From Agarophyton chilense (Eukaryota > Rhodophyta > Florideophyceae > Gracilariales > Gracilariaceae): a stretch of DNA of 64,000 bases. Positions 1 through 64,000 of this stretch are shown here, piece by piece. A program made the position numbers and the translations under genes. The stretch lies in the NCBI GenBank assembly GCA_030374765.1, contig JARGXX010000100.1, positions 124,001 to 188,000 of the forward strand, written 5' to 3'. Positions within the stretch are counted from its first letter, which is position 1, and each line of letters begins with the position of its first letter. Under the pieces are notes generated by a model, which was given only the letters and a program-made list of their open reading frames with translations, did no database searches and was not told the DNA's origin.

Positions 1-3000
1 CGCTGGCATCACATGAGGCCAAACTGTAAATTTAGGTGCTAATTTTTAGGTATTTTGACCAGATTTTTTTCCTGTTTTGACCTCCAAACAGTAAAGATTT
101 GGTATAGCCTACTCAAAAGAATATGCGCTTCACGAAATTGCTTCCATGTGAAAGAATGAAACTTAAGGAATAAAACAGTATAGAATATATGTTTAACTGA
201 TACGCAGGCTAATTTCTATCTTAAAATATAAAACAGGTATTTTTGGGTGGAAAAAGCGTGGTTGCACTCTAAAAAAATCGTTTTGGAGCTGTGTATGAAA
301 CAAAACTACCTTTCAAAAAATAACCAATTTCGAACTGTCTCTCCGGTCGTATAGACACTAGTGGCCCATAGTCAGCTGTACGATTAGTGTAATGCAATAA
401 TACGTAATTTCTACTGATTATTATCATGTAGCAACTGCTTATTACAAATTGATGTGTTTGAATCCGATTCGAACAAATAAGCGATCAAAAACATATCTAT
501 ATAAGTTGCATGAGCTTCTACCGCAAATATAGTAGCAATAGGGCTTCATCGTTGCAGTAAGTAAATGTAATCTTCGATCATCATTATATATTGTCTCTAA
601 CTTTTGGTAGCATCGAACGATTTCAGAAATATATATTGGCAAAAATGAGCCCACTTTCGAGTAACCGTAGGAATGGCGACGACAGCCATTATTTGGGGCA
701 ATGTGCTGTCTCACATTTACAGCATCAGCTGTATCGCTTGAAAGCGATGGTTCAACACCACGCTAACTTTACCCAGACTCTTAAAGCGGGGCTAAACAAT
801 GGTTAGGGTTCTGTCGGAAATCAAGGGAACTCTAGCGCAAATGCTTTCGAGTCTCCGCAGGTTCTGCTGTTCAAAAAAACTGCTGCCAATCGCAAGTCTG
901 AGCGAGCCTAAAGATTCTTTTAATCAATCGAGAAGTATAGAACCTTATGCAACTACTCTGAAGAAAATTATATCTTTGGCTGAAATTTCTTATAGTAGAT
1001 GCAGAAGTTGTTGCGTCAAAGCTGTTAACGATTTACTGTCGATTTACTGTCGCGATGTCGCTTTATTAGGGTCTAAAAGTACAACTCGTTTCAGCCACTT
1101 GGCCTCCAACCTTCTAGTCACGGTAAAATGATAAAGTAGTGCTGTACTGCCACAGTGCTCAAAATTAAGCAGTGTAGAGGCCAAACGTCCGTATCTGACA
1201 ACAAAAACCTCTGGCAGATAACGGGTCACTCGACAGCATATAGGCTCCGTCCCCTACTACTCGGAACCTATTTGGTGCCAAACCGGGCTCCATTATCTTC
1301 ACTCAGTTTTCGATATAAATAATACATACAGAGCAACAAGTTGCCAAAGATCGATTATAGTTCCTTGACACGTTAATGCCAAAAAAAGCTTTACATTTTG
1401 CAGGAATATAAACAATAATATTGTTTCATAAACATATTCTAAATATGAATTTCTTTACGATATTAAACCAGTTTTTTGTATCGAGAGGAACAGAATGTCG
1501 CTTAACTTCGACTTTCCTTACCGATGTTGGAGTTGAAAACTACGAAATACAGAAGTTCTTCTTGAAAGTAGGAGAGAGCTAGAAAACCTGTACAGCAATG
1601 AACCAAGTGTGCATTTTTAAACCACGTTTCAAGGATGTTGAAAAAGCCGTTCCAAATTACCCTGGAAGATGAGGTAAATCTTTCTTTTTTTCCATACTAA
1701 AACATTGTTTTGTAACTCCGTTGTATTACAATGCCCAAATATCAGCAACACCAATAGATCTTTTTATCTGCCACTGACAAGGTTAACCGAGCAGGAGAGA
1801 GTTACAAGGAATAACACGACATAGTCGAGTGAAAAACTTAGATTAGGTTTTAACGAGTAGCGCATCCAGGTTAAATTGATGGGCTGTATCTAATTGTTCT
1901 CCAGAGAAGTAACGAGTGCACAGTCTTGAATGCGTGGCAATGCCGCTACAAGTCCCTAGTAGCAGACTACCAACTTGAAAGAACAAAAGAGTAAAAAACA
2001 AAGAAACGAAAAAAAGAAAGAAAGGATATTTACGAAAGTAGAGATAATACGGCAAAAACGAGAGCATTTTTTTCTTACAAAGCCACACGACATAATTGGG
2101 TTTAAACACTCTCAATACCGAGTCTTTTTGGATATACAGGGTGAATAGACTATTTGTATGCAACGGGCTATCCCTTCAAAGAGGAGGAGAATACTCGGCG
2201 AAAGCAATGAGCTCTAGAGCTAAGATCTTTGCTAAGCGCGCTGTACTGGGGGAGGCAGCAGTGACCATGCGCTAATTACTATCGCTGGTTAACTATAACT
2301 AATATGAGTAAGTATTACAGTGCTTATAACGATCAATATGGTGTCTAAAATGAATAAAGAGGGTGTCTATAATTAATATTTACGATGCCTATAATTAATT
2401 AGTACGGTGCTTATAATTAATTAGTACGGAGCCCAGAAGTAATGAACACAGTGCCTATAACTTATTTATACAATTCCAACCTTCATTAATCTGCCGTGTT
2501 TTACGTGTCCAGTCATCAACCTCGGTGTTCGCAACCACTACTCATATGTCTTCTGCGACACCGAACTGTTGCACTTCATTTGTTTTTAGAATCACATGTA
2601 GATTACATTTTAAGTTTCTAATAAAAACACTAGCAGATCTTTACTTTTCAAAAGAGCACCCTCGGGACGTCCACTACTGTTCAAAACCCTCGAAGATATT
2701 GAGGGATATCGAAAGTATGGGAGACAAAATGGCGCACATGGTGTTCTGTATGCATTACAAGAGACTAATTTCAGTGATAAATCAGTTCTGCACTAAATAT
2801 ATATTTTGAAAATTTTTCATATTCTAATGTGCATCTTTGCTTAAAATAAAATAATTGAAACAGCAATGACATTTGTAGTCTACGCATTTCTCGTATTTCG
2901 CGCATCCTCCCGGTCGGGAAGTGTAGATACAAATCTAACGTAGAGAATAATGGTACGGTATGAGTAGATAGTCTTTCGTATGGAACAGGTGGAACGTGCT

Positions 3001-3036
3001 TGGGTGTGCTGTGTATACAGTTGTTTCGCGGACTGA
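1..3036. other. AT-rich flank, no supported gene
   Basis: I find no convincing gene here. The longest open frames (about 110 codons at 799-1131 plus and 106 codons at 1843-2163 minus) have low-complexity or hydrophobic translations, no recognisable motif and no splice-site support. A degenerate tandem repeat at 2313-2470 is annotated separately. Confidence 0.6.
2313..2470. repeat. Degenerate ~22-24 bp tandem repeat
   Basis: About seven imperfect units occur in a row, each built around GTGCYTATAATTAATTAGTAC or a close variant (for example GGTGCTTATAATTAATTAGT, GATGCCTATAATTAATTAG). The outer units are more diverged than the central ones. The repeat is AT-rich and noncoding. It could be a decayed minisatellite; no function is apparent. 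Confidence 0.6.
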
Positions 3037-3102
3037 ATGAGTCAGCTTAGCACTTGGGGTTTCCATCCCGATACACTGGCGAGAGGGGGCCAGAAAGTGA
3101 TA

Positions 3103-3107
3103 GATAC
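3103..3107. repeat. E1 target-site duplication, left (GATAC)
   Basis: GATAC directly precedes the left LTR, and the same five bases follow the right LTR at 9587-9591. A perfect 5-bp duplication is the normal footprint of Ty3 integrase and fixes the element boundaries. Confidence 0.9.
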
Positions 3108-3268
3108 TGACAGGCTTGTTACGGGCAAGCGTACCCTCTGTTTTCTTTTCGTTGTCTTTCTTGTCCCCTCCCCCCACCAATTCCACCGCTCGCAGGAAGG
3201 TTTTGATATTTCAGCTCGCGAGCTGCGTCCGCGTCACACGTGGACACAGCCCCAAACAGAGGCCGACA
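3108..3268 (-). repeat. E1 3' LTR (161 bp)
   Basis: It begins TGACAGG and ends CCGACA. It matches 9423-9586 except for a missing GGG. A length of 161 bp is short for Ty3 elements, which usually have LTRs of several hundred bases. Confidence 0.92.
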
Positions 3269-3846
3269 CGCCCCACAACTCAAACTACGCCACACGGTGG
3301 CGTAGCGAGTGGGGTCGAGGTCTGTCACGGTGCAATCCCTCCAGCAATGTCTCAAAATTGCTGGGGGCAATTATACGCGCCAAGCGTCCTGCGATCGCGT
3401 GCTATAGTTGTAAATAGCGCAACGCTTGCTTGACACTTGCGCCGTCGCCTCTCCCTCGCCTTGTCCTTCACACATCGTAGCCTGCGCACTGCTCGCGCTC
3501 CTGCTCACGCCTCTCTCGCGCTTTGTCCGCGCTTTGTCGGTTTTCCGCGCTTTGTCGGTTTTCTGCGCCTTCTTCGCGCATCGCGTCCTCTCGTTTTCCG
3601 TGCCTGGTCCGCGCATCGCGCTCGTTCGCTCGCTCCCGTGTTGCGGTTTGTCCGCGCCCGGTTGCTCACGTCTGCGCTGCGCTCCCCCTGCGCTGCGTCG
3701 CTTGAACCGTCCCGCCTTCCGCTGTGCTTCGCCATCCTACGCGCTCTCTCCAACGACTGACGTGCACAGGTTGGTGTTTTAGTCCCAGTGCATACGGTTG
3801 TCGGACATCGCTCTTCGGCGGAGCCAGTGGTAGGCGTGGTACGACT
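3269..3846. other. E1 region between 3' LTR and antisense ORF, with short GC-rich repeats
   Basis: This noncoding stretch lies upstream of the plus-strand ORF. At 3518-3566 the motif GCGCTTTGTC is repeated three times, twice followed by GGTTTTC. The rest is CpG-rich with many CGCG and TCGC words. Its position makes it a candidate promoter and leader for the antisense ORF. The frames open across it have low-complexity Arg/Ala/Ser/Leu-rich translations and look like composition artefacts. Confidence 0.4.
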
Positions 3847-4536
3847 ATGGCTGTTACCAGGCAGCGAGTGAGAGCCCAGCGGACGCGCCGGGTTCCTCGC
3901 TCACATGTGCGGGGGCTGGCAATGCGCGTGTCGCAGCGACTTCGTAACGAACGCCGGGACCTCATGGCTCTTCTCCACGATAGGGAAGACATCGTAGCCA
4001 TCTCCCTTGATTCCCATCGGACCCATCGGCATCCTGCGTACATCCTTTTCCTTTCCAATCCGGAGGAGATCGTTCGACTCTACCGCGAAGAGCTCGTCAA
4101 GATCGTGGGGAAACGAATCGTATTGTTTCTTGAGGCCAGCCCTGACTACGTGCTGTCGGATATCATGTTGCGAGAAATTGGGTTGACTGAGTCCGTTCAT
4201 GATTCGAACAACTATTCGTCTCAGCGTTCCGGTGTGTATGTTCTCACTATCGACGGAACCAACGGCGTTATCCACAGTCTGGTAATCGACACCGGCCGTC
4301 GAATCATCCTCGATTGTGTTGAGGAGTTTCCGTTAACTTTATGCGAAAGGGCCCTCGAGGGTTGCGTTGACGATACTTCGACCTTCACCGGCATCCGAGA
4401 AGTGCGGATGGTCCATGTCCCCGATACTGAAGGACGCTCTAAGAAGCCTCGTCATCGTAATGGAACGAACAATAAGGAGAAGCGTCGCAAGCTCGCAATC
4501 GAGCGCGAGAGGGCTAAGGAGACTCGTGCAGCGTAG
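3847..4536 (+). CDS. E1 antisense ORF, unrecognised basic protein
   Basis: This uninterrupted plus-strand ORF of 229 codons lies between the 3' end of pol and the 3' LTR, convergent with pol. The frame is open from 3724, but the ATG at 3847 starts a sensible, strongly basic N-terminus. The middle (residues ~50-185) looks globular, with a hydrophobic stretch VYVLTIDG, then HSLVID and RIILDCVE. The C-terminal ~35 residues are Lys/Arg-rich (KKPRHR, KEKRRK), consistent with nuclear localisation. I do not recognise the family. The H...D arrangement around HSLVIDTGRRIILD faintly recalls the His/Asp half of papain-fold proteases, but no Cys precedes it, so I do not call it a protease. The LTRs are nearly identical and the frame is intact, which favours a real gene. 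Confidence 0.6.
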   Translation: MAVTRQRVRAQRTRRVPRSHVRGLAMRVSQRLRNERRDLMALLHDREDIVAISLDSHRTHRHPAYILFLSNPEEIVRLYREELVKIVGKRIVLFLEASPDYVLSDIMLREIGLTESVHDSNNYSSQRSGVYVLTIDGTNGVIHSLVIDTGRRIILDCVEEFPLTLCERALEGCVDDTSTFTGIREVRMVHVPDTEGRSKKPRHRNGTNNKEKRRKLAIERERAKETRAA

Positions 4537-4758
4537 CTTCATTGATAGATGTAGAATCCATATGCTAAGGCATCGCTGTACATCGGCGTCATGCAATGCT
4601 ACAATTAGATGTTCCACATGTCCCCTTCGCAAAGCCCGCCTGCCCACAGACATCAGCTCAAGCTTTATGGCTCTGAACCCGCTCGATGAGAGCAACTTCT
4701 CAATATACTAGGTCTTCTTTCGTCCCTTCTTCCGTTTGCTCACCTGTCTGCTCATCCT

Positions 4759-7700
4759 TTAACTGCGTAGGTGGACAGGTTTCCTTTTGTAAAGAACCAA
4801 CCTTCTCGCATGGACGGCTGTGCGCGTTATACGTCCTGTCGAGGACAAAAGTTCGTAGCGAGGGTGGGTCGCCTTCGTGACGCGGCATGGGCCATAGTAG
4901 TATGACTCGAACGCCGGCCACTTGCGCGACTTATTAAAGGCGGGTCCATGTGCAACTAACACTTCGTCTCCGACATCATAGTATTTGACTTTCCCCTTGG
5001 GCACACGAGGAATGCACGCTCTTTCGATTTGCATCGCGCGGGTTCCAGACTCGCCCATTAATTCTAACGCTCGGTGATGCGGCGTGCCACCCTGCAAGAG
5101 AGCCACCGTGTCATTCGCCATCATCCTTGGTTTGATTCCGTACATCAGCTGAAACGGGGACGGAACTGTTCCCCTATCGCGACGACGGTAGCCATACAAA
5201 ACCTGCGGTAGAGAGTCTGCCCAGTCCAAGTCAGTACGCACTACTGTCCTCTTGATGGCCAATTTGATCGTAGCCACCATACGTTCAGCTCTCCCATTCG
5301 CCATAGGCGCGTACGGGAGTACGGTTTTCCACACGATCCCATGCTTCGTCATGAAGTTTCTGACTGCTCCAGCGGTAAAGGCGTTGGCGTTATCCGAAAC
5401 GATCTTCTTCGGTGGTCCAAATGGCAGTATGATCTCCTTCCAAACGAATTATATCACCGTGCTCGCAGTGGAGTTCTCCGTGGCCCCTGCAATAGGCCAT
5501 CCTGTGAGATGCTCCACTGCAATGATAGCGAATCTCTTACCATTCTTCGATGCGCCGAGGGGACCTGCGAAGTCTATCGAGAACGTTTCGAACAGTCCCG
5601 TTATAGGAGCTCGAAGGTTCGTGTAGTAGGTCGGGATCCTCTGCGCGTGCTGGCACCCATCACAACCTCGGACATAATCCGTGACATCTCTGCAGACACC
5701 GGGCCACCAGAACCTGTCCCGAACAAAGTTCCTCGTCGTCGTGGCATCCCAATGTCCGATCTCGTCATGGAACATTCTTATGATCTCTCTGCGATCATCG
5801 ACAGGTGGGACGGCGCGCAGCCCAGCGGCCTCTCTCCGGAAAAGCGTATCGTTCCAGAGCATGAATCTCTTCGCGTTCCTCTTGATCGACTTCTTCCTTT
5901 TCGGGTCCTCATCCTGGACTTGAACTCTGGCCAGGAACCTGGCAACATTAAGCAAGTACGGCTCAAGTCCCGACAGCCTATGGTCTGCCCACGAAATTGT
6001 GGCGACTACCTCTGATTGTAAGTCTCCTTCAACAGTCTCTGGCTCCCGTGAAAGACCAGTCATGCGGGACAGGTAATCCGCCGCACCATTTACTATCCCC
6101 GGGCGATACTTAATCTCGAAGTCGTATTCGGCCATCAAGTCCATCCATCGGGCCAACCTCCCATGCACATCCTTCTTCTTAAACGCGTACTGCAGAGCCT
6201 GATGGTCTGTCAGCACAGTGAAGGGAATATCAGAGAGGAGATACACTCTGAACTTCTTCAAAGCGAACACGACTGCGAGCGCTTCCCGTTCACTCGTAGA
6301 GTAGCGTCTCTCTACTTCCGTCATCGTACGCGAAGCGTACTGTATGGGATGTACTTTCCCATCCTTCTTCTTCTGAGAGAGGACAATTCCCAACGCGACC
6401 GACGACGCATCGGTCTCCACTATGAACGGAGCGTCAAAGTCAGGGAAGGCCAGCACGGGGGGCGTCGTAAGTTTATCCTTCAGATGCTCAAACGCAATCT
6501 GCATTTCCCTCGTCCATTCAAACTTTTTCTTGCCAGAGGTGGCGGCGTGCAACACCGCCGAGCTCCTTGCGAAGTTCTTGATAAAGCGGCGATAGTATCC
6601 CGCCAGCCCAAGGAAACTCCTCAACTCCGTGACGTTGGTAGGCACGGCAGCATCGACAATGTCCTTGATCTTGTCCGTGTCCACCTGAATTCCGTCAACA
6701 TTAATGACGTGTCCCAATAACTTTATCTCTGATTGTGCAAAACTGCACTTGGTGACCTTAACTTTCAAGTTGGCTTCCAGAATTCGTTCGAACACTGCCC
6801 TACAATGACGGAGGTGCTCTTCGGTCGTCTTCGAGAAGATAACCACATCATCCACATAGACCATTGCGAATGGAAGATCCTGTAGGACTCCATCCATCAT
6901 TCTCTGAAACGTCGAGGGGGCGTTCATCAATCCGAACGGCATCACCTCGAACTTGTACGTTCCATAGCGGCATGCAAACGTCGTCATCTCCTTGCAAGTC
7001 TCCGACATGCGGACTTGCCAGTACCCAGTGTACAAGTCTACAGTTGTGAATATCTTCGACCCAGCTAAGTCGTCGAAGATCTCCTCGATCTTCGGTAACG
7101 GCCACCTGGTTGGCTTCATTACCCTGTTCAATTGACGGTAATCAACACAGAATCGTGGTCTACCGTCCTTTTTGGTAGCTATGACTACTGGAAAGGACCA
7201 AGCTGAACTTGAAGGCGTGATTACTCCAGCCTCAAGCAGCTCATCAACTTCTTTACGCACAATTGCGTTGTGCTTCGGGGGCATCCTGCGCACTCTCGAA
7301 TGAATCGGATTGTCGTCCGTCAACTCAAAAGAGTGCACCACAGGAACGTCAGCCGGCTGGAGGTCACTAATGTCCCAGGCGGTAATATTGGTCTCCCTCA
7401 AGGCATTCGTCAAGTCCTCTTGTGCTTCCCGAGGAAGATGTCTCATCTTTGACGCTAGTAGAGCTGAATGATCACCCTCTTCATCAACATCGGAGATATC
7501 CACGTTGCAATCGAAGTCCTGTAAATCCGGTTCATACGGCTCCTTGTTCACTATTGCCAATACCAAGTCCGGCTCACCGTCAGATTCATCCCCGGAGCTC
7601 GATGGTGATGACGATGACGCGTTAATAGACCGCTCAGCATCAGATTCTTCAGGAGATGTGAAGTCCTCGCTATCTGTGCGAGCTCCATCGATAACAGGGG

Positions 7701-9390
7701 GTTCGTTATAGAATGGTAACAGAACCTCTTCTGCTCCGACTGCAAGAGTAACTTGCTGGCGACTAAAATCCAGTCGCGCCTGCAAGGCATCCAGCGTCGG
7801 GCTACCAACAATGACATCAAACGGAGTATTCTGGACGACAAGGAAGTCTAAGGGGATGCTCATCGTCCCAAACGAGACTGGCACATCTTTGACACAGCCT
7901 AACACCTGGGCGACAGTCCCATCGGCGACTGTGACCTTCCTTGACGTGGCCAGGGGCGATAAAGTCAACTGTTCGCATAGCTCCAGCGAGAGTAGATTCG
8001 GAACAGCTCCAGTGTCGAGTAGGGCGTGTGTTCTCGTGCCATAAAGCTTCACAGACACGACTTTCAAACGACGGGGGAGGCCAGAGGCGCTCAAGACAGA
8101 CACATGGCTCTTAGGCACACTCCCAGCCAGTAGGCGCTTCAGAAGCTTCTTGGCCTCTTCAGCGTCACCACGGAGTAGCTGCCCAAACGTGAGCCCGCAC
8201 GATGCGGCAGCCAGCTCGGCTACCACATTATACTTCCCGACGTGCTCCTGAAGGCCCTGTGAGGGCTTCTTCACCTTGCGGGACTTCCTACGCTTACCCC
8301 TCGATTTCGGCCTTGCAGCCGCTCGGGGCTCGCCCGGATTCTTGTTCACCAGAACGTCAATATCCATGACATTCGTGCGAGGTTGCTTCGGAAGAGCTTG
8401 GCCCTCGGCGTTTCTCTTCGCTGCAGCCACGACATCAACCAAAGCGGACTCTTGCACAACTGCAACATGATTAGAGTCGCCATCGGACTTGAGTTTCATC
8501 TCTTCCCGCGACTCTGACCTCGCTCCATCGAACCCAACAGAGCGAGAATCACTCCTTCTAGGTTTAGACCAACAAGTAGACTCCGAATGGCCCATCTTGC
8601 CGCAACGCGAACACTTCGTGTCACGATGCGGATTCGAAGGACAACGGTTTGCACCGTGTCCCGTCTTCTTACAATAACTACAAGTCCAGTCCTTGTCCGC
8701 CGTTGCCGGAGTTCCGCTGTCAAACTTCTTCTTCACCAGCAGGTGCAGCTCGGAAAAGTTCTTGGTCAACTGCTCGACCTGGCTTTGGAGCTGCTGAGTA
8801 GTCCCGGAACGAGCATCCGGCCTTGGTAAAATATTCTTCACACCAAGCGCCGCGGAGGATGAGGAACCGACTCCAGAAAAGTAAGCCTTTCGACCAACGT
8901 GATACTCCACAATGGCCTTCTTCAATGACTGATAGTCAGAAGGCGCCCTGTACATGACAAACTGAGCCATGTAAGGAATAGAGGCCACCGCGTTCCTAAG
9001 CAACCCGAAGGAAGCGGTATCGTTAAAGCCTACGCGCTTGTAAAGCGCGTCCAATTCGGCCAAAGAGGATAACAGATTCTCAGGGTCTAAGCGGCCAGAG
9101 ACTGCCTCATAGACATCGTCTTCTGGCTGGCTCTTCTGGATGAATTCAGCCATAATCTTCTTCTTTACAGCGGTGTAGTCCATTGCTTCCTTGGTCAAAG
9201 AACCTGACTCTGCGAATGTCCTATAATAGAAGTCAAACGCAGAGCCCTCTAAGTGACAGAGAAGCTCTACTGCCTTCTCTTCGTCCGTCTTTCCGCGCAT
9301 GGCGACATTTTCGTACGCAAAGAAGAAACGCTCGACCTCCGCTCCTTCGGAACCATCGAACATAACGCGAGTAGTGTTAGCTTCAGACAT
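4759..9390 (-). pseudogene. E1 gag-pol polyprotein, one premature stop in integrase
   Basis: A single frame from ATG 9390 (MSEANTTRV) to a stop at 4759 spans about 1,543 residues and encodes the whole replication machinery. Domains: retrotransposon gag (residues ~1-200); two CCHC zinc knuckles (C237 and ~C260; nucleic-acid binding); aspartic protease with DTGA (D459); reverse transcriptase with YVDD (Y845, plus positions 6847-6858); RNase H (TDASS, near 6400); integrase with an HHCC zinc finger (~5640-5770) and catalytic core with SIDFAGP, SDNANAF and RAERM around the D, D and E residues; then a GPY/F-like C-terminus. A TAA at 5449-5451 lies between the first and second catalytic Asp and is the only break; the context suggests CAA to TAA. 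An upstream in-frame ATG at 9501 lies inside the LTR and is unlikely to be the start. Confidence 0.92.
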
Positions 9391-9409
9391 CTTCGTATTT
9401 GAAGACCTT

Positions 9410-9422
9410 GGATGCGGTACCA
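9410..9422 (-). promoter_or_regulatory. E1 primer-binding site
   Basis: Directly inside the 5' LTR the minus strand reads TGGTACCGCATCC, starting with the TGG expected of a site that pairs with a tRNA 3' CCA end. The primer tRNA would end GGATGCGGTACCA; I cannot assign the isoacceptor. Confidence 0.7.
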
Positions 9423-9586
9423 TGACAGGCTTGTTACGGGCAAGCGTACCCTCTGTTTTCTTTTCGTTGTCTTTCTTGTCCCCTCCCCCCACCAATTCCA
9501 CCGCTCGCAGGAAGGTTTTGATATTTCAGCTCGCGAGGGGCTGCGTCCGCGTCACACGTGGACACAGCCCCAAACAGAGGCCGACA
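9423..9586 (-). repeat. E1 5' LTR (164 bp)
   Basis: It matches the left LTR with one extra GGG near the middle. TG...CA ends are present, followed by the GATAC target duplication at 9587-9591. Confidence 0.92.
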
Positions 9587-9829
9587 GATACCTGCGGGAA
9601 TTTGGGCCAGCTCCCTTTCTTGCGTTCTACTCGCGACGCGCCCTTGCGCACTGTCAGAGATGATGCCCCACAGAGTCTGATTGCTGTTCTCTTTCAGGGA
9701 AGGTTTGAATGCAGTGCAAAATCTGTGCGCTTAATGTCGACATTGGTCTTCGGCCGCTCGTTGGCGACCGGCGGTCATTTCCAACCTCCAACCAGTAGAC
9801 TGGGGCGATACGAATGTGACTACAACTGA

Positions 9830-10816
9830 TACAACCTTACAATGCTGAAAGCAGTGCAGCAAGGTGTCCTTTAGAGCGTTCATGAGCCCCACTTCAATTC
9901 CTTCCTAGATTATATCCCTTTTGCACGCCACTAAATAGCACCGGAGAGGAAACGGCACCACAGCGTTCGAACAAATACCTCTTTATGGTCCACGGCGCTA
10001 CAATCGCTGTGGAGCAAGCGATATTACGTTGTTTCGGTTTCTCGAAAGAACCAGTTGAAAAAACGGTATCACCCCAAAAACCTATTTCTCTTTCTATCTC
10101 CCCTCACAGCTCGCCTCTCGTTGCCAGCAATCTGATTGAACAGATTGCTCGAGCGGCTTCGTCGAGAGGTGTTCCGACATCAAAAACCCTGTGTCCACCC
10201 ATTTTCGCGTTGCGAAATGTTGTGAGGCCCTCATTTCACACCCGAAAACCCGCAAACAGAGCTCATAGAAAAAAGGATACCGAATTTGCTGGAAGCGCGC
10301 GTTTTCTGTCAGAGGTTTGCTTTTTAGAACGTTTGACAGCGACGCAGCGCGCAGGGCAATAATCAGACGGAGATGAAGCTTCAGCGATCGGGGAATCTCA
10401 TCTCCCTAGTGGTAAACTGCCGCCGCATTCTCTGCTAGCCTGTAAGTATGCGTACGACTTACGTAAGCCTTTCAACATTGCTGTAGTGATTCAGCAGTAC
10501 AACCCATCGCCGTGGCGCTCGTGCTCGGTAAATGGAATGCCATGTTGCGTGAGATACATCTCAACCACCTTCGTCATCCCTGCTGAATTTGTGCTGCATT
10601 TCAACAAAGCTTCCCTAACAGCACCCCAGGTGAGAGTGCACTGAAAAGTACCCTTCGTATTTCCTTGAAAATAGGCGCCTTGTCCTTTTCCTGCGAACTC
10701 CAGATTCGCATATAAGATACCGAGACCTTTGTACTGCCCTGTTAACGCCATTGAGTTTTATCGTAGCGGCATAGCAACTTTTCTCCACACTGCCAAACTT
10801 TTGCAAACAGCCAACC
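9830..10816. other. Flank, no supported gene
   Basis: I see no conserved coding region. A frame of 125 codons at 9985-10362 (plus) is Ser/Pro/Arg-rich and unrecognised. At 10485-10525 there is a second copy of the hydrophobic segment that forms the likely signal peptide of the downstream gene (SAVQPIAVALVLG here, SAVQAIIVALVLV there), suggesting a local duplication with decay of this copy. Confidence 0.4.
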
Positions 10817-11293
10817 ATGAATACCTTTGACCCCTCTTCCCACGAAAACAGGTCATGGAATTTGCCGCCAGTGCGCGTTTTCGGTGCTCGTTCAGCAGTG
10901 CAAGCCATTATCGTGGCGCTCGTACTAGTCATCGCGAGCAATGCGGTCCCGGCCGAGGGCAAATTCTTGAGACCGCCGTACTACCGTCCTTACCTGTCCC
11001 CTCGCTGCACCACTAAAGCCTTCTCCTTCGCCGTCAAGCACACTTTCTACACAAACGTGCGCTGCGAATGCTTCGGTGGGTTGATCATCGTCGATGCCCC
11101 CGTGCGTTCTCCGTCACGCTCTATTTCCAAAGGCCTTCTCAAGTGTGCCAAAGAGAACTCCGACGGCATTGCCGAGTTATGCAATGTGGAAGGTCAAGGC
11201 TCTTTCGCTGAGACCACAAGCCCTTTCCAGGCACAGTGTTGCGAACAGGCTGGAGGCACCGCCGAGGGTAACGTCTGCACCCCCGCACACTAG
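10817..11293 (+). CDS. Putative secreted Cys-rich small protein
   Basis: The ORF has 158 codons. A basic N-terminal stretch (residues 1-26) is followed by a hydrophobic segment IIVALVLVIASNAVPAEG (~31-48) that looks like a signal peptide with an AxA-type cleavage context. The rest is Cys-rich, including a CEC motif, an LLKC motif and a C-terminal QCCEQ, which suggests disulfide bonds in a secreted product. I do not recognise the family. The true start may be closer to the hydrophobic segment (no later ATG fits), or a 5' exon may be missing. A signal-peptide-like copy lies ~400 bp upstream. It could be a lineage-specific secreted protein or a chance ORF. Confidence 0.4.
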   Translation: MNTFDPSSHENRSWNLPPVRVFGARSAVQAIIVALVLVIASNAVPAEGKFLRPPYYRPYLSPRCTTKAFSFAVKHTFYTNVRCECFGGLIIVDAPVRSPSRSISKGLLKCAKENSDGIAELCNVEGQGSFAETTSPFQAQCCEQAGGTAEGNVCTPAH

Positions 11294-12291
11294 CTTGGCT
11301 CTGTGATCGGGCAATGGCGACTGCAGTGTTATTAACACGTTGGGATGGCCCATCACATGCTTTGTTTCTCGAGCTGTCGTGGCAGCACTCTTTTATTTGT
11401 GCCCATACGCGTACAATGGAGAGATCAATACACACTCAACGGCCGTTCTAGCTCATTCATTGCATAAAACTTTTTTAGTCCCATTGCTTATTTCATCAGC
11501 TGCTCCAGTCGCATGTTGCGATATGCATCTTCACTGCCCAGTACTTTCGAACAATTGAGAACACACCAGCATGTAGTAGTTTAATCGAACGGAAGCCAGC
11601 CCACTGTGGCTTTCTTGACTTAGATGTTGAAGTTTCGCGGCGTGATCGGATACATTATATGCTGTGGAGTTGTGCAATACGCGTGTATGACACGATCAGC
11701 ACCAGGAATTTTCCCGACGCCCTCCGCCTGCGGTACATTCTCTAGAAATCGTCTCCGACTCTTTCACCCCGAAGACTTGGGGGTCCTTCGTGCCAGCTTC
11801 TATTTGACATCGACCCCAACGCGCCCGCGCATACGCAAATGAGTTATTCTTTTCTCTAGCTCCCGCTCCGTGCACGTTTGCTTCACGGTAGCTCAAAGCT
11901 CAGCGTTGACCTGTGACGCATTTCAATTCGAAAGACGAGCCGAACATCGCTCGAACGAAAATTTTGCAAAATTTGAGCTGAGCTGCTTGTTGATGCTTTG
12001 TACTATTTTTACACCAGCTGTGAAAGTGTAAAACAGAAACGCGCAGACACGAGAGTGGCCGCCTCTTTTGGGTTGCCGAAGGCGACCGGCCGCTTTTCTT
12101 TTTAGTAGCTCGAGGCTCGAACGGCTACAGTGCGACTCACGCTGAGCGACGCCGAGAAGCGTGCGTACTTTTCGAGTTGTTTTTAATTTAACGACTATCT
12201 ATTCAGTACAACGGATATATTCTAAGAATTAGAACATATATCTAACTAAAAGTATCTACGCTACAAACTGCAGTACAAAAGGGAACCAATT
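11294..12291. other. Flank, no supported gene
   Basis: I see no conserved coding sequence, repeat or RNA gene. Short open frames (up to ~98 codons) have no recognisable content. The boundary with the truncated Ty3 element E2 is not marked by an LTR. Confidence 0.5.
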
Positions 12292-13323
12292 GTGTTTACC
12301 GAATTATCTTTTCTACTCCAGATCTACGACGATATCACCGTGCTGTCGTCGACCAAACGTTACAGAACAGAATCATCGACTACAAGCCATTTCCAGTCCG
12401 TTACCAGTGAACACTTTGCTGAGAGGGTGAAACGTGTAAAACAGTGGTTCGATGATTTTCTGATGTACGCGAAATCCGAGGAGAGCCTGCTCAAGGACAT
12501 TGAAGCTTTCCTAACTGTCTGTAAGGAGGTAGGCTTCAAGGTCAACCCCGCTAAGTCTCGTTTCTTTTGCAAGGAAGCGAAGTTCTGCGGCAGAATCTTA
12601 TCAGAAGAAGGGGTTCGTTTCGATCCTCGAAATCTTGAACCCCTTCTCAATATGCGCAGGCCAAAGATGGCAAGCGAGCTACAGCAGTTTCTGTGTGCCG
12701 CTGACTGGATACGGAACTCTATCCCCAACTTTTCCCAGACAGTCCAACCTCGTCACGACTTACTGGAAAGCGCGTACAAAAAGTCTGGCAAACGGACAAA
12801 AAAGGCAGTAGAAAATATTCGCATCAATGAATCTTGGGAGACCAAGCACACCGTTTCATTCGATATCGTGAAAGCTCAACTGGCTGCCAATACCAAACTG
12901 GCTCTCCCGAAAGAAGGCTACAAAACTTGTCGGTTCACGGACGCTTCCAATTCACACTGGGCGGCCATCATCACGCTAACGGCTGAATCGGATTCAAGCA
13001 AACCGATAGAAGATCAAAGGCACGAACCCATGTGTTTTTTCTGTCTGGAGCTTTCACGGGTTCCTCCCAGAGATGCAGCGTCCCAGAGAAAGAAGGATAC
13101 GCGATGGTCGAGGCCATGTGCCGAATGGACTACCAAACTGCTGGAGGAACTACTTCAATATTCATCGACCACGCTTAACCTTGTGTACATCTACGACCCT
13201 TACGGACAGAACCCCGGCATCGCGCGACATACAGCGAATAAACTCATGCGTTGGGCCCTGAAACCTAGCGCATTCAGGTACATAATTGAACATGTCTTGG
13301 GAGAAAAGAACGTATGGGCTTAA
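12292..13323 (+). pseudogene. E2 reverse transcriptase (3' part) and RNase H
   Basis: The fragment opens just before the polymerase catalytic motif (QWFDDFLMYAKS, the YxDD box with Phe) and continues through the thumb (GFKVNPAKSRFFCKEAKFCG) into RNase H (FTDASNSHWAA). Between ~13035 and ~13185 the RNase H sequence is found in the next frame (...CSVPEKEGYAMVEAM...), so two compensating indels are present, one beside a run of six T at ~13035. A TAA at 13321-13323 ends the frame just before the integrase part. It encodes replication enzymes and is non-functional here. Confidence 0.85.
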
Positions 13324-14918
13324 ATGTTGACCCGATGGGCCGTCCGGCCCACAAGAACAGTAACCCGTTAGGAATAGGACGTATAAGCTCGCTAATGGTT
13401 GCTCCAATCAGTCCTAGTATCAACGAGGACTGCGACTGGCCTATGGAGAAAGATATCATTTTGTCGCAGACAACCCATGCCTCCGAAGCCCCGAAAACGC
13501 TCTCAAAGGATAATCAGCCATGGAGACTGGCGTCGGGGCGAATCTGGATACTGGACACTGATCATGAACTTCGTCTACGAATTTTGATAGCTGCACACAC
13601 AGGAAGAGGAGGTCATAGGGAATTTGAGCCAACCACCGCATCCGTATCTGAGCACTTCTGGTGGAAGAAACTCAGTAAAGACGTCAAGCAATTTGTTGGA
13701 TGCTGTTTCCACTGCATTGCCACCGAGTCTGGTTCTACAGTGCCCAGGCCTCTTGGACACACCATGCACGCTAGCAGACCAAACGAACTGATTCATTTCG
13801 ACTACTGTTTTATGAAGAAAGGAGAGGGCGATCTTCTGTACGTTTTGATCGTCAAGGACGACTTATCAGGATACGTATGGCTTAAAGCCAAAGCCGAAGC
13901 AGACGCGGAAACCACAGCAGCTATTTTGATGGACTGGTTTGCATCTTTTGGCGTGCCAAAGTGCTGGGTATCGGACAAGGCAAACCAGTTTAAGAACCAA
14001 CTCGTGAAACAGATATCGGACGCCTTAAAGGCTCGTCGCCACTTCACTAAGTCGTATTGTCCGTGGAGCGATGGATCCGTGGAGGTCGTCTGCCGAGAGC
14101 TCTTGAGAACTGCACGTGCAACATTGTCCGAGTTTCAACTTCCGCTAAAAGCTTGGCCATCAGTACTACCGCTCATACAGTTTGCACTGAACAATTCACT
14201 GACACGTAAACTGAACGGAAATTGTCCCCTAACCGTCTTCAGCGGCCTTCCAAGGGACTCTCCACTTTCTGTAATTGTCAAAAACCATCATGTCAAGAAC
14301 ATCAAGTGTATGGAAAAAGAACGTAGGAAGGCAGTCATGGAGGTAGAAAGGCTACAAACATCGCTCTCTAAGATACATAGGAATTGCGCGGAGAGGGCCA
14401 GAAAACAGAGGAAGGCATATTTTCACGCACACAACCGAAAGAAGGGCATAAGCCCCGCGAATTTTTCGAAAGGAGACTTTGTACTTCGCGGTGTTCTACA
14501 GAAACACATTGGATCTAAAATGAACCTCAAGTGGTATGGTCCCTTTCGTGTCACACTCTGCCGAGACAACTACGTTTTTGAAGTTGAAAACTTGGTTGCT
14601 AGAAACACGGTACACGGGCGCCGGCTGAAGTTCTTCAGTAACAAGGATTTTGAAGTCACTCAGGAAGTCAAGGACCATTTAGCCTACCAAGCAAACGAGC
14701 TTCTCACAATCGAAGAATTTCAGGACATCCGAAGATGCGCTGGTACGATCCAGATACTCGTGAAGTGGAAAGGCTTTAACAACGAGGAAACAGATAGGGT
14801 ATCAATCGAACCTTTGAAGCATGACGTCCCAGTGCTGCTGAAGGAATATATTGAAGTCCTTCAATCGTCCGGAACCCAAAAGCAGCGCAGAATGGCACGT
14901 AACATCGATCTGCAATAA
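13314..14918 (+). CDS. E2 integrase with C-terminal chromodomain
   Basis: This 534-residue frame is intact. It contains the HHCC zinc-binding domain (H94...C133: HTGRGGH and CCFHC), the DDE catalytic core (IHFDYC, VSDKANQF and DGSVEVV around the D, D and E residues), the GPF module (KWYGPFRV) and a chromodomain near residues 470-520 (ILVKWKGFNNEE). Integrase inserts the cDNA; chromodomains in Ty3 elements bind modified histones and bias integration. Its first residues overlap the end of the previous frame in another register, so it was once one polyprotein. The ATG at 13314 is only the first available Met. Confidence 0.87.
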   Translation: MGLNVDPMGRPAHKNSNPLGIGRISSLMVAPISPSINEDCDWPMEKDIILSQTTHASEAPKTLSKDNQPWRLASGRIWILDTDHELRLRILIAAHTGRGGHREFEPTTASVSEHFWWKKLSKDVKQFVGCCFHCIATESGSTVPRPLGHTMHASRPNELIHFDYCFMKKGEGDLLYVLIVKDDLSGYVWLKAKAEADAETTAAILMDWFASFGVPKCWVSDKANQFKNQLVKQISDALKARRHFTKSYCPWSDGSVEVVCRELLRTARATLSEFQLPLKAWPSVLPLIQFALNNSLTRKLNGNCPLTVFSGLPRDSPLSVIVKNHHVKNIKCMEKERRKAVMEVERLQTSLSKIHRNCAERARKQRKAYFHAHNRKKGISPANFSKGDFVLRGVLQKHIGSKMNLKWYGPFRVTLCRDNYVFEVENLVARNTVHGRRLKFFSNKDFEVTQEVKDHLAYQANELLTIEEFQDIRRCAGTIQILVKWKGFNNEETDRVSIEPLKHDVPVLLKEYIEVLQSSGTQKQRRMARNIDLQ

Positions 14919-14937
14919 TCAGACAAAGCTATCTGAT

Positions 14938-14947
14938 TATGGGGGAC
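14938..14947 (+). other. E2 polypurine tract
   Basis: TATGGGGGAC lies directly before the LTR start TGTTGATAC. This is the expected position and composition of the plus-strand primer of a Ty3 element. Confidence 0.75.
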
Positions 14948-15278
14948 TGTTGATACTACAACCATTCTGGCATCGAGCGAACCCATCGTACGTGCATCGG
15001 GAACCCAGCGATTCCCCAAAAAGAAACTACCAACTCAGGGTAGAGGAGAGATCGCAGTCGCAACCTACGCAGTCGTGGGTGGCCTACAAAAGAGTAATAG
15101 CGCCACTCAGAACCACAATAAATAAGCCAACCTCCAGACAGAGCTGCCTGGAGGAAGGGGGCAACCTCAGAGTGAGAGAAATCTCTGAGAACTTGGTGCC
15201 TGCTCTTTCCCTGTCTTTTTGCGCGAACCGCCGCCTGCCGTCCGTCCGACCCCGCCTACGCATCGTACTCGATCAACA
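14948..15278 (+). repeat. E2 3' LTR (about 331 bp)
   Basis: It starts TGTTGATAC after the polypurine tract. The proposed end GATCAACA is complementary to the start (TGTTGATac), giving TG...CA inverted ends. An AATAAA poly(A) signal lies at 15117-15122. The right end is inferred from the inverted repeat, since no second LTR is in the window. Confidence 0.65.
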
Positions 15279-16499
15279 CCGTATCGTTTTGAAGACAAAC
15301 TATTGTGTAATTTCGTATTGTACTTTAGCGGCTTTCCTTCCGACCATCTAATGCGTGGAAGAGTTCTTTTAACAGGCCAACTTCAAAGTGGTTTTAAGAG
15401 GGTTGACTACTACATTTCTCGTAGTCTTTTTAATGCAAATTTACTCACATGTTCGCATTATTCAAAGATCCAAGTAGAATCAATTATAATTAGTAATTAT
15501 CCAACTCAAGCCTGAATCCACATATTTACCACTAAAATGGCTCTCAGAAAGTTGCAAGTTTTCGAAAACCAAAAAAATAGACTTTGACTACAAAGATTTG
15601 CATGGATTGATTATGTATTCCACAAATATGCACAGCCAGAACAAAAAAGTAGAGAGAACCATGGTTTCGTGAACCAGTTTTTAAAAACGTCGGTTCTTTG
15701 CAGGAGAATGCGGGAAATGACATTAAACGAACAAATATGGCATGTTCTGATCTCAAATACAGGCACTGGAAATATGATCAAAGCATTCAATAGAACTATA
15801 TATATTTCTTTATTATGCGACTTGAAAGAATATGCTTTGAAAATTAAGGCACACTAATACTATGCATCTAAAACCTGAAATAAATGGAAAATATTATGCA
15901 AAAATTACTATTATACAAAGATCCTAACTCGCACCTTAAAACTAAAACCATGACCATTAGCATTTGGATGTTTTTGTTTTATAAACAATCGCTTCATAGA
16001 ATACAAACTATCACAGACTTTAAGATGTAATAGACATATGGGTCTTTGTTATTTTAGAGAAAACTAGTTTTTAAACGTAGAAGATATAATACTTAACAAG
16101 TTTCTTCTTTTCAGTATTTATGCCGCCAAGAGTCAGGTATTAGGAGAATACTGTTGTTCGAAGTTCCATATTGAATTCAAATGGTCCAATCCAAAATTCA
16201 CATGAAAAAACAAAGTTAAGCACATTACTTTATATGTTTTGGTCAATCCGTTTTGAACATCACAATTTCCTGTAGCGACCTAAACTTTTCTTTTGTTTTA
16301 ATTATTCAACGTAGTCTTCTTCATAACCCTTAAACAAGGATCAGGTTTAAGAATATGATATGTACAAGTCTTGTATTGTTAACTTGACTCTCATATCTCA
16401 AATACTGATTTAGAAACACACTTGATTGTTAATTACACTTAACGTACACCGATAGTTTTGAAAAGTAACACAAACAGCATTGGAACTCGAAAATCTTTC
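15279..16499. other. AT-rich flank, nothing recognised
   Basis: The stretch is AT-rich with only short open frames. I see no coding signature, LTR or RNA gene. Confidence 0.5.
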
Positions 16500-16509
16500 T
16501 AAACTTTAT

Positions 16510-17057
16510 GAAACCTAATCAAAGAAATGAAAATAGATGCTCATTGGTTTGTATCGCGATTTGTGTGATGTTATGAACTGCAAAAAAACAAGAGGCATCG
16601 AGTTTCAATGGATATCTGAATTTGTGACCCAACACAAAATAAGCTTCAAACGACGGTTAAGTGTCCCATGCAGTGCTCGAATCCTTGACACCAAATTCTT
16701 GGCCTTCAAAGATTTTAAATGTTGTGCAATTATACATTTTGGGCTCTTATAGGTGCCATCAGCAACTACCTTTTCCCCTTGAGAGAGCTCTTTTTCCATT
16801 CGATCCTTAAAATTTTTGAAATTTGAATGAGATCCACAAGGGAATGATCCGAACCTCCACACATTACTTTGAGATCGAATCAAAATGCCGAGTTCGTATC
16901 GAAGACCGTCTCCGCAAAATTTGTGACTAAACCATTTTGAGCTGTAAGGATAAGGCTCCCGGATCGGAAAATCAACCCCATCAATTGAAACATGAGCAGT
17001 AACCTCAGCAAAATGTTTTCTGCTTGACCATAAAATCTGTAGTGCGTTAGTTTCTAG
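16510..17057 (-). pseudogene. DDE (DDE_Tnp_4-like) DNA transposase remnant
   Basis: On the minus strand a frame opens at 17057 after a TAG and runs to 16605 without an ATG. It contains SIDGVDFPIREP, then WFSHKFCGDGLRYELGI, then VWRFGSFPCGSHSNFKNFK, then GEKVVADGTYKSP and a terminal LHGTLNRRLK. These are the successive conserved blocks of the Harbinger-like DDE superfamily found in many protist and fungal genomes: the first Asp in DGVD, the second in VADGTY and the expected acidic third near the RxHxxxN block, here altered to LHGTLN. After ~16620 the C-terminal part (HASCFFAVHNITQI type) continues in another frame. Missing start, frameshift and altered last block show a dead copy. It lies head-to-head with the intron-containing gene at 17168. 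Confidence 0.7.
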
Positions 17058-17167
17058 CTAAACCGCAAGAAGTTTGAAAACGTACTAGTTTAACATTGGA
17101 TATGTGTTCCAAAAAAAATTCTTACCCATTTCCTAAAGGTTTTTTCTTCCAACTCTGCGATTAAACT

Positions 17168-18041
17168 GTGCTGACGAAGAACTCTGTAGCAGTAAGAGTT
17201 TTACGCGCAAAATTCGAAAACCGAGATATAGATGGAACTGAAGAACCGAAAAAAATATGGGAATGCGAACCAGCTTTTCAAAAGCACAAGCTCGTGGAAT
17301 TTCGTCAAAATTATTCTGCGCTACGCAAAGAGTACTCAGAAGGAAAAGGTAAGGCCATCGACAATTGTCTACTCAAACATATTGCTAACATCCTACGCCC
17401 ATCATACACCTTTATGTAAAGAGGATGAAGATGAGGAGTTCTTAGACAGAAGGTGTTCATTACCAAGGTCAAAGAAAAGGCGCCTTTGGGAAATTGAGGA
17501 CGACGATCTTGCTGAAAGTTCTGATTCCAATGGAAAGGCTCATGGCGTTGAACTCATTCCAGGTCCCCACTCTTTCAAGCCACTTTACTTGTTGTCCTCA
17601 TGGACTGACCCAGAGACAACGATTAGGCGCGTGGCTGCTGCCATTGTTCTACCATCAGGTGTTGGAGAAGGTATGTTTTCTGTGCATATTGTTGACAACG
17701 GCGAGTATGTCGAATTGTCACTGCTCTGGCTTGTTCCATTAGTCAACATGCAAGTTATGCATCGCAGATGGTTCGCGAATGAGTCAGATGCCATGAAAGA
17801 TTATCATCCCAAGATAGCATAATTTCAAGCAGCCTTGAAAGAGCTTCGCAAGAAAAGTTCGGACAATGTCGAGTCTACGACGAGAATCCCGTTTCCATTT
17901 GGAGTTCAAGCTCATATTGAGAGCAAATCAAATTTGGTCTGGCCTGATTACAATGTTCGAATGGTTTTTGTAGATCTTCGTGAAGCGCATATTGATACCT
18001 ACTCAAAACTCCAAGACAAAGAGCCTTTCTTTGTTGTGTAA
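17168..18041 (+). pseudogene. Intron-containing gene of unknown function, one in-frame stop
   Basis: Exon 1 (17168-17349) encodes ...KIWECEPAFQKHKL and ...NYSALRKEYSEGK. A 72-bp intron (17350-17421) with GTAAGG donor, TGCTAAC branch point and TAAAG acceptor joins it in frame to exon 2 (17422-18041), which begins with an acidic run, has a basic patch (RSKKRR) and continues to PFFVV. A TAA at 17820-17822 interrupts exon 2, and the frame resumes unchanged after it. The first ATG used here may not be the true start; earlier exons could lie upstream. I do not recognise the family. It lies ~110 bp from the transposase remnant on the opposite strand and may be the companion gene of the same DNA transposon, or a degraded host gene. 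Confidence 0.6.
17350..17421 (+). other. Spliceosomal intron, 72 bp
   Basis: The donor is AAAG|GTAAGG, the branch-point candidate TTGCTAACATC and the acceptor TTATGTAAAG|AG. Removal joins two well-behaved reading frames (…SEGK to EDEDEEFLD). The frames before and after differ, so the intron explains the shift. Confidence 0.75.
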
Positions 18042-19811
18042 ATCAGTATTGTACTTTGACGTACTTTAAACTGCAAAATTTGTTGTTCAGGACTACAAAT
18101 GTCGTTGTAGAATGTCTTTTGGTGAATTCGTACAAAGAATATGGAAAGAAAAAAATTCATCACTAACCCCAAGATTCCTGCTATGTTAAATCCATTGAAG
18201 GACTGTAAAACTTCTACGTAATTTAATAATGCCATTCCCTATACTTTTTTTTATAAAGAAGTCTGGCATCACTTTAGTTTGATATTCTAACATATAGGAA
18301 GAAATATGTCGTTCGACATTCTTAAAGTAAAACCAACTCAATATGAATAATAAGTGACCTTTATGAATGTCACAAATTTGAAGATAAGTGATAAGGTTAT
18401 TTCACTTGGCTTATTCTTTTCCTTGTAATAGTTGAAAAAGGAGAAAAAAGAGAGTATCCAAAGTTAGGGAATTCATTATTACAAGTTAACTTTAGGGGGG
18501 TTTTACTCAACAGGATTTTTGATAGTGAAAACATGTTGTTCTCTTTAAATTGGATATGAGAGGTGTTTCTTAGCTCGCCTCGTGAATTCTTATTCGTTCT
18601 CTAAGTTGAATTCTTTGGAGGTTTAAACCAGCTATATATGACTTTTTCGTTTTCTCCTTCGCACAAACCTACATTTCATGCTTTCATAGCGTCTACGCTT
18701 TGTTTTTACCTGATTCTGTGAATACTTTTAAGAGATGGTTGTTTTCGTACTCTACTTGACTTTGATATATTTTGCGGGGTACACGTAAGAAGAACTGCTG
18801 TTTGCTCCAAAACTGAGTATATTCCCGCACTCCCCAGCCTTTTTCTTTCGTCGGACAGGCAAAATCTTCGCGCTTTTGGGTATGTTAAAAACGTGCAAGA
18901 GGCAGCTCTGTCACAGTTTCTCGTATCGCAAGTGTTCTGTAGACCTAGAGTACTCCAACACGCAATAAGAACTAGGCTGAAATCAAACAAAGTCCAACAA
19001 TACGTTTCCGCGGTGCGGATGGGTGGTATCAAAAGTCGCAGAGCGCCTTCGCACGCTGTTGTCTCAGTGTGGGACTTAGTTATCTCAGATATAGAGAGAC
19101 AGAGGACTTTATTGGCTAATCTGTATACAGTAGTATTCGAACAAGCGCTTGGAGCACAAGTAGCCTTCTTACCATGCTCTTTTCTTGGGTGGTCGAGTTG
19201 CGTTTAGAGCTTCAACGAGTATTGGGCCTGTACAGTCGACAATGATACTTTCATGCACCTACCCAACTTTTGAAACACATTTGGTATATTGCTGTGTCTT
19301 CGCTTGGAAGCGAGTGTGATTATGACGACAAGCATATACCCAAAAACAAACGAAGACAGTATAGCGGCCCTGGGAGCTTTATAAATGAAGTATCGACTAC
19401 GTGTGCGACTAGTGTGGGGATGCACGTTGTCAGGCGACACACTGGCGGGTCTTAAGATGCTTGGAGATACGCCGTGGGATGTTGCAGTCATCAATAAGTG
19501 TCGCCACACGCCCTCTAAGTATTGAGCAGTAGACTGGTACTGTTGGAGATCTGTGTTGTAGAACGTCATCACAGCAGAGTGTAGGCGTGAAGACCGCATC
19601 TGCGCCTCATCTGGGGAAGCTGGAAGAGGTTAGCAGCTCACCACCTCCGTCAATGGCACTGTAAGAGCACTGCAACAGATCCCGCTCGGATGAACGTGTG
19701 CCGGTTCTCACGTGTAGGAACTCGCATTTGCAAAAACATCTCTGTACCAATTACTCTTACAACAGAATGTTTCTGGATTCGAATGCAGTACTTCTGCGCC
19801 TAGCAGAGGGT
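18042..19811. other. Flank, no supported gene
   Basis: The stretch is AT-rich. A 104-codon frame (18893-19207 plus) overlaps a 108-codon frame on the other strand (18706-19032); neither has recognisable motifs. No LTR or RNA gene is seen. Confidence 0.5.
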
Positions 19812-19816
19812 ACAGG
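19812..19816. repeat. Copia A target-site duplication, left (ACAGG)
   Basis: ACAGG precedes the left LTR and also follows the right LTR at 47443-47447, 27.6 kb away. This shows that everything between is one stack of insertions. Confidence 0.9.
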
Positions 19817-20272
19817 TGTGGTGCAAACAACAATTCGTTGTAAGTGGTGTAGAACGCGGCGGTGCGGCGGAATCGGTGTAAACAGCGTAGAAGACGGCGG
19901 TGCGGCGGAATCGTTGTAAATGGCGTAGAAAGGCGGCACGAGAGCAAGACGAACGAGAAGGACGGTGGTGGTGATGAAGTTGTTGTAGTGGAGGAGGTTG
20001 AAAGATGTTCAGGCGAATGATGTCGGACAAGAGAAGTATTTTTCTTGTTCCGAGCTCTTTTATAGTAGCTGGGAGCTCGGTGTGGGTCTCTACCACGCCA
20101 ACTAAGCAGCTTCATTCTAATTCAACGTCTTCTGGATTAGAGTACTAATTCAAATTAAAGATTCAATATTGTGTCTATCTAATGTTCGCTACTAGGAATT
20201 ATATTGCAACCTACGCAACTATCTGCAGTAGATTTCGTGTTGTAATTCTCCTCTTGTGAGACGTCTTCAACA
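19817..20272 (-). repeat. Copia A 3' LTR (456 bp)
   Basis: It starts TGTGGTGCAAAC, ends GTCTTCAACA and matches 46987-47442 along its length with scattered substitutions. Purine-rich CAAAAGAAAAG lies just inside on the minus strand as the likely polypurine tract. Confidence 0.92.
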
Positions 20273-20289
20273 TTCGTACTTTTCTTTTG

Positions 20290-21970
20290 AGCGAAACATT
20301 TGTTCAAGCATATTGACGTGTTATCCATTGTTCAATTTCGTGATCACACTGGTTGTTTTCGTAAATATTTCTGTATGCTTTGTTCATTGTTTGCTTCGTA
20401 AAAATATCAGCAGGATTGTTTTCAGATTTCACGAATCCAATTTCAGATATTTCGTTCTCTTCATAAGATTCACGGGCTGCCGAAATATCGATTAATTGTC
20501 ATTTTTCAGCTGTAGATGAAGCTTTTGTGATGAAATTGAAAAGGCTCTTGGAATCCGTGAACATTCTAATTGGAATGAATTGGTCGAGTAAAGCTTCCAA
20601 GTCAACTTTAAGCGTGTATGCGAAATCAAAAGCATCTGCTAAAGCATATACTTCACCTCCGAATACAGACCTCAGAACTCGACGGCTTTTGTAACTCTTG
20701 TAATGAATAATGTTACAACGATTGAAACGATCAGCCAATAGAATGAGGAAACCAAGTTGGGAAGTACTGTCTTCATTATTCGCAAATGAAGACTCACTGT
20801 ATGCTCGTATACAGAGAGAGTTTGGATCTAGCTTCACAAACTTGAACGTATTTGTTTGTTCTTGAATCTCCTTAATGGTCTTATTCATTCTTCGTCCAAT
20901 GGATTTCGTAAACATTTTCTCTGTGACTTGAGCAGTTTTGTTCACGACGAGAGAAATGTGTGGAATTGTGTTCAAAAGCCAGGAAAATTGAGCTCTTTTG
21001 GATCTGAACTCTGCATAGTCATTGTTGTTTTTCAATGGCATCATTTTATTCTTGAAATCTTTTTGATGAATTTCGTACTGTTCTCAGTTGGCCGTAACTT
21101 GAGTTCCATCGAATTTGAAAGAACCAACAACTCTGTCTCGTGATTCGAAACGTTCTAGAGTTTTTTTTGTGAACTTCATAAATTCATCTTCACCAGTAAT
21201 AACTGAGTCGTCAACATATGATCCAATGATTCCAAAGAGATTACCTTCAGATTTCTTGAAAAAACAGGAAATGTCAACTTTAATTGCAGTCATTTGCAGT
21301 TCTTCTCGTAGATGTGACATAATGGTCAGATTCCAATAATCACAGGCATCTGCGAAACCATAGAGTGGTTTCATTAGAAGAAGGAGACAATCTTTGGATA
21401 TATCCATGTCTTTGGGAGGTCGTATGTATACCTTTCGAGTGAGGTCTTGAGAACTCTAAATGTAGACTTGGGTAACATCGTGACTGCATATATTGTAGTC
21501 GAACATTGCAGCGATTGTCATAATAAGCCGAACTGTACTATTACGAACGGTAGTGACATTATGCACTAAGTAGTTCTGTTCCTTATCAAAAAATTCTTGG
21601 CCCACAAGTCTCGCCTTATGAAGTTCTTCCTTATTTTCTGGATTCTTGATTGCTAATACAAATCTAGACCTTATAATGTTAGCATCTTTTGGAATTTCAC
21701 TACGTGTGACAACTTTCCACGTATCTCTTCGCTTTAAACCATCAATTTCTTTCTTCTTGGCTTCTGAGAACTTTGGAGAATTACAACGAGGATCAATTGA
21801 TTTCAGGGTTTCAGTATTATATATTGATTCTTCATCGTTGCCCTTGATTCCTTCACTTCCGTCTGAGAATTCTTTTAACACGTAGTTAAGGATATTCTCA
21901 AAACCATGCAGAATCGGTATTTCCGAATTGACTTCAGATTTTTCAGAAATATGAGGTTTGGCATGCGTAA
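20290..21970 (-). pseudogene. Copia A reverse transcriptase and RNase H
   Basis: This is the 3' part of the copia polyprotein, cut from the 5' part by E3. The RT N-terminal block (KDANIIRSRFVLAIKNP, then HKARLVGQEF), the YGFADAC block and the YVDDSVITG active site (~21205) are visible. RNase H follows (YSESSFAN, then SVFGGEVYALADAF) and the terminal motif NPADIFTK lies near 20360 beyond a TGA at ~20500. Breaks include a frameshift and stop near 21407-21456 and the TGA. The Asn-Pro-Ala-Asp terminus is typical of copia RNase H. The copy is non-functional. Confidence 0.85.
21966..21970. repeat. E3 target-site duplication, left (CGTAA)
   Basis: CGTAA sits directly before the left LTR and is repeated after the right LTR at 42799-42803. 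Both flanks belong to copia A, and its reading frame continues sensibly across the empty site. Confidence 0.93.
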
Positions 21971-22738
21971 TGTGGTATTCCACTGAAAACTGTTGAGGTC
22001 TCGGTGCAGTGTGTATCTCCAGAAATAAACGCGAAGAGCGGGTGTTGCTTTGCGAGCGACGGTTCTTACATAAGAAGAGAGTGTGCGGAAAGCAGCCAGG
22101 TATGCCTGAACAATGGTGAAAATACGTGTATTCACGAAGCGGATGTCCAGATGCGGCGGTACGTAATGCACACGAGATCGGCTCGAAAACCCTTGTGACA
22201 ACACAAATAACCAGGTGACAGTAGGGAAATCAACACACACACACACACAGAAAGCTGTAGAAAAAGAGCGGTAAGCGCGCAACAGTAGAGGGTATCCTCG
22301 GAACAAGAGCTATAGCTCAGAACGGTTAAGAACTGATACTATAGGTACCTCTTTGTGGTAAACCACTTTGGGATTTCTAGGACTCACCAAGATGGTATTT
22401 AGGTTGGTTGTTGGTTGGCCTTCGCCGTCCTCACCTGGGCCTTGTGCCGTTTAATGTGCCAAGAGGCAAAGCAAGTACTGTACAGTAATGCATACACGTG
22501 GCGTGCCGCCACACATTTATCTAAAGAATACCAAATAAAATATTTGGTGATGGAACCTTACAGTGCACACTAAATATAATAGTTCCTAATTAAATTTCTC
22601 CTGTCCCAATTTTCCATGAAGTAATTCTTCTCATTACTTATCGTAATCGAGTATAGCCCAAGCAATAGCTTATGAATGCCGTATCATGACTTCGTAGTAT
22701 TTCGATCGGTCGAACTCAGGTGCATCCAGAATGCTACA
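21971..22738 (-). repeat. E3 3' LTR (768 bp)
   Basis: It is TGTGGTATTC...ATGCTACA and matches 42032-42798. It holds a CA microsatellite near 22231-22249, which differs slightly in length between the two LTRs. Confidence 0.93.
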
Positions 22739-22915
22739 TATCCCCCCCCGTTAAGAGCGGAGCCCCTGCGACGCATTGTATGTAAAATCAATCGCAGCAC
22801 GCTTCTCGGACATTCCCATTATTCTTTTCGTATCACAACCTTGTGTTTTTCCAATCGACCAATCAACCTTGCGAGCATCTCGCTATTTTGTCCTTCAAGC
22901 CTTTCTTGTATCCGA

Positions 22916-24428
22916 CATCTCGCGATAGGCAACCTTCCGTCTTACGTGGTCAATCTAACTACGTCTTATGACGATCTCGACAACCCTCCGTTTCAGCAGA
23001 CTTCCGCGCCCCCTAGAGGTTCCGCTCCAATCTCCGGAACTGTTCCTTTTGCCGCAATCGGCTTCCAGTCCTGGTCCTGCATACTTTTCCTCCACAGCAG
23101 CTGTTCTGCAAGCTGCGTCCTCCTCCGTACAGAGGTTCCCACATTACGCGGACTTCGTCGGCCTAAACCCCCTGCAGCACTCTGCCCTATACGCGCGAGC
23201 ACCTTGGTTTTTCGCAGCGGCGGTCCGCGACGAAGCTCTGATGAATCAGTATGTGGTCGCCGGTCACCTTCCCGATGGTATCCATGGCATGCGTTATTTA
23301 CAACAGATTGGTTGAGCCCTTGCGCCGTCCCAAACAATGCAATCAGTCTCTTTGGAAACGAAAGCTTGCTCAAGGCGCGCGAACGATTCACCCGTCTGGT
23401 GTACCAGCGATTACGCCGCATTCTTAGCTTGGTGCATCTCAATGAGGCTTTGGATGTCCAAAGGTGGCACGGTGTTCGTAAAGTATCCAACGGGGCCCTC
23501 TGTACCGACAGTTCTCAACTACGCGCGTAACTCCGCTATGTCTGCAAACGAGATAATTCGTATTGGGAATTCCCCCGGTGGGAACGCCGTACCAGATATC
23601 AACTGGGATACTTGGTTCCATACCAGATGCTCGAAGTAGACCGAATTCGGTATAACTCGTGCGTCGGGCGCTACGTGCCGATTCCTCAATAGCGGCATGA
23701 GATCGAGAGTCCTCGTGGCTGTCCTGTGGAGCTCCCTCCTTCAATCACCTACATAGGTTCCTTACTCGCGAATGATCCGTTTTCTGGTTACTGGGTAGTC
23801 GTCTACAGTGAATTCATCGCGAAGATGGCCGTGTTCATCCTTTGGAATGTATACGACCCATATCGTTTGTGGTATATGAGCCCGATTCCTCGACAACTTG
23901 CGAGAGAACTCGATCTGTCGCTCGTCCTGGACTCACGTTCCATTCACGAAGAATTCTTGCGCTTGATGAATGTCATTGACCAGATTGACTGGACCCTTGG
24001 TCTTTCTGAACAGCAGGCTAGAGGAAGTCCTCGTCGCGACTACTCACCCGTGAGAACCGGTCCCGGCGGTGACTTTGTCTGGTACGACCCCTGGACTAAC
24101 CAGCATATCGACGGCGATCACGCCAGTGTTCTGCGGGAAACTCCGCAAGCAATGCCTCGAACCCCGCGGACTGGTTACATACACGAGCCAACTGCTCAGA
24201 ATGCAGACGCGTTCGTCGACGAGATGGAAGAAATCGATTACGACGAAGAGCCAGAAGAGGTTATCTTCGAAGATCCCGCTTTGGGTGAGAACGACGGCAT
24301 AGAGCCAGTAGTCCCTTCAGCGATGCAGAGCGCTGTACCTGAGCCTGTTTGACCAGCAGTGGATTCCCACGATGCCGAGCTTAGCAATCTGAGGCAGTTC
24401 CTCGAAGACGCTGGGATTCCTCCCTAAC
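22916..24428 (+). pseudogene. E3 antisense ORF (aORF family), several breaks
   Basis: This plus-strand ORF lies between the 3' LTR and pol and is homologous to the aORFs of E4 and E5. Shared blocks in order: LYARAPWF...AVRDEALMNQYV, NAISLFGNESLLKARERF then LVYQRLRR, LVPYQMLEVDRIR, VELPPSITYIGS...NDPFSGYWVVVYSEFIAKMAVF, YRLWYMSP, GDFVWYDPW, and a C-terminal LRQFLEDAGIPP. The blocks fall in two frames (shifts near 23,050 and 23,300), with a TAG near 23,690 and a stop at 24350-24352 before the last block. The acidic stretch VDEMEEIDYDEEPEEV resembles the acidic linker of E5. No known domain is recognised. Confidence 0.75.
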
Positions 24429-24565
24429 TTGTTCAAGGAAATCGACAGTAGATGCTGAATCTCTTGCGCTCCTCGATTGGAATCAACTCGGATAACCCGA
24501 ATACCTACCTTTTTTGCCTGAAGGCACTGTAACAAACCGACTAACGGTAGTTTTGAGATAACCAA

Positions 24566-24571
24566 AATAAA
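24566..24571 (+). terminator. Poly(A) signal for E3 antisense ORF
   Basis: AATAAA on the plus strand lies downstream of the aORF and before the convergent pol end, in a context (ATAACCAAAATAAAAC) resembling that at E4 (ATACCAATAAAAC). Confidence 0.55.
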
Positions 24572-24792
24572 ACGCTTTGATCTTCTGCAACTTCTTTGCT
24601 TCTTCTTCTCTCTGCGAGACCTCTGCTCTTCTTGCTTCACTCATCCCTTCTTGTGGACCTCTACTTCATTCTTCCTGCTTCTGGAGTTACTTTATACTTC
24701 TGTAGGGGTCAGATTCGATCAGGCTCTTCGGACGCAACCCAATCGATGAGAGCGTCATCAATGATGTGTGGGACATCGAGTTTTGCACGTCG

Positions 24793-27700
24793 TCAGTACG
24801 CGAGCACGTGTGATCGAGCTAGATTGCGTATGGGCTCCCATGTATCGTCTTCGTGTTGATACCTATATCAAAGCACTTTAAACAGTAAACTGTTGTCCTT
24901 TGCATGCCATCCACAATCTAGAATGCGTTTGATGATGTATTCCATCTCCTCAGTTGCGGACTCCTCAGTCGGGGTGACACTTTTGTGAACAGGTTCCGTA
25001 GCGTTCGCTATAGCGTTTGACATCGTGTCATCACTTTTTGTTGTCTTATCCACATCCGGGGTTCTCAAAGGCAGTCGTCTGGTTTTCCTATATATTTCTG
25101 GTCTGGCCGGTGCTTCCAACTTCCTTTTCGGTTTTTCCGAATCTTGCCGCAAGAACGCGACTTCAGTTGCCACTGTACGCCTTAGGCTTGCCTCTTTGGG
25201 CTTTTTCTATTCCCAATTTAAGGTGTCCGGATGTTCTGGGGGTGGACCCAAATGTTCGGTATCTTCCGCGAATGGGTCAGCCGATACAGTCATACTGTCT
25301 CCATGCGGCGTCTCCACAACTGAGGTGTCCCTTGTGGACTTCCTCTTTTCTTGGGACCTGCTGCGCTCCTCAGGGAGAGTTACGCTCTTCAATCCGTCAT
25401 GCATAATGGGCTTGCTGATCTCAGCTTCGGTTCCTTCTGAATCTACGCCAAATGGCGATTCTGTTCTGTCATCAGGACTCCCTGTAGAGCCTTCACGGTT
25501 TCTGATACGTGAGGTTTCATCCTCAATTTCTTTCGCGTCCGCAGCGTGGTCTGAGGGAGGTGCTGCAGTTCGCTGCGCGCGCACAGTGCGGATCGCCGTG
25601 TCTTCTCTAACTGCTACAGTGGGAGCTATGAATATGTCATGGGCCGATGCGCCGTTTGTCGCAAAACTGTTGTTAAGCTCTGTAAGTCGGATCTCCGAAC
25701 TCTTTTTACCACGTGGCAGTTTTGGTACTACTTTGGCCTGCGGCGTTATGTCCGCAAGCTCCTGCACAACTAGTGGCTGTGGCGGCTCCTGCACGTCAAC
25801 ATCTCCACGGATGGACTCCTTTCGCTGTACGTCAGCTTCTCGATCTGGCGCACCAACTACTCGGTCTCGAGAAATGCACTCCACCTCAGTACCTCTCCGT
25901 ATTGTCACGGTATATTGGTCGAATTTGACAACTTCATGCTGTCCTGTAGCGATCGGCGCTAACTTATGACGGCGTTTCTGTTTCTTGTCCTCTCCGGTCT
26001 TCCGGCTATCTTTCCTTTCCACTCTCAAGAAAACGTGTCCTCCCACTCGGATATCACGGAGTGCCCGTCGCATTGACGCGTCATAATTACGCTTGTAGCG
26101 CGCTTGGGCCTTTCCAATCTCTTTTGCAGCCTGGTTGGTGCGTTTGCGCAACTCAATCCTCCAGCGTAGGTGAAACTGAGCCGGCGTCGGAATTGACTCT
26201 TCTTCGCTTCGGTCCGAATCTACCTTGATTGGCAAATCCGCTTGTCGGTGAGATATTACCAATTCAAAGGGTGTTAGCTTCGTCGTCAAATGCACTTGCG
26301 TATTGTACGCGTAGCAAAGCGTGTCTGTATACAGATCCCATTCCTCCGGGTGTTCTTCGATGTAGTGCCGAATTGCGGCGAGTAGTGTACGGTTGTACCG
26401 TTCCACCTGCCTGTTACATTGCGGATGATACGTCGTGGTGAACACGTTCTGAACTCCAATTATCCTACATATATCTTGAAAGAAGCGTGCCCTGAATTGC
26501 TTGCCAATATCTGAGAGCAGAGTATCTAGTGGTCCGTAGTAATAAACCCAATGGTAGATAAACGCTTGTGATGTCACGGAAGCAGTAATCCGTTTCAGCG
26601 GAACAGTCTTAACCAGCTTAGAGAGGCGATCAGATATTAACAGAAGGTATCTGTTTCCCCGCTTCGAGCGGATCAATTCCCCAAGTATGTCAATACAAAC
26701 ATACTGTAGAGGTGCGATTGCTGGGAATAACTTCAGGGGCTTCTTCTTTTTCCAGAGCTTCACTCTATTCCTCGCGCAAGTTACGCCCATCTTAGCTGTT
26801 GCATGACAATACATTGCCAAACTTGACCAATAAAAGTCCTTTCTGAAGGTTAGGTAAAGCTTCGTACCTCCTGGATGAACACAAATTTGCGAATAATGTG
26901 CCAAATGCAGGATTCTGCTCTTGAGAGCGTGTGGTATCAGGATTTGCTCACATGATTCAACAGGTCGGACAAAGATTCCTCGATCGTCGAGTCGAAAAGG
27001 CAACACCTCCTCCCCGTTAAAACGAGAGCGGATAGCCGCGCAGAAGGCATCTGTGACTTGTTCAGGTAATACCTCTTCCAGAGAAATTCGTTCGAGTTGA
27101 TCTTCTGGATCAGTCTCCGTAGTCTGCGCTACCAGTAACTCTATTTGACAATTCTCTTCTTCTAGATCTTCTAGTTCTTCTTCTTTCAATATCAAATTTT
27201 CAGCTACCAAACATGGTATCTCATCATCAATTTTTAATTGGGTTTCTCCCAAGGTCTCGAGTTGCGATAACGCGTCAGTGTGTACGTTTGCAGTTCTCTT
27301 CTCGTAGTTGATTGTGAAATCAAATTCTGAAAGGCGCAGATGCCATTGCATTAAGCGTCCCGACGCGTCAGCAATCGACATGAGCCATATGAGGCATGAG
27401 TGATCGATATTGACCGTAGATTGAACACCCTGTAAGTAAGGTCTGAGGGTCGTTAGAGCCCAAACCATAGCAAGGCATTCCTTTTCTGACACAGAGTAGT
27501 TCTTTTCTGCCTGGTGCAATGTTCTCGACCAGTATCCAATAGGATGTCGTATGCCGTCTTCGTGCGTTTGAAAAAGGGCACACCCAGTCTGATAATCGCT
27601 AACGTCCGTATCGACGGAGTAAGGGAGATCAATTTTCGGAAGAGATAACGCAGGAGCTGTGGTGAGCACGTGTTTTAGCTTTGCGATAGCTTCCGCTTCG

Positions 27701-27849
27701 GCCTCTCCGAATTCCTTCAATTGAACTGGTTGTCTCTTCTTCAATAAAGCATTAAGTGGTGCAGCGATGTGCGAGTAGCGCGGCACAAATCGTCTGTAGA
27801 CGTTACAAAGTCCGAGAAAGGATCTCAATTGAGTCTGCGTTAACGGAAG
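24793..27849 (-). pseudogene. E3 pol, 3' part: RNase H, integrase, chromodomain
   Basis: This continues the E3 pol frame after the E4 insertion, whose junction falls within the RT connection region (…KPP then LTQTQLRSFLGL). RNase H (SVDTDVSDYQTGCALFQ) is followed by the integrase zinc finger, the DDE core (CIDILG, LSDIGKQF and RQVERYNRT around the D, D and E residues), a GQHEVV region in place of GPY/F and a long charged linker. It ends in a chromodomain (EYIIKRILDCG...DDTWEPI) at ~24793-24970. In-frame stops are TAG at 25207-25209 and TGA at 24868-24870; the latter replaces the conserved Trp of the chromodomain. The catalytic core is otherwise complete. Confidence 0.9.
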
Positions 27850-28565
27850 TGTAGTATCCGCTCTAACGGAGAGAGCAGACACCTGCGACAGCGTTCGGGC
27901 TGCCGATGGGTCCCTTGAGGCGAAGGAAAAAGGGTGGTAGAGCTACAACACCAGCGAGCTGGAAGTGGGGTGTAAAACCACTACTCGCCAGCGAGGGTGA
28001 ACAGTGCAACTGTAAAACGTTGATGGAACGTAGGTACGAGACGGCTCGTGAAGTGGTTGGGGGCTGACTATCTATTAAAGCTCGTCCGGATCTCCGGTTA
28101 AAGGATCCTAAGCGAGGAACAGAATAGTCATGATGCCCATGTTTTCTCCTTTACTTGGAGTCGGCGCTCACCTCTGGTACACTATATACTGCGTACCAGG
28201 GTGAGTGCCCAAATAAATATATAAATAATACCCAGTGGTCAGCCACTTAGCCAAACCACTGTATGGGTATGGTCCCTAATGGACGTCTAGCTAGAAAGGG
28301 TAGTAAAGCCCTCCACGTGGATCGCCACTACATGCGCCGTTGCGAATATGGCATTCCCCTAGGAAGGGTGGCAACTATGCGCGCGCCGTGGTAAGCCACT
28401 CGACCCATGACGCCACGTGTTCCACTAAGACGTTCTGCCTCTAGGCATCCTATGCGGGATACCGCTTCATATCACAATGCCGATGATAACACTCACTCAT
28501 AAGTTCCAACCGCGACTTCGCGAAAACCCAACCTATCGGATTCCCCGGCATAGTAGAATACTACA
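27850..28565 (-). repeat. E4 3' LTR (716 bp)
   Basis: It is TGTAGTATCC...GAATACTACA, a good terminal inverted repeat, and matches 36860-37575. The following plus-strand CACCTCCCTCG is the polypurine tract (GAGGGAGGTG) of the minus-strand element. Confidence 0.95.
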
Positions 28566-28733
28566 CACCTCCCTCGATAGGCGCGAACCATGGGGGACGC
28601 AAAAAGCTTTTACACGCAGTCGGAACAGTGTTCCGGGTACTCATCGTTATCACGAATTCCTCGCCGCCCGACCAACTTTTACAGTTCTCAACAGCATTCC
28701 GTTCCTCACCGCTCTTCAGCTTGATCTCTCGCG

Positions 28734-30323
28734 ATGGATCCGAACGCCAGGTCCAACCCGTTCCAGCCTTCCTCTGAGGATGTGCCTTCTGGGGCTCCGT
28801 CCAACACTGCTGGTTATGCGTGGCAGCCTACTGCTCAACTCGGTCCATACCGTTCGTTCCCCACACCGTACACTAGATTCCTGTCGGTACAGTTACCGCA
28901 CCCTGCGGATTTCTATGGACGAGATCCTCTCGACAACGTTGAACTTTTCGCGCGAGCGCCCTGGTTTGATCCAGTTGCTATCCGCGATGATGCGTTGATA
29001 CAACAGTATTTACACGGTTGGTACTTCCCTGACGGTATTCCGAAACACGCGATTCATAGCGACGATTGGGCGAGCCATATTGCTTTGCCAGACAACGCGA
29101 TTGCGCGATATTCAATGGAAACCTTGTCCGAAGCCCGTACGCGCTTCACCAAGCTGATTTACCAGCGTCTTCACCGATTCATCAGTATGGTTCTCCTCCC
29201 GCAGGACTGGGAACTAGATACCTAGAAAGCCCGTACCAACGGTGAAGGTTACTCGTATATCGAGACACTCGTTGAAGTCGATGTTAGCGGTTTGCGCGGT
29301 GTGCGCGGTGTGCGTGATGCAGCTCTCTGCTTTCAGCAACCTCATCTCCGTGCGGAGTTCCGCTTCCTTCGAAAGCGTGATATTTCCTATTGGGATTATT
29401 TCCGTTGAGAACGTCGTACTCGATCACGTTAGGGCTATTTGGTGCCGTATCAAATGATCGAGATTGAACGCATCCGGCGGAACGCGAGCTACGGGCACTA
29501 CATCGGTATTCCGGAGCATTGGGCGGCGATCGAGAGTCCTCGTCGTTGCCCTGTGGAGCTCCCACCGGCGATCTCCTACATCGGGTGCGCGTTGGTTAAC
29601 GACCCGTTCTCTGGATATTGGACGGTGGTTTATACCGAGTTTATCGCCAAGATGGCCGTTTTCCTCCTGTGGGATGCTTATGATGCCTTCAGAGTTTGGT
29701 ACATGTTGCCCACAGCGCGAAAGTATGCGAGAGAACTCGATCTTTCCCTTGTCCTGAGATCCGGTGCGAACCATGCTGAATTCCTCCATCTTGTGGATTT
29801 TATCGACAGTGTCGATTGCTCTGGAGTGCCAGCTGATCAATCCGCTCGCGGAACCCGTGCAAGGTACCACGACCATTCTCCTGGATGAACAGCAAGTGCT
29901 GGAGATTTCGTTTGGTACGACCCCTGGAAGCGCCAGTTGATCACCTCCGAGCAGGCTCGCTTTCTTCGGGAGAACCCGCGTGACATGCCACCGAACCAGC
30001 TTACTGGATACGTGTACGATGCTACTCCATCTGAGAACGGAGAGGAACCGTATGAGGAAGCGCCGGGAGCTGAGGCTGAACTCGGTTACGAGGACGAGCG
30101 AGAGCTGGTAGGCGTAGCGACTTCCGTCGATCAATCCGCAGCTGCGGGAGTTGCTCAAGAGTACTTTCATGGGTTTACCCAACAACAGAGTGCAGTGCTG
30201 GTCGAAGATCTAGGCTTGGATCCGCTGAGGCAGTTCCTTATAGATGCGGGTTTTCCCGTGGATCAAGTTCAGGGTGATCGCGCACAGCTTATTGCAAACC
30301 TGCGTGATCGCACGTCTCTTTGA
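28734..30323 (+). pseudogene. E4 antisense ORF (aORF family), one frame with four stops
   Basis: A single plus-strand frame of 529 codons starts at ATG 28734 (MDPNARSNPF), 168 bp after the 3' LTR, and ends at 30323. It has no frameshift but four in-frame stops: TAG 29223-29225, TGA 29406-29408, TAG 29430-29432, TGA 29886-29888. Aligned to E3 and E5 it shares LFARAPWFDPVAIRDDALIQ, ARTRFTKLIYQRLHRF, GYLVPYQMIEIERI, VELPPAISYIG, FSGYWTVVYTEF, FRVWYMLP, GDFVWYDPW and a C-terminal LRQFLIDAGFP...GDRAQLIANL. Predicted soluble: no signal peptide or membrane segment. Tryptophan and aromatic residues are frequent, and an acidic linker precedes the C-terminal block. The family is unrecognised. Confidence 0.8.
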
Positions 30324-30375
30324 TGATCCTAGAAAAGACTCCTATTCAACACCCTTGCGGTGGTATCTTGATACC

Positions 30376-30381
30376 AATAAA
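30376..30381 (+). terminator. Poly(A) signal for E4 antisense ORF
   Basis: AATAAA begins 53 bp after the aORF stop codon on the same strand. E5 has one at a similar distance. Confidence 0.6.
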
Positions 30382-30393
30382 ACTCCGGTGACT

Positions 30394-30603
30394 TCGTGTC
30401 TTCACGTTCCCTTCTTATCTTTCAGTCTTCATCTCTTCTCGCTTCTCGAGTTCATAACTTCTTCTTCTCGCTTCTCGAGTTCTTCAATCCTTCTTCTCGC
30501 TTCTCGAGTTTGTCATAGGTGATATTCAGTAAATGTCCTTTGCTTGCGTGTCTTCACGTTTCCTCTTCATGATTTCTTGTTTTCTTCTCGCCTTTCGAGT
30601 TTT
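30394..30603. repeat. Imperfect repeats between convergent aORF and pol ends
   Basis: The motif CTTCTTCTCGCTTCTCGAGTT occurs four times (around 30434, 30461, 30491 and 30582), and the word CGTGTCTTCACGTT occurs at both ends (~30395, ~30547), suggesting a partial ~150-bp duplication. Read on the pol strand the repeats are purine-rich (GAGAAGCGAGAAGAAG). The equivalent region of E3 (24588-24660) is also CTTCTTCTTC-rich. Confidence 0.6.
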
Positions 30604-30702
30604 TACTACCTTTGTGGCCCATACTGTGCCCATGAGCCCGACTATCGAGGAGTCGATCTCCCTGGCGAGTGGTAATCGCATGCGTCGATGATATCGCACG
30701 AG

Positions 30703-31550
30703 CTACGAACGGGGGATATGAGCTATAGGTTCCCACGTATCCGCTTCCGGAGGAAAACTGTACCAACGGACTCGATACAGTAATTCTATAGTATCTTCAT
30801 GCTCGCCATGTTGACATATGCGATCCATAACATATTCCTGGGCATTTCCCAATGCTTCCACTGTTGGCGCGAGACTCCTGTTAACAGGTTTGAAATGTCT
30901 TGGGGCTGACCTAAGCGTCTCTGTGTTAACAGTCTCAGCGTCGCTAAACGTTCGCTCGTCGACTAACTGTCGTTCTGCCCGCAGGGGCAGTGTACTCATT
31001 CCTTGACAACCTTTCTCAGATAAAGAGCTATCCTGTTTCCAGGTTCCATAGAAGCGTACATCTTGCTACTTCTCAATTCCATTCGTGGATGAACTTCCTT
31101 CGGTTTATCCGATTCTGACTGCTGTTGGGTTGACGATGGTGCTTGCACCACGACAGGAGGCGATACCTTTTCTTCTTCCAGCCCACGAGGGATGGGAGCC
31201 GATATCGGCGGAACAGCGAGTGGCGCGTCACCTGACCGTTCAGCCTGAAGCGGCAACGGCGCGTTTTCGCGTGCACTCGTTTCCAAGTCCTTGGGGCTAA
31301 AGTCCAAAACATCTTTCCTGCTTTCAGGTTCCATTTCTGTACTTACGGGTGTGCGCGTGCCACGGGGCGTATCTCGATACTTCGAGAAGTGGTCGGTGAT
31401 TACCAATAGGTAGCGATAACCTCGCCTTGAGCGAATCAATTCCCGTAGAATGTCAATACTGACGTATTGTAAAGGCGCTTTCGCCTGGATAACGTCATCG
31501 GTTTCCGCTTCCTGTAAAGCTTCACGCGATTCTTTGCACATGTTGTACAC
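30703..31550 (-). pseudogene. E4 pol C-terminal part: integrase start, linker, chromodomain
   Basis: After a frameshift near 31,500 the integrase core begins normally (VSIDILRELIRSRRGYRYLL, first catalytic Asp) but stops at ITDHFSK and runs straight into an unrelated charged linker. The segments carrying the second Asp and the Glu, present in E3 and E5, are absent. After another frameshift near 31,000 a chromodomain follows (EYVMDRICQHGEHEDTIELL then RVRWY and DTWEPI, ~30703-30840). This looks like an internal deletion removing most of the integrase, so this copy could move only with integrase supplied in trans. Confidence 0.8.
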
Positions 31551-33445
31551 AACCTCACTGTAGCATGGCAGTCCATTGCCAAAGTAGGCCAGAAAAAATC
31601 TCTTCTTAGAGTCATGAACAACTTCGTTCCTCCTGGATGACCAGACCGCCTGCTGTAGTGAGCCAGATGGAGTACTCGACTCTTCAAGACGTGTGGAATC
31701 ACGATTTGATCATGCTTTTCGACATTTCTTAACAGTATTCCTCGTGAATCGAGTGAAAAGTGGAGCTCCTCCCCCCCGTTAAGACGAGGGCGTATCGACG
31801 CACAAAACGTATCGGCGTGTTGCTCATTGAGGAGCTCAGTGTACGAGATTCGCTCAAGTTGAACTGAAGGGTCAGTGTCTGCTAATGCAAGAAACGGGTC
31901 TGCATTCGAATAATCCTCAAGGGTCTCTTGTTCCTCTTCTTCAAAAGATGTTGAATGGGTCTCCATGTAGAAGAAAGGTATCTCTTCATGGATTTCGCCT
32001 TGGGTTTCGCCCAGTGTTTTGAGTCGCGATAGCGCGTGAGCTTGGACACTGGCCAATCCCTTCTTATACTTCACTTCGATATCAAATTCAGAAAGGCGTA
32101 AGCGCCATCGTGTGAGACGAACAGACGGGTCTGAAATGGACAGTAACCATCGTAAAGACGAATGATCCGTGTTGACGGCAAAACGTTCTCCTTGGAGATA
32201 CGGTCGCAATGTGGTTAGAGCCCAAACGACTGCAAGGCATTCCTTTTCTTTCTTCTCAGCTGCGTTCAGCGATCTTGACCAGCAACCAGTGGGTTTGCGT
32301 TCACCATCAGCGTGTCTTTGAAAAAGGGCACACCCTATTTGGCACTCGCTAGAGTCGGTATCCACTGAGTATGGCAGGTTGGGGATGGGCAGCGCCATGA
32401 CTGGGGCTGTAATAATCTTTGTCTTCAGCATGTCGAACGCTTCCGCTTCAGCTTGTCTGAATTGTTCCAGCTGTACTGGTTGTCCTTTACGCAGCTTTGC
32501 GTTGAGCGGTGCCGCTATATGCGAGTATCGCGGCACGAATCGTCTGTAGACGTTGCACAAGCCGAGGAAAGAACGCAATTCCTTCTGTGTCGACGGAGGT
32601 TGTACTTCGCGGAGAGCCGCTGTTTGTGCCTCTTGAATGGCAAGCTGTCCCGGCTTGATCACATGTCCTAAGTACCGGACGGTGCCAGCGAACCATTCGC
32701 ATTTCTTGAACTTCAAGGTGATATCTGCGCTCTGTAGTGCTTTGAAGATCTCCTTGACATACCGTAAATGGCTTTCCACATCCGGGGAAAATATGATCAC
32801 ATCGTCCAAATAGACTAAACAAGTCTTCCACTTGTATCTTGAGAGCAAGATGTCTAGAGTACGCTGGAAAGTAGCCGGTGCATTCGTTAAGCCAAAGGGC
32901 ATCCTTTTGAAACGGTAGAGACCGGCGTGACACGCAAATGCGGTTTTATCTTGGTCTTCTTCCACTACAGGCACCTGCCAATAGCCAGAGTTGGCGTTCA
33001 ACGTGGTGAACACGTTTGCTTCTCCTACGCTGTCAATACATTCGTCCATTCGAGGCAACGGGTATGTATCTCGAACTGTAACTGCGTTCAGTTTTCGATA
33101 ATCGATACAGAATCGTAAAGAACCATCAGGTTTTGGAACCAGCACCACTGGTGAGGCCCAAGCAGATTGAGCTGCTTCGATTACTCCTTCTTCCAGCATT
33201 TTGCTGACATTCTCCCCCTCGATTTGGCGAGTTTGCGGTCCCGCTCTGTAGGGTGGTTGGGAGATGGGTCGTGACCCTGGGACCAAATCAATGTGTTGTT
33301 CCGTAGCGGAGATCTCTCCTAGTTTTTCACTCCACATGGATGTATACTTCTTCAGCATAGACCTGATCTTCGTTCTGTGGTGTTCCGACACATGTGCTAA
33401 GTCTAGCTCATCGACCAGGCTCTCTGGATCCTTTGCCGTTAGCAA
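31436..33445 (-). pseudogene. E4 reverse transcriptase, RNase H and integrase zinc finger
   Basis: This 669-codon frame covers RT (LRFCIDYRKLNAVTVRDTYP, FKRMPFGLTNAPATFQR, active site LVYLDDVIIFS at ~32800), the connection region (LRSFLGLCNVYRRFVP), RNase H (SVDTDSSECQIGCALFQ, then YLQGERFAVNTDHSSLRW) and the integrase HHCC finger (H...GHPGGTKL, CTTCAKNR). It copies element RNA into cDNA. The frame ends where the integrase core should begin, by a frameshift. Upstream in the same register are the linker (33497-33715) and protease (33989-34450), separated by several stops. Confidence 0.9.
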
Positions 33446-33496
33446 TTGATCTCCAGACGGAGTTTGCAGTTCTTCGTCTGTGTCACCGACATGGGT

Positions 33497-34450
33497 TTAT
33501 CCCAATACTTCTGCAGTAGAAATATGAGTAGGGACCACCACGGTGGGATGAGGCAAAGCTGTTGCAACAACCTGATTCTTCGGTATCTGATAATTGTTAT
33601 CGTTGAAGTTACTCACTAGTATCCAAAAGGGGCTACCAGGATCAATCTGAACAATGTCGTTAGCGACTAGAAATCCACGGGATTCGTACATCCGAGTATT
33701 CGGTTGAATTACCACGAGTCCGTGTCGTTCTGTTCTTACTTACACCCAAGTTTGGGTTTGCGCCTTCAACATGGCACTTTTCGCTACTCAAATCCTCGGC
33801 GAGACACGTCCTCGGGATTTCCCGTATTCCATAGATGGTGGAAGTGGAGGTGCTTCAGAGAAACGACTCATTGGCTTGCGAACAATTGGTACTATTGATC
33901 CATCATCTAGTTCCACTAGTTTTCTTCGCGAGCGAATGGCTTCGACAAACGTGTCGCACTAATCACATCCCAGTACCACTGGTGCAGCTCACGTCTTACA
34001 GACGATGAAGTCGACTAGGACTACAAAGCTTCCCAAACGCACCACGAGTCGAACTGTTCCCAGTGTCTTCACATCATTTTTGTTGGCATCCCGGATGTCC
34101 GGTAAAGGACCGTATCGAATACGTTCTAAGTCAGCAGGAGCGAGCTCCGATTCCCGTATAATGTTTGGACCAGCACTTGTGTCCAGGATAGTCAATAGAC
34201 TAGATAACAGATTTCTGTCAGAGCCGATGTCGGCATACACCTTATAGTTTCTTTTAGACACTACCATGAGGTAGCTTTCCCGTTTTGACGGACAAGTATA
34301 ACGTCTCCAAGGACGATATAACTCACAGTCAAACTGTGCTCGCTTTCCGTCAGGCGGATTGATTCCGTACGGCGGAAATTTGGGAGGCCTCAAGAGAATC
34401 TTGGGCCTCCAAGCGCGGGAGCAGGGAGGCGAGCTCTCTCTGGTCAGCAA
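33497..34450 (-). pseudogene. E4 protease and protease-RT linker
   Basis: This region is in the same reading register as the RT frame but broken by several stops. It contains a retropepsin-like site LDTSAGPNIIRESEL (DTSAG where DTGAG is expected; E3 has DTGAGPNFMR), the YADIGS strand before it and the flap-side block LVVRLGSFVVLVDFIV. Downstream, GLVVIQPNT and FLVANDIVQ match the linker of E3. It is the element protease, inactive here because of the Gly-to-Ser change and stops. Confidence 0.75.
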
Positions 34451-34491
34451 TACGGGATCGACTAGTGCCGACCCCCTAGGGGCTCTCTCAC

Positions 34492-36644
34492 TTAGTTTTC
34501 CGGTTGCACCTGCTTATTCGCCTCAAAGGCGCCTCTTCCTACCGGGGTTCCGGGTTGTAACACTTCAGCATTCTGAGCAACCGGCTTGTCCGTCCGGCGC
34601 ATCGGTGTCTGAGAAAACCAACTTTTGGCTTTTGAATACATGCCCGCCGGTACGCGGCTTCTTTCCTCTTCTGAGAGTGCTTCATAATTCGTCATTATAC
34701 GACCCAGATCCTTTGCAGGAAGCGTGCATTCTGCACTCAAATGGTGTTGTCCTTAACATGAATAACATATCAAACCGTCACGACGGTTGGTCAACATAGG
34801 TTGTGAACGGTATGCCGTGCGAGTATCCGCCCATCCAGGTTTCCCGTTCTTAAAACCTCCTTGTGGAGGCATCGTGTAGGGACGGTTCATAGGGCGACGG
34901 CCCTCCATAGCCATTATAGCTTCCTCGTCCTGAGACTCCGAGTGTGGGGGATCCACTGTAGGTACAGAAGAGTCCGTATATTCCATTAAATGGACCGCCT
35001 CCTCATGCGAGTCACTCCCTTTGGGTGCCAACGACGAGTCTCGTGAGTGCACTGGAGATTCCAGATGTAGCAGTTTGCTGCGCTGAATAACTCTGGCGGA
35101 GATCTTCTCCTTACGCATTGAGTTTCCAAAAGCCACTGAACCACGAGGGCTACCACGTGCTCAGGCCGCGTCTCCTTCAGCTTTCGCAAACTGAACTAAC
35201 TCCAAAAAGGAGACTCTTCCATGTTTCTCTCGATATCGAGCTAACAACGACTTGATGCTCGGGTCCAGCCCGTCGATGTACAAGGTAATCTTTTCCTCCG
35301 TCGAGTGGACGTTCCCACAGCGTACTGAAGCTTTGTTAAGCCTTGAGCAGTACTCAGCTTCGCCCTCCCCAAACTTTTGGGTCACATCCCTTAGGTCCAG
35401 TATCACCTGACGTATCGCGTTTGAAGTCGCGTAACAGCGCAGCAAATACTGCACCGCCTCTGGCCATGAGGTAACGCCGCCTTCATCGGCTGTCAATGAT
35501 CCGCATACGGAATGATGTTGCTCTAAAGCAAAACCCTTCAGAAAGTGTGGTAAAGACACAAATGCCTGTGGTTCACTCATCTCTAGAGTGTCTGCCTCGC
35601 CAGCGAATCGAGTGAGAAACTCGATAACGAGAATGGGGTTTTCCCATCAATTGTTAAATCATTAAAGCCGATCTTCAATCGTTTGATGTGATCCTTCACC
35701 TTCGCGGTTTCGCGTCCTGAGCGCTTCTTTCTCTTCACCTTCAGACGGTAGTACCTGTAATTCAGGACCTTCCGATAAAGCGGATTCGTGCACGGGAGCA
35801 CCTTCAATCCTCTGTAAGGTGAGCCTTTTTTTCTCATTAACCACGAAGACGTGTTCTTCTTCCGAGATCGGAACCTTCGATGACCATCATCACTGTCGCC
35901 GTTATCTGACATATCTGAATCATCAAAATCATCAGTAATGGAAATGAAACCGTCCGTACTTGACGATTCATCACTCAAATCACGTGCCGACTTCCGCTTC
36001 TTACGTCGTGACTTCGACTTCTTCGAACGAGCTTACTTCAAAGGAGCTCCTTCCACTTCCAGCATGACTGGTTTAGCAGCAGTCTGCGCATGAACTGCCG
36101 CCTCCAGGTGTTCTAAACGAGGGTTAACTCGAGTGAGGACTTCCTCTACATCCACGGTTAAGCCGGGTAGCGCATCGGGCGTATTCCCGTACCTCTCCAG
36201 TAGATGGTTCAAATCCTCACGTAGTGTTTTCACTGATGCAGAGACCTGCTTCCCATCGTCTTGACGAACGAGTGCTTGATGTGCACTGCGTAATTGTTCG
36301 ACATTAGCGATAAGAGCAGCGATCTGCGATTCAAAGGCAACCATGCGCACACGCGAAGCGCTTGACTCAGACTTGAGACGACAAACTTCCCTGCGCAAAT
36401 CATCCTCTTCTTGAGTTCCTACGGCCTCAGGGTCAACTACCGCTTCTGTGGTGGACGCGACTGCCGCTGCCACAGAGACCAGTACATCCAAGAGATCTCG
36501 TTCATCATTCACCGAGCGTGAGCGCGACATCGCTTGACGATACAGCCGCTCTCCGGCTTCAACAGATCAGGCGAGCCTCGCTTTCGGGGGTGGTCCCGCA
36601 GGACCGGGGCGAGCAGTACTCGACTGGCTTCGGGTCTTCGGCAT
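34492..36644 (-). pseudogene. E4 gag with zinc knuckle
   Basis: Gag starts at ATG 36644 (MPKTRSQSS). It then shows a coiled-coil-like region (36033-36530: long heptad-rich stretch with LRREVCRLKSE), an acidic/basic low-complexity region, a conserved block RLKIGFNDLTIDGKTPFSL, the gag core (35161-35580: AVQYLLRCYATSNAIRQVIL, EYCSRLNKASVRC) and a CCHC zinc knuckle near 34715-34765 (CYSC then HHLSAEC) with a TAA inside it. It is in several frames with stops. It would form the virus-like particle and package RNA. The same blocks are found in E3 gag. Confidence 0.75.
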
Positions 36645-36842
36645 CCTAGACCAAACCTGAGTCCAGGTGCGAACCAAATGGTGTCTTCGACTTCTCGACC
36701 ACGTGTTCAACCACGATAAATTCCGCAATTTCCGGAGGTGGTTCGATAAACAAAAACTGTAGTGATTCCACTTCATCCAAGTATCGATATCGATTCCACG
36801 TTCCAGGAACGAATTATTCAGTGCAGCTGATCCCAGTGGTTC

Positions 36843-36857
36843 TAAGTCGGGAGACCA
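36843..36857 (-). promoter_or_regulatory. E4 primer-binding site
   Basis: The minus strand reads TGGTCTCCCGACTTA two bases inside the 5' LTR. E3 has the identical 15 bases five bases inside its LTR (42012-42026). Conservation of these bases between otherwise diverged leaders supports primer function. Confidence 0.7.
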
Positions 36858-36859
36858 CT

Positions 36860-37575
36860 TGTAGTATCCGCTCTAACGGAGAGAGCAGACACCTGCGACA
36901 GCGTTCGGACTGCCGATGGGTCGCTTGCGTCGAAGGAAAAGGTGTGGGAGAGCTACAACACCAGCGAGCTAGAAGCAGGGTGTAAGGCCACTACTCTCCA
37001 GCGAGGTTGAACAGTGCAACTGTAAAACGTTGATGGAACGTAGGTACGAGACGGCTCGTGAAGTGGTTAGGGGCTGACTATCTATTATAGCTCGTCCGGA
37101 TCTCCGGTTAAGGAATCCTAAGCGAGGAACAGAATAGTCATGATGCCCATGTTTTCTCCTTTACTTAAAGTCGGCGCTCACCTCTGGTACACTATATACT
37201 GCGTACCAGGGTGAGTGCCCAAATAAATATATAAATAATACCCAGTGGTCAGCCACTTAGCCAAATCACTGTATGGGTATGGTCCCTAATGGACGTCTAG
37301 CTAGAAAGGGTAGTAAAGCCCTCCACGTGGATCGCCACTACATGCGCCGTTGCCAATATGGCATTCCCCTAGGAAGGGTGGCAACTATGCGCGCGCCGTG
37401 GTAAGCCACTCGACCCATGACGCCACGTGTTCCACTAAGACGTTCTGCCTCTAGGCATCCTATGCGGGATACAGCTTCATATCACAATGCTGATAATAAC
37501 ACTCACTCATGAGTTCCAACCGCGACTTCGCGAAAAACCAACCTATCGGATTCCCCGGCATATTAGAATACTACA
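36860..37575 (-). repeat. E4 5' LTR (716 bp)
   Basis: It matches 27850-28565. It is followed at 37576-37580 by GGAGG, the right target duplication with one mismatch to the left copy. Confidence 0.95.
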
Positions 37576-38771
37576 GGAGGTTTGAACTCACGAATGGCAG
37601 CGATCTGCACTTCTTTCATTTCCAGTTTCCCTGGCTTTATCCAATGTCCCATGTATTTCACTTGGTCCGTGAACCATTCAAACTTCTTCATTTTAAAGGT
37701 AATTTCAGCTTGCTGTAACTTCTCGATGATTCCCTCAACATTCCCGAAATAGTCTTTCATATTCTTACTGAAAATGATGATGTCATCCAAGTAAACAAGA
37801 CATGTTTTCTGCTTATAATGTGATAATATTATATCGATAGCACGCTGAAAAGTCGCAGGGGCGTTGGTAAAACCAAATGTCATTCGCTTAAAGCGATACA
37901 GCCCTGCGTGAAACGCAAATGTAGTCTTATCTTGGTCTTCTGGGGCGACTGGTTTCTGCCAGTATCTTCAATTTGCGTCAAGCGTAGTAAAAACATTGGT
38001 TTCTCCACAACTATCGATGCATTAGTCCATACGCGGTAATTGGTACGTTGCCCTCACAGTTACGGCATTCAGTTTTCTGTAGTCAACGCAAAAGCGTAAA
38101 GAACTATCTCCTTTGAGCACAAGGACCACTGGGAACGCCCAAGCTGATTGAGCTGGCTCAATGATTCCCTTCTCCAACATGGAATTCACGAGTTCTTGTT
38201 CGATCTGACGAGTTCGCGGGCCTGCCCGATACGGTAATTGATCGATGGGTCGTGCACCCGGTACAAAGTCAATATGATGTTTCGTAGCCGCGATCTGGCC
38301 AATGTGTCCACTCAAAATATGTGAAAACTTCAACAGCAATCTGAGCAATCTTTCTTTATACTCCTTAGGAACGTGTTCCGTCTTCACGCCCTTGAGGGCT
38401 TCTTCCATCTCTTCTTCAGAGATATTCTCTTCCTTCATCTTCTTCATGTTCTCGACCGCTTCAGTCGCTGTCGACTTCTGCTCGCCTGTGGGCGTTACTC
38501 CTAAGACGTTTGCCTTCATTATGTGTGTCGGTAAAACAACTGAAGGGTGTGGCAGCCCCGTGCCCAAGAGCTGATGCTTGTGTAAGCGACGCTCTTCAGA
38601 GCCAGCATTGCTCACCAATTTCCTGAAAGGGATCTTCGAGTTCACCTGTGCAATGCCGTTAGCGACCAGCAATTCACTAATGTGATACGGTGCCGCTTTC
38701 AGCTGAATAACGACAAGTCCGTGCTTCTCAGTAACGACTGATACCCATGTTTGACTTTTTGGTGGTATCAC
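37576..38771 (-). pseudogene. E3 pol, 5' part: linker and reverse transcriptase
   Basis: One reading register from 38771 to the E4 insertion, with two stops (TAA near 38022 and TGA near 37966). It has the linker (PPKSQTWVSVV, GLVVIQLK), the RT N-terminus (GIIEPAQSAWAFPVVLVLKG, LRFCVDYRKLNAVTV), the FKRMTFGFTNAPATFQR block, the active site LVYLDDIIIFS (~37790) and the HWIKPGKL block. The protein continues at 27849 after removal of E4. Confidence 0.88.
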
Positions 38772-38825
38772 CGTTAGTTTACATACCCGAATCTTCGGAG
38801 ATGTTCTGCCCAGTAGGGCTTCGTA

Positions 38826-39410
38826 TTACAATGACGGTGGTAATGGGGCAAATGAAGTGGATCGCGGCAGAGGTAGGTGCACGATTTGCACTGTAAAACC
38901 ATCGTCCAGCTCAACTTCCCGATTCCTCGGACGAATCGATTCGACAAAATTGTCACAGTAGTCACAACCCAGCACAACTGGTGCAGCCAATTTGATACAC
39001 ATAATAAACGTTAACATGAAAACATGATTTCCTAAGCGAACGACAAGCCGTATTGTTCCCATAGACTTTATCGGTCTCTTGTTCGCATCCCTGATATCCG
39101 GTATCTGTGCCTGTTGTATTCGAGCTCGCTCGTCTTCGCGTCATTCAGATAACCTCATGAAGTTTGGGCCTGCACCCGTATCCAATACAGCGAGTCTTCG
39201 CAATAACAGCGCTTGAGAAGAGCCGACGTCGGCATAGACCTTGACGTTCCTTCGGGCCATAATCATGACTTGAGTGGTCCTCTTACTTGGGCACACATAT
39301 CGTCTCCAAGAACGTTTCAAGATACAGTCAAAATGTACATAGTTTCCGACATTCGAAGATCTTCCTGGTCTCAGTAGAATCTTCGGTTTAAATTTCCGGG
39401 AGCGGGCCAA
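38826..39410 (-). pseudogene. E3 protease
   Basis: Two fragments in different frames. The first has the retropepsin site LDTGAGPNFMR preceded by VKVYADVGS (39141-39410). The second has the downstream block GTIRLVVRLGNHVFMLTFI and VVLGCDYCDNFV (38826-39062). A frameshift separates them near 39,100. It would process the gag and pol products. Confidence 0.78.
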
Positions 39411-39738
39411 TGTCGGTACCCCGATCGGTATGATGGGTCTGAATCCACCAAACCCCTCAGGGCTCCCTCACTTAATTTCCCGATGAAGCCGATTTCTCCC
39501 TTGCCACATCGACGTTTCTCTGTACTTTTGGGTCTGAACCCTGTGATCTTTCAAAGTTTTGAGCTCTCGCATGAGTTTTGCGTACCATATCCGCAAGTCC
39601 CCAAGCTTTGGCCTTTCAATATAATTATCCCGGTACACGGGTTCGTTCTGGCTCCGAGAGGACTTCATAGTTCGAGACAACTCGATGTACCTGTGTAAAG
39701 GGCAGAGTGCACTCAGATGACAAATGATGTCTTCCATA

Positions 39739-41645
39739 TCACCCATAACATATCAGGCCGTCCCTGTTCAACCTCAGTTGTGGCTGTTCTGTACCACGGC
39801 TATCCCCCCAACCCGGCTTCTGAGAAGTAAATCCATCCGCTGGCGGGACCATCGGACTCTTTCTGTAAGGGGAACGGCGTGGCTCTTTAGCCATTATATC
39901 ATCTTCCACATGGGAATCAGTTGACGGCAAATCCGTAGTGGTCACTGACCCTGACCCCCCTGGATCATCCAGATAATTAACTGCGTCTTCTGCAGTATAG
40001 CTAGCATCATGAGGCGTAAACGTCGAAACGCATGAATCCTCTGGCGACTCTAGATGCAAAACCTTTCCTCGCTTGATAGGGCGTTTTAATCCCTGTTAGC
40101 AACGAGGTATTTCCCTAGACGACGTGTTACACCTCCTCGACGAGCGCGAACGGCTTCACCTTCAGCCTGTGCATACTGCACTAATTCCAAAAAACTGATT
40201 CCCGAGTGCTTCTCCCGATGACGGGCTACCGATGACTTGATAGTCAGATCGAGTCCATCGACAAAAAGTGTCATCTTCTCGTCCGTAGAATGGACATTTA
40301 CACAGCGTGGGGCTGCATTACTCAGTCTTGAACTGTACTCAACCTGCCTTCCTCTAGGCTTCTGGGTAATATCTCTGAGATTCAAAATAGCTTCACGAAT
40401 CGCATTAGACGTTGCGTAACTACTCAGCAAGTGCTGCACGGTTTCGGCCCAACTGGTCACTCCACCTTCATCGACGGTAAGTGAACCACTCCCGGTACGG
40501 TAGTGCTACAATGCAAATCCAACCAAGAAGTGTGGAGGTGCTACGAATGCTAGAGCTTCACTCATCCCCAGCGTGTCGGCTTCGACTTTAAAGCGATTGA
40601 GAAATTCAAATATGAGAATGGGATCCTTCCCAGAAAAAGTAAGACCATCGAGGCCAATCTTCAAACGCTCAATGTGATCTCTCACTTTGGCTGTCTCACG
40701 ACCTGTTTGCTTCCCCTTTCGGACCTTGAGACGATATACACGATAATTCGTAATCTTCCTGTCAAGCAGGTTCGTACACGAAAGCGGTTCCAGATTCTTG
40801 TAGGGCGGTCCCCTCTTGCGGGACAGTAGTGAGCTACCAATTCTTTTCTTTCTCGAACGGCGATTGTCCTCCTCGCTCGCGGTATCATAAGAAGATGAAC
40901 TTTCATTCTCGGGATCGTCCGTATCCGAACAATCGGGATCGGCACAGTCCGAATCATCTCCGTCTCCATCGGTGTCATGTCTCCTTGCGAGTTTTCTCGA
41001 TTTAGAGCGCCGTGAAGATAACTTCTGTACATTTGACTTCTTCGAATCTTTCTTGCGCGACCGCGCATCAGCAACGATGAGTCCCACCTCGTGTACTTCC
41101 GGGTGCGGAATTTGCAACGGTGCATTCACCACAGTCTCCAATCGCTCTAAGCGAAGGTTTACACATGAGAGGACCTCCTCAACAGTAACCGGTATAGCTA
41201 ATAGGGCCCCTGTGGCATTTCCTTGCTCTTCTAGCAATTGATTTAGATCTTCTCGGATTGTCCGAACAGTTTCGGCCATCCGATTCGTTTCTCGATTTCG
41301 ATTCTCCAGAGCCGTGAACTCTCTTTTTAACGTCTCTAATGACGATTTTAACAAGTTAAATTGACCTTCCATCTCCTCCAGACGGAACTTCTGCGTCGCA
41401 GATTCCGCACTGAGTAGTTGTAATTCAGCTCGCAAGGCTGCACCTTCCGTGATATCACGTTTAGATGAGGCAGTACCCTCGAGAGCGATCGTCGTCGAAA
41501 CCTCCGAAGGTGCAACTGCGCTTCCTGTCGATTTCGACTTTTTCTTCGCCTGGCGATATTGGCGGTTACCGGTCTCTGGAAAGGTGGCTAAGCGGGGTGC
41601 CGCGGACTCAATTCTATCCGAATCCGGTCGGCTTCTTGTCTGCAT
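39739..41645 (-). pseudogene. E3 gag with zinc knuckle
   Basis: It starts at ATG 41645 (MQTRSRPDSD). A coiled coil (~41,230-41,430; LEEMEGQFNLLKSSLETLKR) is followed by a Ser/Arg/Lys-rich and acidic region, the block RLKIGLDGLTFSGKDPIL, then, past an in-frame stop near 40,506, the gag core (AVQ/TVQHLLSSYATSNAIREAIL, CVNVHSTDEKMTLFVDGLD). After a frameshift near 40,070 it ends in a CCHC-type knuckle in which TGA replaces the second Cys (CYG-stop-YGRHHLSSEC). It is co-linear with E4 gag. Confidence 0.78.
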
Positions 41646-42011
41646 GGCAGCAAAATTATCACTGGCAATCCAGATAACAAACGCGAACCATGCAAACACA
41701 ATTTCTCAACGAAAACAATACACATCGCGATCGACACAACCAATATCGACAACGATAGAAACTTCTAGCAAATAGAACCAATAAACAGTGAAGATTCACA
41801 ACTAAAACTCGGGTTGACCGACGAACGTGGCGAACAGTTAGATCCAGTTCCAAATGTCTTCTGACAATGTAGATTCCGGGACGACGGTTCAAGTTTCAGT
41901 TCACTGATCTCAGTACAACGCACGGAAATACAACGAGGATCATTCAAACGTGCGAAATACGATATTTCCGGTCCAAGCGACCAATATTCCACACACAGGT
42001 GTACTTCTTTA

Positions 42012-42026
42012 TAAGTCGGGAGACCA
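42012..42026 (-). promoter_or_regulatory. E3 primer-binding site
   Basis: The minus strand reads TGGTCTCCCGACTTA, identical to the E4 site, five bases inside the 5' LTR. Confidence 0.7.
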
Positions 42027-42031
42027 ATTTA

Positions 42032-42798
42032 TGTGGTATTCAACTGAAGACTGTAGAGGTCTTGGTGCAGTGGGTATCCACAGAAATAAACGCGAAGAGC
42101 GGATGTCGCTTTGCGAGCGACGGTTCTTACATAAGAAGAGAGTGTGCGGAAAGCAGCCAGGTGTGCCTGAACAATGGGGAAAATACATGTACTCACGAAG
42201 CGGATGTCCAGATGGGGCTGTACGTAATGCACACGAGATCGGCTCGACAACCCTTGTGACAACACAAATAACCAGTTGACAGTAGGGAAATCAACACACA
42301 CACACACAGAAAGCTGTAGAAAAAGAGCGGTAAACGCGCAACAGTAGAGGGTATTCTCGGAACAAGAGCTATAGCTCAGAACGGTTAAGAACCAATACTA
42401 TAGGTACCCCTTTGTGGTAAACCACTTTGGGATTTCTAGGACTCAGCAAGATGGTGTTTAGGTTGGTTGTTGGTTGGTCTTCGCCGTCCTCACCTGGGCC
42501 TTGTGCCGTTTAATGTGCCAAGAGGCAAAGCAAGTTCTGTACAGTAATGCATACACGTGGCGTGCCACTACACAAATATCTAAATAATACAAAATAAAAT
42601 ATTTGGTGATGGAACCTTACAGTGCACACTAAATACAGTATTTCCTAATGATATTTCTCCTGTCGCAATCTTTCCATGACGTAATTTTTCTCATATCTTC
42701 TCGTAGTCGAGTATAGCTCAAGCAATAGCTTATGAATGCCGTATCGCGACTTCGTAGTATTTCGATCGGTCTAACTCAGGTGCATTCAGAATGCTACA
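42032..42798 (-). repeat. E3 5' LTR (767 bp)
   Basis: It matches 21971-22738 and is followed by the CGTAA target duplication at 42799-42803. Confidence 0.93.
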
Positions 42799-42903
42799 CG
42801 TAATACTATGTTGTACTTGCTCGCCATTTCTCGTTTTCACGAAAATTTGTTTGCCTGTAACTCTGAATACTTCAAATGGTCCAGTGCATCGAGGTAGCTC
42901 TTT

Positions 42904-44282
42904 TTATCGATAGATCAAAACCTTTTGTCCTGCTTCGAAATCGTGGTGAACGGCTTCTGGAAGACGTGATTTGAGGGCCCGTTTCAGTTTTATTTCATTG
43001 GCATTAATTTCCATTTCAGAACGAGCAGTCAAGAGAGCTTGCATACGATCCTGTTGGTCAGGTAACTTAGTATGAATGCCAGGAAAGCTTGGCAAAGTGC
43101 CGAAGACTAGGAGCGATGGAACCAGACCTTCCGGGGTCATGGTGTCAATCATAGCTTTCACAGCTGAGGCGAGGATTAAGTTCTCGTTTGAAATGTTGCC
43201 ATCGAACTTGATTTTGTGATATACTCGTCTTAAAGGATCATGATATCGTTCGCCAGCACCAATGGAGTTCTGACTTTTCACTCCAGACAGAATAAAATCG
43301 ACTCCAAATTCATTCATAATTTCCTTCAATCGAGAAGACGTAAAAGCTGAGCCTTGGTCACAATAAATATAGTCGGGGTACCCAGTGTATACTGTTGCCC
43401 AACATTCTAAGAAAGTGTTCCAAATGCCTTCAATAGATTGCCCTTCTAAAAAGCGCGCGGCTTTAAAAAGGATATGTATATCAACCACATTCAACACCGG
43501 TGTTTTGTCTAAGAAAAATAGATCCATAGCGAGATCTTTGTTCAAAACGACTCCTTGAGGAAAGGAAATCCGAAATAGTTGTGGTTTTGGGGTAAAGCGT
43601 TGACACATTTGGCCAGCTTTTGATATGTCTTTTAGCAAATTTCGTGTTTCAGCATTGGCTTCTTCGGGTTTTGTTCATTTCATGAGATTAAACAGCTTCT
43701 GAAACGAGAGATGATAAAAATGTAGAAGCATTTTTCTGAGTTCTGCCTTTGTGAAATGGGCTGTGTATTCGTTCCAGTCGATATATATAGATGACAAAGT
43801 TTTCGAATGAAGGGCATTTCCCATCCATTCTTACAGATCAAAAGGTTCGCTACATTGCCAACATAGATTCTTTCTCTGTCAAGAAAATCTAGTCCAAGCA
43901 GTAATGGAACATCGCAGTTGATCACTTCTACGGTGAGCTTGATTACTCTACCGGCCAGGGCGTATATTCAATTGGGTATCTGGCCAATACTGCAGAAGGT
44001 GGAACTGCAAAGTCGAAAACGACTTTTCGAAGGCTTTTTCTTAAACTTTAAGCCATAACGCTTGCAATAAGGCTTGGCTTGTTCCTTGCCAATCACAGAA
44101 CGTTGTGCTCCGATATCTAGACATCCACCATTGAACTCGTTGGTGGTTTCAAAATTGGTTTCCACATTTGAATTCTTAAAACATTTAAACTTGCGTTTGA
44201 ATTGTTTTTGGATTTTATAGGCTGAGCCGTTGGAAACATCTCGAATTTTGTTCAAAAATCCACGCATAGAAGAGTTCCTCAT
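42904..44282 (-). pseudogene. Copia A protease and integrase (5' part of pol)
   Basis: Protease fragment (43968-44282) with GGCLDIGAQRSVIG, an altered D-T/S-G-A site, and a C-terminal block VPLLLGLDFLDRE (43680-43925). The integrase core (42904-43638) has VVDIHILFKAARFL, YPDYIYCDQGSAF and GAGERYH around the D, D and E residues, in the copia type. The frames are separated by stops or shifts near 43,650 and 43,950. The integrase runs into the E3 insertion at 42,803. Confidence 0.8.
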
Positions 44283-44565
44283 TAAAATTCCAGTTTCGAG
44301 GTTGATTTCTCTGCGTCAATGATGGTAAAAAGGTTTTCAACAGCATTGTCGGTTGATTCTTCTGAACGTGCGCTTATATTGTTTTCTGTTTTCTCTTCGA
44401 TGTTGAAGAATTTGTCGACATCCTTGGTTTCTGAATCTTCTTCAACCTGTTCGCATAGTTCGTCAAGTATGTGGTTCAAAGCACAGTTCTGATCAGAGTA
44501 TTGCTTGGATTTCTGATAAAGCTGTACTTTTCTTGCAGCGATTGAGGCTAAGTTCTTTGGATGCC

Positions 44566-45957
44566 GACAATATCGCAAGATATGTCTCTTTTCACCACAA
44601 TTGAGGCAAGTTCTCTCATTCATTTTAGGCTCCGTATTGTTTTTGTGGCGACTATATCTAGCAGAAGAAAGACAGCGTTTTGATGAAGACTGATATAGAA
44701 CATTTGCGAATTTTGCATTTCTAGAGAACTTGAATACATTAATGGACTTTCGTGCGTTGGCCTCTTCCTTTTCGCACTGAAGAGCACATTATAGCTGTGT
44801 GTAGAATTCTTGATAGGAAAGGGTTTCTGAGTCCAATCGGCTAATTGGATTACTAGCCCATAAATGTCCGATAACTGCTTTTCTAAGAGGAGATATCTTG
44901 TTTGCCTCAGTACGACAATGTGTTAGACCTTGAGGAGCTAATTTCGATATTTCTGAATCGCCGTACATTCCTCTGATTGGAAGGCATCAATTCGTATGTT
45001 CATCAGACGAATTTCAATCCGCTTCTGTTTAGAGGTGGAATGAAAATGTGCTTCAATGAGGTTTACAGCATCAGCGAGAGATTGAGCTTTTTGAACGACA
45101 CGGTCATTAAAGAAAAGCTTTGAATTATCCCTTACCATATTATGCATAAGCTGAACATGTTTGTAATCGGGTACCATGTAATCTTCTAGTGCGATACGAT
45201 ATTCGTTATAAAAATCCATCCAAGATTCTCCAATGGCTCCGGAAAACTTAGAGTTTTTGCCTTTGAAACGCATTGTCAGTTTGTGTGAGATCTTTGGAGG
45301 ATCCACGTTATTAGTGTTCACTCTGATAGTTTGCGAAGGCATGTCAGAGTGATTATTCATGGTTGGAATAGGGTTTTCGACTTCTTGGTGGATTTGAGAG
45401 ACAGGTATTGGCTTGGAGTATGAGGCAAAGGTTAAAGACGCTTTTGAAGCCTGAATAGCTTCTTCAGCAACGGCTCGGTCTTCGTTTTTGACGTAGATCG
45501 TAAGTGCTGGACCGTTCATAGTTCTTCCAGAAGGACGATGGCCCAATTCGACGCCCATTTTCTATAGAAGACGAGCAATTGAGCTGAACAAAGCCACATT
45601 GAATGATACTTGGTGATTGAACAATATATCAGATGAATAGTCTCCTCTAGTGAGATTCACGAGCTGATAACCAGTGATATTGGGTAGATCAGCCAAGTAA
45701 CTCCGAATAGTGTCCAACAGGCTTTTACGAGATGAATGACGGATCATCAGTGAACTTCCAAACATATTTCCTGCACCACCGGACATGTTGCAAACAGTCG
45801 GAGACTTCGCAGAATTAACACCCGGTATTGGAGAAGGAATCGAGGTTCCTGCAGGTGGAAACGGAAGCCTACTGTTGGCTGGTGTCTGGAATGGTGTGTT
45901 ATAAGCAGACGGTTGATCACCAAATGTATTCGGTTGGTCCCTTGCGGATTCTTCAGA
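44566..45957 (-). pseudogene. Copia A gag and CCHC zinc knuckle
   Basis: The frame is open from ~45957 (after a possible splice acceptor TTACTAG) through a Pro/Thr-rich N-terminus, with the first ATG at 45786 and an in-frame TAG at 45562-45564. The gag core is at 44938-45558 (LTMRFKGKNSKFSG, ESWMDFYNEYRIAL). It ends with a CCHC knuckle CLNCGEKRHILRYC near 44570-44610 in another frame. It is a structural protein and RNA packager of the element. Confidence 0.75.
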
Positions 45958-46077
45958 TCTAGTAATAAATATAAGTTAAAGTATGAATATTATCTAGATT
46001 GATTGTGTCTTTAGCTCTCGTGCAAAGAATAAAGTACTTTTGCTAAAAACAATTCTTTATAACAAAGCACTTTTTAC

Positions 46078-46640
46078 TCAAATAGGATTTTTCTTATTCC
46101 TAAGAGTAGAACGATGACGGCGGCTATGAAGATGAACTCTGAGGTCGTGAGTTTCAGTAAATGAAATGTTGCAAACGCGGCAGTGAATATCTTCACGCGT
46201 ATAGTTGGTCCGGCGAAGCTTGCGTTGATGACTTTTTCCTTCCTGATGCGATTCGAGCTGCTGAATACCGCGAACATAAATGTTACAAACAGCACAACGC
46301 TTAAACGCACGTTTCCTCGGAGGGGGTTTCGTTTTACGACGCTCTTCTTGATTAGAGACGCGGAGAATGTGTCGCGATCGCCTCTCAGAGAGAGCCTCTT
46401 TAGAAGGGAAACGAGAGATGGAAGGCGTATGTGTAGTAATAGGAAAACTTTTGGTGTTGCTGGTTTTTTGCGTGCTTTCGTCACTTAAGCTTTCGTCAGC
46501 GTCAACCGCTTCGTGTTCGATAACACTCGGTACGCGTGCGGAATAGCTCTTTCGGTTGCTATTTGTCTTTCGGTTGTTATCGCGCACGTGCTCGACTCCA
46601 GAATCGGACGAATATTCGGAAGATGATTGAGACCTTGGCA
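46078..46640 (-). CDS. Copia A accessory ORF: two U1-type C2H2 zinc fingers
   Basis: The 187-residue ORF lies between the 5' LTR and gag, on the gag strand. The N-terminal half is Ser/Arg/Glu-rich and probably disordered. A basic stretch (RRKTKPPPRKRAFKR) precedes two fingers, CAVC...H-x5-H and CRVC...H-x5-H, each with C-x2-C-x12-H-x5-H spacing. That spacing is typical of U1/JAZ/matrin-type fingers, which often bind double-stranded RNA. The frame has no ATG of its own at the 5' end; removing the 69-bp intron (46641-46709) joins A46710 to TG and gives ATG CCA AGG. The frame is intact although the rest of the element is decayed. A nuclear or RNA-binding role is inferred. Alternatives: a captured host gene fragment, or an N-terminal extension of gag. 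Confidence 0.7.
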
Positions 46641-46709
46641 CTGTATGTAAGAAAAACTGGGTTAGAAAATGTTACACACATTACCAAAAAGTAGTTATAA
46701 AAAACTTAC
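46641..46709 (-). other. Leader intron, 69 bp, creates the zinc-finger start codon
   Basis: The minus strand has donor AATAA|GTAAGTT, branch point TTTCTAACCC and acceptor CTTACATACAG|TGCC. Splicing yields AATAATGCCAAGG, forming the ATG of the zinc-finger ORF across the junction. A short upstream ORF (ATG at 46884, about 35 codons) precedes it in the leader. Confidence 0.7.
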
Positions 46710-46986
46710 TTATTACTGTGCCACTCTTGGCTTAATAAACTGTTTTTAAAGTTATCAAATGTATCACCTTCGGCTACTAGCAACGCCGGGTGCAGAGTAG
46801 CCAGAAGTGAGTGACAGAACAGTACCACAAAAGAAAAAATCCAGAAAACATTCTACGTTTTAACTTCAAAGCCACTTCTCGCATGTTCAAACTTGAACGA
46901 TCGTGGTTAAAAAAAATAACGTTTGAAAAAATTCCAGAAAAACAATTCCAAAATATTTCTTCAAAACGCGCCCATAAATTCCGGAA

Positions 46987-47442
46987 TGTTGTGCAAACGA
47001 CAGTTCGTTGTAAGCGGTGTGGAACGCGGCGGTGTGACGGAATCGGTGTAAACAGCGTAGAAGGCGGCGGTGAGGCGGTATCGATGTAAACGGCGTAGAA
47101 AGGCGGCGCGAGAGCAAGACAAACGAGAAGGACGGTGACGGTGATAAAGTTGTTTTAGTGGAGGAGGTTGAGAGTTGTTCAGTCGAATGATGTCTGACAA
47201 GAGAAGTAGTTCTCTTGTTCCGAGCTCTTTTGTAGTAGCTAGGAGCTTGGCGTGGGTCTCTACCGCGCCAAGTAAGCAGCGTCATTCTAATTCAACGTCT
47301 CCTAGATTAGAGTACTAATTCAAATTAAAGATTCAATATCGTATCTATCTAGTGTTCGCTACTAGGAATTATATGGCAACCTACGCAGCTTTCTAGAATA
47401 GATTGCGTGTTGTAATTCTCCTCTCGCGAGACGTCTTCAACA
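46987..47442 (-). repeat. Copia A 5' LTR (456 bp)
   Basis: It matches 19817-20272 and ends CTTCAACA, followed by the target duplication ACAGG (47443-47447). A possible primer-binding site (minus strand TTTATGGGCGCG) lies ~10 bp inside and weakly resembles the internal initiator-tRNA type. Confidence 0.92.
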
Positions 47443-47653
47443 ACAGGCAACTACAATAAAAGATCTCAGCAAACAACTGAGAGCAACCGACCGCAGAAGA
47501 AGATCCTGACTCCAGAGTTGTGCCGTTTCCCTTTTTTTCCTTGCTCTCGCTTTCCTCCCAACATTTAGCCTCATTGTCTTCAGAACACACCAACAAAGCG
47601 CATTTACTCCAAAACTACGAGATTCTACCGGAGCAGGCTACTGTACTCATTTT

Positions 47654-47922
47654 TGTTGTAAAAACCTCTGGAAGGTCTTAAGAAAACAACGAAAAACTCC
47701 TTTATGAATTAGAACTATGTAGAAACATCTACAAGCTTCCATAGAACATTTATTGTAGAAACTCTAAGAACAATCATAGAAGAAATGTTGTGCTTCTAGA
47801 ACAAAGTACAAGTGCTTCAGAGCACTATAAAAGAATAGGAGAATAAAGACTGAGTCTCGAAAGCCGAGCTCAAGTCTACACTTCACCAAGTTATCCCCTT
47901 TCTAAGTGTACTCCCTAGATCA
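47654..47922 (+). repeat. Copia B 5' LTR (about 269 bp)
   Basis: It starts TGTTGTAAAAACC; the end at CTAGATCA is set by the adjoining primer-binding site. A TATAAAAG box (47826-47833) and an AATAAA signal (47842-47847) lie very close together and are repeated in the right LTR (52461, 52477). Confidence 0.75.
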
Positions 47923-47940
47923 TTGGTTATGGACCCAGAC
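47923..47940 (+). promoter_or_regulatory. Copia B primer-binding site, half-tRNA type
   Basis: TTGGTTATGGACCCAGAC lies directly after the LTR. From memory, Drosophila copia uses a site reading GGTTATGGGCCCAG, complementary to the anticodon region of initiator tRNA-Met; this sequence differs from it by one base. That indicates priming by a cleaved half-tRNA. Confidence 0.7.
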
Positions 47941-48399
47941 TACGTACAGGCCTAGTCTACGAAGAACCAACGAGTATATTGCAACTCGACGAGAACGCTC
48001 ACTGCGAAGAGACATAGAAACCGCGCCGAAATTCAGAATCGGTGAAACCGGGTTGGACGTTCAGAATCGTTCGAAACCGAGGGAGAAACACGGGCACTAG
48101 TGTTCAAAATTAATCGAAATTCTCAAGAAACACACAGTACAGTACAGGTACAGAATAGAGTTAAATCGTTCAGGAACAGTTCAGAAGTTTTCAGAATCCC
48201 CTCAAATCAGAAGTTTGTGGTTTATATCGAAATCAAGAACCACTGTTTAGATAAACAGGAAAACGTGGGTACAGTGGTCTAGGATTGTTTAGTGCTGTTC
48301 ACCACAGTCCTCTCTTCTCCAAATACAACTATTCGAGCGAAAAAAATTGTTACATCACATTGAAGAATGTTTACTGAAGCAGCAAACAACTAAAAATAT

Positions 48400-49160
48400 A
48401 TGGATATGGAGGACAAAAACACATTTAAAAATGAAAAACTCAATGGAGATAATTTCTACTTCTAGAAATTCAGAATGATGAACTATCTCAAGAAGAAAAA
48501 CTACTGGAACGTCTTGATTGGAAGCGAAGAAGACTCGACAGCAAACAAAAAAGCTTTATTAGATATCAGCCTTTCTGTCGATGATAATCAAATTTTCTAT
48601 GTTGAATCTGCCAATAATGAAACAAAAGGTTGGAGTTATTTGTCGAAAGTTTATGAAAACAAAGGAATGGCAAACAAAATGGACGTAGAAGAGAAATTTA
48701 TTTCAAAGAGATTAAATGAAGGAGATTCAGCAAAAAAAAACAAAATGAAGATCTGAAGCGTTTAAAAACCAGATTGAACCAACTTGGAGTTGAACAATCG
48801 AAAGAAGAGTATGTTATGCGTCTACTACGAAGTTTGCCAAAATCGTATGAAAGATTGGTGGTACATTGGAAAAAATGGCAGAAAAATTTAGTATCGAAGA
48901 ACTACACGCTACATTTCTACCAGAGGAGTCCAGAAATATTCTTCTTCAGAGAATAAAAAATCTGGAAACCTGTTACAGAGAAAATCGAATAAACAGAAAA
49001 CACCATTTCCGTTTAAATGCCATTATTGTCAGAAAAAAGGACATAAAATAGCAGACTGCAGACTTCGAAAAAGGAAAAATCATAGTTCGGCAAATACTTC
49101 TGCATCGAGTAATCAGCAGAATGAAAAGATGGAAAACTCGAAAGAAATACATCACATTTT
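48400..49160 (+). pseudogene. Copia B gag with zinc knuckle
   Basis: ATG 48400 opens MDMEDKNTFKNEKLNGDNF, the standard copia gag start, followed by a TAG at 48463-48465 where Trp is expected (NFYF-stop-KFRM). The gag core continues in frame to 48756, then shifts frame near 48,760 (QLGVEQSKEEYVMRLLRSLP) and again near 48,890. A CCHC knuckle CHYCQKKGHKIADC lies at ~49,020-49,060. Non-functional. Confidence 0.8.
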
Positions 49161-49163
49161 CTA

Positions 49164-52100
49164 ATGGCCGAACAAAACGTAGGAAAGTTATCTAGAGCTT
49201 TGTTTTTGGACTCTGGGGCATCATTTCACATGATGAACGACGAAAAATGGGTTATGGAAGGAACAGTCAAGAATATCAACTCTATAAGTATACGACTTGG
49301 GAGATGGATCAGGCGTATTCTCGAACAAAGAAGGAGATTTATCGAGGGAAATCTTTATTCTTGGAAAGAAAAGCACAATTTTAGTTCATAATGTGCTTTA
49401 TGGTCCTGAAATCGCAACGAATATTATTTCTATTGAACAAATTGACGAACGTGGTCACTCAGTTGAATTCAAAAATGGATGGTGCCGGGTATCTTTAAAA
49501 GAAACAAATGAAACACTGCTTCAAGTAAGGAAAGAAAATTCAACATACAGTTTCAGAAGCATGAGGAAAGAGAGAGAAATGCATTATGCATATGCCACAA
49601 TATCAAATGACTATGAACTGTAGCCCGCCAGATTGGGACACGCTGGGGAAATAGTTTTCAAACAAATGGTTTCAAAGAAAACAGCCAATGGAATCCCTAA
49701 AGCTCGAAAAGACAATATTAGTGAAACCTGCAAAGGTTGCGTTCTTGGAAGAATGGTTTCAAAACCGTTTAAACCACTTGGAAAATATCATTCCAAAGAT
49801 AAAATAGAGCTGATCCACACGGATCTTTGTGGACCTAAGAGCACGAAATAAAAAGCAGGAAAATTTTATTTTATAACATTCACAGATGACTACACCAGAA
49901 AATAATTTGTCTATTTTCTGAGAAGCAAAGATGAAGCCACAGCAAAAATTACGGATTTCGTAATGATGATCGGGAAAAAAACAGACCTGGCTCTGATACG
50001 GATTTGGAGCGATAGAGGTGGTGAATATATTTCTGAAAAACTACAGATTTTTTTTAAAGAAAAAAGGATTTATTCAGAAGCTAACAGCAGCTCACCAGCC
50101 ACAAAAAATGGAATTGCCAAGAGGATTAATCGAACAGCATGTGAAAAAGCTCGATGCATGCTCTACTATCCAGGTTTACCTAAAGTATGTTGGGCAGAGG
50201 CAGTTCAAACTGAAAATGCGTTAAGAATCTTTATGGCACCAAGAATTCTGGGAGACATGAGTCCTTTCGAAAAATGATCTCGAAGCAAACGAAACATTTT
50301 TCATCTTCGCGTTTTTGGATGCAAAGCGTTTGTTTTTATTTCAAACGACAATAGAAGGAACTGGAATCCAAAAGCCAAATTATGTACTTTTCTTGGACAT
50401 GAAGGGAAGATTTACCGATTAATGGATGATAAGACAAAAAGATTCGTCGTGAGTGCGAACGCTAAATATCAAGAAAAACGGGATACAAGTACTTTTGAGA
50501 TTGAAAAATGAACGGAAAACAGTATTCAGAATCAGGAAGAAACGCATCCAATACTATCAAAAAATATTCACAAACAACATGACGTTCACGAAAACAATGA
50601 GAAAAACATTGACGCGGTTCCCAGACGTTCAGAAAGAATCAGAAAACAGCCTAAATGGATAACTTACGAAGATACTGATGAAAATGAGGAAACTTGACAA
50701 GGAGCAGCAATGATGCTGGCTGATGAGACAGAAACGAAAACATACAATGAGGCAATCATAGGACCGGATAGAAAAAATTGGAAGAGTGCAATCGAAAAAG
50801 AAATGAATTCTTTAGAGGAAAACCAAACATGGGAAGTGGTTCAAGTCTCACCGAAAATAAGAAAACTTTCTTTAAGATGGGTATATAAAGTCAAGCCGAA
50901 GACTGGAAATCAAGACAAAATATTAAAAGCTCGGCTGGTATGCAATGGGTATCAACAAAAATATAGAGTTGACTATTTAGAGACATATACACCTGTTGTG
51001 AGAATGGCATCCCTTCGGACCATGCTGGCAGTTGAATTACAAAGCAAAATGCACATATGCCAAATGGATGTAAAGACTGCTTTCTCAAATGGAATAATTG
51101 AAGAAGAACTCTTTATGTACCAACCTGAAAGTTATATTGATACAGAAAATCCAACCCATGTATGGAAACTTGAGAAATCATTTTATGGACTGAAACACGC
51201 ACCAAGAGCATGGTACAGGGTAATTTGCAAAGTGTTGGACAATATGAACTTTGAAAGATCCCATGCCGACATTGGAATCTTTATTGGAAATATTCACGGC
51301 AACATAATCTATATTGCACTATATGTAGATGATTTGGTGATGGCATGCTGTGTAAAGTGTATTCTGGATATGGTTAAGAATCAACCTAGCTCAAAACTCA
51401 AAATGAAAGACCAAGGAAAAATTCGTCAAGTTTTGGGAATTGAAATGGACTACAGCAGAGAGAAAGGACATATGAAACATGCACAATCAAATTATGCTAG
51501 AACGATTTTAAATAGATTCAATATGGAGCCGTGCAAAGAATTTAATACGCCCATGGAAGCATGTATAATTCTTCGAAAGAAAAATAATAAGGAAATGAAT
51601 ATTGAAAACATATCGTACAGAGAACTTACCCGCTCTTTGGTGTACTTGATGCTGGGAACAAGACCAGACTTTGCTTATGCTATTGGAGTACTCAGCTAGT
51701 TTTCTGAAAATCATTCGATGGAGCATTACAAAGCCTGCAAGCGAATGTTGACGTATGTCCAGAAGACCAAGGATTTCCTCTTGCTATATACAAGACATGA
51801 AACACCCAAAGTAAAATTATACAGTGATGCAAGTTGGGGAAATACAGAAGAACGAAAATCTATCTCTGGATTTGGGACTTACTACGGAAAATGCCTTCTA
51901 TCATGGAGCAGCAAAAAGCAGAATACTGTTGCTCTGTCATCCACTGAAACCGAACTAATAGCTCTATCTGAGACTGTGAACGAAGGACAATGGATTTCAA
52001 GATTATTGTATGACTTGACATCTGAAATTATCACCCCTTTCAAAATCTTTGTTGACAATCAGTCTACGATTGCCATATCTAAAAACGAAGGTAGTCATGG

Positions 52101-52281
52101 AAAGATCAAACATATATCGAAAGGATATTTTTATGTTCAAGAATGTTTGAAGAATAGAGAGCTGGTTCTTGCGTACTGTCGAACAGAAGATATGGCAGCT
52201 GATAATTTTAGGAAGTCACTGAACAAAATCAAGCACTGGAATTTCATGAATATGCTTGGGTTAAGGCAGTTATCAAGTTGA
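49164..52281 (+). pseudogene. Copia B pol: protease, integrase, RT, RNase H
   Basis: Protease (LFLDSGASFHMMND, ~49200) is followed after a frameshift by the pre-integrase region (HAGEIVFKQMV, CKGCVLGRM), the integrase core (IHTDLCGPK, WSDRGGEYIS, KNGIAKRINRT, the last with Ala-Lys where Glu is expected), the RT frame 50710-51699 (KSAIEKEMNSLEENQTWE, QMDVKTAFSNG, active site LYVDDLVMA ~51325) and RNase H 51718-52281 (YSDASWG, SSTETELIALSE). A TAG at 51697-51699 splits RT and RNase H. The altered integrase Glu block and several stops make it dead. Confidence 0.88.
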
Positions 52282-52288
52282 GGGAGGG

Positions 52289-52506
52289 TGTTCTAGAAAC
52301 CTTTGGAAGGTCTCAAGGAAACAACTAGAAACGCTTCTATGAATTAGAACTGTGTAGAAGCATATAGAAGCTTCCATAGAACATTTATTGTAGAAACTCT
52401 AAGAACTATCTTAGAAGAAATGCTGTGCTTCTAGAACAAAGTAGAAATTCTTTGAGGCACTATAAAAGAATACAAGAATAAAGACTGCGTCTTAGAATCC
52501 GAACAG
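52289..52506 (+). repeat. Copia B 3' LTR, truncated
   Basis: It starts TGTTCTAGAAACC directly after the polypurine tract GAGGGAGGG and matches the left LTR to about 52,505. The remaining ~50 bp of the LTR are absent here, consistent with insertion of copia C at this point. Confidence 0.75.
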
Positions 52507-52715
52507 TGTAAACAGTTTTAATAACTATCGCACAACTATGATCGCCTCTCCGACCGAGTTCATACTACCTGCAGATAGAGCGCATTGCTTAAATAGACTA
52601 GCGCGGCAAGTAATAAACGGTTGCTACAAATTCAACTACAAACATTAACGGCTGAATCGCCAACAGTCATCACTAATACTGATTCATATTCTCTCTCTTT
52701 TCTTTTCAGAGACTC
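52507..52715 (-). repeat. Probable copia C 3' LTR and polypurine tract
   Basis: The stretch starts TGTAAACAG where homology to the copia B LTR ends. A pyrimidine-rich run at 52688-52711 (TTCTCTCTCTTTTC...) is the polypurine tract of a minus-strand element, so the LTR probably covers ~52507-52685. The other LTR lies outside the window, so the limits are inferred. Confidence 0.45.
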
Positions 52716-55700
52716 TTACCCAAGATACTTCTCAGAGGATCGAACATGAGCTTGAGTGAAATCTTCGGACAGCTGACCTTCGTACAACATTAACTGCACC
52801 GGCTTAGTCATAGGGCTATCTCTCTTTGTCAAAGGGTCTGCTGGATTGATTCTACCAGGTATCCAAATCATTTGATTAACATTATGCGTTTCAAACTCGT
52901 AGCCGATAACGGCTACATCTGCGCGAATGCTTTTGTCACTAGGGCAGTGACAAGTTGATAGACAATCATACAGATCCTTTGAATCGACAGAAACCATAAC
53001 ATCAACATCTATGTTAAGAAGAGTTGAGTAAGCGCCTGCCAAAAGATTGGCTTCGTCAATAGCATATCCAGCTGCTAATATTTCCGCTGCTCCGATTGAC
53101 TTGACAGGACGTCTGGACTTGTTTGAATTCCGGAGAAGAGTATGAAATATAGAATTCCTCTCAAATTCTCCAATGAGGAGTCCAAGAATGAAACCAAGTT
53201 GTCCACATTCATTTGATCGACTTGCATCTGAAAGCACCAAAATCGATATTCTATGCGACTTGTCATCGACAGGACGTTTGAACAAAGAAGAACTTCCAAG
53301 CTTTTTCAAAACTTTGAGACTGTTAATTTGGATAATCAAGTCACTTACGCATGGTTTTCCACTTCTTTGCCGTAAGAAGCTCGAGTAAAAGGAGCAGAAT
53401 GGACTAGCCACAATTCCTATCCATCCAATGGAACCAATAAGAGATCTAAATGCAGAAAGTTCTATTGCATTCAAAGGCTCTTCAGATTGACGGCGTCGAA
53501 ATCGGTCCAGAGGATAGGATTTTAGTGCATTAAGTTTCTCGTCAGCGTGGATAAGAATGGAAAAATCTTCATCCTGTACAATCGTTAAACCATAAAACAA
53601 GAATTGTCCAAGACCATACACTATAGTACCAAGTTTGAATCTTTCGTTAATTTTTTGAACAGTAGATTTGACAACTTCGCAAGGTCCGGCAATGAGAATA
53701 TCATCGACCACCTTGATAGCAAGAACTTGAATGTCGTTGCTGGAACCACTTTTCATATAGAACAACTGTGGGATATATGGCAACTGCAAAAATCCAACCT
53801 CATAAAAGAAAGAATCACTGCAATCTTGCCACTTTGCACTTGCGTTAGCCAAACCATAAGCAGCGGTTAGAAGAAGCCAGTAGAACGACCTGTTTCTACA
53901 TTCAAGAGGAGGTACAACATAAACATCTCGTTCAGCACTTCCTGTTTGTAAAAAAGCAGACTCCACATCAATCTTGGCCAATTTCCACTTGAAAATGCTG
54001 GTCATAGAAAGTAAAACACGTATTCCAAGAGGAGGACAAACTGCAGAGTCGCTTTTGACCATATCTTTTTCCTTATCTTTGTTACCATGTGGTGCAATTC
54101 TAGCTTTCAACATCAGACTTTTATCATCCAGGATCTTGACTTTATACAGTACATGACTTGATATGATGTTGGCATCGGCAGGTATTTTAGATACATGCAC
54201 CTCCTTGACGATCTTCTTGAAGTTTTTCTCTTCAGTGTGGTATGCATTTTGTGTCACAAACTGAGGCAAACCTTGAGTCTGATGAAGCAGAAATTCTTTC
54301 GAGTTGAAACGATTAAAGTATTCGCGAAGAGCATTTCGTTCGGAACTAGATAGCTCTAAGCCTGGTAGAAGTTGTACTTTGTTTGTTGAAAGCTGAGATT
54401 CATCAATCAAGAATTTCCATTGCTCATCTTGGAGTTTCAATGTTTCGACTTCTCCGTCCACATAATCTACACGAAATTTGTCGGTCTCATTGTCATAATC
54501 TCCGACAGTACCAGGATAAAATGTATCATCAATAGGCCAAAAAACTTCGATTTTGTCGCCCACATTTGGCATGACAACATCGTTGATGTTGGAATCATCT
54601 TCCTCCGCATCTCGAGATGGAGGAAGAACATTTTCTTCGAAAGCTGTTTCATCAGAACTCAAATGTTCTATGTTGAGTTTCAAATCAGAATCTAGCATAT
54701 CGATCGATTCACGAACAGAATTAGCCAGCACATTGTCCAAAATAGCTGGACGAATGTCTTCCAGGGCTGCCGAAAAAGTCTTTCCATTTTTTCCAGGTAA
54801 ACAAACCGAACGATTAGTATGATCATAACATAAAACAAGTAAAGCTTTTGACCATTTACCACGTTTCTGATGGCATTGCTTGACAAAAACACCGACCATA
54901 TCACCGACATGAACATGTTTGTCCTGAATACTTTTGGAGTTGAGAATCAGTTTCAGCTTCCGTTTGGCTTTAAGAGCGTTCTGTGCCGCAAAGAGATCTT
55001 CCGGAATTTGATTAGGCCTGACATCTGGATGAATCGGATATGAGTGTCCTTTTGCAAGCTCATAGGCAGATAGAGTATTGTTTCCATACAAAACGTTGGA
55101 TACACGAAACATCTGCTGAACCAACGTAGAGCTTTCCGGCTGTGGGTTAGAATTCTTCAAGCGCAAGTAAATATCTCTCAGTATTCTGTGTTTCGACTCA
55201 ATTACATTCTTATTGTGTCGTCTTGGAGGAATAGCTTGGGATAAGATGCCGAGACGTTTTAGATAGCTCTTGAATTCCTCGCAATTAAAGCCTGGATCGT
55301 AGAGAACTTTGGTTGGCTGCCAAAATTGAGATATCCACAAAGTGTCGAAAGCGGAAACTGCATGAGAAATCTTTGTATCTGGAACAACACACCCAACTGA
55401 GTAACGTGTAACAGAATCCATTGCGTGAAAGACTGGAATTTCATCGAGAAAGAAGTGGTCGACACAAACAACTTCATTAGAATTCCTGGACATAGAACTT
55501 AAGGAAACTTTCCTCACTTGCTGAGGAAGAGATTTTTTGCGACATTTTGAACACGTTTCAATGACCGATCCAAGATACTTTTGAACATCATTATTCCAAA
55601 CATTGTTTCTTTCAAGTAAAAGCTTAATATCAGAAAAAGACGAATGACCACAAACGTGCTGATGAACTTTATCCACAATGGCCTTCCTTTTAGCCCATGA

Positions 55701-57032
55701 AAGACCTTTAGCTTCATCACTGATTTGTGCGGTAGCACAAAAGAAAACGGAGCTAGTCATTAAACTTGACCCAGCAGTATCTCTCAGAAAGCGTTCATAC
55801 GGGACAAAACAATGAAAATCGTGATTCACGAGAGAAACAGTATCTAAACAACCATCACCCAGGTCGAACTGCAAACTGTTTCCACCCATACGGATAATGT
55901 TACAAAATCGAGTAACATTTCTCCCAATCACCCATTGTGAAGACCCGCTGATGAGAAGATGACGTATCTTCACAATTACTCCATCATAGGATAAAACATC
56001 AAGATTGATGGAACCCAAAATCTTTCTGGATGAACTACGATGATTTCTAGATCCATATTGCCGGTAAGGGCGATTTTTAATAGCTTCGGGGAGAGGAAGA
56101 AGCTCACCGGTCCAGGTTGGTAGGATGACTGGTTGGATTAGAAGGAACTCATCCAATCTCATACCACTGTACAGAGCACCATCATCTAGAAGTGGTCCGA
56201 TACAATTAAAAGAACTCTCTTCGGCACCTGAAATTTGAACCATGTTAAATGATAGTGTGTTCTGTCTTATAGTGGATGCGGTATCAGATGATGTTTTACC
56301 AGAAGCATTTTCTGGACATTCTTTAGCCCAATGACCGATTTTTTTTCATTTATGGCACCAAGACTTTGACTTCAAATCATCCAGTTGTTCCTTTGAAAGT
56401 GTTTTCTTTCCCTGTGACTTCCGAGCACCGTGCGTTCTTCCAGAATTGGCCTGAATGACAGAGTGTAAATTTTGTTCCTTCATATCCTTAGGCTTGTCGC
56501 ATTGTCTCACGACAGAAGAAACTGCTTCATAGGTTAGCGATTTCAAGAAATCAGAGGTAGAAGAAGACGTATTAAGTTTAGAATCTTTCGGGGTGGCACC
56601 TGCGAGAATAGATATTCTTTGATTTCCATCTACAATTGCTTTTGCCATTAACATGAAAGCAACCAAGGAATCAGGAAACATATATGAACCAGGTAAAGCA
56701 TGACCGTTAAACTTGGCCACCTGAGCTTCAAATATTTGCTCAAAGTTACGAAACGACTCATTTGTGTTTCGCTTGGTATTCATAAGATCCAAAAAATCTG
56801 AGTAGACTTCATTAACAACGGCCAAAGCATCACGTTTGTAAATTGCATTTACACTGGAGTCCGCGCCATCTTTGCTCTTAATTATATCATCTGGAATGTT
56901 CAAGCACAAACTTTTCGCTCTCCCGTACAATTGAGAAAGCAACATTATACCACGGAGATTAACAGAATTTTTGTTACTGTTGTTGGCTGGGAGTTCGTCA
57001 TGAAAATCTTGCCACAACATAACTGCTCGAGC
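52716..57032 (-). pseudogene. Copia C gag-pol with Tudor-like domain, cut by E5
   Basis: A single frame from the E5 junction (57032) to the stop at 52716 (~1,438 codons) has only one internal stop, TGA 56346-56348, where the second Cys of the CCHC knuckle should be (CHK-stop-KKIGHWAKEC). Order: gag (56346-57020), knuckle, protease (LLDDGALYSG), integrase zinc finger (HVCGH...CSKC) and core (VCVDHFFLDE, LYDPGFN, NVIESKHR), then a ~50-residue block (~54410-54570; VGDKIEVFWPIDDTFYPG, VDYVDGEVETL) that looks like a Tudor/agenet-type fold, then RT (VESAFLQTG, VVDDILIAGP) and RNase H ending NPADPLTK. It is the best-preserved copia frame in the window. The 5' part lies beyond E5. Confidence 0.88.
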
Positions 57033-57896
57033 TGTAGGACAATGCCCCCAAGGGGGAAAACCTACGATGACGTCCGGATCTTCCTCTCACGAGGTAACAG
57101 GCGCGGTAGAGCCCTCTCAGGGATCGGCGCGTAATTCCGGGTGTAAGCCAGAGCCGAACCGTCGCGACGGGCGCAGGGAGGCTGAAAGAAGCCGAGAATA
57201 TCCGCCGAAGCGGTGCTTTCGTATCCTCTGAGGAGGCAAAACCCACGAGAGTGGGGAGCACGACACGTGTCAGTGCGAGCCGCAAGAGCGGGAATTGCCC
57301 AATGAAGGGGAGGAAAAGGGAAGGAAAATGGGAACGGAGGCAAGAGGGCGAGGTTGACCACGAGTCGCAAGAGGGGACTCGGGAATACCCGGCACTGCCG
57401 GGTGTAGCAAACCGTATACACGGGCGGAACCACGAAAGTGGGAATAGATACCCAACACACGAAGGCTGCTTGAACGTCCAAGGGGGTTGGGAAGCCGTGC
57501 ACCACGGGAAATCCCTCCGTAAGGAGTTGTATATCCGCGCAGGCGGTTCGACCCAGAGCCAAGATCTGGAAGACCAAGATCACCCTTGTTGGGGAGACTT
57601 TACTGGACCGGCGGCCGCGAGGCCGGCGGCCTAAGTACTGTAGTCACCGTAGAATAGAATAAATAAAGTCTATCCTAAATAGCTAAATGTCCGTCTAACA
57701 AAGGGGCCAATCTGGCGGCCACGTGTCGCGCGGGCGCTGCGGCCACGTGTATGGCACCCGGTCCCGCCGGTGCATCACTGGCGTTCCGGCCATCGCCGTG
57801 AAAACGGATTACTCCTACTCATAACGAGGTTGCACGCCGGAGGCTCCAGAAAAAACTTAAGTCCTCAAAAACCTCCCTGGAGGACGTTGCTCTTCA
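57033..57896 (-). repeat. E5 3' LTR (about 864 bp), rich in short hairpins
   Basis: The left edge is set by interruption of the copia C frame. The right edge is inferred from the C-run TACCCCCCCC at 57897, which matches the polypurine-tract position in E3. The sequence is full of short inverted repeats with tiny loops (CCCCCAAGGGGG, CCTCTGAGGAGG, CCGGCACTGCCGG, CCGGTCCCGCCGG, and a longer one around GGCGGCCGCGAGGCCGGCGG). No second LTR is available to confirm the length. Confidence 0.55.
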
Positions 57897-58065
57897 TACC
57901 CCCCCCTTCAGACAGGGCGAACACCTCGAAGAGGAAGTCGGCATGGCAGCTCGTCATGATAAGAGCGCGTCCGACACCGGGTCTCCGGAAACCAACACAC
58001 CTTCACCAAGGATCCCACGCAAGCTCTTCGCATCCTATTCCAACCACACCACACCAACACGCACC

Positions 58066-59738
58066 ATGTCCAACCCCGACCGTCATAACACATCCGCGAC
58101 TCCCGCCCTTGGTGGTTCCACCGGCTTCCGGTCCGCGCCCCACCCTGGGGATGTTACCGACCGAACTCCGGCCGTCAACCTCGCGTACGAAGACCGCCGT
58201 ATTGGCGCTCGCTTTCGCGGACAGGCGGACCCACTGCAGTGGCCGACCTACGACGCCCTTGTGGGTGCAAATCCGAGAACTCGGCATGGCTCCGCGATGT
58301 TGCGGTATGTGCCTTGGTTTCACCCATTGGCTGTCCGCGACGAGGATTTGATCCAATCCTACACCGATAATTCGGAGATGCTCTCGGGCGACCTGCCCGG
58401 CGTGGTGACCATGTCCTGGGATTGGCGTAATCGTATCGCCATCCCGGTACACCACATACTCCGCCGACGCGGTGAATCCTCTGCGGAGGCTCAAGCCGCG
58501 CTTGTGCGAATCGCTTATCTCAGGCACCATCGGGCGCCTTTCGAGTTCCCGATACCGCCAGAGGTCGAATTCGACGTCCAACTTTACCGCACTCGCGGGG
58601 AAATGTCGTACTGTGACCGTCTTAACGGATTGGAAACCCTCGCTTGGAGGGGCACACCGATCGCTCGGCAAGAAGCCCTTTGCTGGGTACGACCGATTCT
58701 TCGGGCAGAGTTCCGCTACCAACCGCGGCAGTCGCGCTCGAACTTCCTTCAGAACTTCATCCGCGATGAGCGGCGTTGGCGGGCCCGGACCGGGTATTTC
58801 GTACCGTGTACCAGAACACGGAGATTGAGCGCATCGCGCCTGCTCACCGACGTGGTCGGTACGTCAGTCTCCCAGACTGGTGGTCCTCCTTGGAGGCCTG
58901 CTATGGTTGCTTCATTGAGCTGCCCCCAGTCTTCACTTATGTAGGGTTGTCGTTCTTGAACGATCCCCAGTCGGGGTGGTGGTCCGTCGTGGTAAGCGAA
59001 TGGGCCGTCCGCACTGCGGCTTTTATCCTCGCTGAGGCGTACGACCAATACCGATTGTGGTACGTGCCACCGCGTGTGCGGGCTGCGATCCGTCGTTTGG
59101 ACATGCGCATCCCCCTCGGGGGCGAGGCGAACGAAGAAGAGATGCTGGGCCTCCTCGACTTTGTGGAGCGGGTCCAGTGGGATGAGGTCCCGCTGGAGAA
59201 CTCCCAACGCATTCAACCGCGTCGCGGGTCTGGCCCCAAACTCGGGAGGAATACCGCGCTAGCGGGGGATTTCGTCTACTTCGACCCCTGGGAGTACCAC
59301 GAGATCAGCCGCGAGGAAGCGGAAGCCAACCGGCATGCGCCGCGTGAAGTCCCGGCCGACCACCCGCGAGGGTATGTCGACTCGAGCGACTATTACCGCG
59401 ACTATGCGGATGGTGACCCGATGGTCGACAACGAACCGGAGGATCCGGGTTACGCTCCGATGGAGGATGACGGGTCCGGCGAGGCCGGTGAGGAGTCCGT
59501 TGAATACGGTGGTGCGGCTCCATCCGGGGCTGCTGATGCCGTGCGAACGGATTCCTATCCGACTCCATCGGTGGCGGGCCCGCCCGCAACCGTCGCTGGC
59601 GCAGAGCGGGGCGAGGTCATCGCGCGCTTCCTTCGGGCGGTGGGGCTTCGCCCTTCCGAGATCTCGGGTGATGTGGCCGCCATGCGGGATGCCTTAGCCA
59701 ACCGCCTGGGCGGGGGTCCACCTCATGCGGAGGAATGA
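58066..59738 (+). pseudogene. E5 antisense ORF (aORF family), one frameshift
   Basis: ATG 58066 (MSNPDRHNTS, aligned to MDPNARSN of E4; the frame is open from 57943) leads a ~557-codon plus-strand ORF with one indel near 58,810 (between GYFVP and YQNTEIERI). Conserved blocks: LRYVPWFHPLAVRDEDLIQSY, AALVRIAYLRHHR, ELPPVFTYVG, NDPQSGWWSVVVSEW, YRLWYVPP, GDFVYFDPWEY, an acidic linker and IARFLRAVGLRPSEISGD near the end. About a third of residues match E3/E4 in the best blocks, by eye. No signal peptide or membrane segment. Unrecognised family. It has the best coding integrity of the three copies. Confidence 0.8.
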
Positions 59739-59797
59739 ACGGAGCTTCCGGTGGAATGTAGGGCGGCGCCCCTAGGGCGCCCTTGCCAGTAGTGAGA

Positions 59798-59803
59798 AAT
59801 AAA
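59798..59803 (+). terminator. Poly(A) signal for E5 antisense ORF
   Basis: AATAAA on the plus strand starts 60 bp after the aORF stop, comparable to the 53 bp in E4. Confidence 0.6.
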
Positions 59804-60070
59804 AGAAGAGGGTCGCCTTTCCGACGCCCTTTCCCAAGTCCACTTCTTTCTTTCCGGGGTACCGGCCTTCAACCGGGGTTCCGGCGTTGCAGGGAACCAG
59901 CCTAGCTGGGAGTCCCGTGTTTAACGGTGGGCGCTTCGCGCGCGGACTAGGTAACTGGCACGACCACCAACGAGGTTGGGATAGCGTGAGTGGTTGCTTC
60001 CTTCCCCGCGTTGGGGAATGGACGGAGATGGCGCGTGGCGCCATCAGCCATTCCATTCCGTGTTCACGGT

Positions 60071-63000
60071 TTATCCCTCTTGGGCGTTTACCAGCGTGGC
60101 TGGGAGTGCGGTCCCCGCAAGGCGGTGGTATCGCATTACCGCAGAGCGCGGGAGGTGCTCGATGGGCTCCGGGGTGTCCCACTCCGGCCCGTATCCGTAC
60201 CAGCGGGTCCGGTACTGGAGCACCCCGTGCCCATCGTAGCTATGTCCGACGATTCGGTCGAGGACGTACTCCTGCACGTAAACTTGCCGGCCTTGCCGGG
60301 TGGTGGTGACCCGAGCCTCAGCGCCGCGTGGTGCTGGGCTCGTCGTCGCCTGTTCCGGGTCATCCGGTCTGTCATTCCGCTCTGCGGTTGTTGCCGGGTT
60401 TCCGGGGCTGCTGTACCGCTTCGCGGAAGTTGCCGGCGCGGCCGGGTTGTGTTTCCGCTGGGCAGTAGGGGCTTCCCTGAAGTCCGCCCTTACCGCGAGT
60501 TTGCGGGGGTCCTTCCGTCTTGGTGACGGTTCGCCGGAGGCCTCCGCTTGATTTGCGGCATGCAGCGTTCCCATTGGTGGACAGTTTCCGCTGTGCGGTG
60601 CGCCGTGGGCGGTGAGTGGTTCACCGTCCCGGCGATCCGCCTCCGCGGGGTGGCTGTCAGCCAATGACCGGGATGCCGGGTGCCCATTGGTCCGATCTCC
60701 CGCCCGGGTCACGTGACCTTGACGACGGGTGGTCGGGCCGTCGCGGACGGTTGGCTCCGCTTGTTCGGCAAGGGAGGCGGTTTTCGACTTGTCGTTGCGC
60801 CCCTTTTCCCCCATGGGGTTCGTACCGTTCTCAACGGAGTGGCTCGCTAGACCTGCTTGCGCAGCGCCCGCCGGAGTACCGGTATCGACCGAAACACTCG
60901 GTGTGCGATCGCGAATGTGCGGGGAGCCCTTAGTTGCTTCCACGCGATGCGGAGCGTCCGTAGGGTCTCGCTTCCCGGCTTCGGGTCTTCGAGCGCCTCG
61001 GTTCCCCTTGCGGGGTTGCGTGGCGGTCGGATTGACCGTCGCGTCCCGCGGGAGCGGAGTGGCGTCCGGCGACGATGCCGGATGCCCGCTCGGGGGCCTT
61101 GCCCGGGGTGTCCGGTTAAACTTCCGTTGCGACGGCGATGCTTCCGCGATTGAGCGGGTCCCCTCCCCCTCCTTAGACGGAGCGACGGGTGATGGTGGGC
61201 TAACCGCATGGCGGGTATAAATACCGCTGCGCGGCGCCCGTAAGGGTAGCTGGCCGCGAGGGCCAGGTGTTTCCGGCATTGCCGGTGGTTCCGATAAAGT
61301 CGGTATATCGGAGAGATCCCGTGAGGGGTGCGGTACCACGGCTGGGCGTGGTGCCACCGTTGTACCCGTGGTATCCGAGGCCGTTTCGACGGGGGCTGAT
61401 GCGTTTTCCGCCTGCGGCGGTGGGGCGGGTATGATGCGGTCTTGTGAAAGACGTTCGTGGTCGCCGTTCTTGTCCACCACAACGGTGCCGGGGAGGGAGG
61501 ACACGACCCGGAACGGACCTTCAGCGACAGGCGAGAGCTTGTGACGCTTGTCGGTCCGGGGGTTGTAGTACTCCCGGCGAACGAACACGTAGGTTCCCGG
61601 CTTGGGCGGTGCCGGTAGTGGTCCGCGTAAGCGGTTATCAAAATCCCGCTTGTAGGCGGCCTGGGCACGTTCCATGGACTTCCGGGCGACCGGTACGAGC
61701 TTGGTAAGCCAGTTCTTTCACTTGAGGCGGTATCGACCCACGGATGGGAAAGAGGTGACCCTGTGTTGGGGTTCGACCGCCACTGGCGGGGGTGTCCTGG
61801 AGAGCACAAGATCGAAGGGAATCAGACCGGTTGTCTGGTGAACCTGCGTGTTGTAGGCGTAGGTGATAGCATCAGAATAAATGTCCCACGTCATTGGGCG
61901 ATCGGATACGTAGGAGCGTAGCCACGCGAGTAGGGTGCGGTTGAAGCGTTCCACCTGCCCGTTTGTTTGCGGGTGGTAGGTGGTAGTAAACAGGTTCTTG
62001 ACGTCGAGGATGCGGCAGACTTCCTGAAAGAACTTAGAGGAGAACTGCTTACCGTTATCGGATAGAACCTCTATCGGAGGGCCATAAACGAACGCCCAGT
62101 GCGTAACAAAGGCGTTCGCAACCGTGAAAGCGGTGATCTTCCGTAAAGGTACGGTGCGCACCAGCTTCGAAAAGCGGTCAGTGATAACCAAGAAGAACTT
62201 GTTTCCCTTGCGCATCTTGAGTAGAGGCCCGAGAATGTCGATTGCGACAAACACGAGGGGCGCCCTTGCGGGGAAAAGCTTCATCCGTTTGGAGTGCTTC
62301 CGGAGTTTCACCCGGTTCTTTGCGCATTTGGTGCAGTACTGCACCGTAGCGTAGCAATCAACCGCCATGGCGGGCCAATAAAAGTCCCTTCGCAGGGTTA
62401 GATAAAGTTTTCTCCCACCGGAGTGTCCCCCGAGGGTCGGGTAGTGTGAGAGGTGGAGCACCCTGGTTTGCAGGGTGTGGGGGACCACGATCTGGGATCG
62501 GTGGTCCACCGTCCGGACGAGGTAACCGATGTCGTTTACCTCGAGCGGGAGGTCCTCTCCACCATTTAGGCGGGCCCGTATGCGCGTGCAGAACGGGTCG
62601 CCGAACTGTTCTCGGATCATCTCCTCGGTGGAGATGGGTACAAAGGTCCCGGGTACGGGTGTTTCATTCTCGCGCGCTGCGAGTAGCTCATTCATTTCCA
62701 TGGTGTCTTCCCCGGTTTCGGGCCATTCCGACTCCGTCGGTGTTTCCCTTTCCAAGGTAAAGCACGGGATCTCGTCGACCTCCGGGTCGGCAAGTGCTTC
62801 ACCTGTCGTAGGTAATCGAGAGAGGGCGTCTGCTTGGGTGTTCTAGACACCCTTCTTGTAGACGACCTCGAAGTCTAATTCCGCTAAGCGGAGGCGCCAC
62901 CGCATTAAGCGGCCAGAAGAATCTGCGATGTTCAGCAGCCACCTCAACGAGGCATGGTCCGTGTATACGGTGAAATGAACGCCGATGAGGTATGGGCGCA

Positions 63001-64000
63001 GAGTGGATAGCGCCCAGACCACTGCGAGGCACTCCTTCTCGGAGACCGAGTAGTTGCGCTCGTGGACGTTCAGCGTACGGGACCAATAGCCAATTGGTTT
63101 GCGTTCCCCCTCGGGGGTGGTTTGGAACAGTGCGCAGCCCACCTGGTGGTCGCTGGCGTCGGTGTCGATGGAGTAGGGAAGCCCAGGTTTGGGCAAGGAT
63201 AGAATGGGAGCTGTCGTAACTGCCTTAATCAAGGAGCGAAAAGATTCCGACTGATCGGTGGTAAATGGCGCAAGCTTCGGTGGCTGGCCCTTCCGCAGTA
63301 GCGCGTTTAGCGGAGCGGCGATATCCGAGAAACTCGGTATAAACCGTCGATAGACGTTGACCAGACCTAAAAAGGATCGGAGCTCCGTTTGAGTACGGGG
63401 CTCCTTCGCCTCGCAGAGGGACTTGATACGAACTTGTTCGATGATTAACCGTCCTGGACGGATGACGTGCCCGAGATACTTTACCGTGTCGGTGAAGAAC
63501 TCGCACTTCCTCAACTTGAGGGTTATTCCTGCGTCTCGCAGTACGGTCATCACGTCCCGCACGTGGGTCAGGTGATCGTCCAGGTTTCTGGAAAAGACAA
63601 TGATGTCGTCCAAGTAGACAAGGCACGTGTGCCACTTGAAACGCGACATCAGTATGTCTATTGCCCTTTGAAAGGTGGCCGGTGCATTGGTTAAACCAAA
63701 CGGCATCCGCTTGAAGCGGTAGGAACCCGAGTAACAAACAAACGCGGTTTTGTCTCGGTCCTCTCCCCGGACTGGGACTTGCCAGTAGCCCCAGTTAGCC
63801 TCCAGAGCCGTAAACACGGTAGCGTCCCCGAGCGAGTCTATACACTCGTCCATGCGCGGAATCGGGTAGGTGTCCCTCACGGTGACGGCATTGAGGCGGC
63901 GGTAGTCAACGCAAAACCGCCACGTGCCGTCAGCCTTGAGGGCCAGCACCACCGGTGAAGCCCAAGGAGATTGGGCGGGCTCGATGACTCCAGCACGGAG
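60071..64000 (-). pseudogene. E5 pol: RT, RNase H, integrase, long linker, chromodomain
   Basis: One frame from the window edge to 60071 with two stops: TAG 62843-62845 (VYKKGV-stop-NTQADALSRL, Gln expected) and TGA 61718-61720. RT: LRF/WRFCVDYRRLNAVTV, FKRMPFGLTNAPATFQR, active site LVYLDDIIVFS (~63600). RNase H: SIDTDASDHQVGCALFQ, YTDHASLRW. Integrase: HYPTLGGHSGGRKL zinc finger, AIDILG, LSDNGKQF and QVERFNRT around the D, D and E residues. The C-terminal VAEGPFRVV (GPF module) is followed by ~330 residues of Pro/Ala/Arg/Thr-rich linker and a chromodomain (YVLDRIVGHSYDGHGVLQYR then WDTPEPIEHLP, ~60090-60290). The start lies outside the window. Confidence 0.92.

What the first reader, a model, noticed from the sequence alone, without database searches (positions are those of the whole stretch)
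22916..59738. A conserved antisense ORF family in three ambisense Ty3 chromovirus-like elements
E3, E4 and E5 each carry, between pol and the 3' LTR and on the opposite strand, a homologous ORF of ~530-560 codons (22916-24428, 28734-30323, 58066-59738). The blocks align in the same order: ARAPWF...RDE/DALIQ, the YQRL/YLRHH block, GYxVPYQ...IERI, ELPPxxxYxG, NDPxSGxW, YRxWYxxP, GDFVxxDPW and a C-terminal FLxxxGxP block. E5 is far diverged from E3/E4 in DNA, yet the protein blocks persist, which suggests selection on the protein. Each is followed by AATAAA on its own strand (24566, 30376, 59798). Precedent: antisense ORFs are known in some plant Ty3 elements (Grande, Retand, RIRE2); I do not recognise this family.
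Basis: partly seen in the sequence, partly recalled or inferred. Interest (0 to 1): 0.9.

Follow-up and report, generated by a model that had tools for sequence, protein, structure and literature searches.

The report
Antisense gene in red-algal retrotransposons
Several families of jumping genes in what is likely a red-seaweed genome carry a conserved extra gene on the strand opposite to their usual genes; its protein matches no family in the libraries searched, is predicted to have a fold without a match among solved structures, and likely helps to control the element.

Summary
The window lies in an unnamed 79.8 Mb genome; its nearest named protein matches are from the red alga Agarophyton chilense. 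E3-, E4- and E5-type genes each have at least 40 copies there, a fourth family at least 77. Copies that are open as they stand read 558, 608, 550 and 575-618 codons. Between families 47-49% (E3/E4) or 31-37% of residues match, and differences concentrate at third codon positions. In nearly all loci examined the gene lies between a Ty3-type pol and an LTR, convergent with pol; in the window it starts 168-186 nt inside the 3' LTR edge. Relatives occur in Gracilariopsis chorda and Gracilaria domingensis. No convincing Pfam, NCBIfam or PDB relative was found, nor the TRP28 domain of plant Retand antisense genes. AlphaFold2 gives a confident 376-residue core (pLDDT 89, pTM 0.89) without a convincing Foldseek match in the PDB. 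The architecture is known from flowering plants (Grande, Retand, RIRE2); the protein family, and perhaps its fold, appear new. Its role, most likely regulation of the element, is inferred.

The parts
22925..24428 (+). E3 antisense gene (broken: start position reads ATA, three in-frame stops, frame changes); homology to an open E3-type copy runs on to 24529
21970..22738 (-). E3 3' LTR (element sense is minus); the polypyrimidine stretch that follows (22739 on, TATCCCCCCCC) is the PPT read on the other strand
42031..42798 (-). E3 5' LTR (93% to the 3' LTR)
25207..27882 (-). E3 pol: RNase H, integrase zinc domain and core
   Evidence: Pfam
27850..28565 (-). E4 3' LTR, PPT directly after (CACCTCCCTC on +)
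28734..30323 (+). E4 antisense gene (broken: four in-frame stops); two open copies elsewhere read 608 codons, of which the 48 before MDPN may be leader
30376..30381 (+). AATAAA 52 nt after the E4 antisense stop; present at 49-52 nt in 34 of 36 E4-type loci examined (not all independent)
30996..33445 (-). E4 pol: RT, RNase H, integrase zinc domain (31436-33445); start of the integrase core seen weakly at 30996-31550
36860..37575 (-). E4 5' LTR (96% to the 3' LTR)
57040..57896 (-). E5 3' LTR, inner part (outer edge not determined); inner edge at about 57896, followed by PPT (ACCCCCCCCTTC on +)
58066..59738 (+). E5 antisense gene (broken by one frame change); two open copies elsewhere read 550 codons
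59798..59803 (+). AATAAA after the E5 antisense stop, kept in L059 and L060
60071..64000 (-). E5 pol (RT/RNase H 62843-64000, integrase 61718-62755, C-terminal part with a sub-cut-off chromodomain match 60071-61675); convergent with the antisense gene

Best explanation
These Ty3-type retrotransposons carry a second gene, read from the opposite strand between pol and the 3' LTR, whose protein is under purifying selection between families; it is likely transcribed from a promoter in or beside the 3' LTR and would act as a nuclear regulator of the element. Shown: position, strand, convergent arrangement with pol, 168-186 nt from the LTR edge to the start codon position in the three window elements, open copies, between-family constraint, and relatives named Gracilariopsis chorda and Gracilaria domingensis. 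Predicted: one compact, mostly helical core of 376 residues and a C-terminal two-helix motif after an acidic, poorly ordered linker. Inferred: the short leader leaves little room except the 3' LTR edge for the start of transcription, so each inserted copy would make a pol-strand RNA from the 5' LTR and the antisense mRNA from the 3' LTR side. The protein would return to the nucleus and modulate transcription, silencing or integration of its own family, as proposed for the antisense proteins of Grande and Retand.
For: Family: 14, 12 and 7 rows in three searches (26 distinct proteins; 35-87% identical to the E4 query). Copies, all lower bounds: 79 E4-type matches (23 without an internal stop by my count of the table), 40 E3-type, 40 E5-type, 77 of a fourth type (54 without a stop). 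Constraint. Placement: LTR upstream in 36 of 38 and pol downstream in 36 of 38 E4-type loci; 17 and 19 of 20 E3-type loci (the window itself and overlapping loci included). A fourth-family copy has the same layout, with a part 54% identical to E5's chromodomain end on the opposite strand. Tree: E5 with G. chorda P0021 and G. domingensis P0022 (100/100), E3/E4 with G. chorda P0019 (100/99; P0019 fills only half the columns). Fold: pLDDT 89.1, pTM 0.89. No hydrophobic N-terminus and no clear membrane stretch: highest 19-residue hydropathy 1.07-1.86 in the 8 of 13 proteins scored before the script stopped, always the same helix inside the core. Precedent: Grande gene23 is nuclear and has its own antisense promoter; HTLV has an antisense promoter inside the 3' LTR (passages of PMC7264820). 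Retand TRP28 proteins are predicted to bind DNA (passages and Discussion of PMC11963269).
Against: No transcript, promoter or localisation data were available. No DNA-binding domain was found: the C-terminal motif matches Ish1 only at E 0.09 in 1 of 19 members. The protein is acidic (pI 5.1-6.1) in 7 of the 8 members scored. A TATA-like stretch was seen before the fourth family's gene and a weaker one in the E3 leader; the E4 and E5 leaders show none by eye. AATAAA is absent in both fourth-family copies and in 5 of 19 E3-type loci. Within-family copies show no excess of synonymous variants: N/S 2.38, 2.17 and 2.32 for variants in 1, 2-3 and >=4 copies in E4; 2.61, 2.35 and 1.45 in E3. pS is saturated, and codon alignments guided by protein lean towards matching first and second positions.
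Confidence: 0.45

Rival explanations
1. The protein is a particle or assembly component (a capsid-, matrix- or Env-like part) that happens to be made from the antisense strand.
For: It is large and mostly helical. No Pfam gag was recognised in the three pol-strand pieces upstream of pol that were scanned.
Against: No capsid or Env match in the PDB by sequence or fold; the viral structure library was searched only with the poor first model. No membrane segment outside the core helix in 8 proteins. Pol-strand ORFs upstream of pol remain as gag candidates (40506-41699, 36033-36530). A separate antisense mRNA is an odd way to make a bulk structural part.
Confidence: 0.2
2. It is an anti-silencing factor that removes or blocks host methylation or small-RNA silencing of its own family, as VANC proteins do for Arabidopsis VANDAL transposons (recalled).
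For: It evolves faster than pol (31-49% residue identity between families against about 49-66% for the longer pol matches), as expected of a factor in conflict with its host. Several families are abundant with many open copies.
Against: No convincing Pfam domain of any kind was found. No methylation or small-RNA data.
Confidence: 0.2
3. A captured host gene with a host function is carried as passenger; some hits in other algae are host genes.
For: G. chorda BWQ96_03215 lies on a 445 kb contig whose surroundings I could not read.
Against: Deeply split families keep the gene in the same place. The matches listed in the own genome are multi-copy (capped lists). No cellular family matches.
Confidence: 0.1
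4. The ORF is incidental, and only the antisense RNA or the DNA is conserved.
For: Antisense RNAs of LTR elements without coding capacity are known (micropia, in passages of PMC7264820). The window copies are broken, and within-family comparison shows no selection.
Against: Third-position excess between families, stops in every other frame of eight open copies, and protein-level conservation at about one third identity with a confident predicted fold.
Confidence: 0.03

Closest known systems
Retand lineage of plant Gypsy elements (TRP28 antisense ORF)
   Same: A large antisense gene between pol and the 3' LTR in nearly all members, conserved across species (PMC11963269, passages and Discussion seen).
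   Different: TRP28 (PF04195) is not found in the family by scans of 19 members, nor above its cut-off in the own genome. Retand is a non-chromovirus lineage of flowering plants; these elements are from a likely red alga, and two of the four families show a chromodomain-like integrase end.
Maize Grande gene23 / rice RIRE2 antisense ORFs
   Same: Antisense, between pol and the 3' LTR; gene23 is transcribed from its own upstream promoter and is nuclear (PMC7264820, passages seen).
   Different: No sequence of theirs was compared directly here; no transcript is known for the algal genes.
HTLV-1 HBZ and similar antisense retroviral genes
   Same: Gene on the antisense strand; HTLV has an antisense promoter inside the 3' LTR (passages of PMC7264820 and PMC11963269).
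   Different: HBZ is a bZIP protein (recalled); no bZIP match here. Virus against endogenous transposon.
Env-like sense ORFs of plant LTR retrotransposons
   Same: Extra gene between pol and the 3' LTR.
   Different: Opposite strand, and no membrane segment outside the folded core in the 8 proteins scored.

Membership tests
Ty3/Gypsy LTR retrotransposon | Two LTRs, PPT next to the 3' LTR | tested here: met
   E3 and E4 LTR pairs and PPTs; E5 inner LTR edge and PPT; E5's 5' LTR lies outside the window and was not read
Ty3/Gypsy LTR retrotransposon | RT - RNase H - integrase order in pol | tested here: met
   Pfam order in E4 and E5 pieces, RNase H - integrase in E3; E3 RT by tblastn
Chromovirus | Chromodomain at the integrase C-terminus | tested here: inconclusive
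   E5: PF00385 E 2.6e-4, 21.3 bits, below its 25.1 cut-off; fourth family 54-58% identical over that part; none found in E3 or E4 pieces
Chromovirus | RT groups with chromoviruses in a tree | not tested
Retand-type antisense-ORF elements | Antisense ORF between pol and the 3' LTR | tested here: met
Retand-type antisense-ORF elements | TRP28 (PF04195) domain in that ORF | tested here: not met
   no PF04195 match at E<=1 in 19 members; in the own genome one sub-cut-off match (E 0.05), not at a place listed for the antisense genes
Env-like accessory gene | Sense orientation and transmembrane segments | tested here: not met
   antisense; hydropathy peak is a core helix in 8 of 8 proteins scored
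HBZ-like antisense gene | Transcription start in the 3' LTR | not testable with these tools
   no transcript data
HBZ-like antisense gene | bZIP domain | tested here: not met
   no bZIP family among the Pfam matches

The most novel reading that the evidence does not exclude
A new class of retrotransposon accessory protein with a new fold: an antisense-encoded regulator kept by at least four Ty3-type families since before the Gracilariopsis and Gracilaria/Agarophyton lineages split, showing that ambisense retrotransposons with two-way gene expression arose independently outside flowering plants.
Probability: 0.4. Interest if true: 0.8.

Novelty: new variant of a known kind. Interest (0 to 1): 0.63.

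Why it matters
Antisense genes of plant retrotransposons are an open puzzle: conserved, of unknown origin and role (PMC7264820, PMC11963269, passages). A protein without detectable relation to TRP28 in the same antisense place in a distant lineage suggests that the place itself matters (a gene driven from the 3' LTR side), and gives a second case with many open copies and a confidently predicted core that can be expressed and solved. It also shows that some unnamed predicted proteins of red-algal genomes belong to a family carried by transposons, which helps annotation.

Tried and rejected
A pol-strand coding frame as the source of conservation: rejected, every other frame has 2-31 stops in eight open copies. 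Known families: Pfam, NCBIfam (one match at E 0.04 in 1 of 28), PDB by sequence (best E 0.9 and 0.57) and TRP28 gave nothing convincing; E3_binding (best E 0.03, 6 of 19) and Ish1 (E 0.09, 1 of 19) are weak and unproven. Viral contigs: 38 stretches matched a pattern, none a relative. A first fold of a full-length relative was poor in a conserved stretch (pLDDT 64.7) and its matches meaningless. Trimming to the core and adding relatives gave pLDDT 89.1, still without a convincing PDB match; the viral library was searched with the poor model only. I first took match ends near 58048 or 58162 for the E5 LTR edge; three 5' LTR ends showed it at about 57896. The E3 spacing printed (182) used inexact edges; the figure in this report (186) is re-read. 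The allele-frequency test within families gave no signal.
Full report
What was checked. The three stated regions were translated, compared with all other parts of the window and placed in their elements. E4 is a 9.7 kb Ty3-type element on the minus strand with LTRs at 27850-28565 and 36860-37575 (96% identical), nested in E3, whose LTRs are 21970-22738 and 42031-42798 (93%). E5 is cut by the window end; its inner 3' LTR edge was found at about 57896 by comparing three 5' LTR ends from other copies with one 3' LTR end and the window. A polypyrimidine stretch (the PPT on the other strand) follows each of the three edges. Pol pieces with RNase H and integrase domains, and RT in E4 and E5, lie on the minus strand; E3's RT stretch was found by tblastn. 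The antisense genes are therefore between pol and the 3' LTR and convergent with pol.

The window copies are broken. E4 has four internal in-frame stops; E3 has a lost start, three internal stops in the stated frame and frame changes; E5 has one frame change. So the ORFs 'of 530-560 codons' are not open here, but the coding trace is right.

The family is real. The E4 protein, read with X at stops, finds 14 proteins (best E 5e-290), six of them unnamed products of Agarophyton chilense. A profile search lists 12 rows, five of them new, and an open E5 copy finds 7 more: 26 distinct proteins in all, including Gracilariopsis chorda BWQ96_08668, BWQ96_03215 and BWQ96_10156 and Gracilaria domingensis FGB62_50g12. 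In each search only about 8,000 candidates were scored. The organisms of the rows from 'ena' and 'lgn' are not given. A. chilense is in the order Gracilariales.

Copies. All counts are lower bounds because only the best candidates are scored. E4-type: 79 protein matches, of which 23 show no internal stop by my count of the table. E3-type: 40 long DNA matches at 85-100%, the window itself included. E5-type: 40 at 96-100%, itself included. A fourth family, found with G. chorda BWQ96_10156 as query: 77 matches at 41-44%, 54 without a stop; by eye its places differ from the others. A search with P0008 returned 66 matches, by eye E4-type with a few E3-type places. Among the 58 loci read (the window itself and some overlapping loci included), six have an antisense ATG ORF of at least 480 codons: five E4-type (two of 608 codons, the others shorter at one end) and one E3-type (558). 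Two E5-type copies fetched have 550 codons; two fourth-family copies 618 and 575, which differ in which upstream ATG is open.

Selection. Within the E4 family the ten pairs of open copies have dN/dS 0.54-1.17, and the allele-frequency survey shows no excess of synonymous change among shared variants: copies decay after insertion, and this test gives no support. Some of the 37 E4 loci in that survey are the same place fetched twice (for example L003 and L026, L004 and L013). Between families the picture is clear. In the five E4/E3 pairs pN is 0.31-0.34 and pS 0.72-0.76; dN/dS comes out at 0.08-0.16 in four and undefined in one, with dS saturated. Differences by codon position 1/2/3 are 196/173/347 for E4/E3, 236/245/359 for E4/E5 and 258/241/361 for E3/E5, and 257/217/353 for E5/fourth family. 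A caution: codon alignments guided by protein favour matches at positions 1 and 2, and the p values treat sites as independent. The pol-strand frame that shares the wobble position carries 19-31 stops in each of eight open copies, so the pattern is not a shadow of a pol-strand gene. Residue identity between families is 47-49% for E3/E4 and 31-37% for the rest, lower than that of pol (49-66% over the blastp and tblastn matches, leaving out one 35-residue match at 74%).

Placement. In 36 of 38 E4-type loci an LTR lies upstream in the same relative orientation and in 36 of 38 the pol end lies downstream; for E3-type 17 and 19 of 20. In the two fourth-family copies read, a part 54-58% identical to the E5 chromodomain end lies on the opposite strand downstream; in the one whose upstream flank was fetched, an LTR-like end with a PPT lies upstream. 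From LTR edge to start codon position there are about 186 nt (E3), 168 nt (E4) and 169 nt (E5) (re-read); in open E4 copies the frame also has an ATG 144 nt further upstream. E1, another minus-strand Ty3-type pol in the window, is only 34-41% identical to E3-E5, and no relative of the gene lies near it, so the gene is not common to all Ty3-type elements here. A tree of 25 proteins puts E5 with G. chorda and G. domingensis proteins (100/100) and E3/E4 with another, half-filled G. chorda protein (100/99): the split is older than these lineages, unless elements moved between species. The tree is rooted at the midpoint for drawing only.

How it most likely works. Shown steps: a selected, antisense, LTR-proximal gene. 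Inferred steps: transcription from the 3' LTR side, nuclear action, control of the family's own expression or integration. The choice rests on position (as in Grande, Retand and HTLV, from the passages cited), on the lack of membrane or capsid signs, and on faster evolution than pol. Rivals are a particle component and an anti-silencing factor.

Literature. Ten searches listed no paper whose title or abstract start points to antisense ORFs of red-algal LTR elements; I did not open the listed algal papers, and the library lacks most subscription journals. I saw passages of PMC7264820 and passages plus the Discussion of PMC11963269; all others were seen as listings only.

Noticed in passing
L065:425-2281, L066:125-1852 (G000:C109, C79): A fourth antisense-gene family, not in the window, with at least 77 matches, 54 of them without a stop, same ambisense layout with a chromodomain-like pol end; no AATAAA in the 300 nt after the stop.
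   Followed up: partly
G000:C68:3138304, 3147501, 3156698: Three E5-type antisense genes spaced exactly 9197 bp apart: perhaps a tandem LTR-retrotransposon array sharing LTRs.
   Followed up: no
G000: C99:2251191/2261681, C113:828298/838833, C71:111460/121992 against C6:662506/670431, C71:1307898/1315820: E5 LTR pieces on one strand lie about 10.5 kb or about 7.9 kb apart, which may mean a long and a short (perhaps non-autonomous) form.
   Followed up: no
window 52716-56243 (-): A 1175-codon Copia-type pol with a sub-cut-off Tudor-like match (PF21743, 23.6 bits, E 4e-5) between integrase and RT.
   Followed up: no
window 3108-3268 / 9423-9586 and 5449-9501 (-): A Ty3-type pol ORF of 1350 codons whose first codons overlap one of two direct repeats of 161-164 nt (98% identical), perhaps the short LTRs of a young element; no relative of the antisense gene there.
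   Followed up: no
G000:C117:1234739-1236391 (-) and 1237970-1239622 (+): Two E5-type antisense genes head to head with LTR matches between them, probably an inverted pair of insertions.
   Followed up: no
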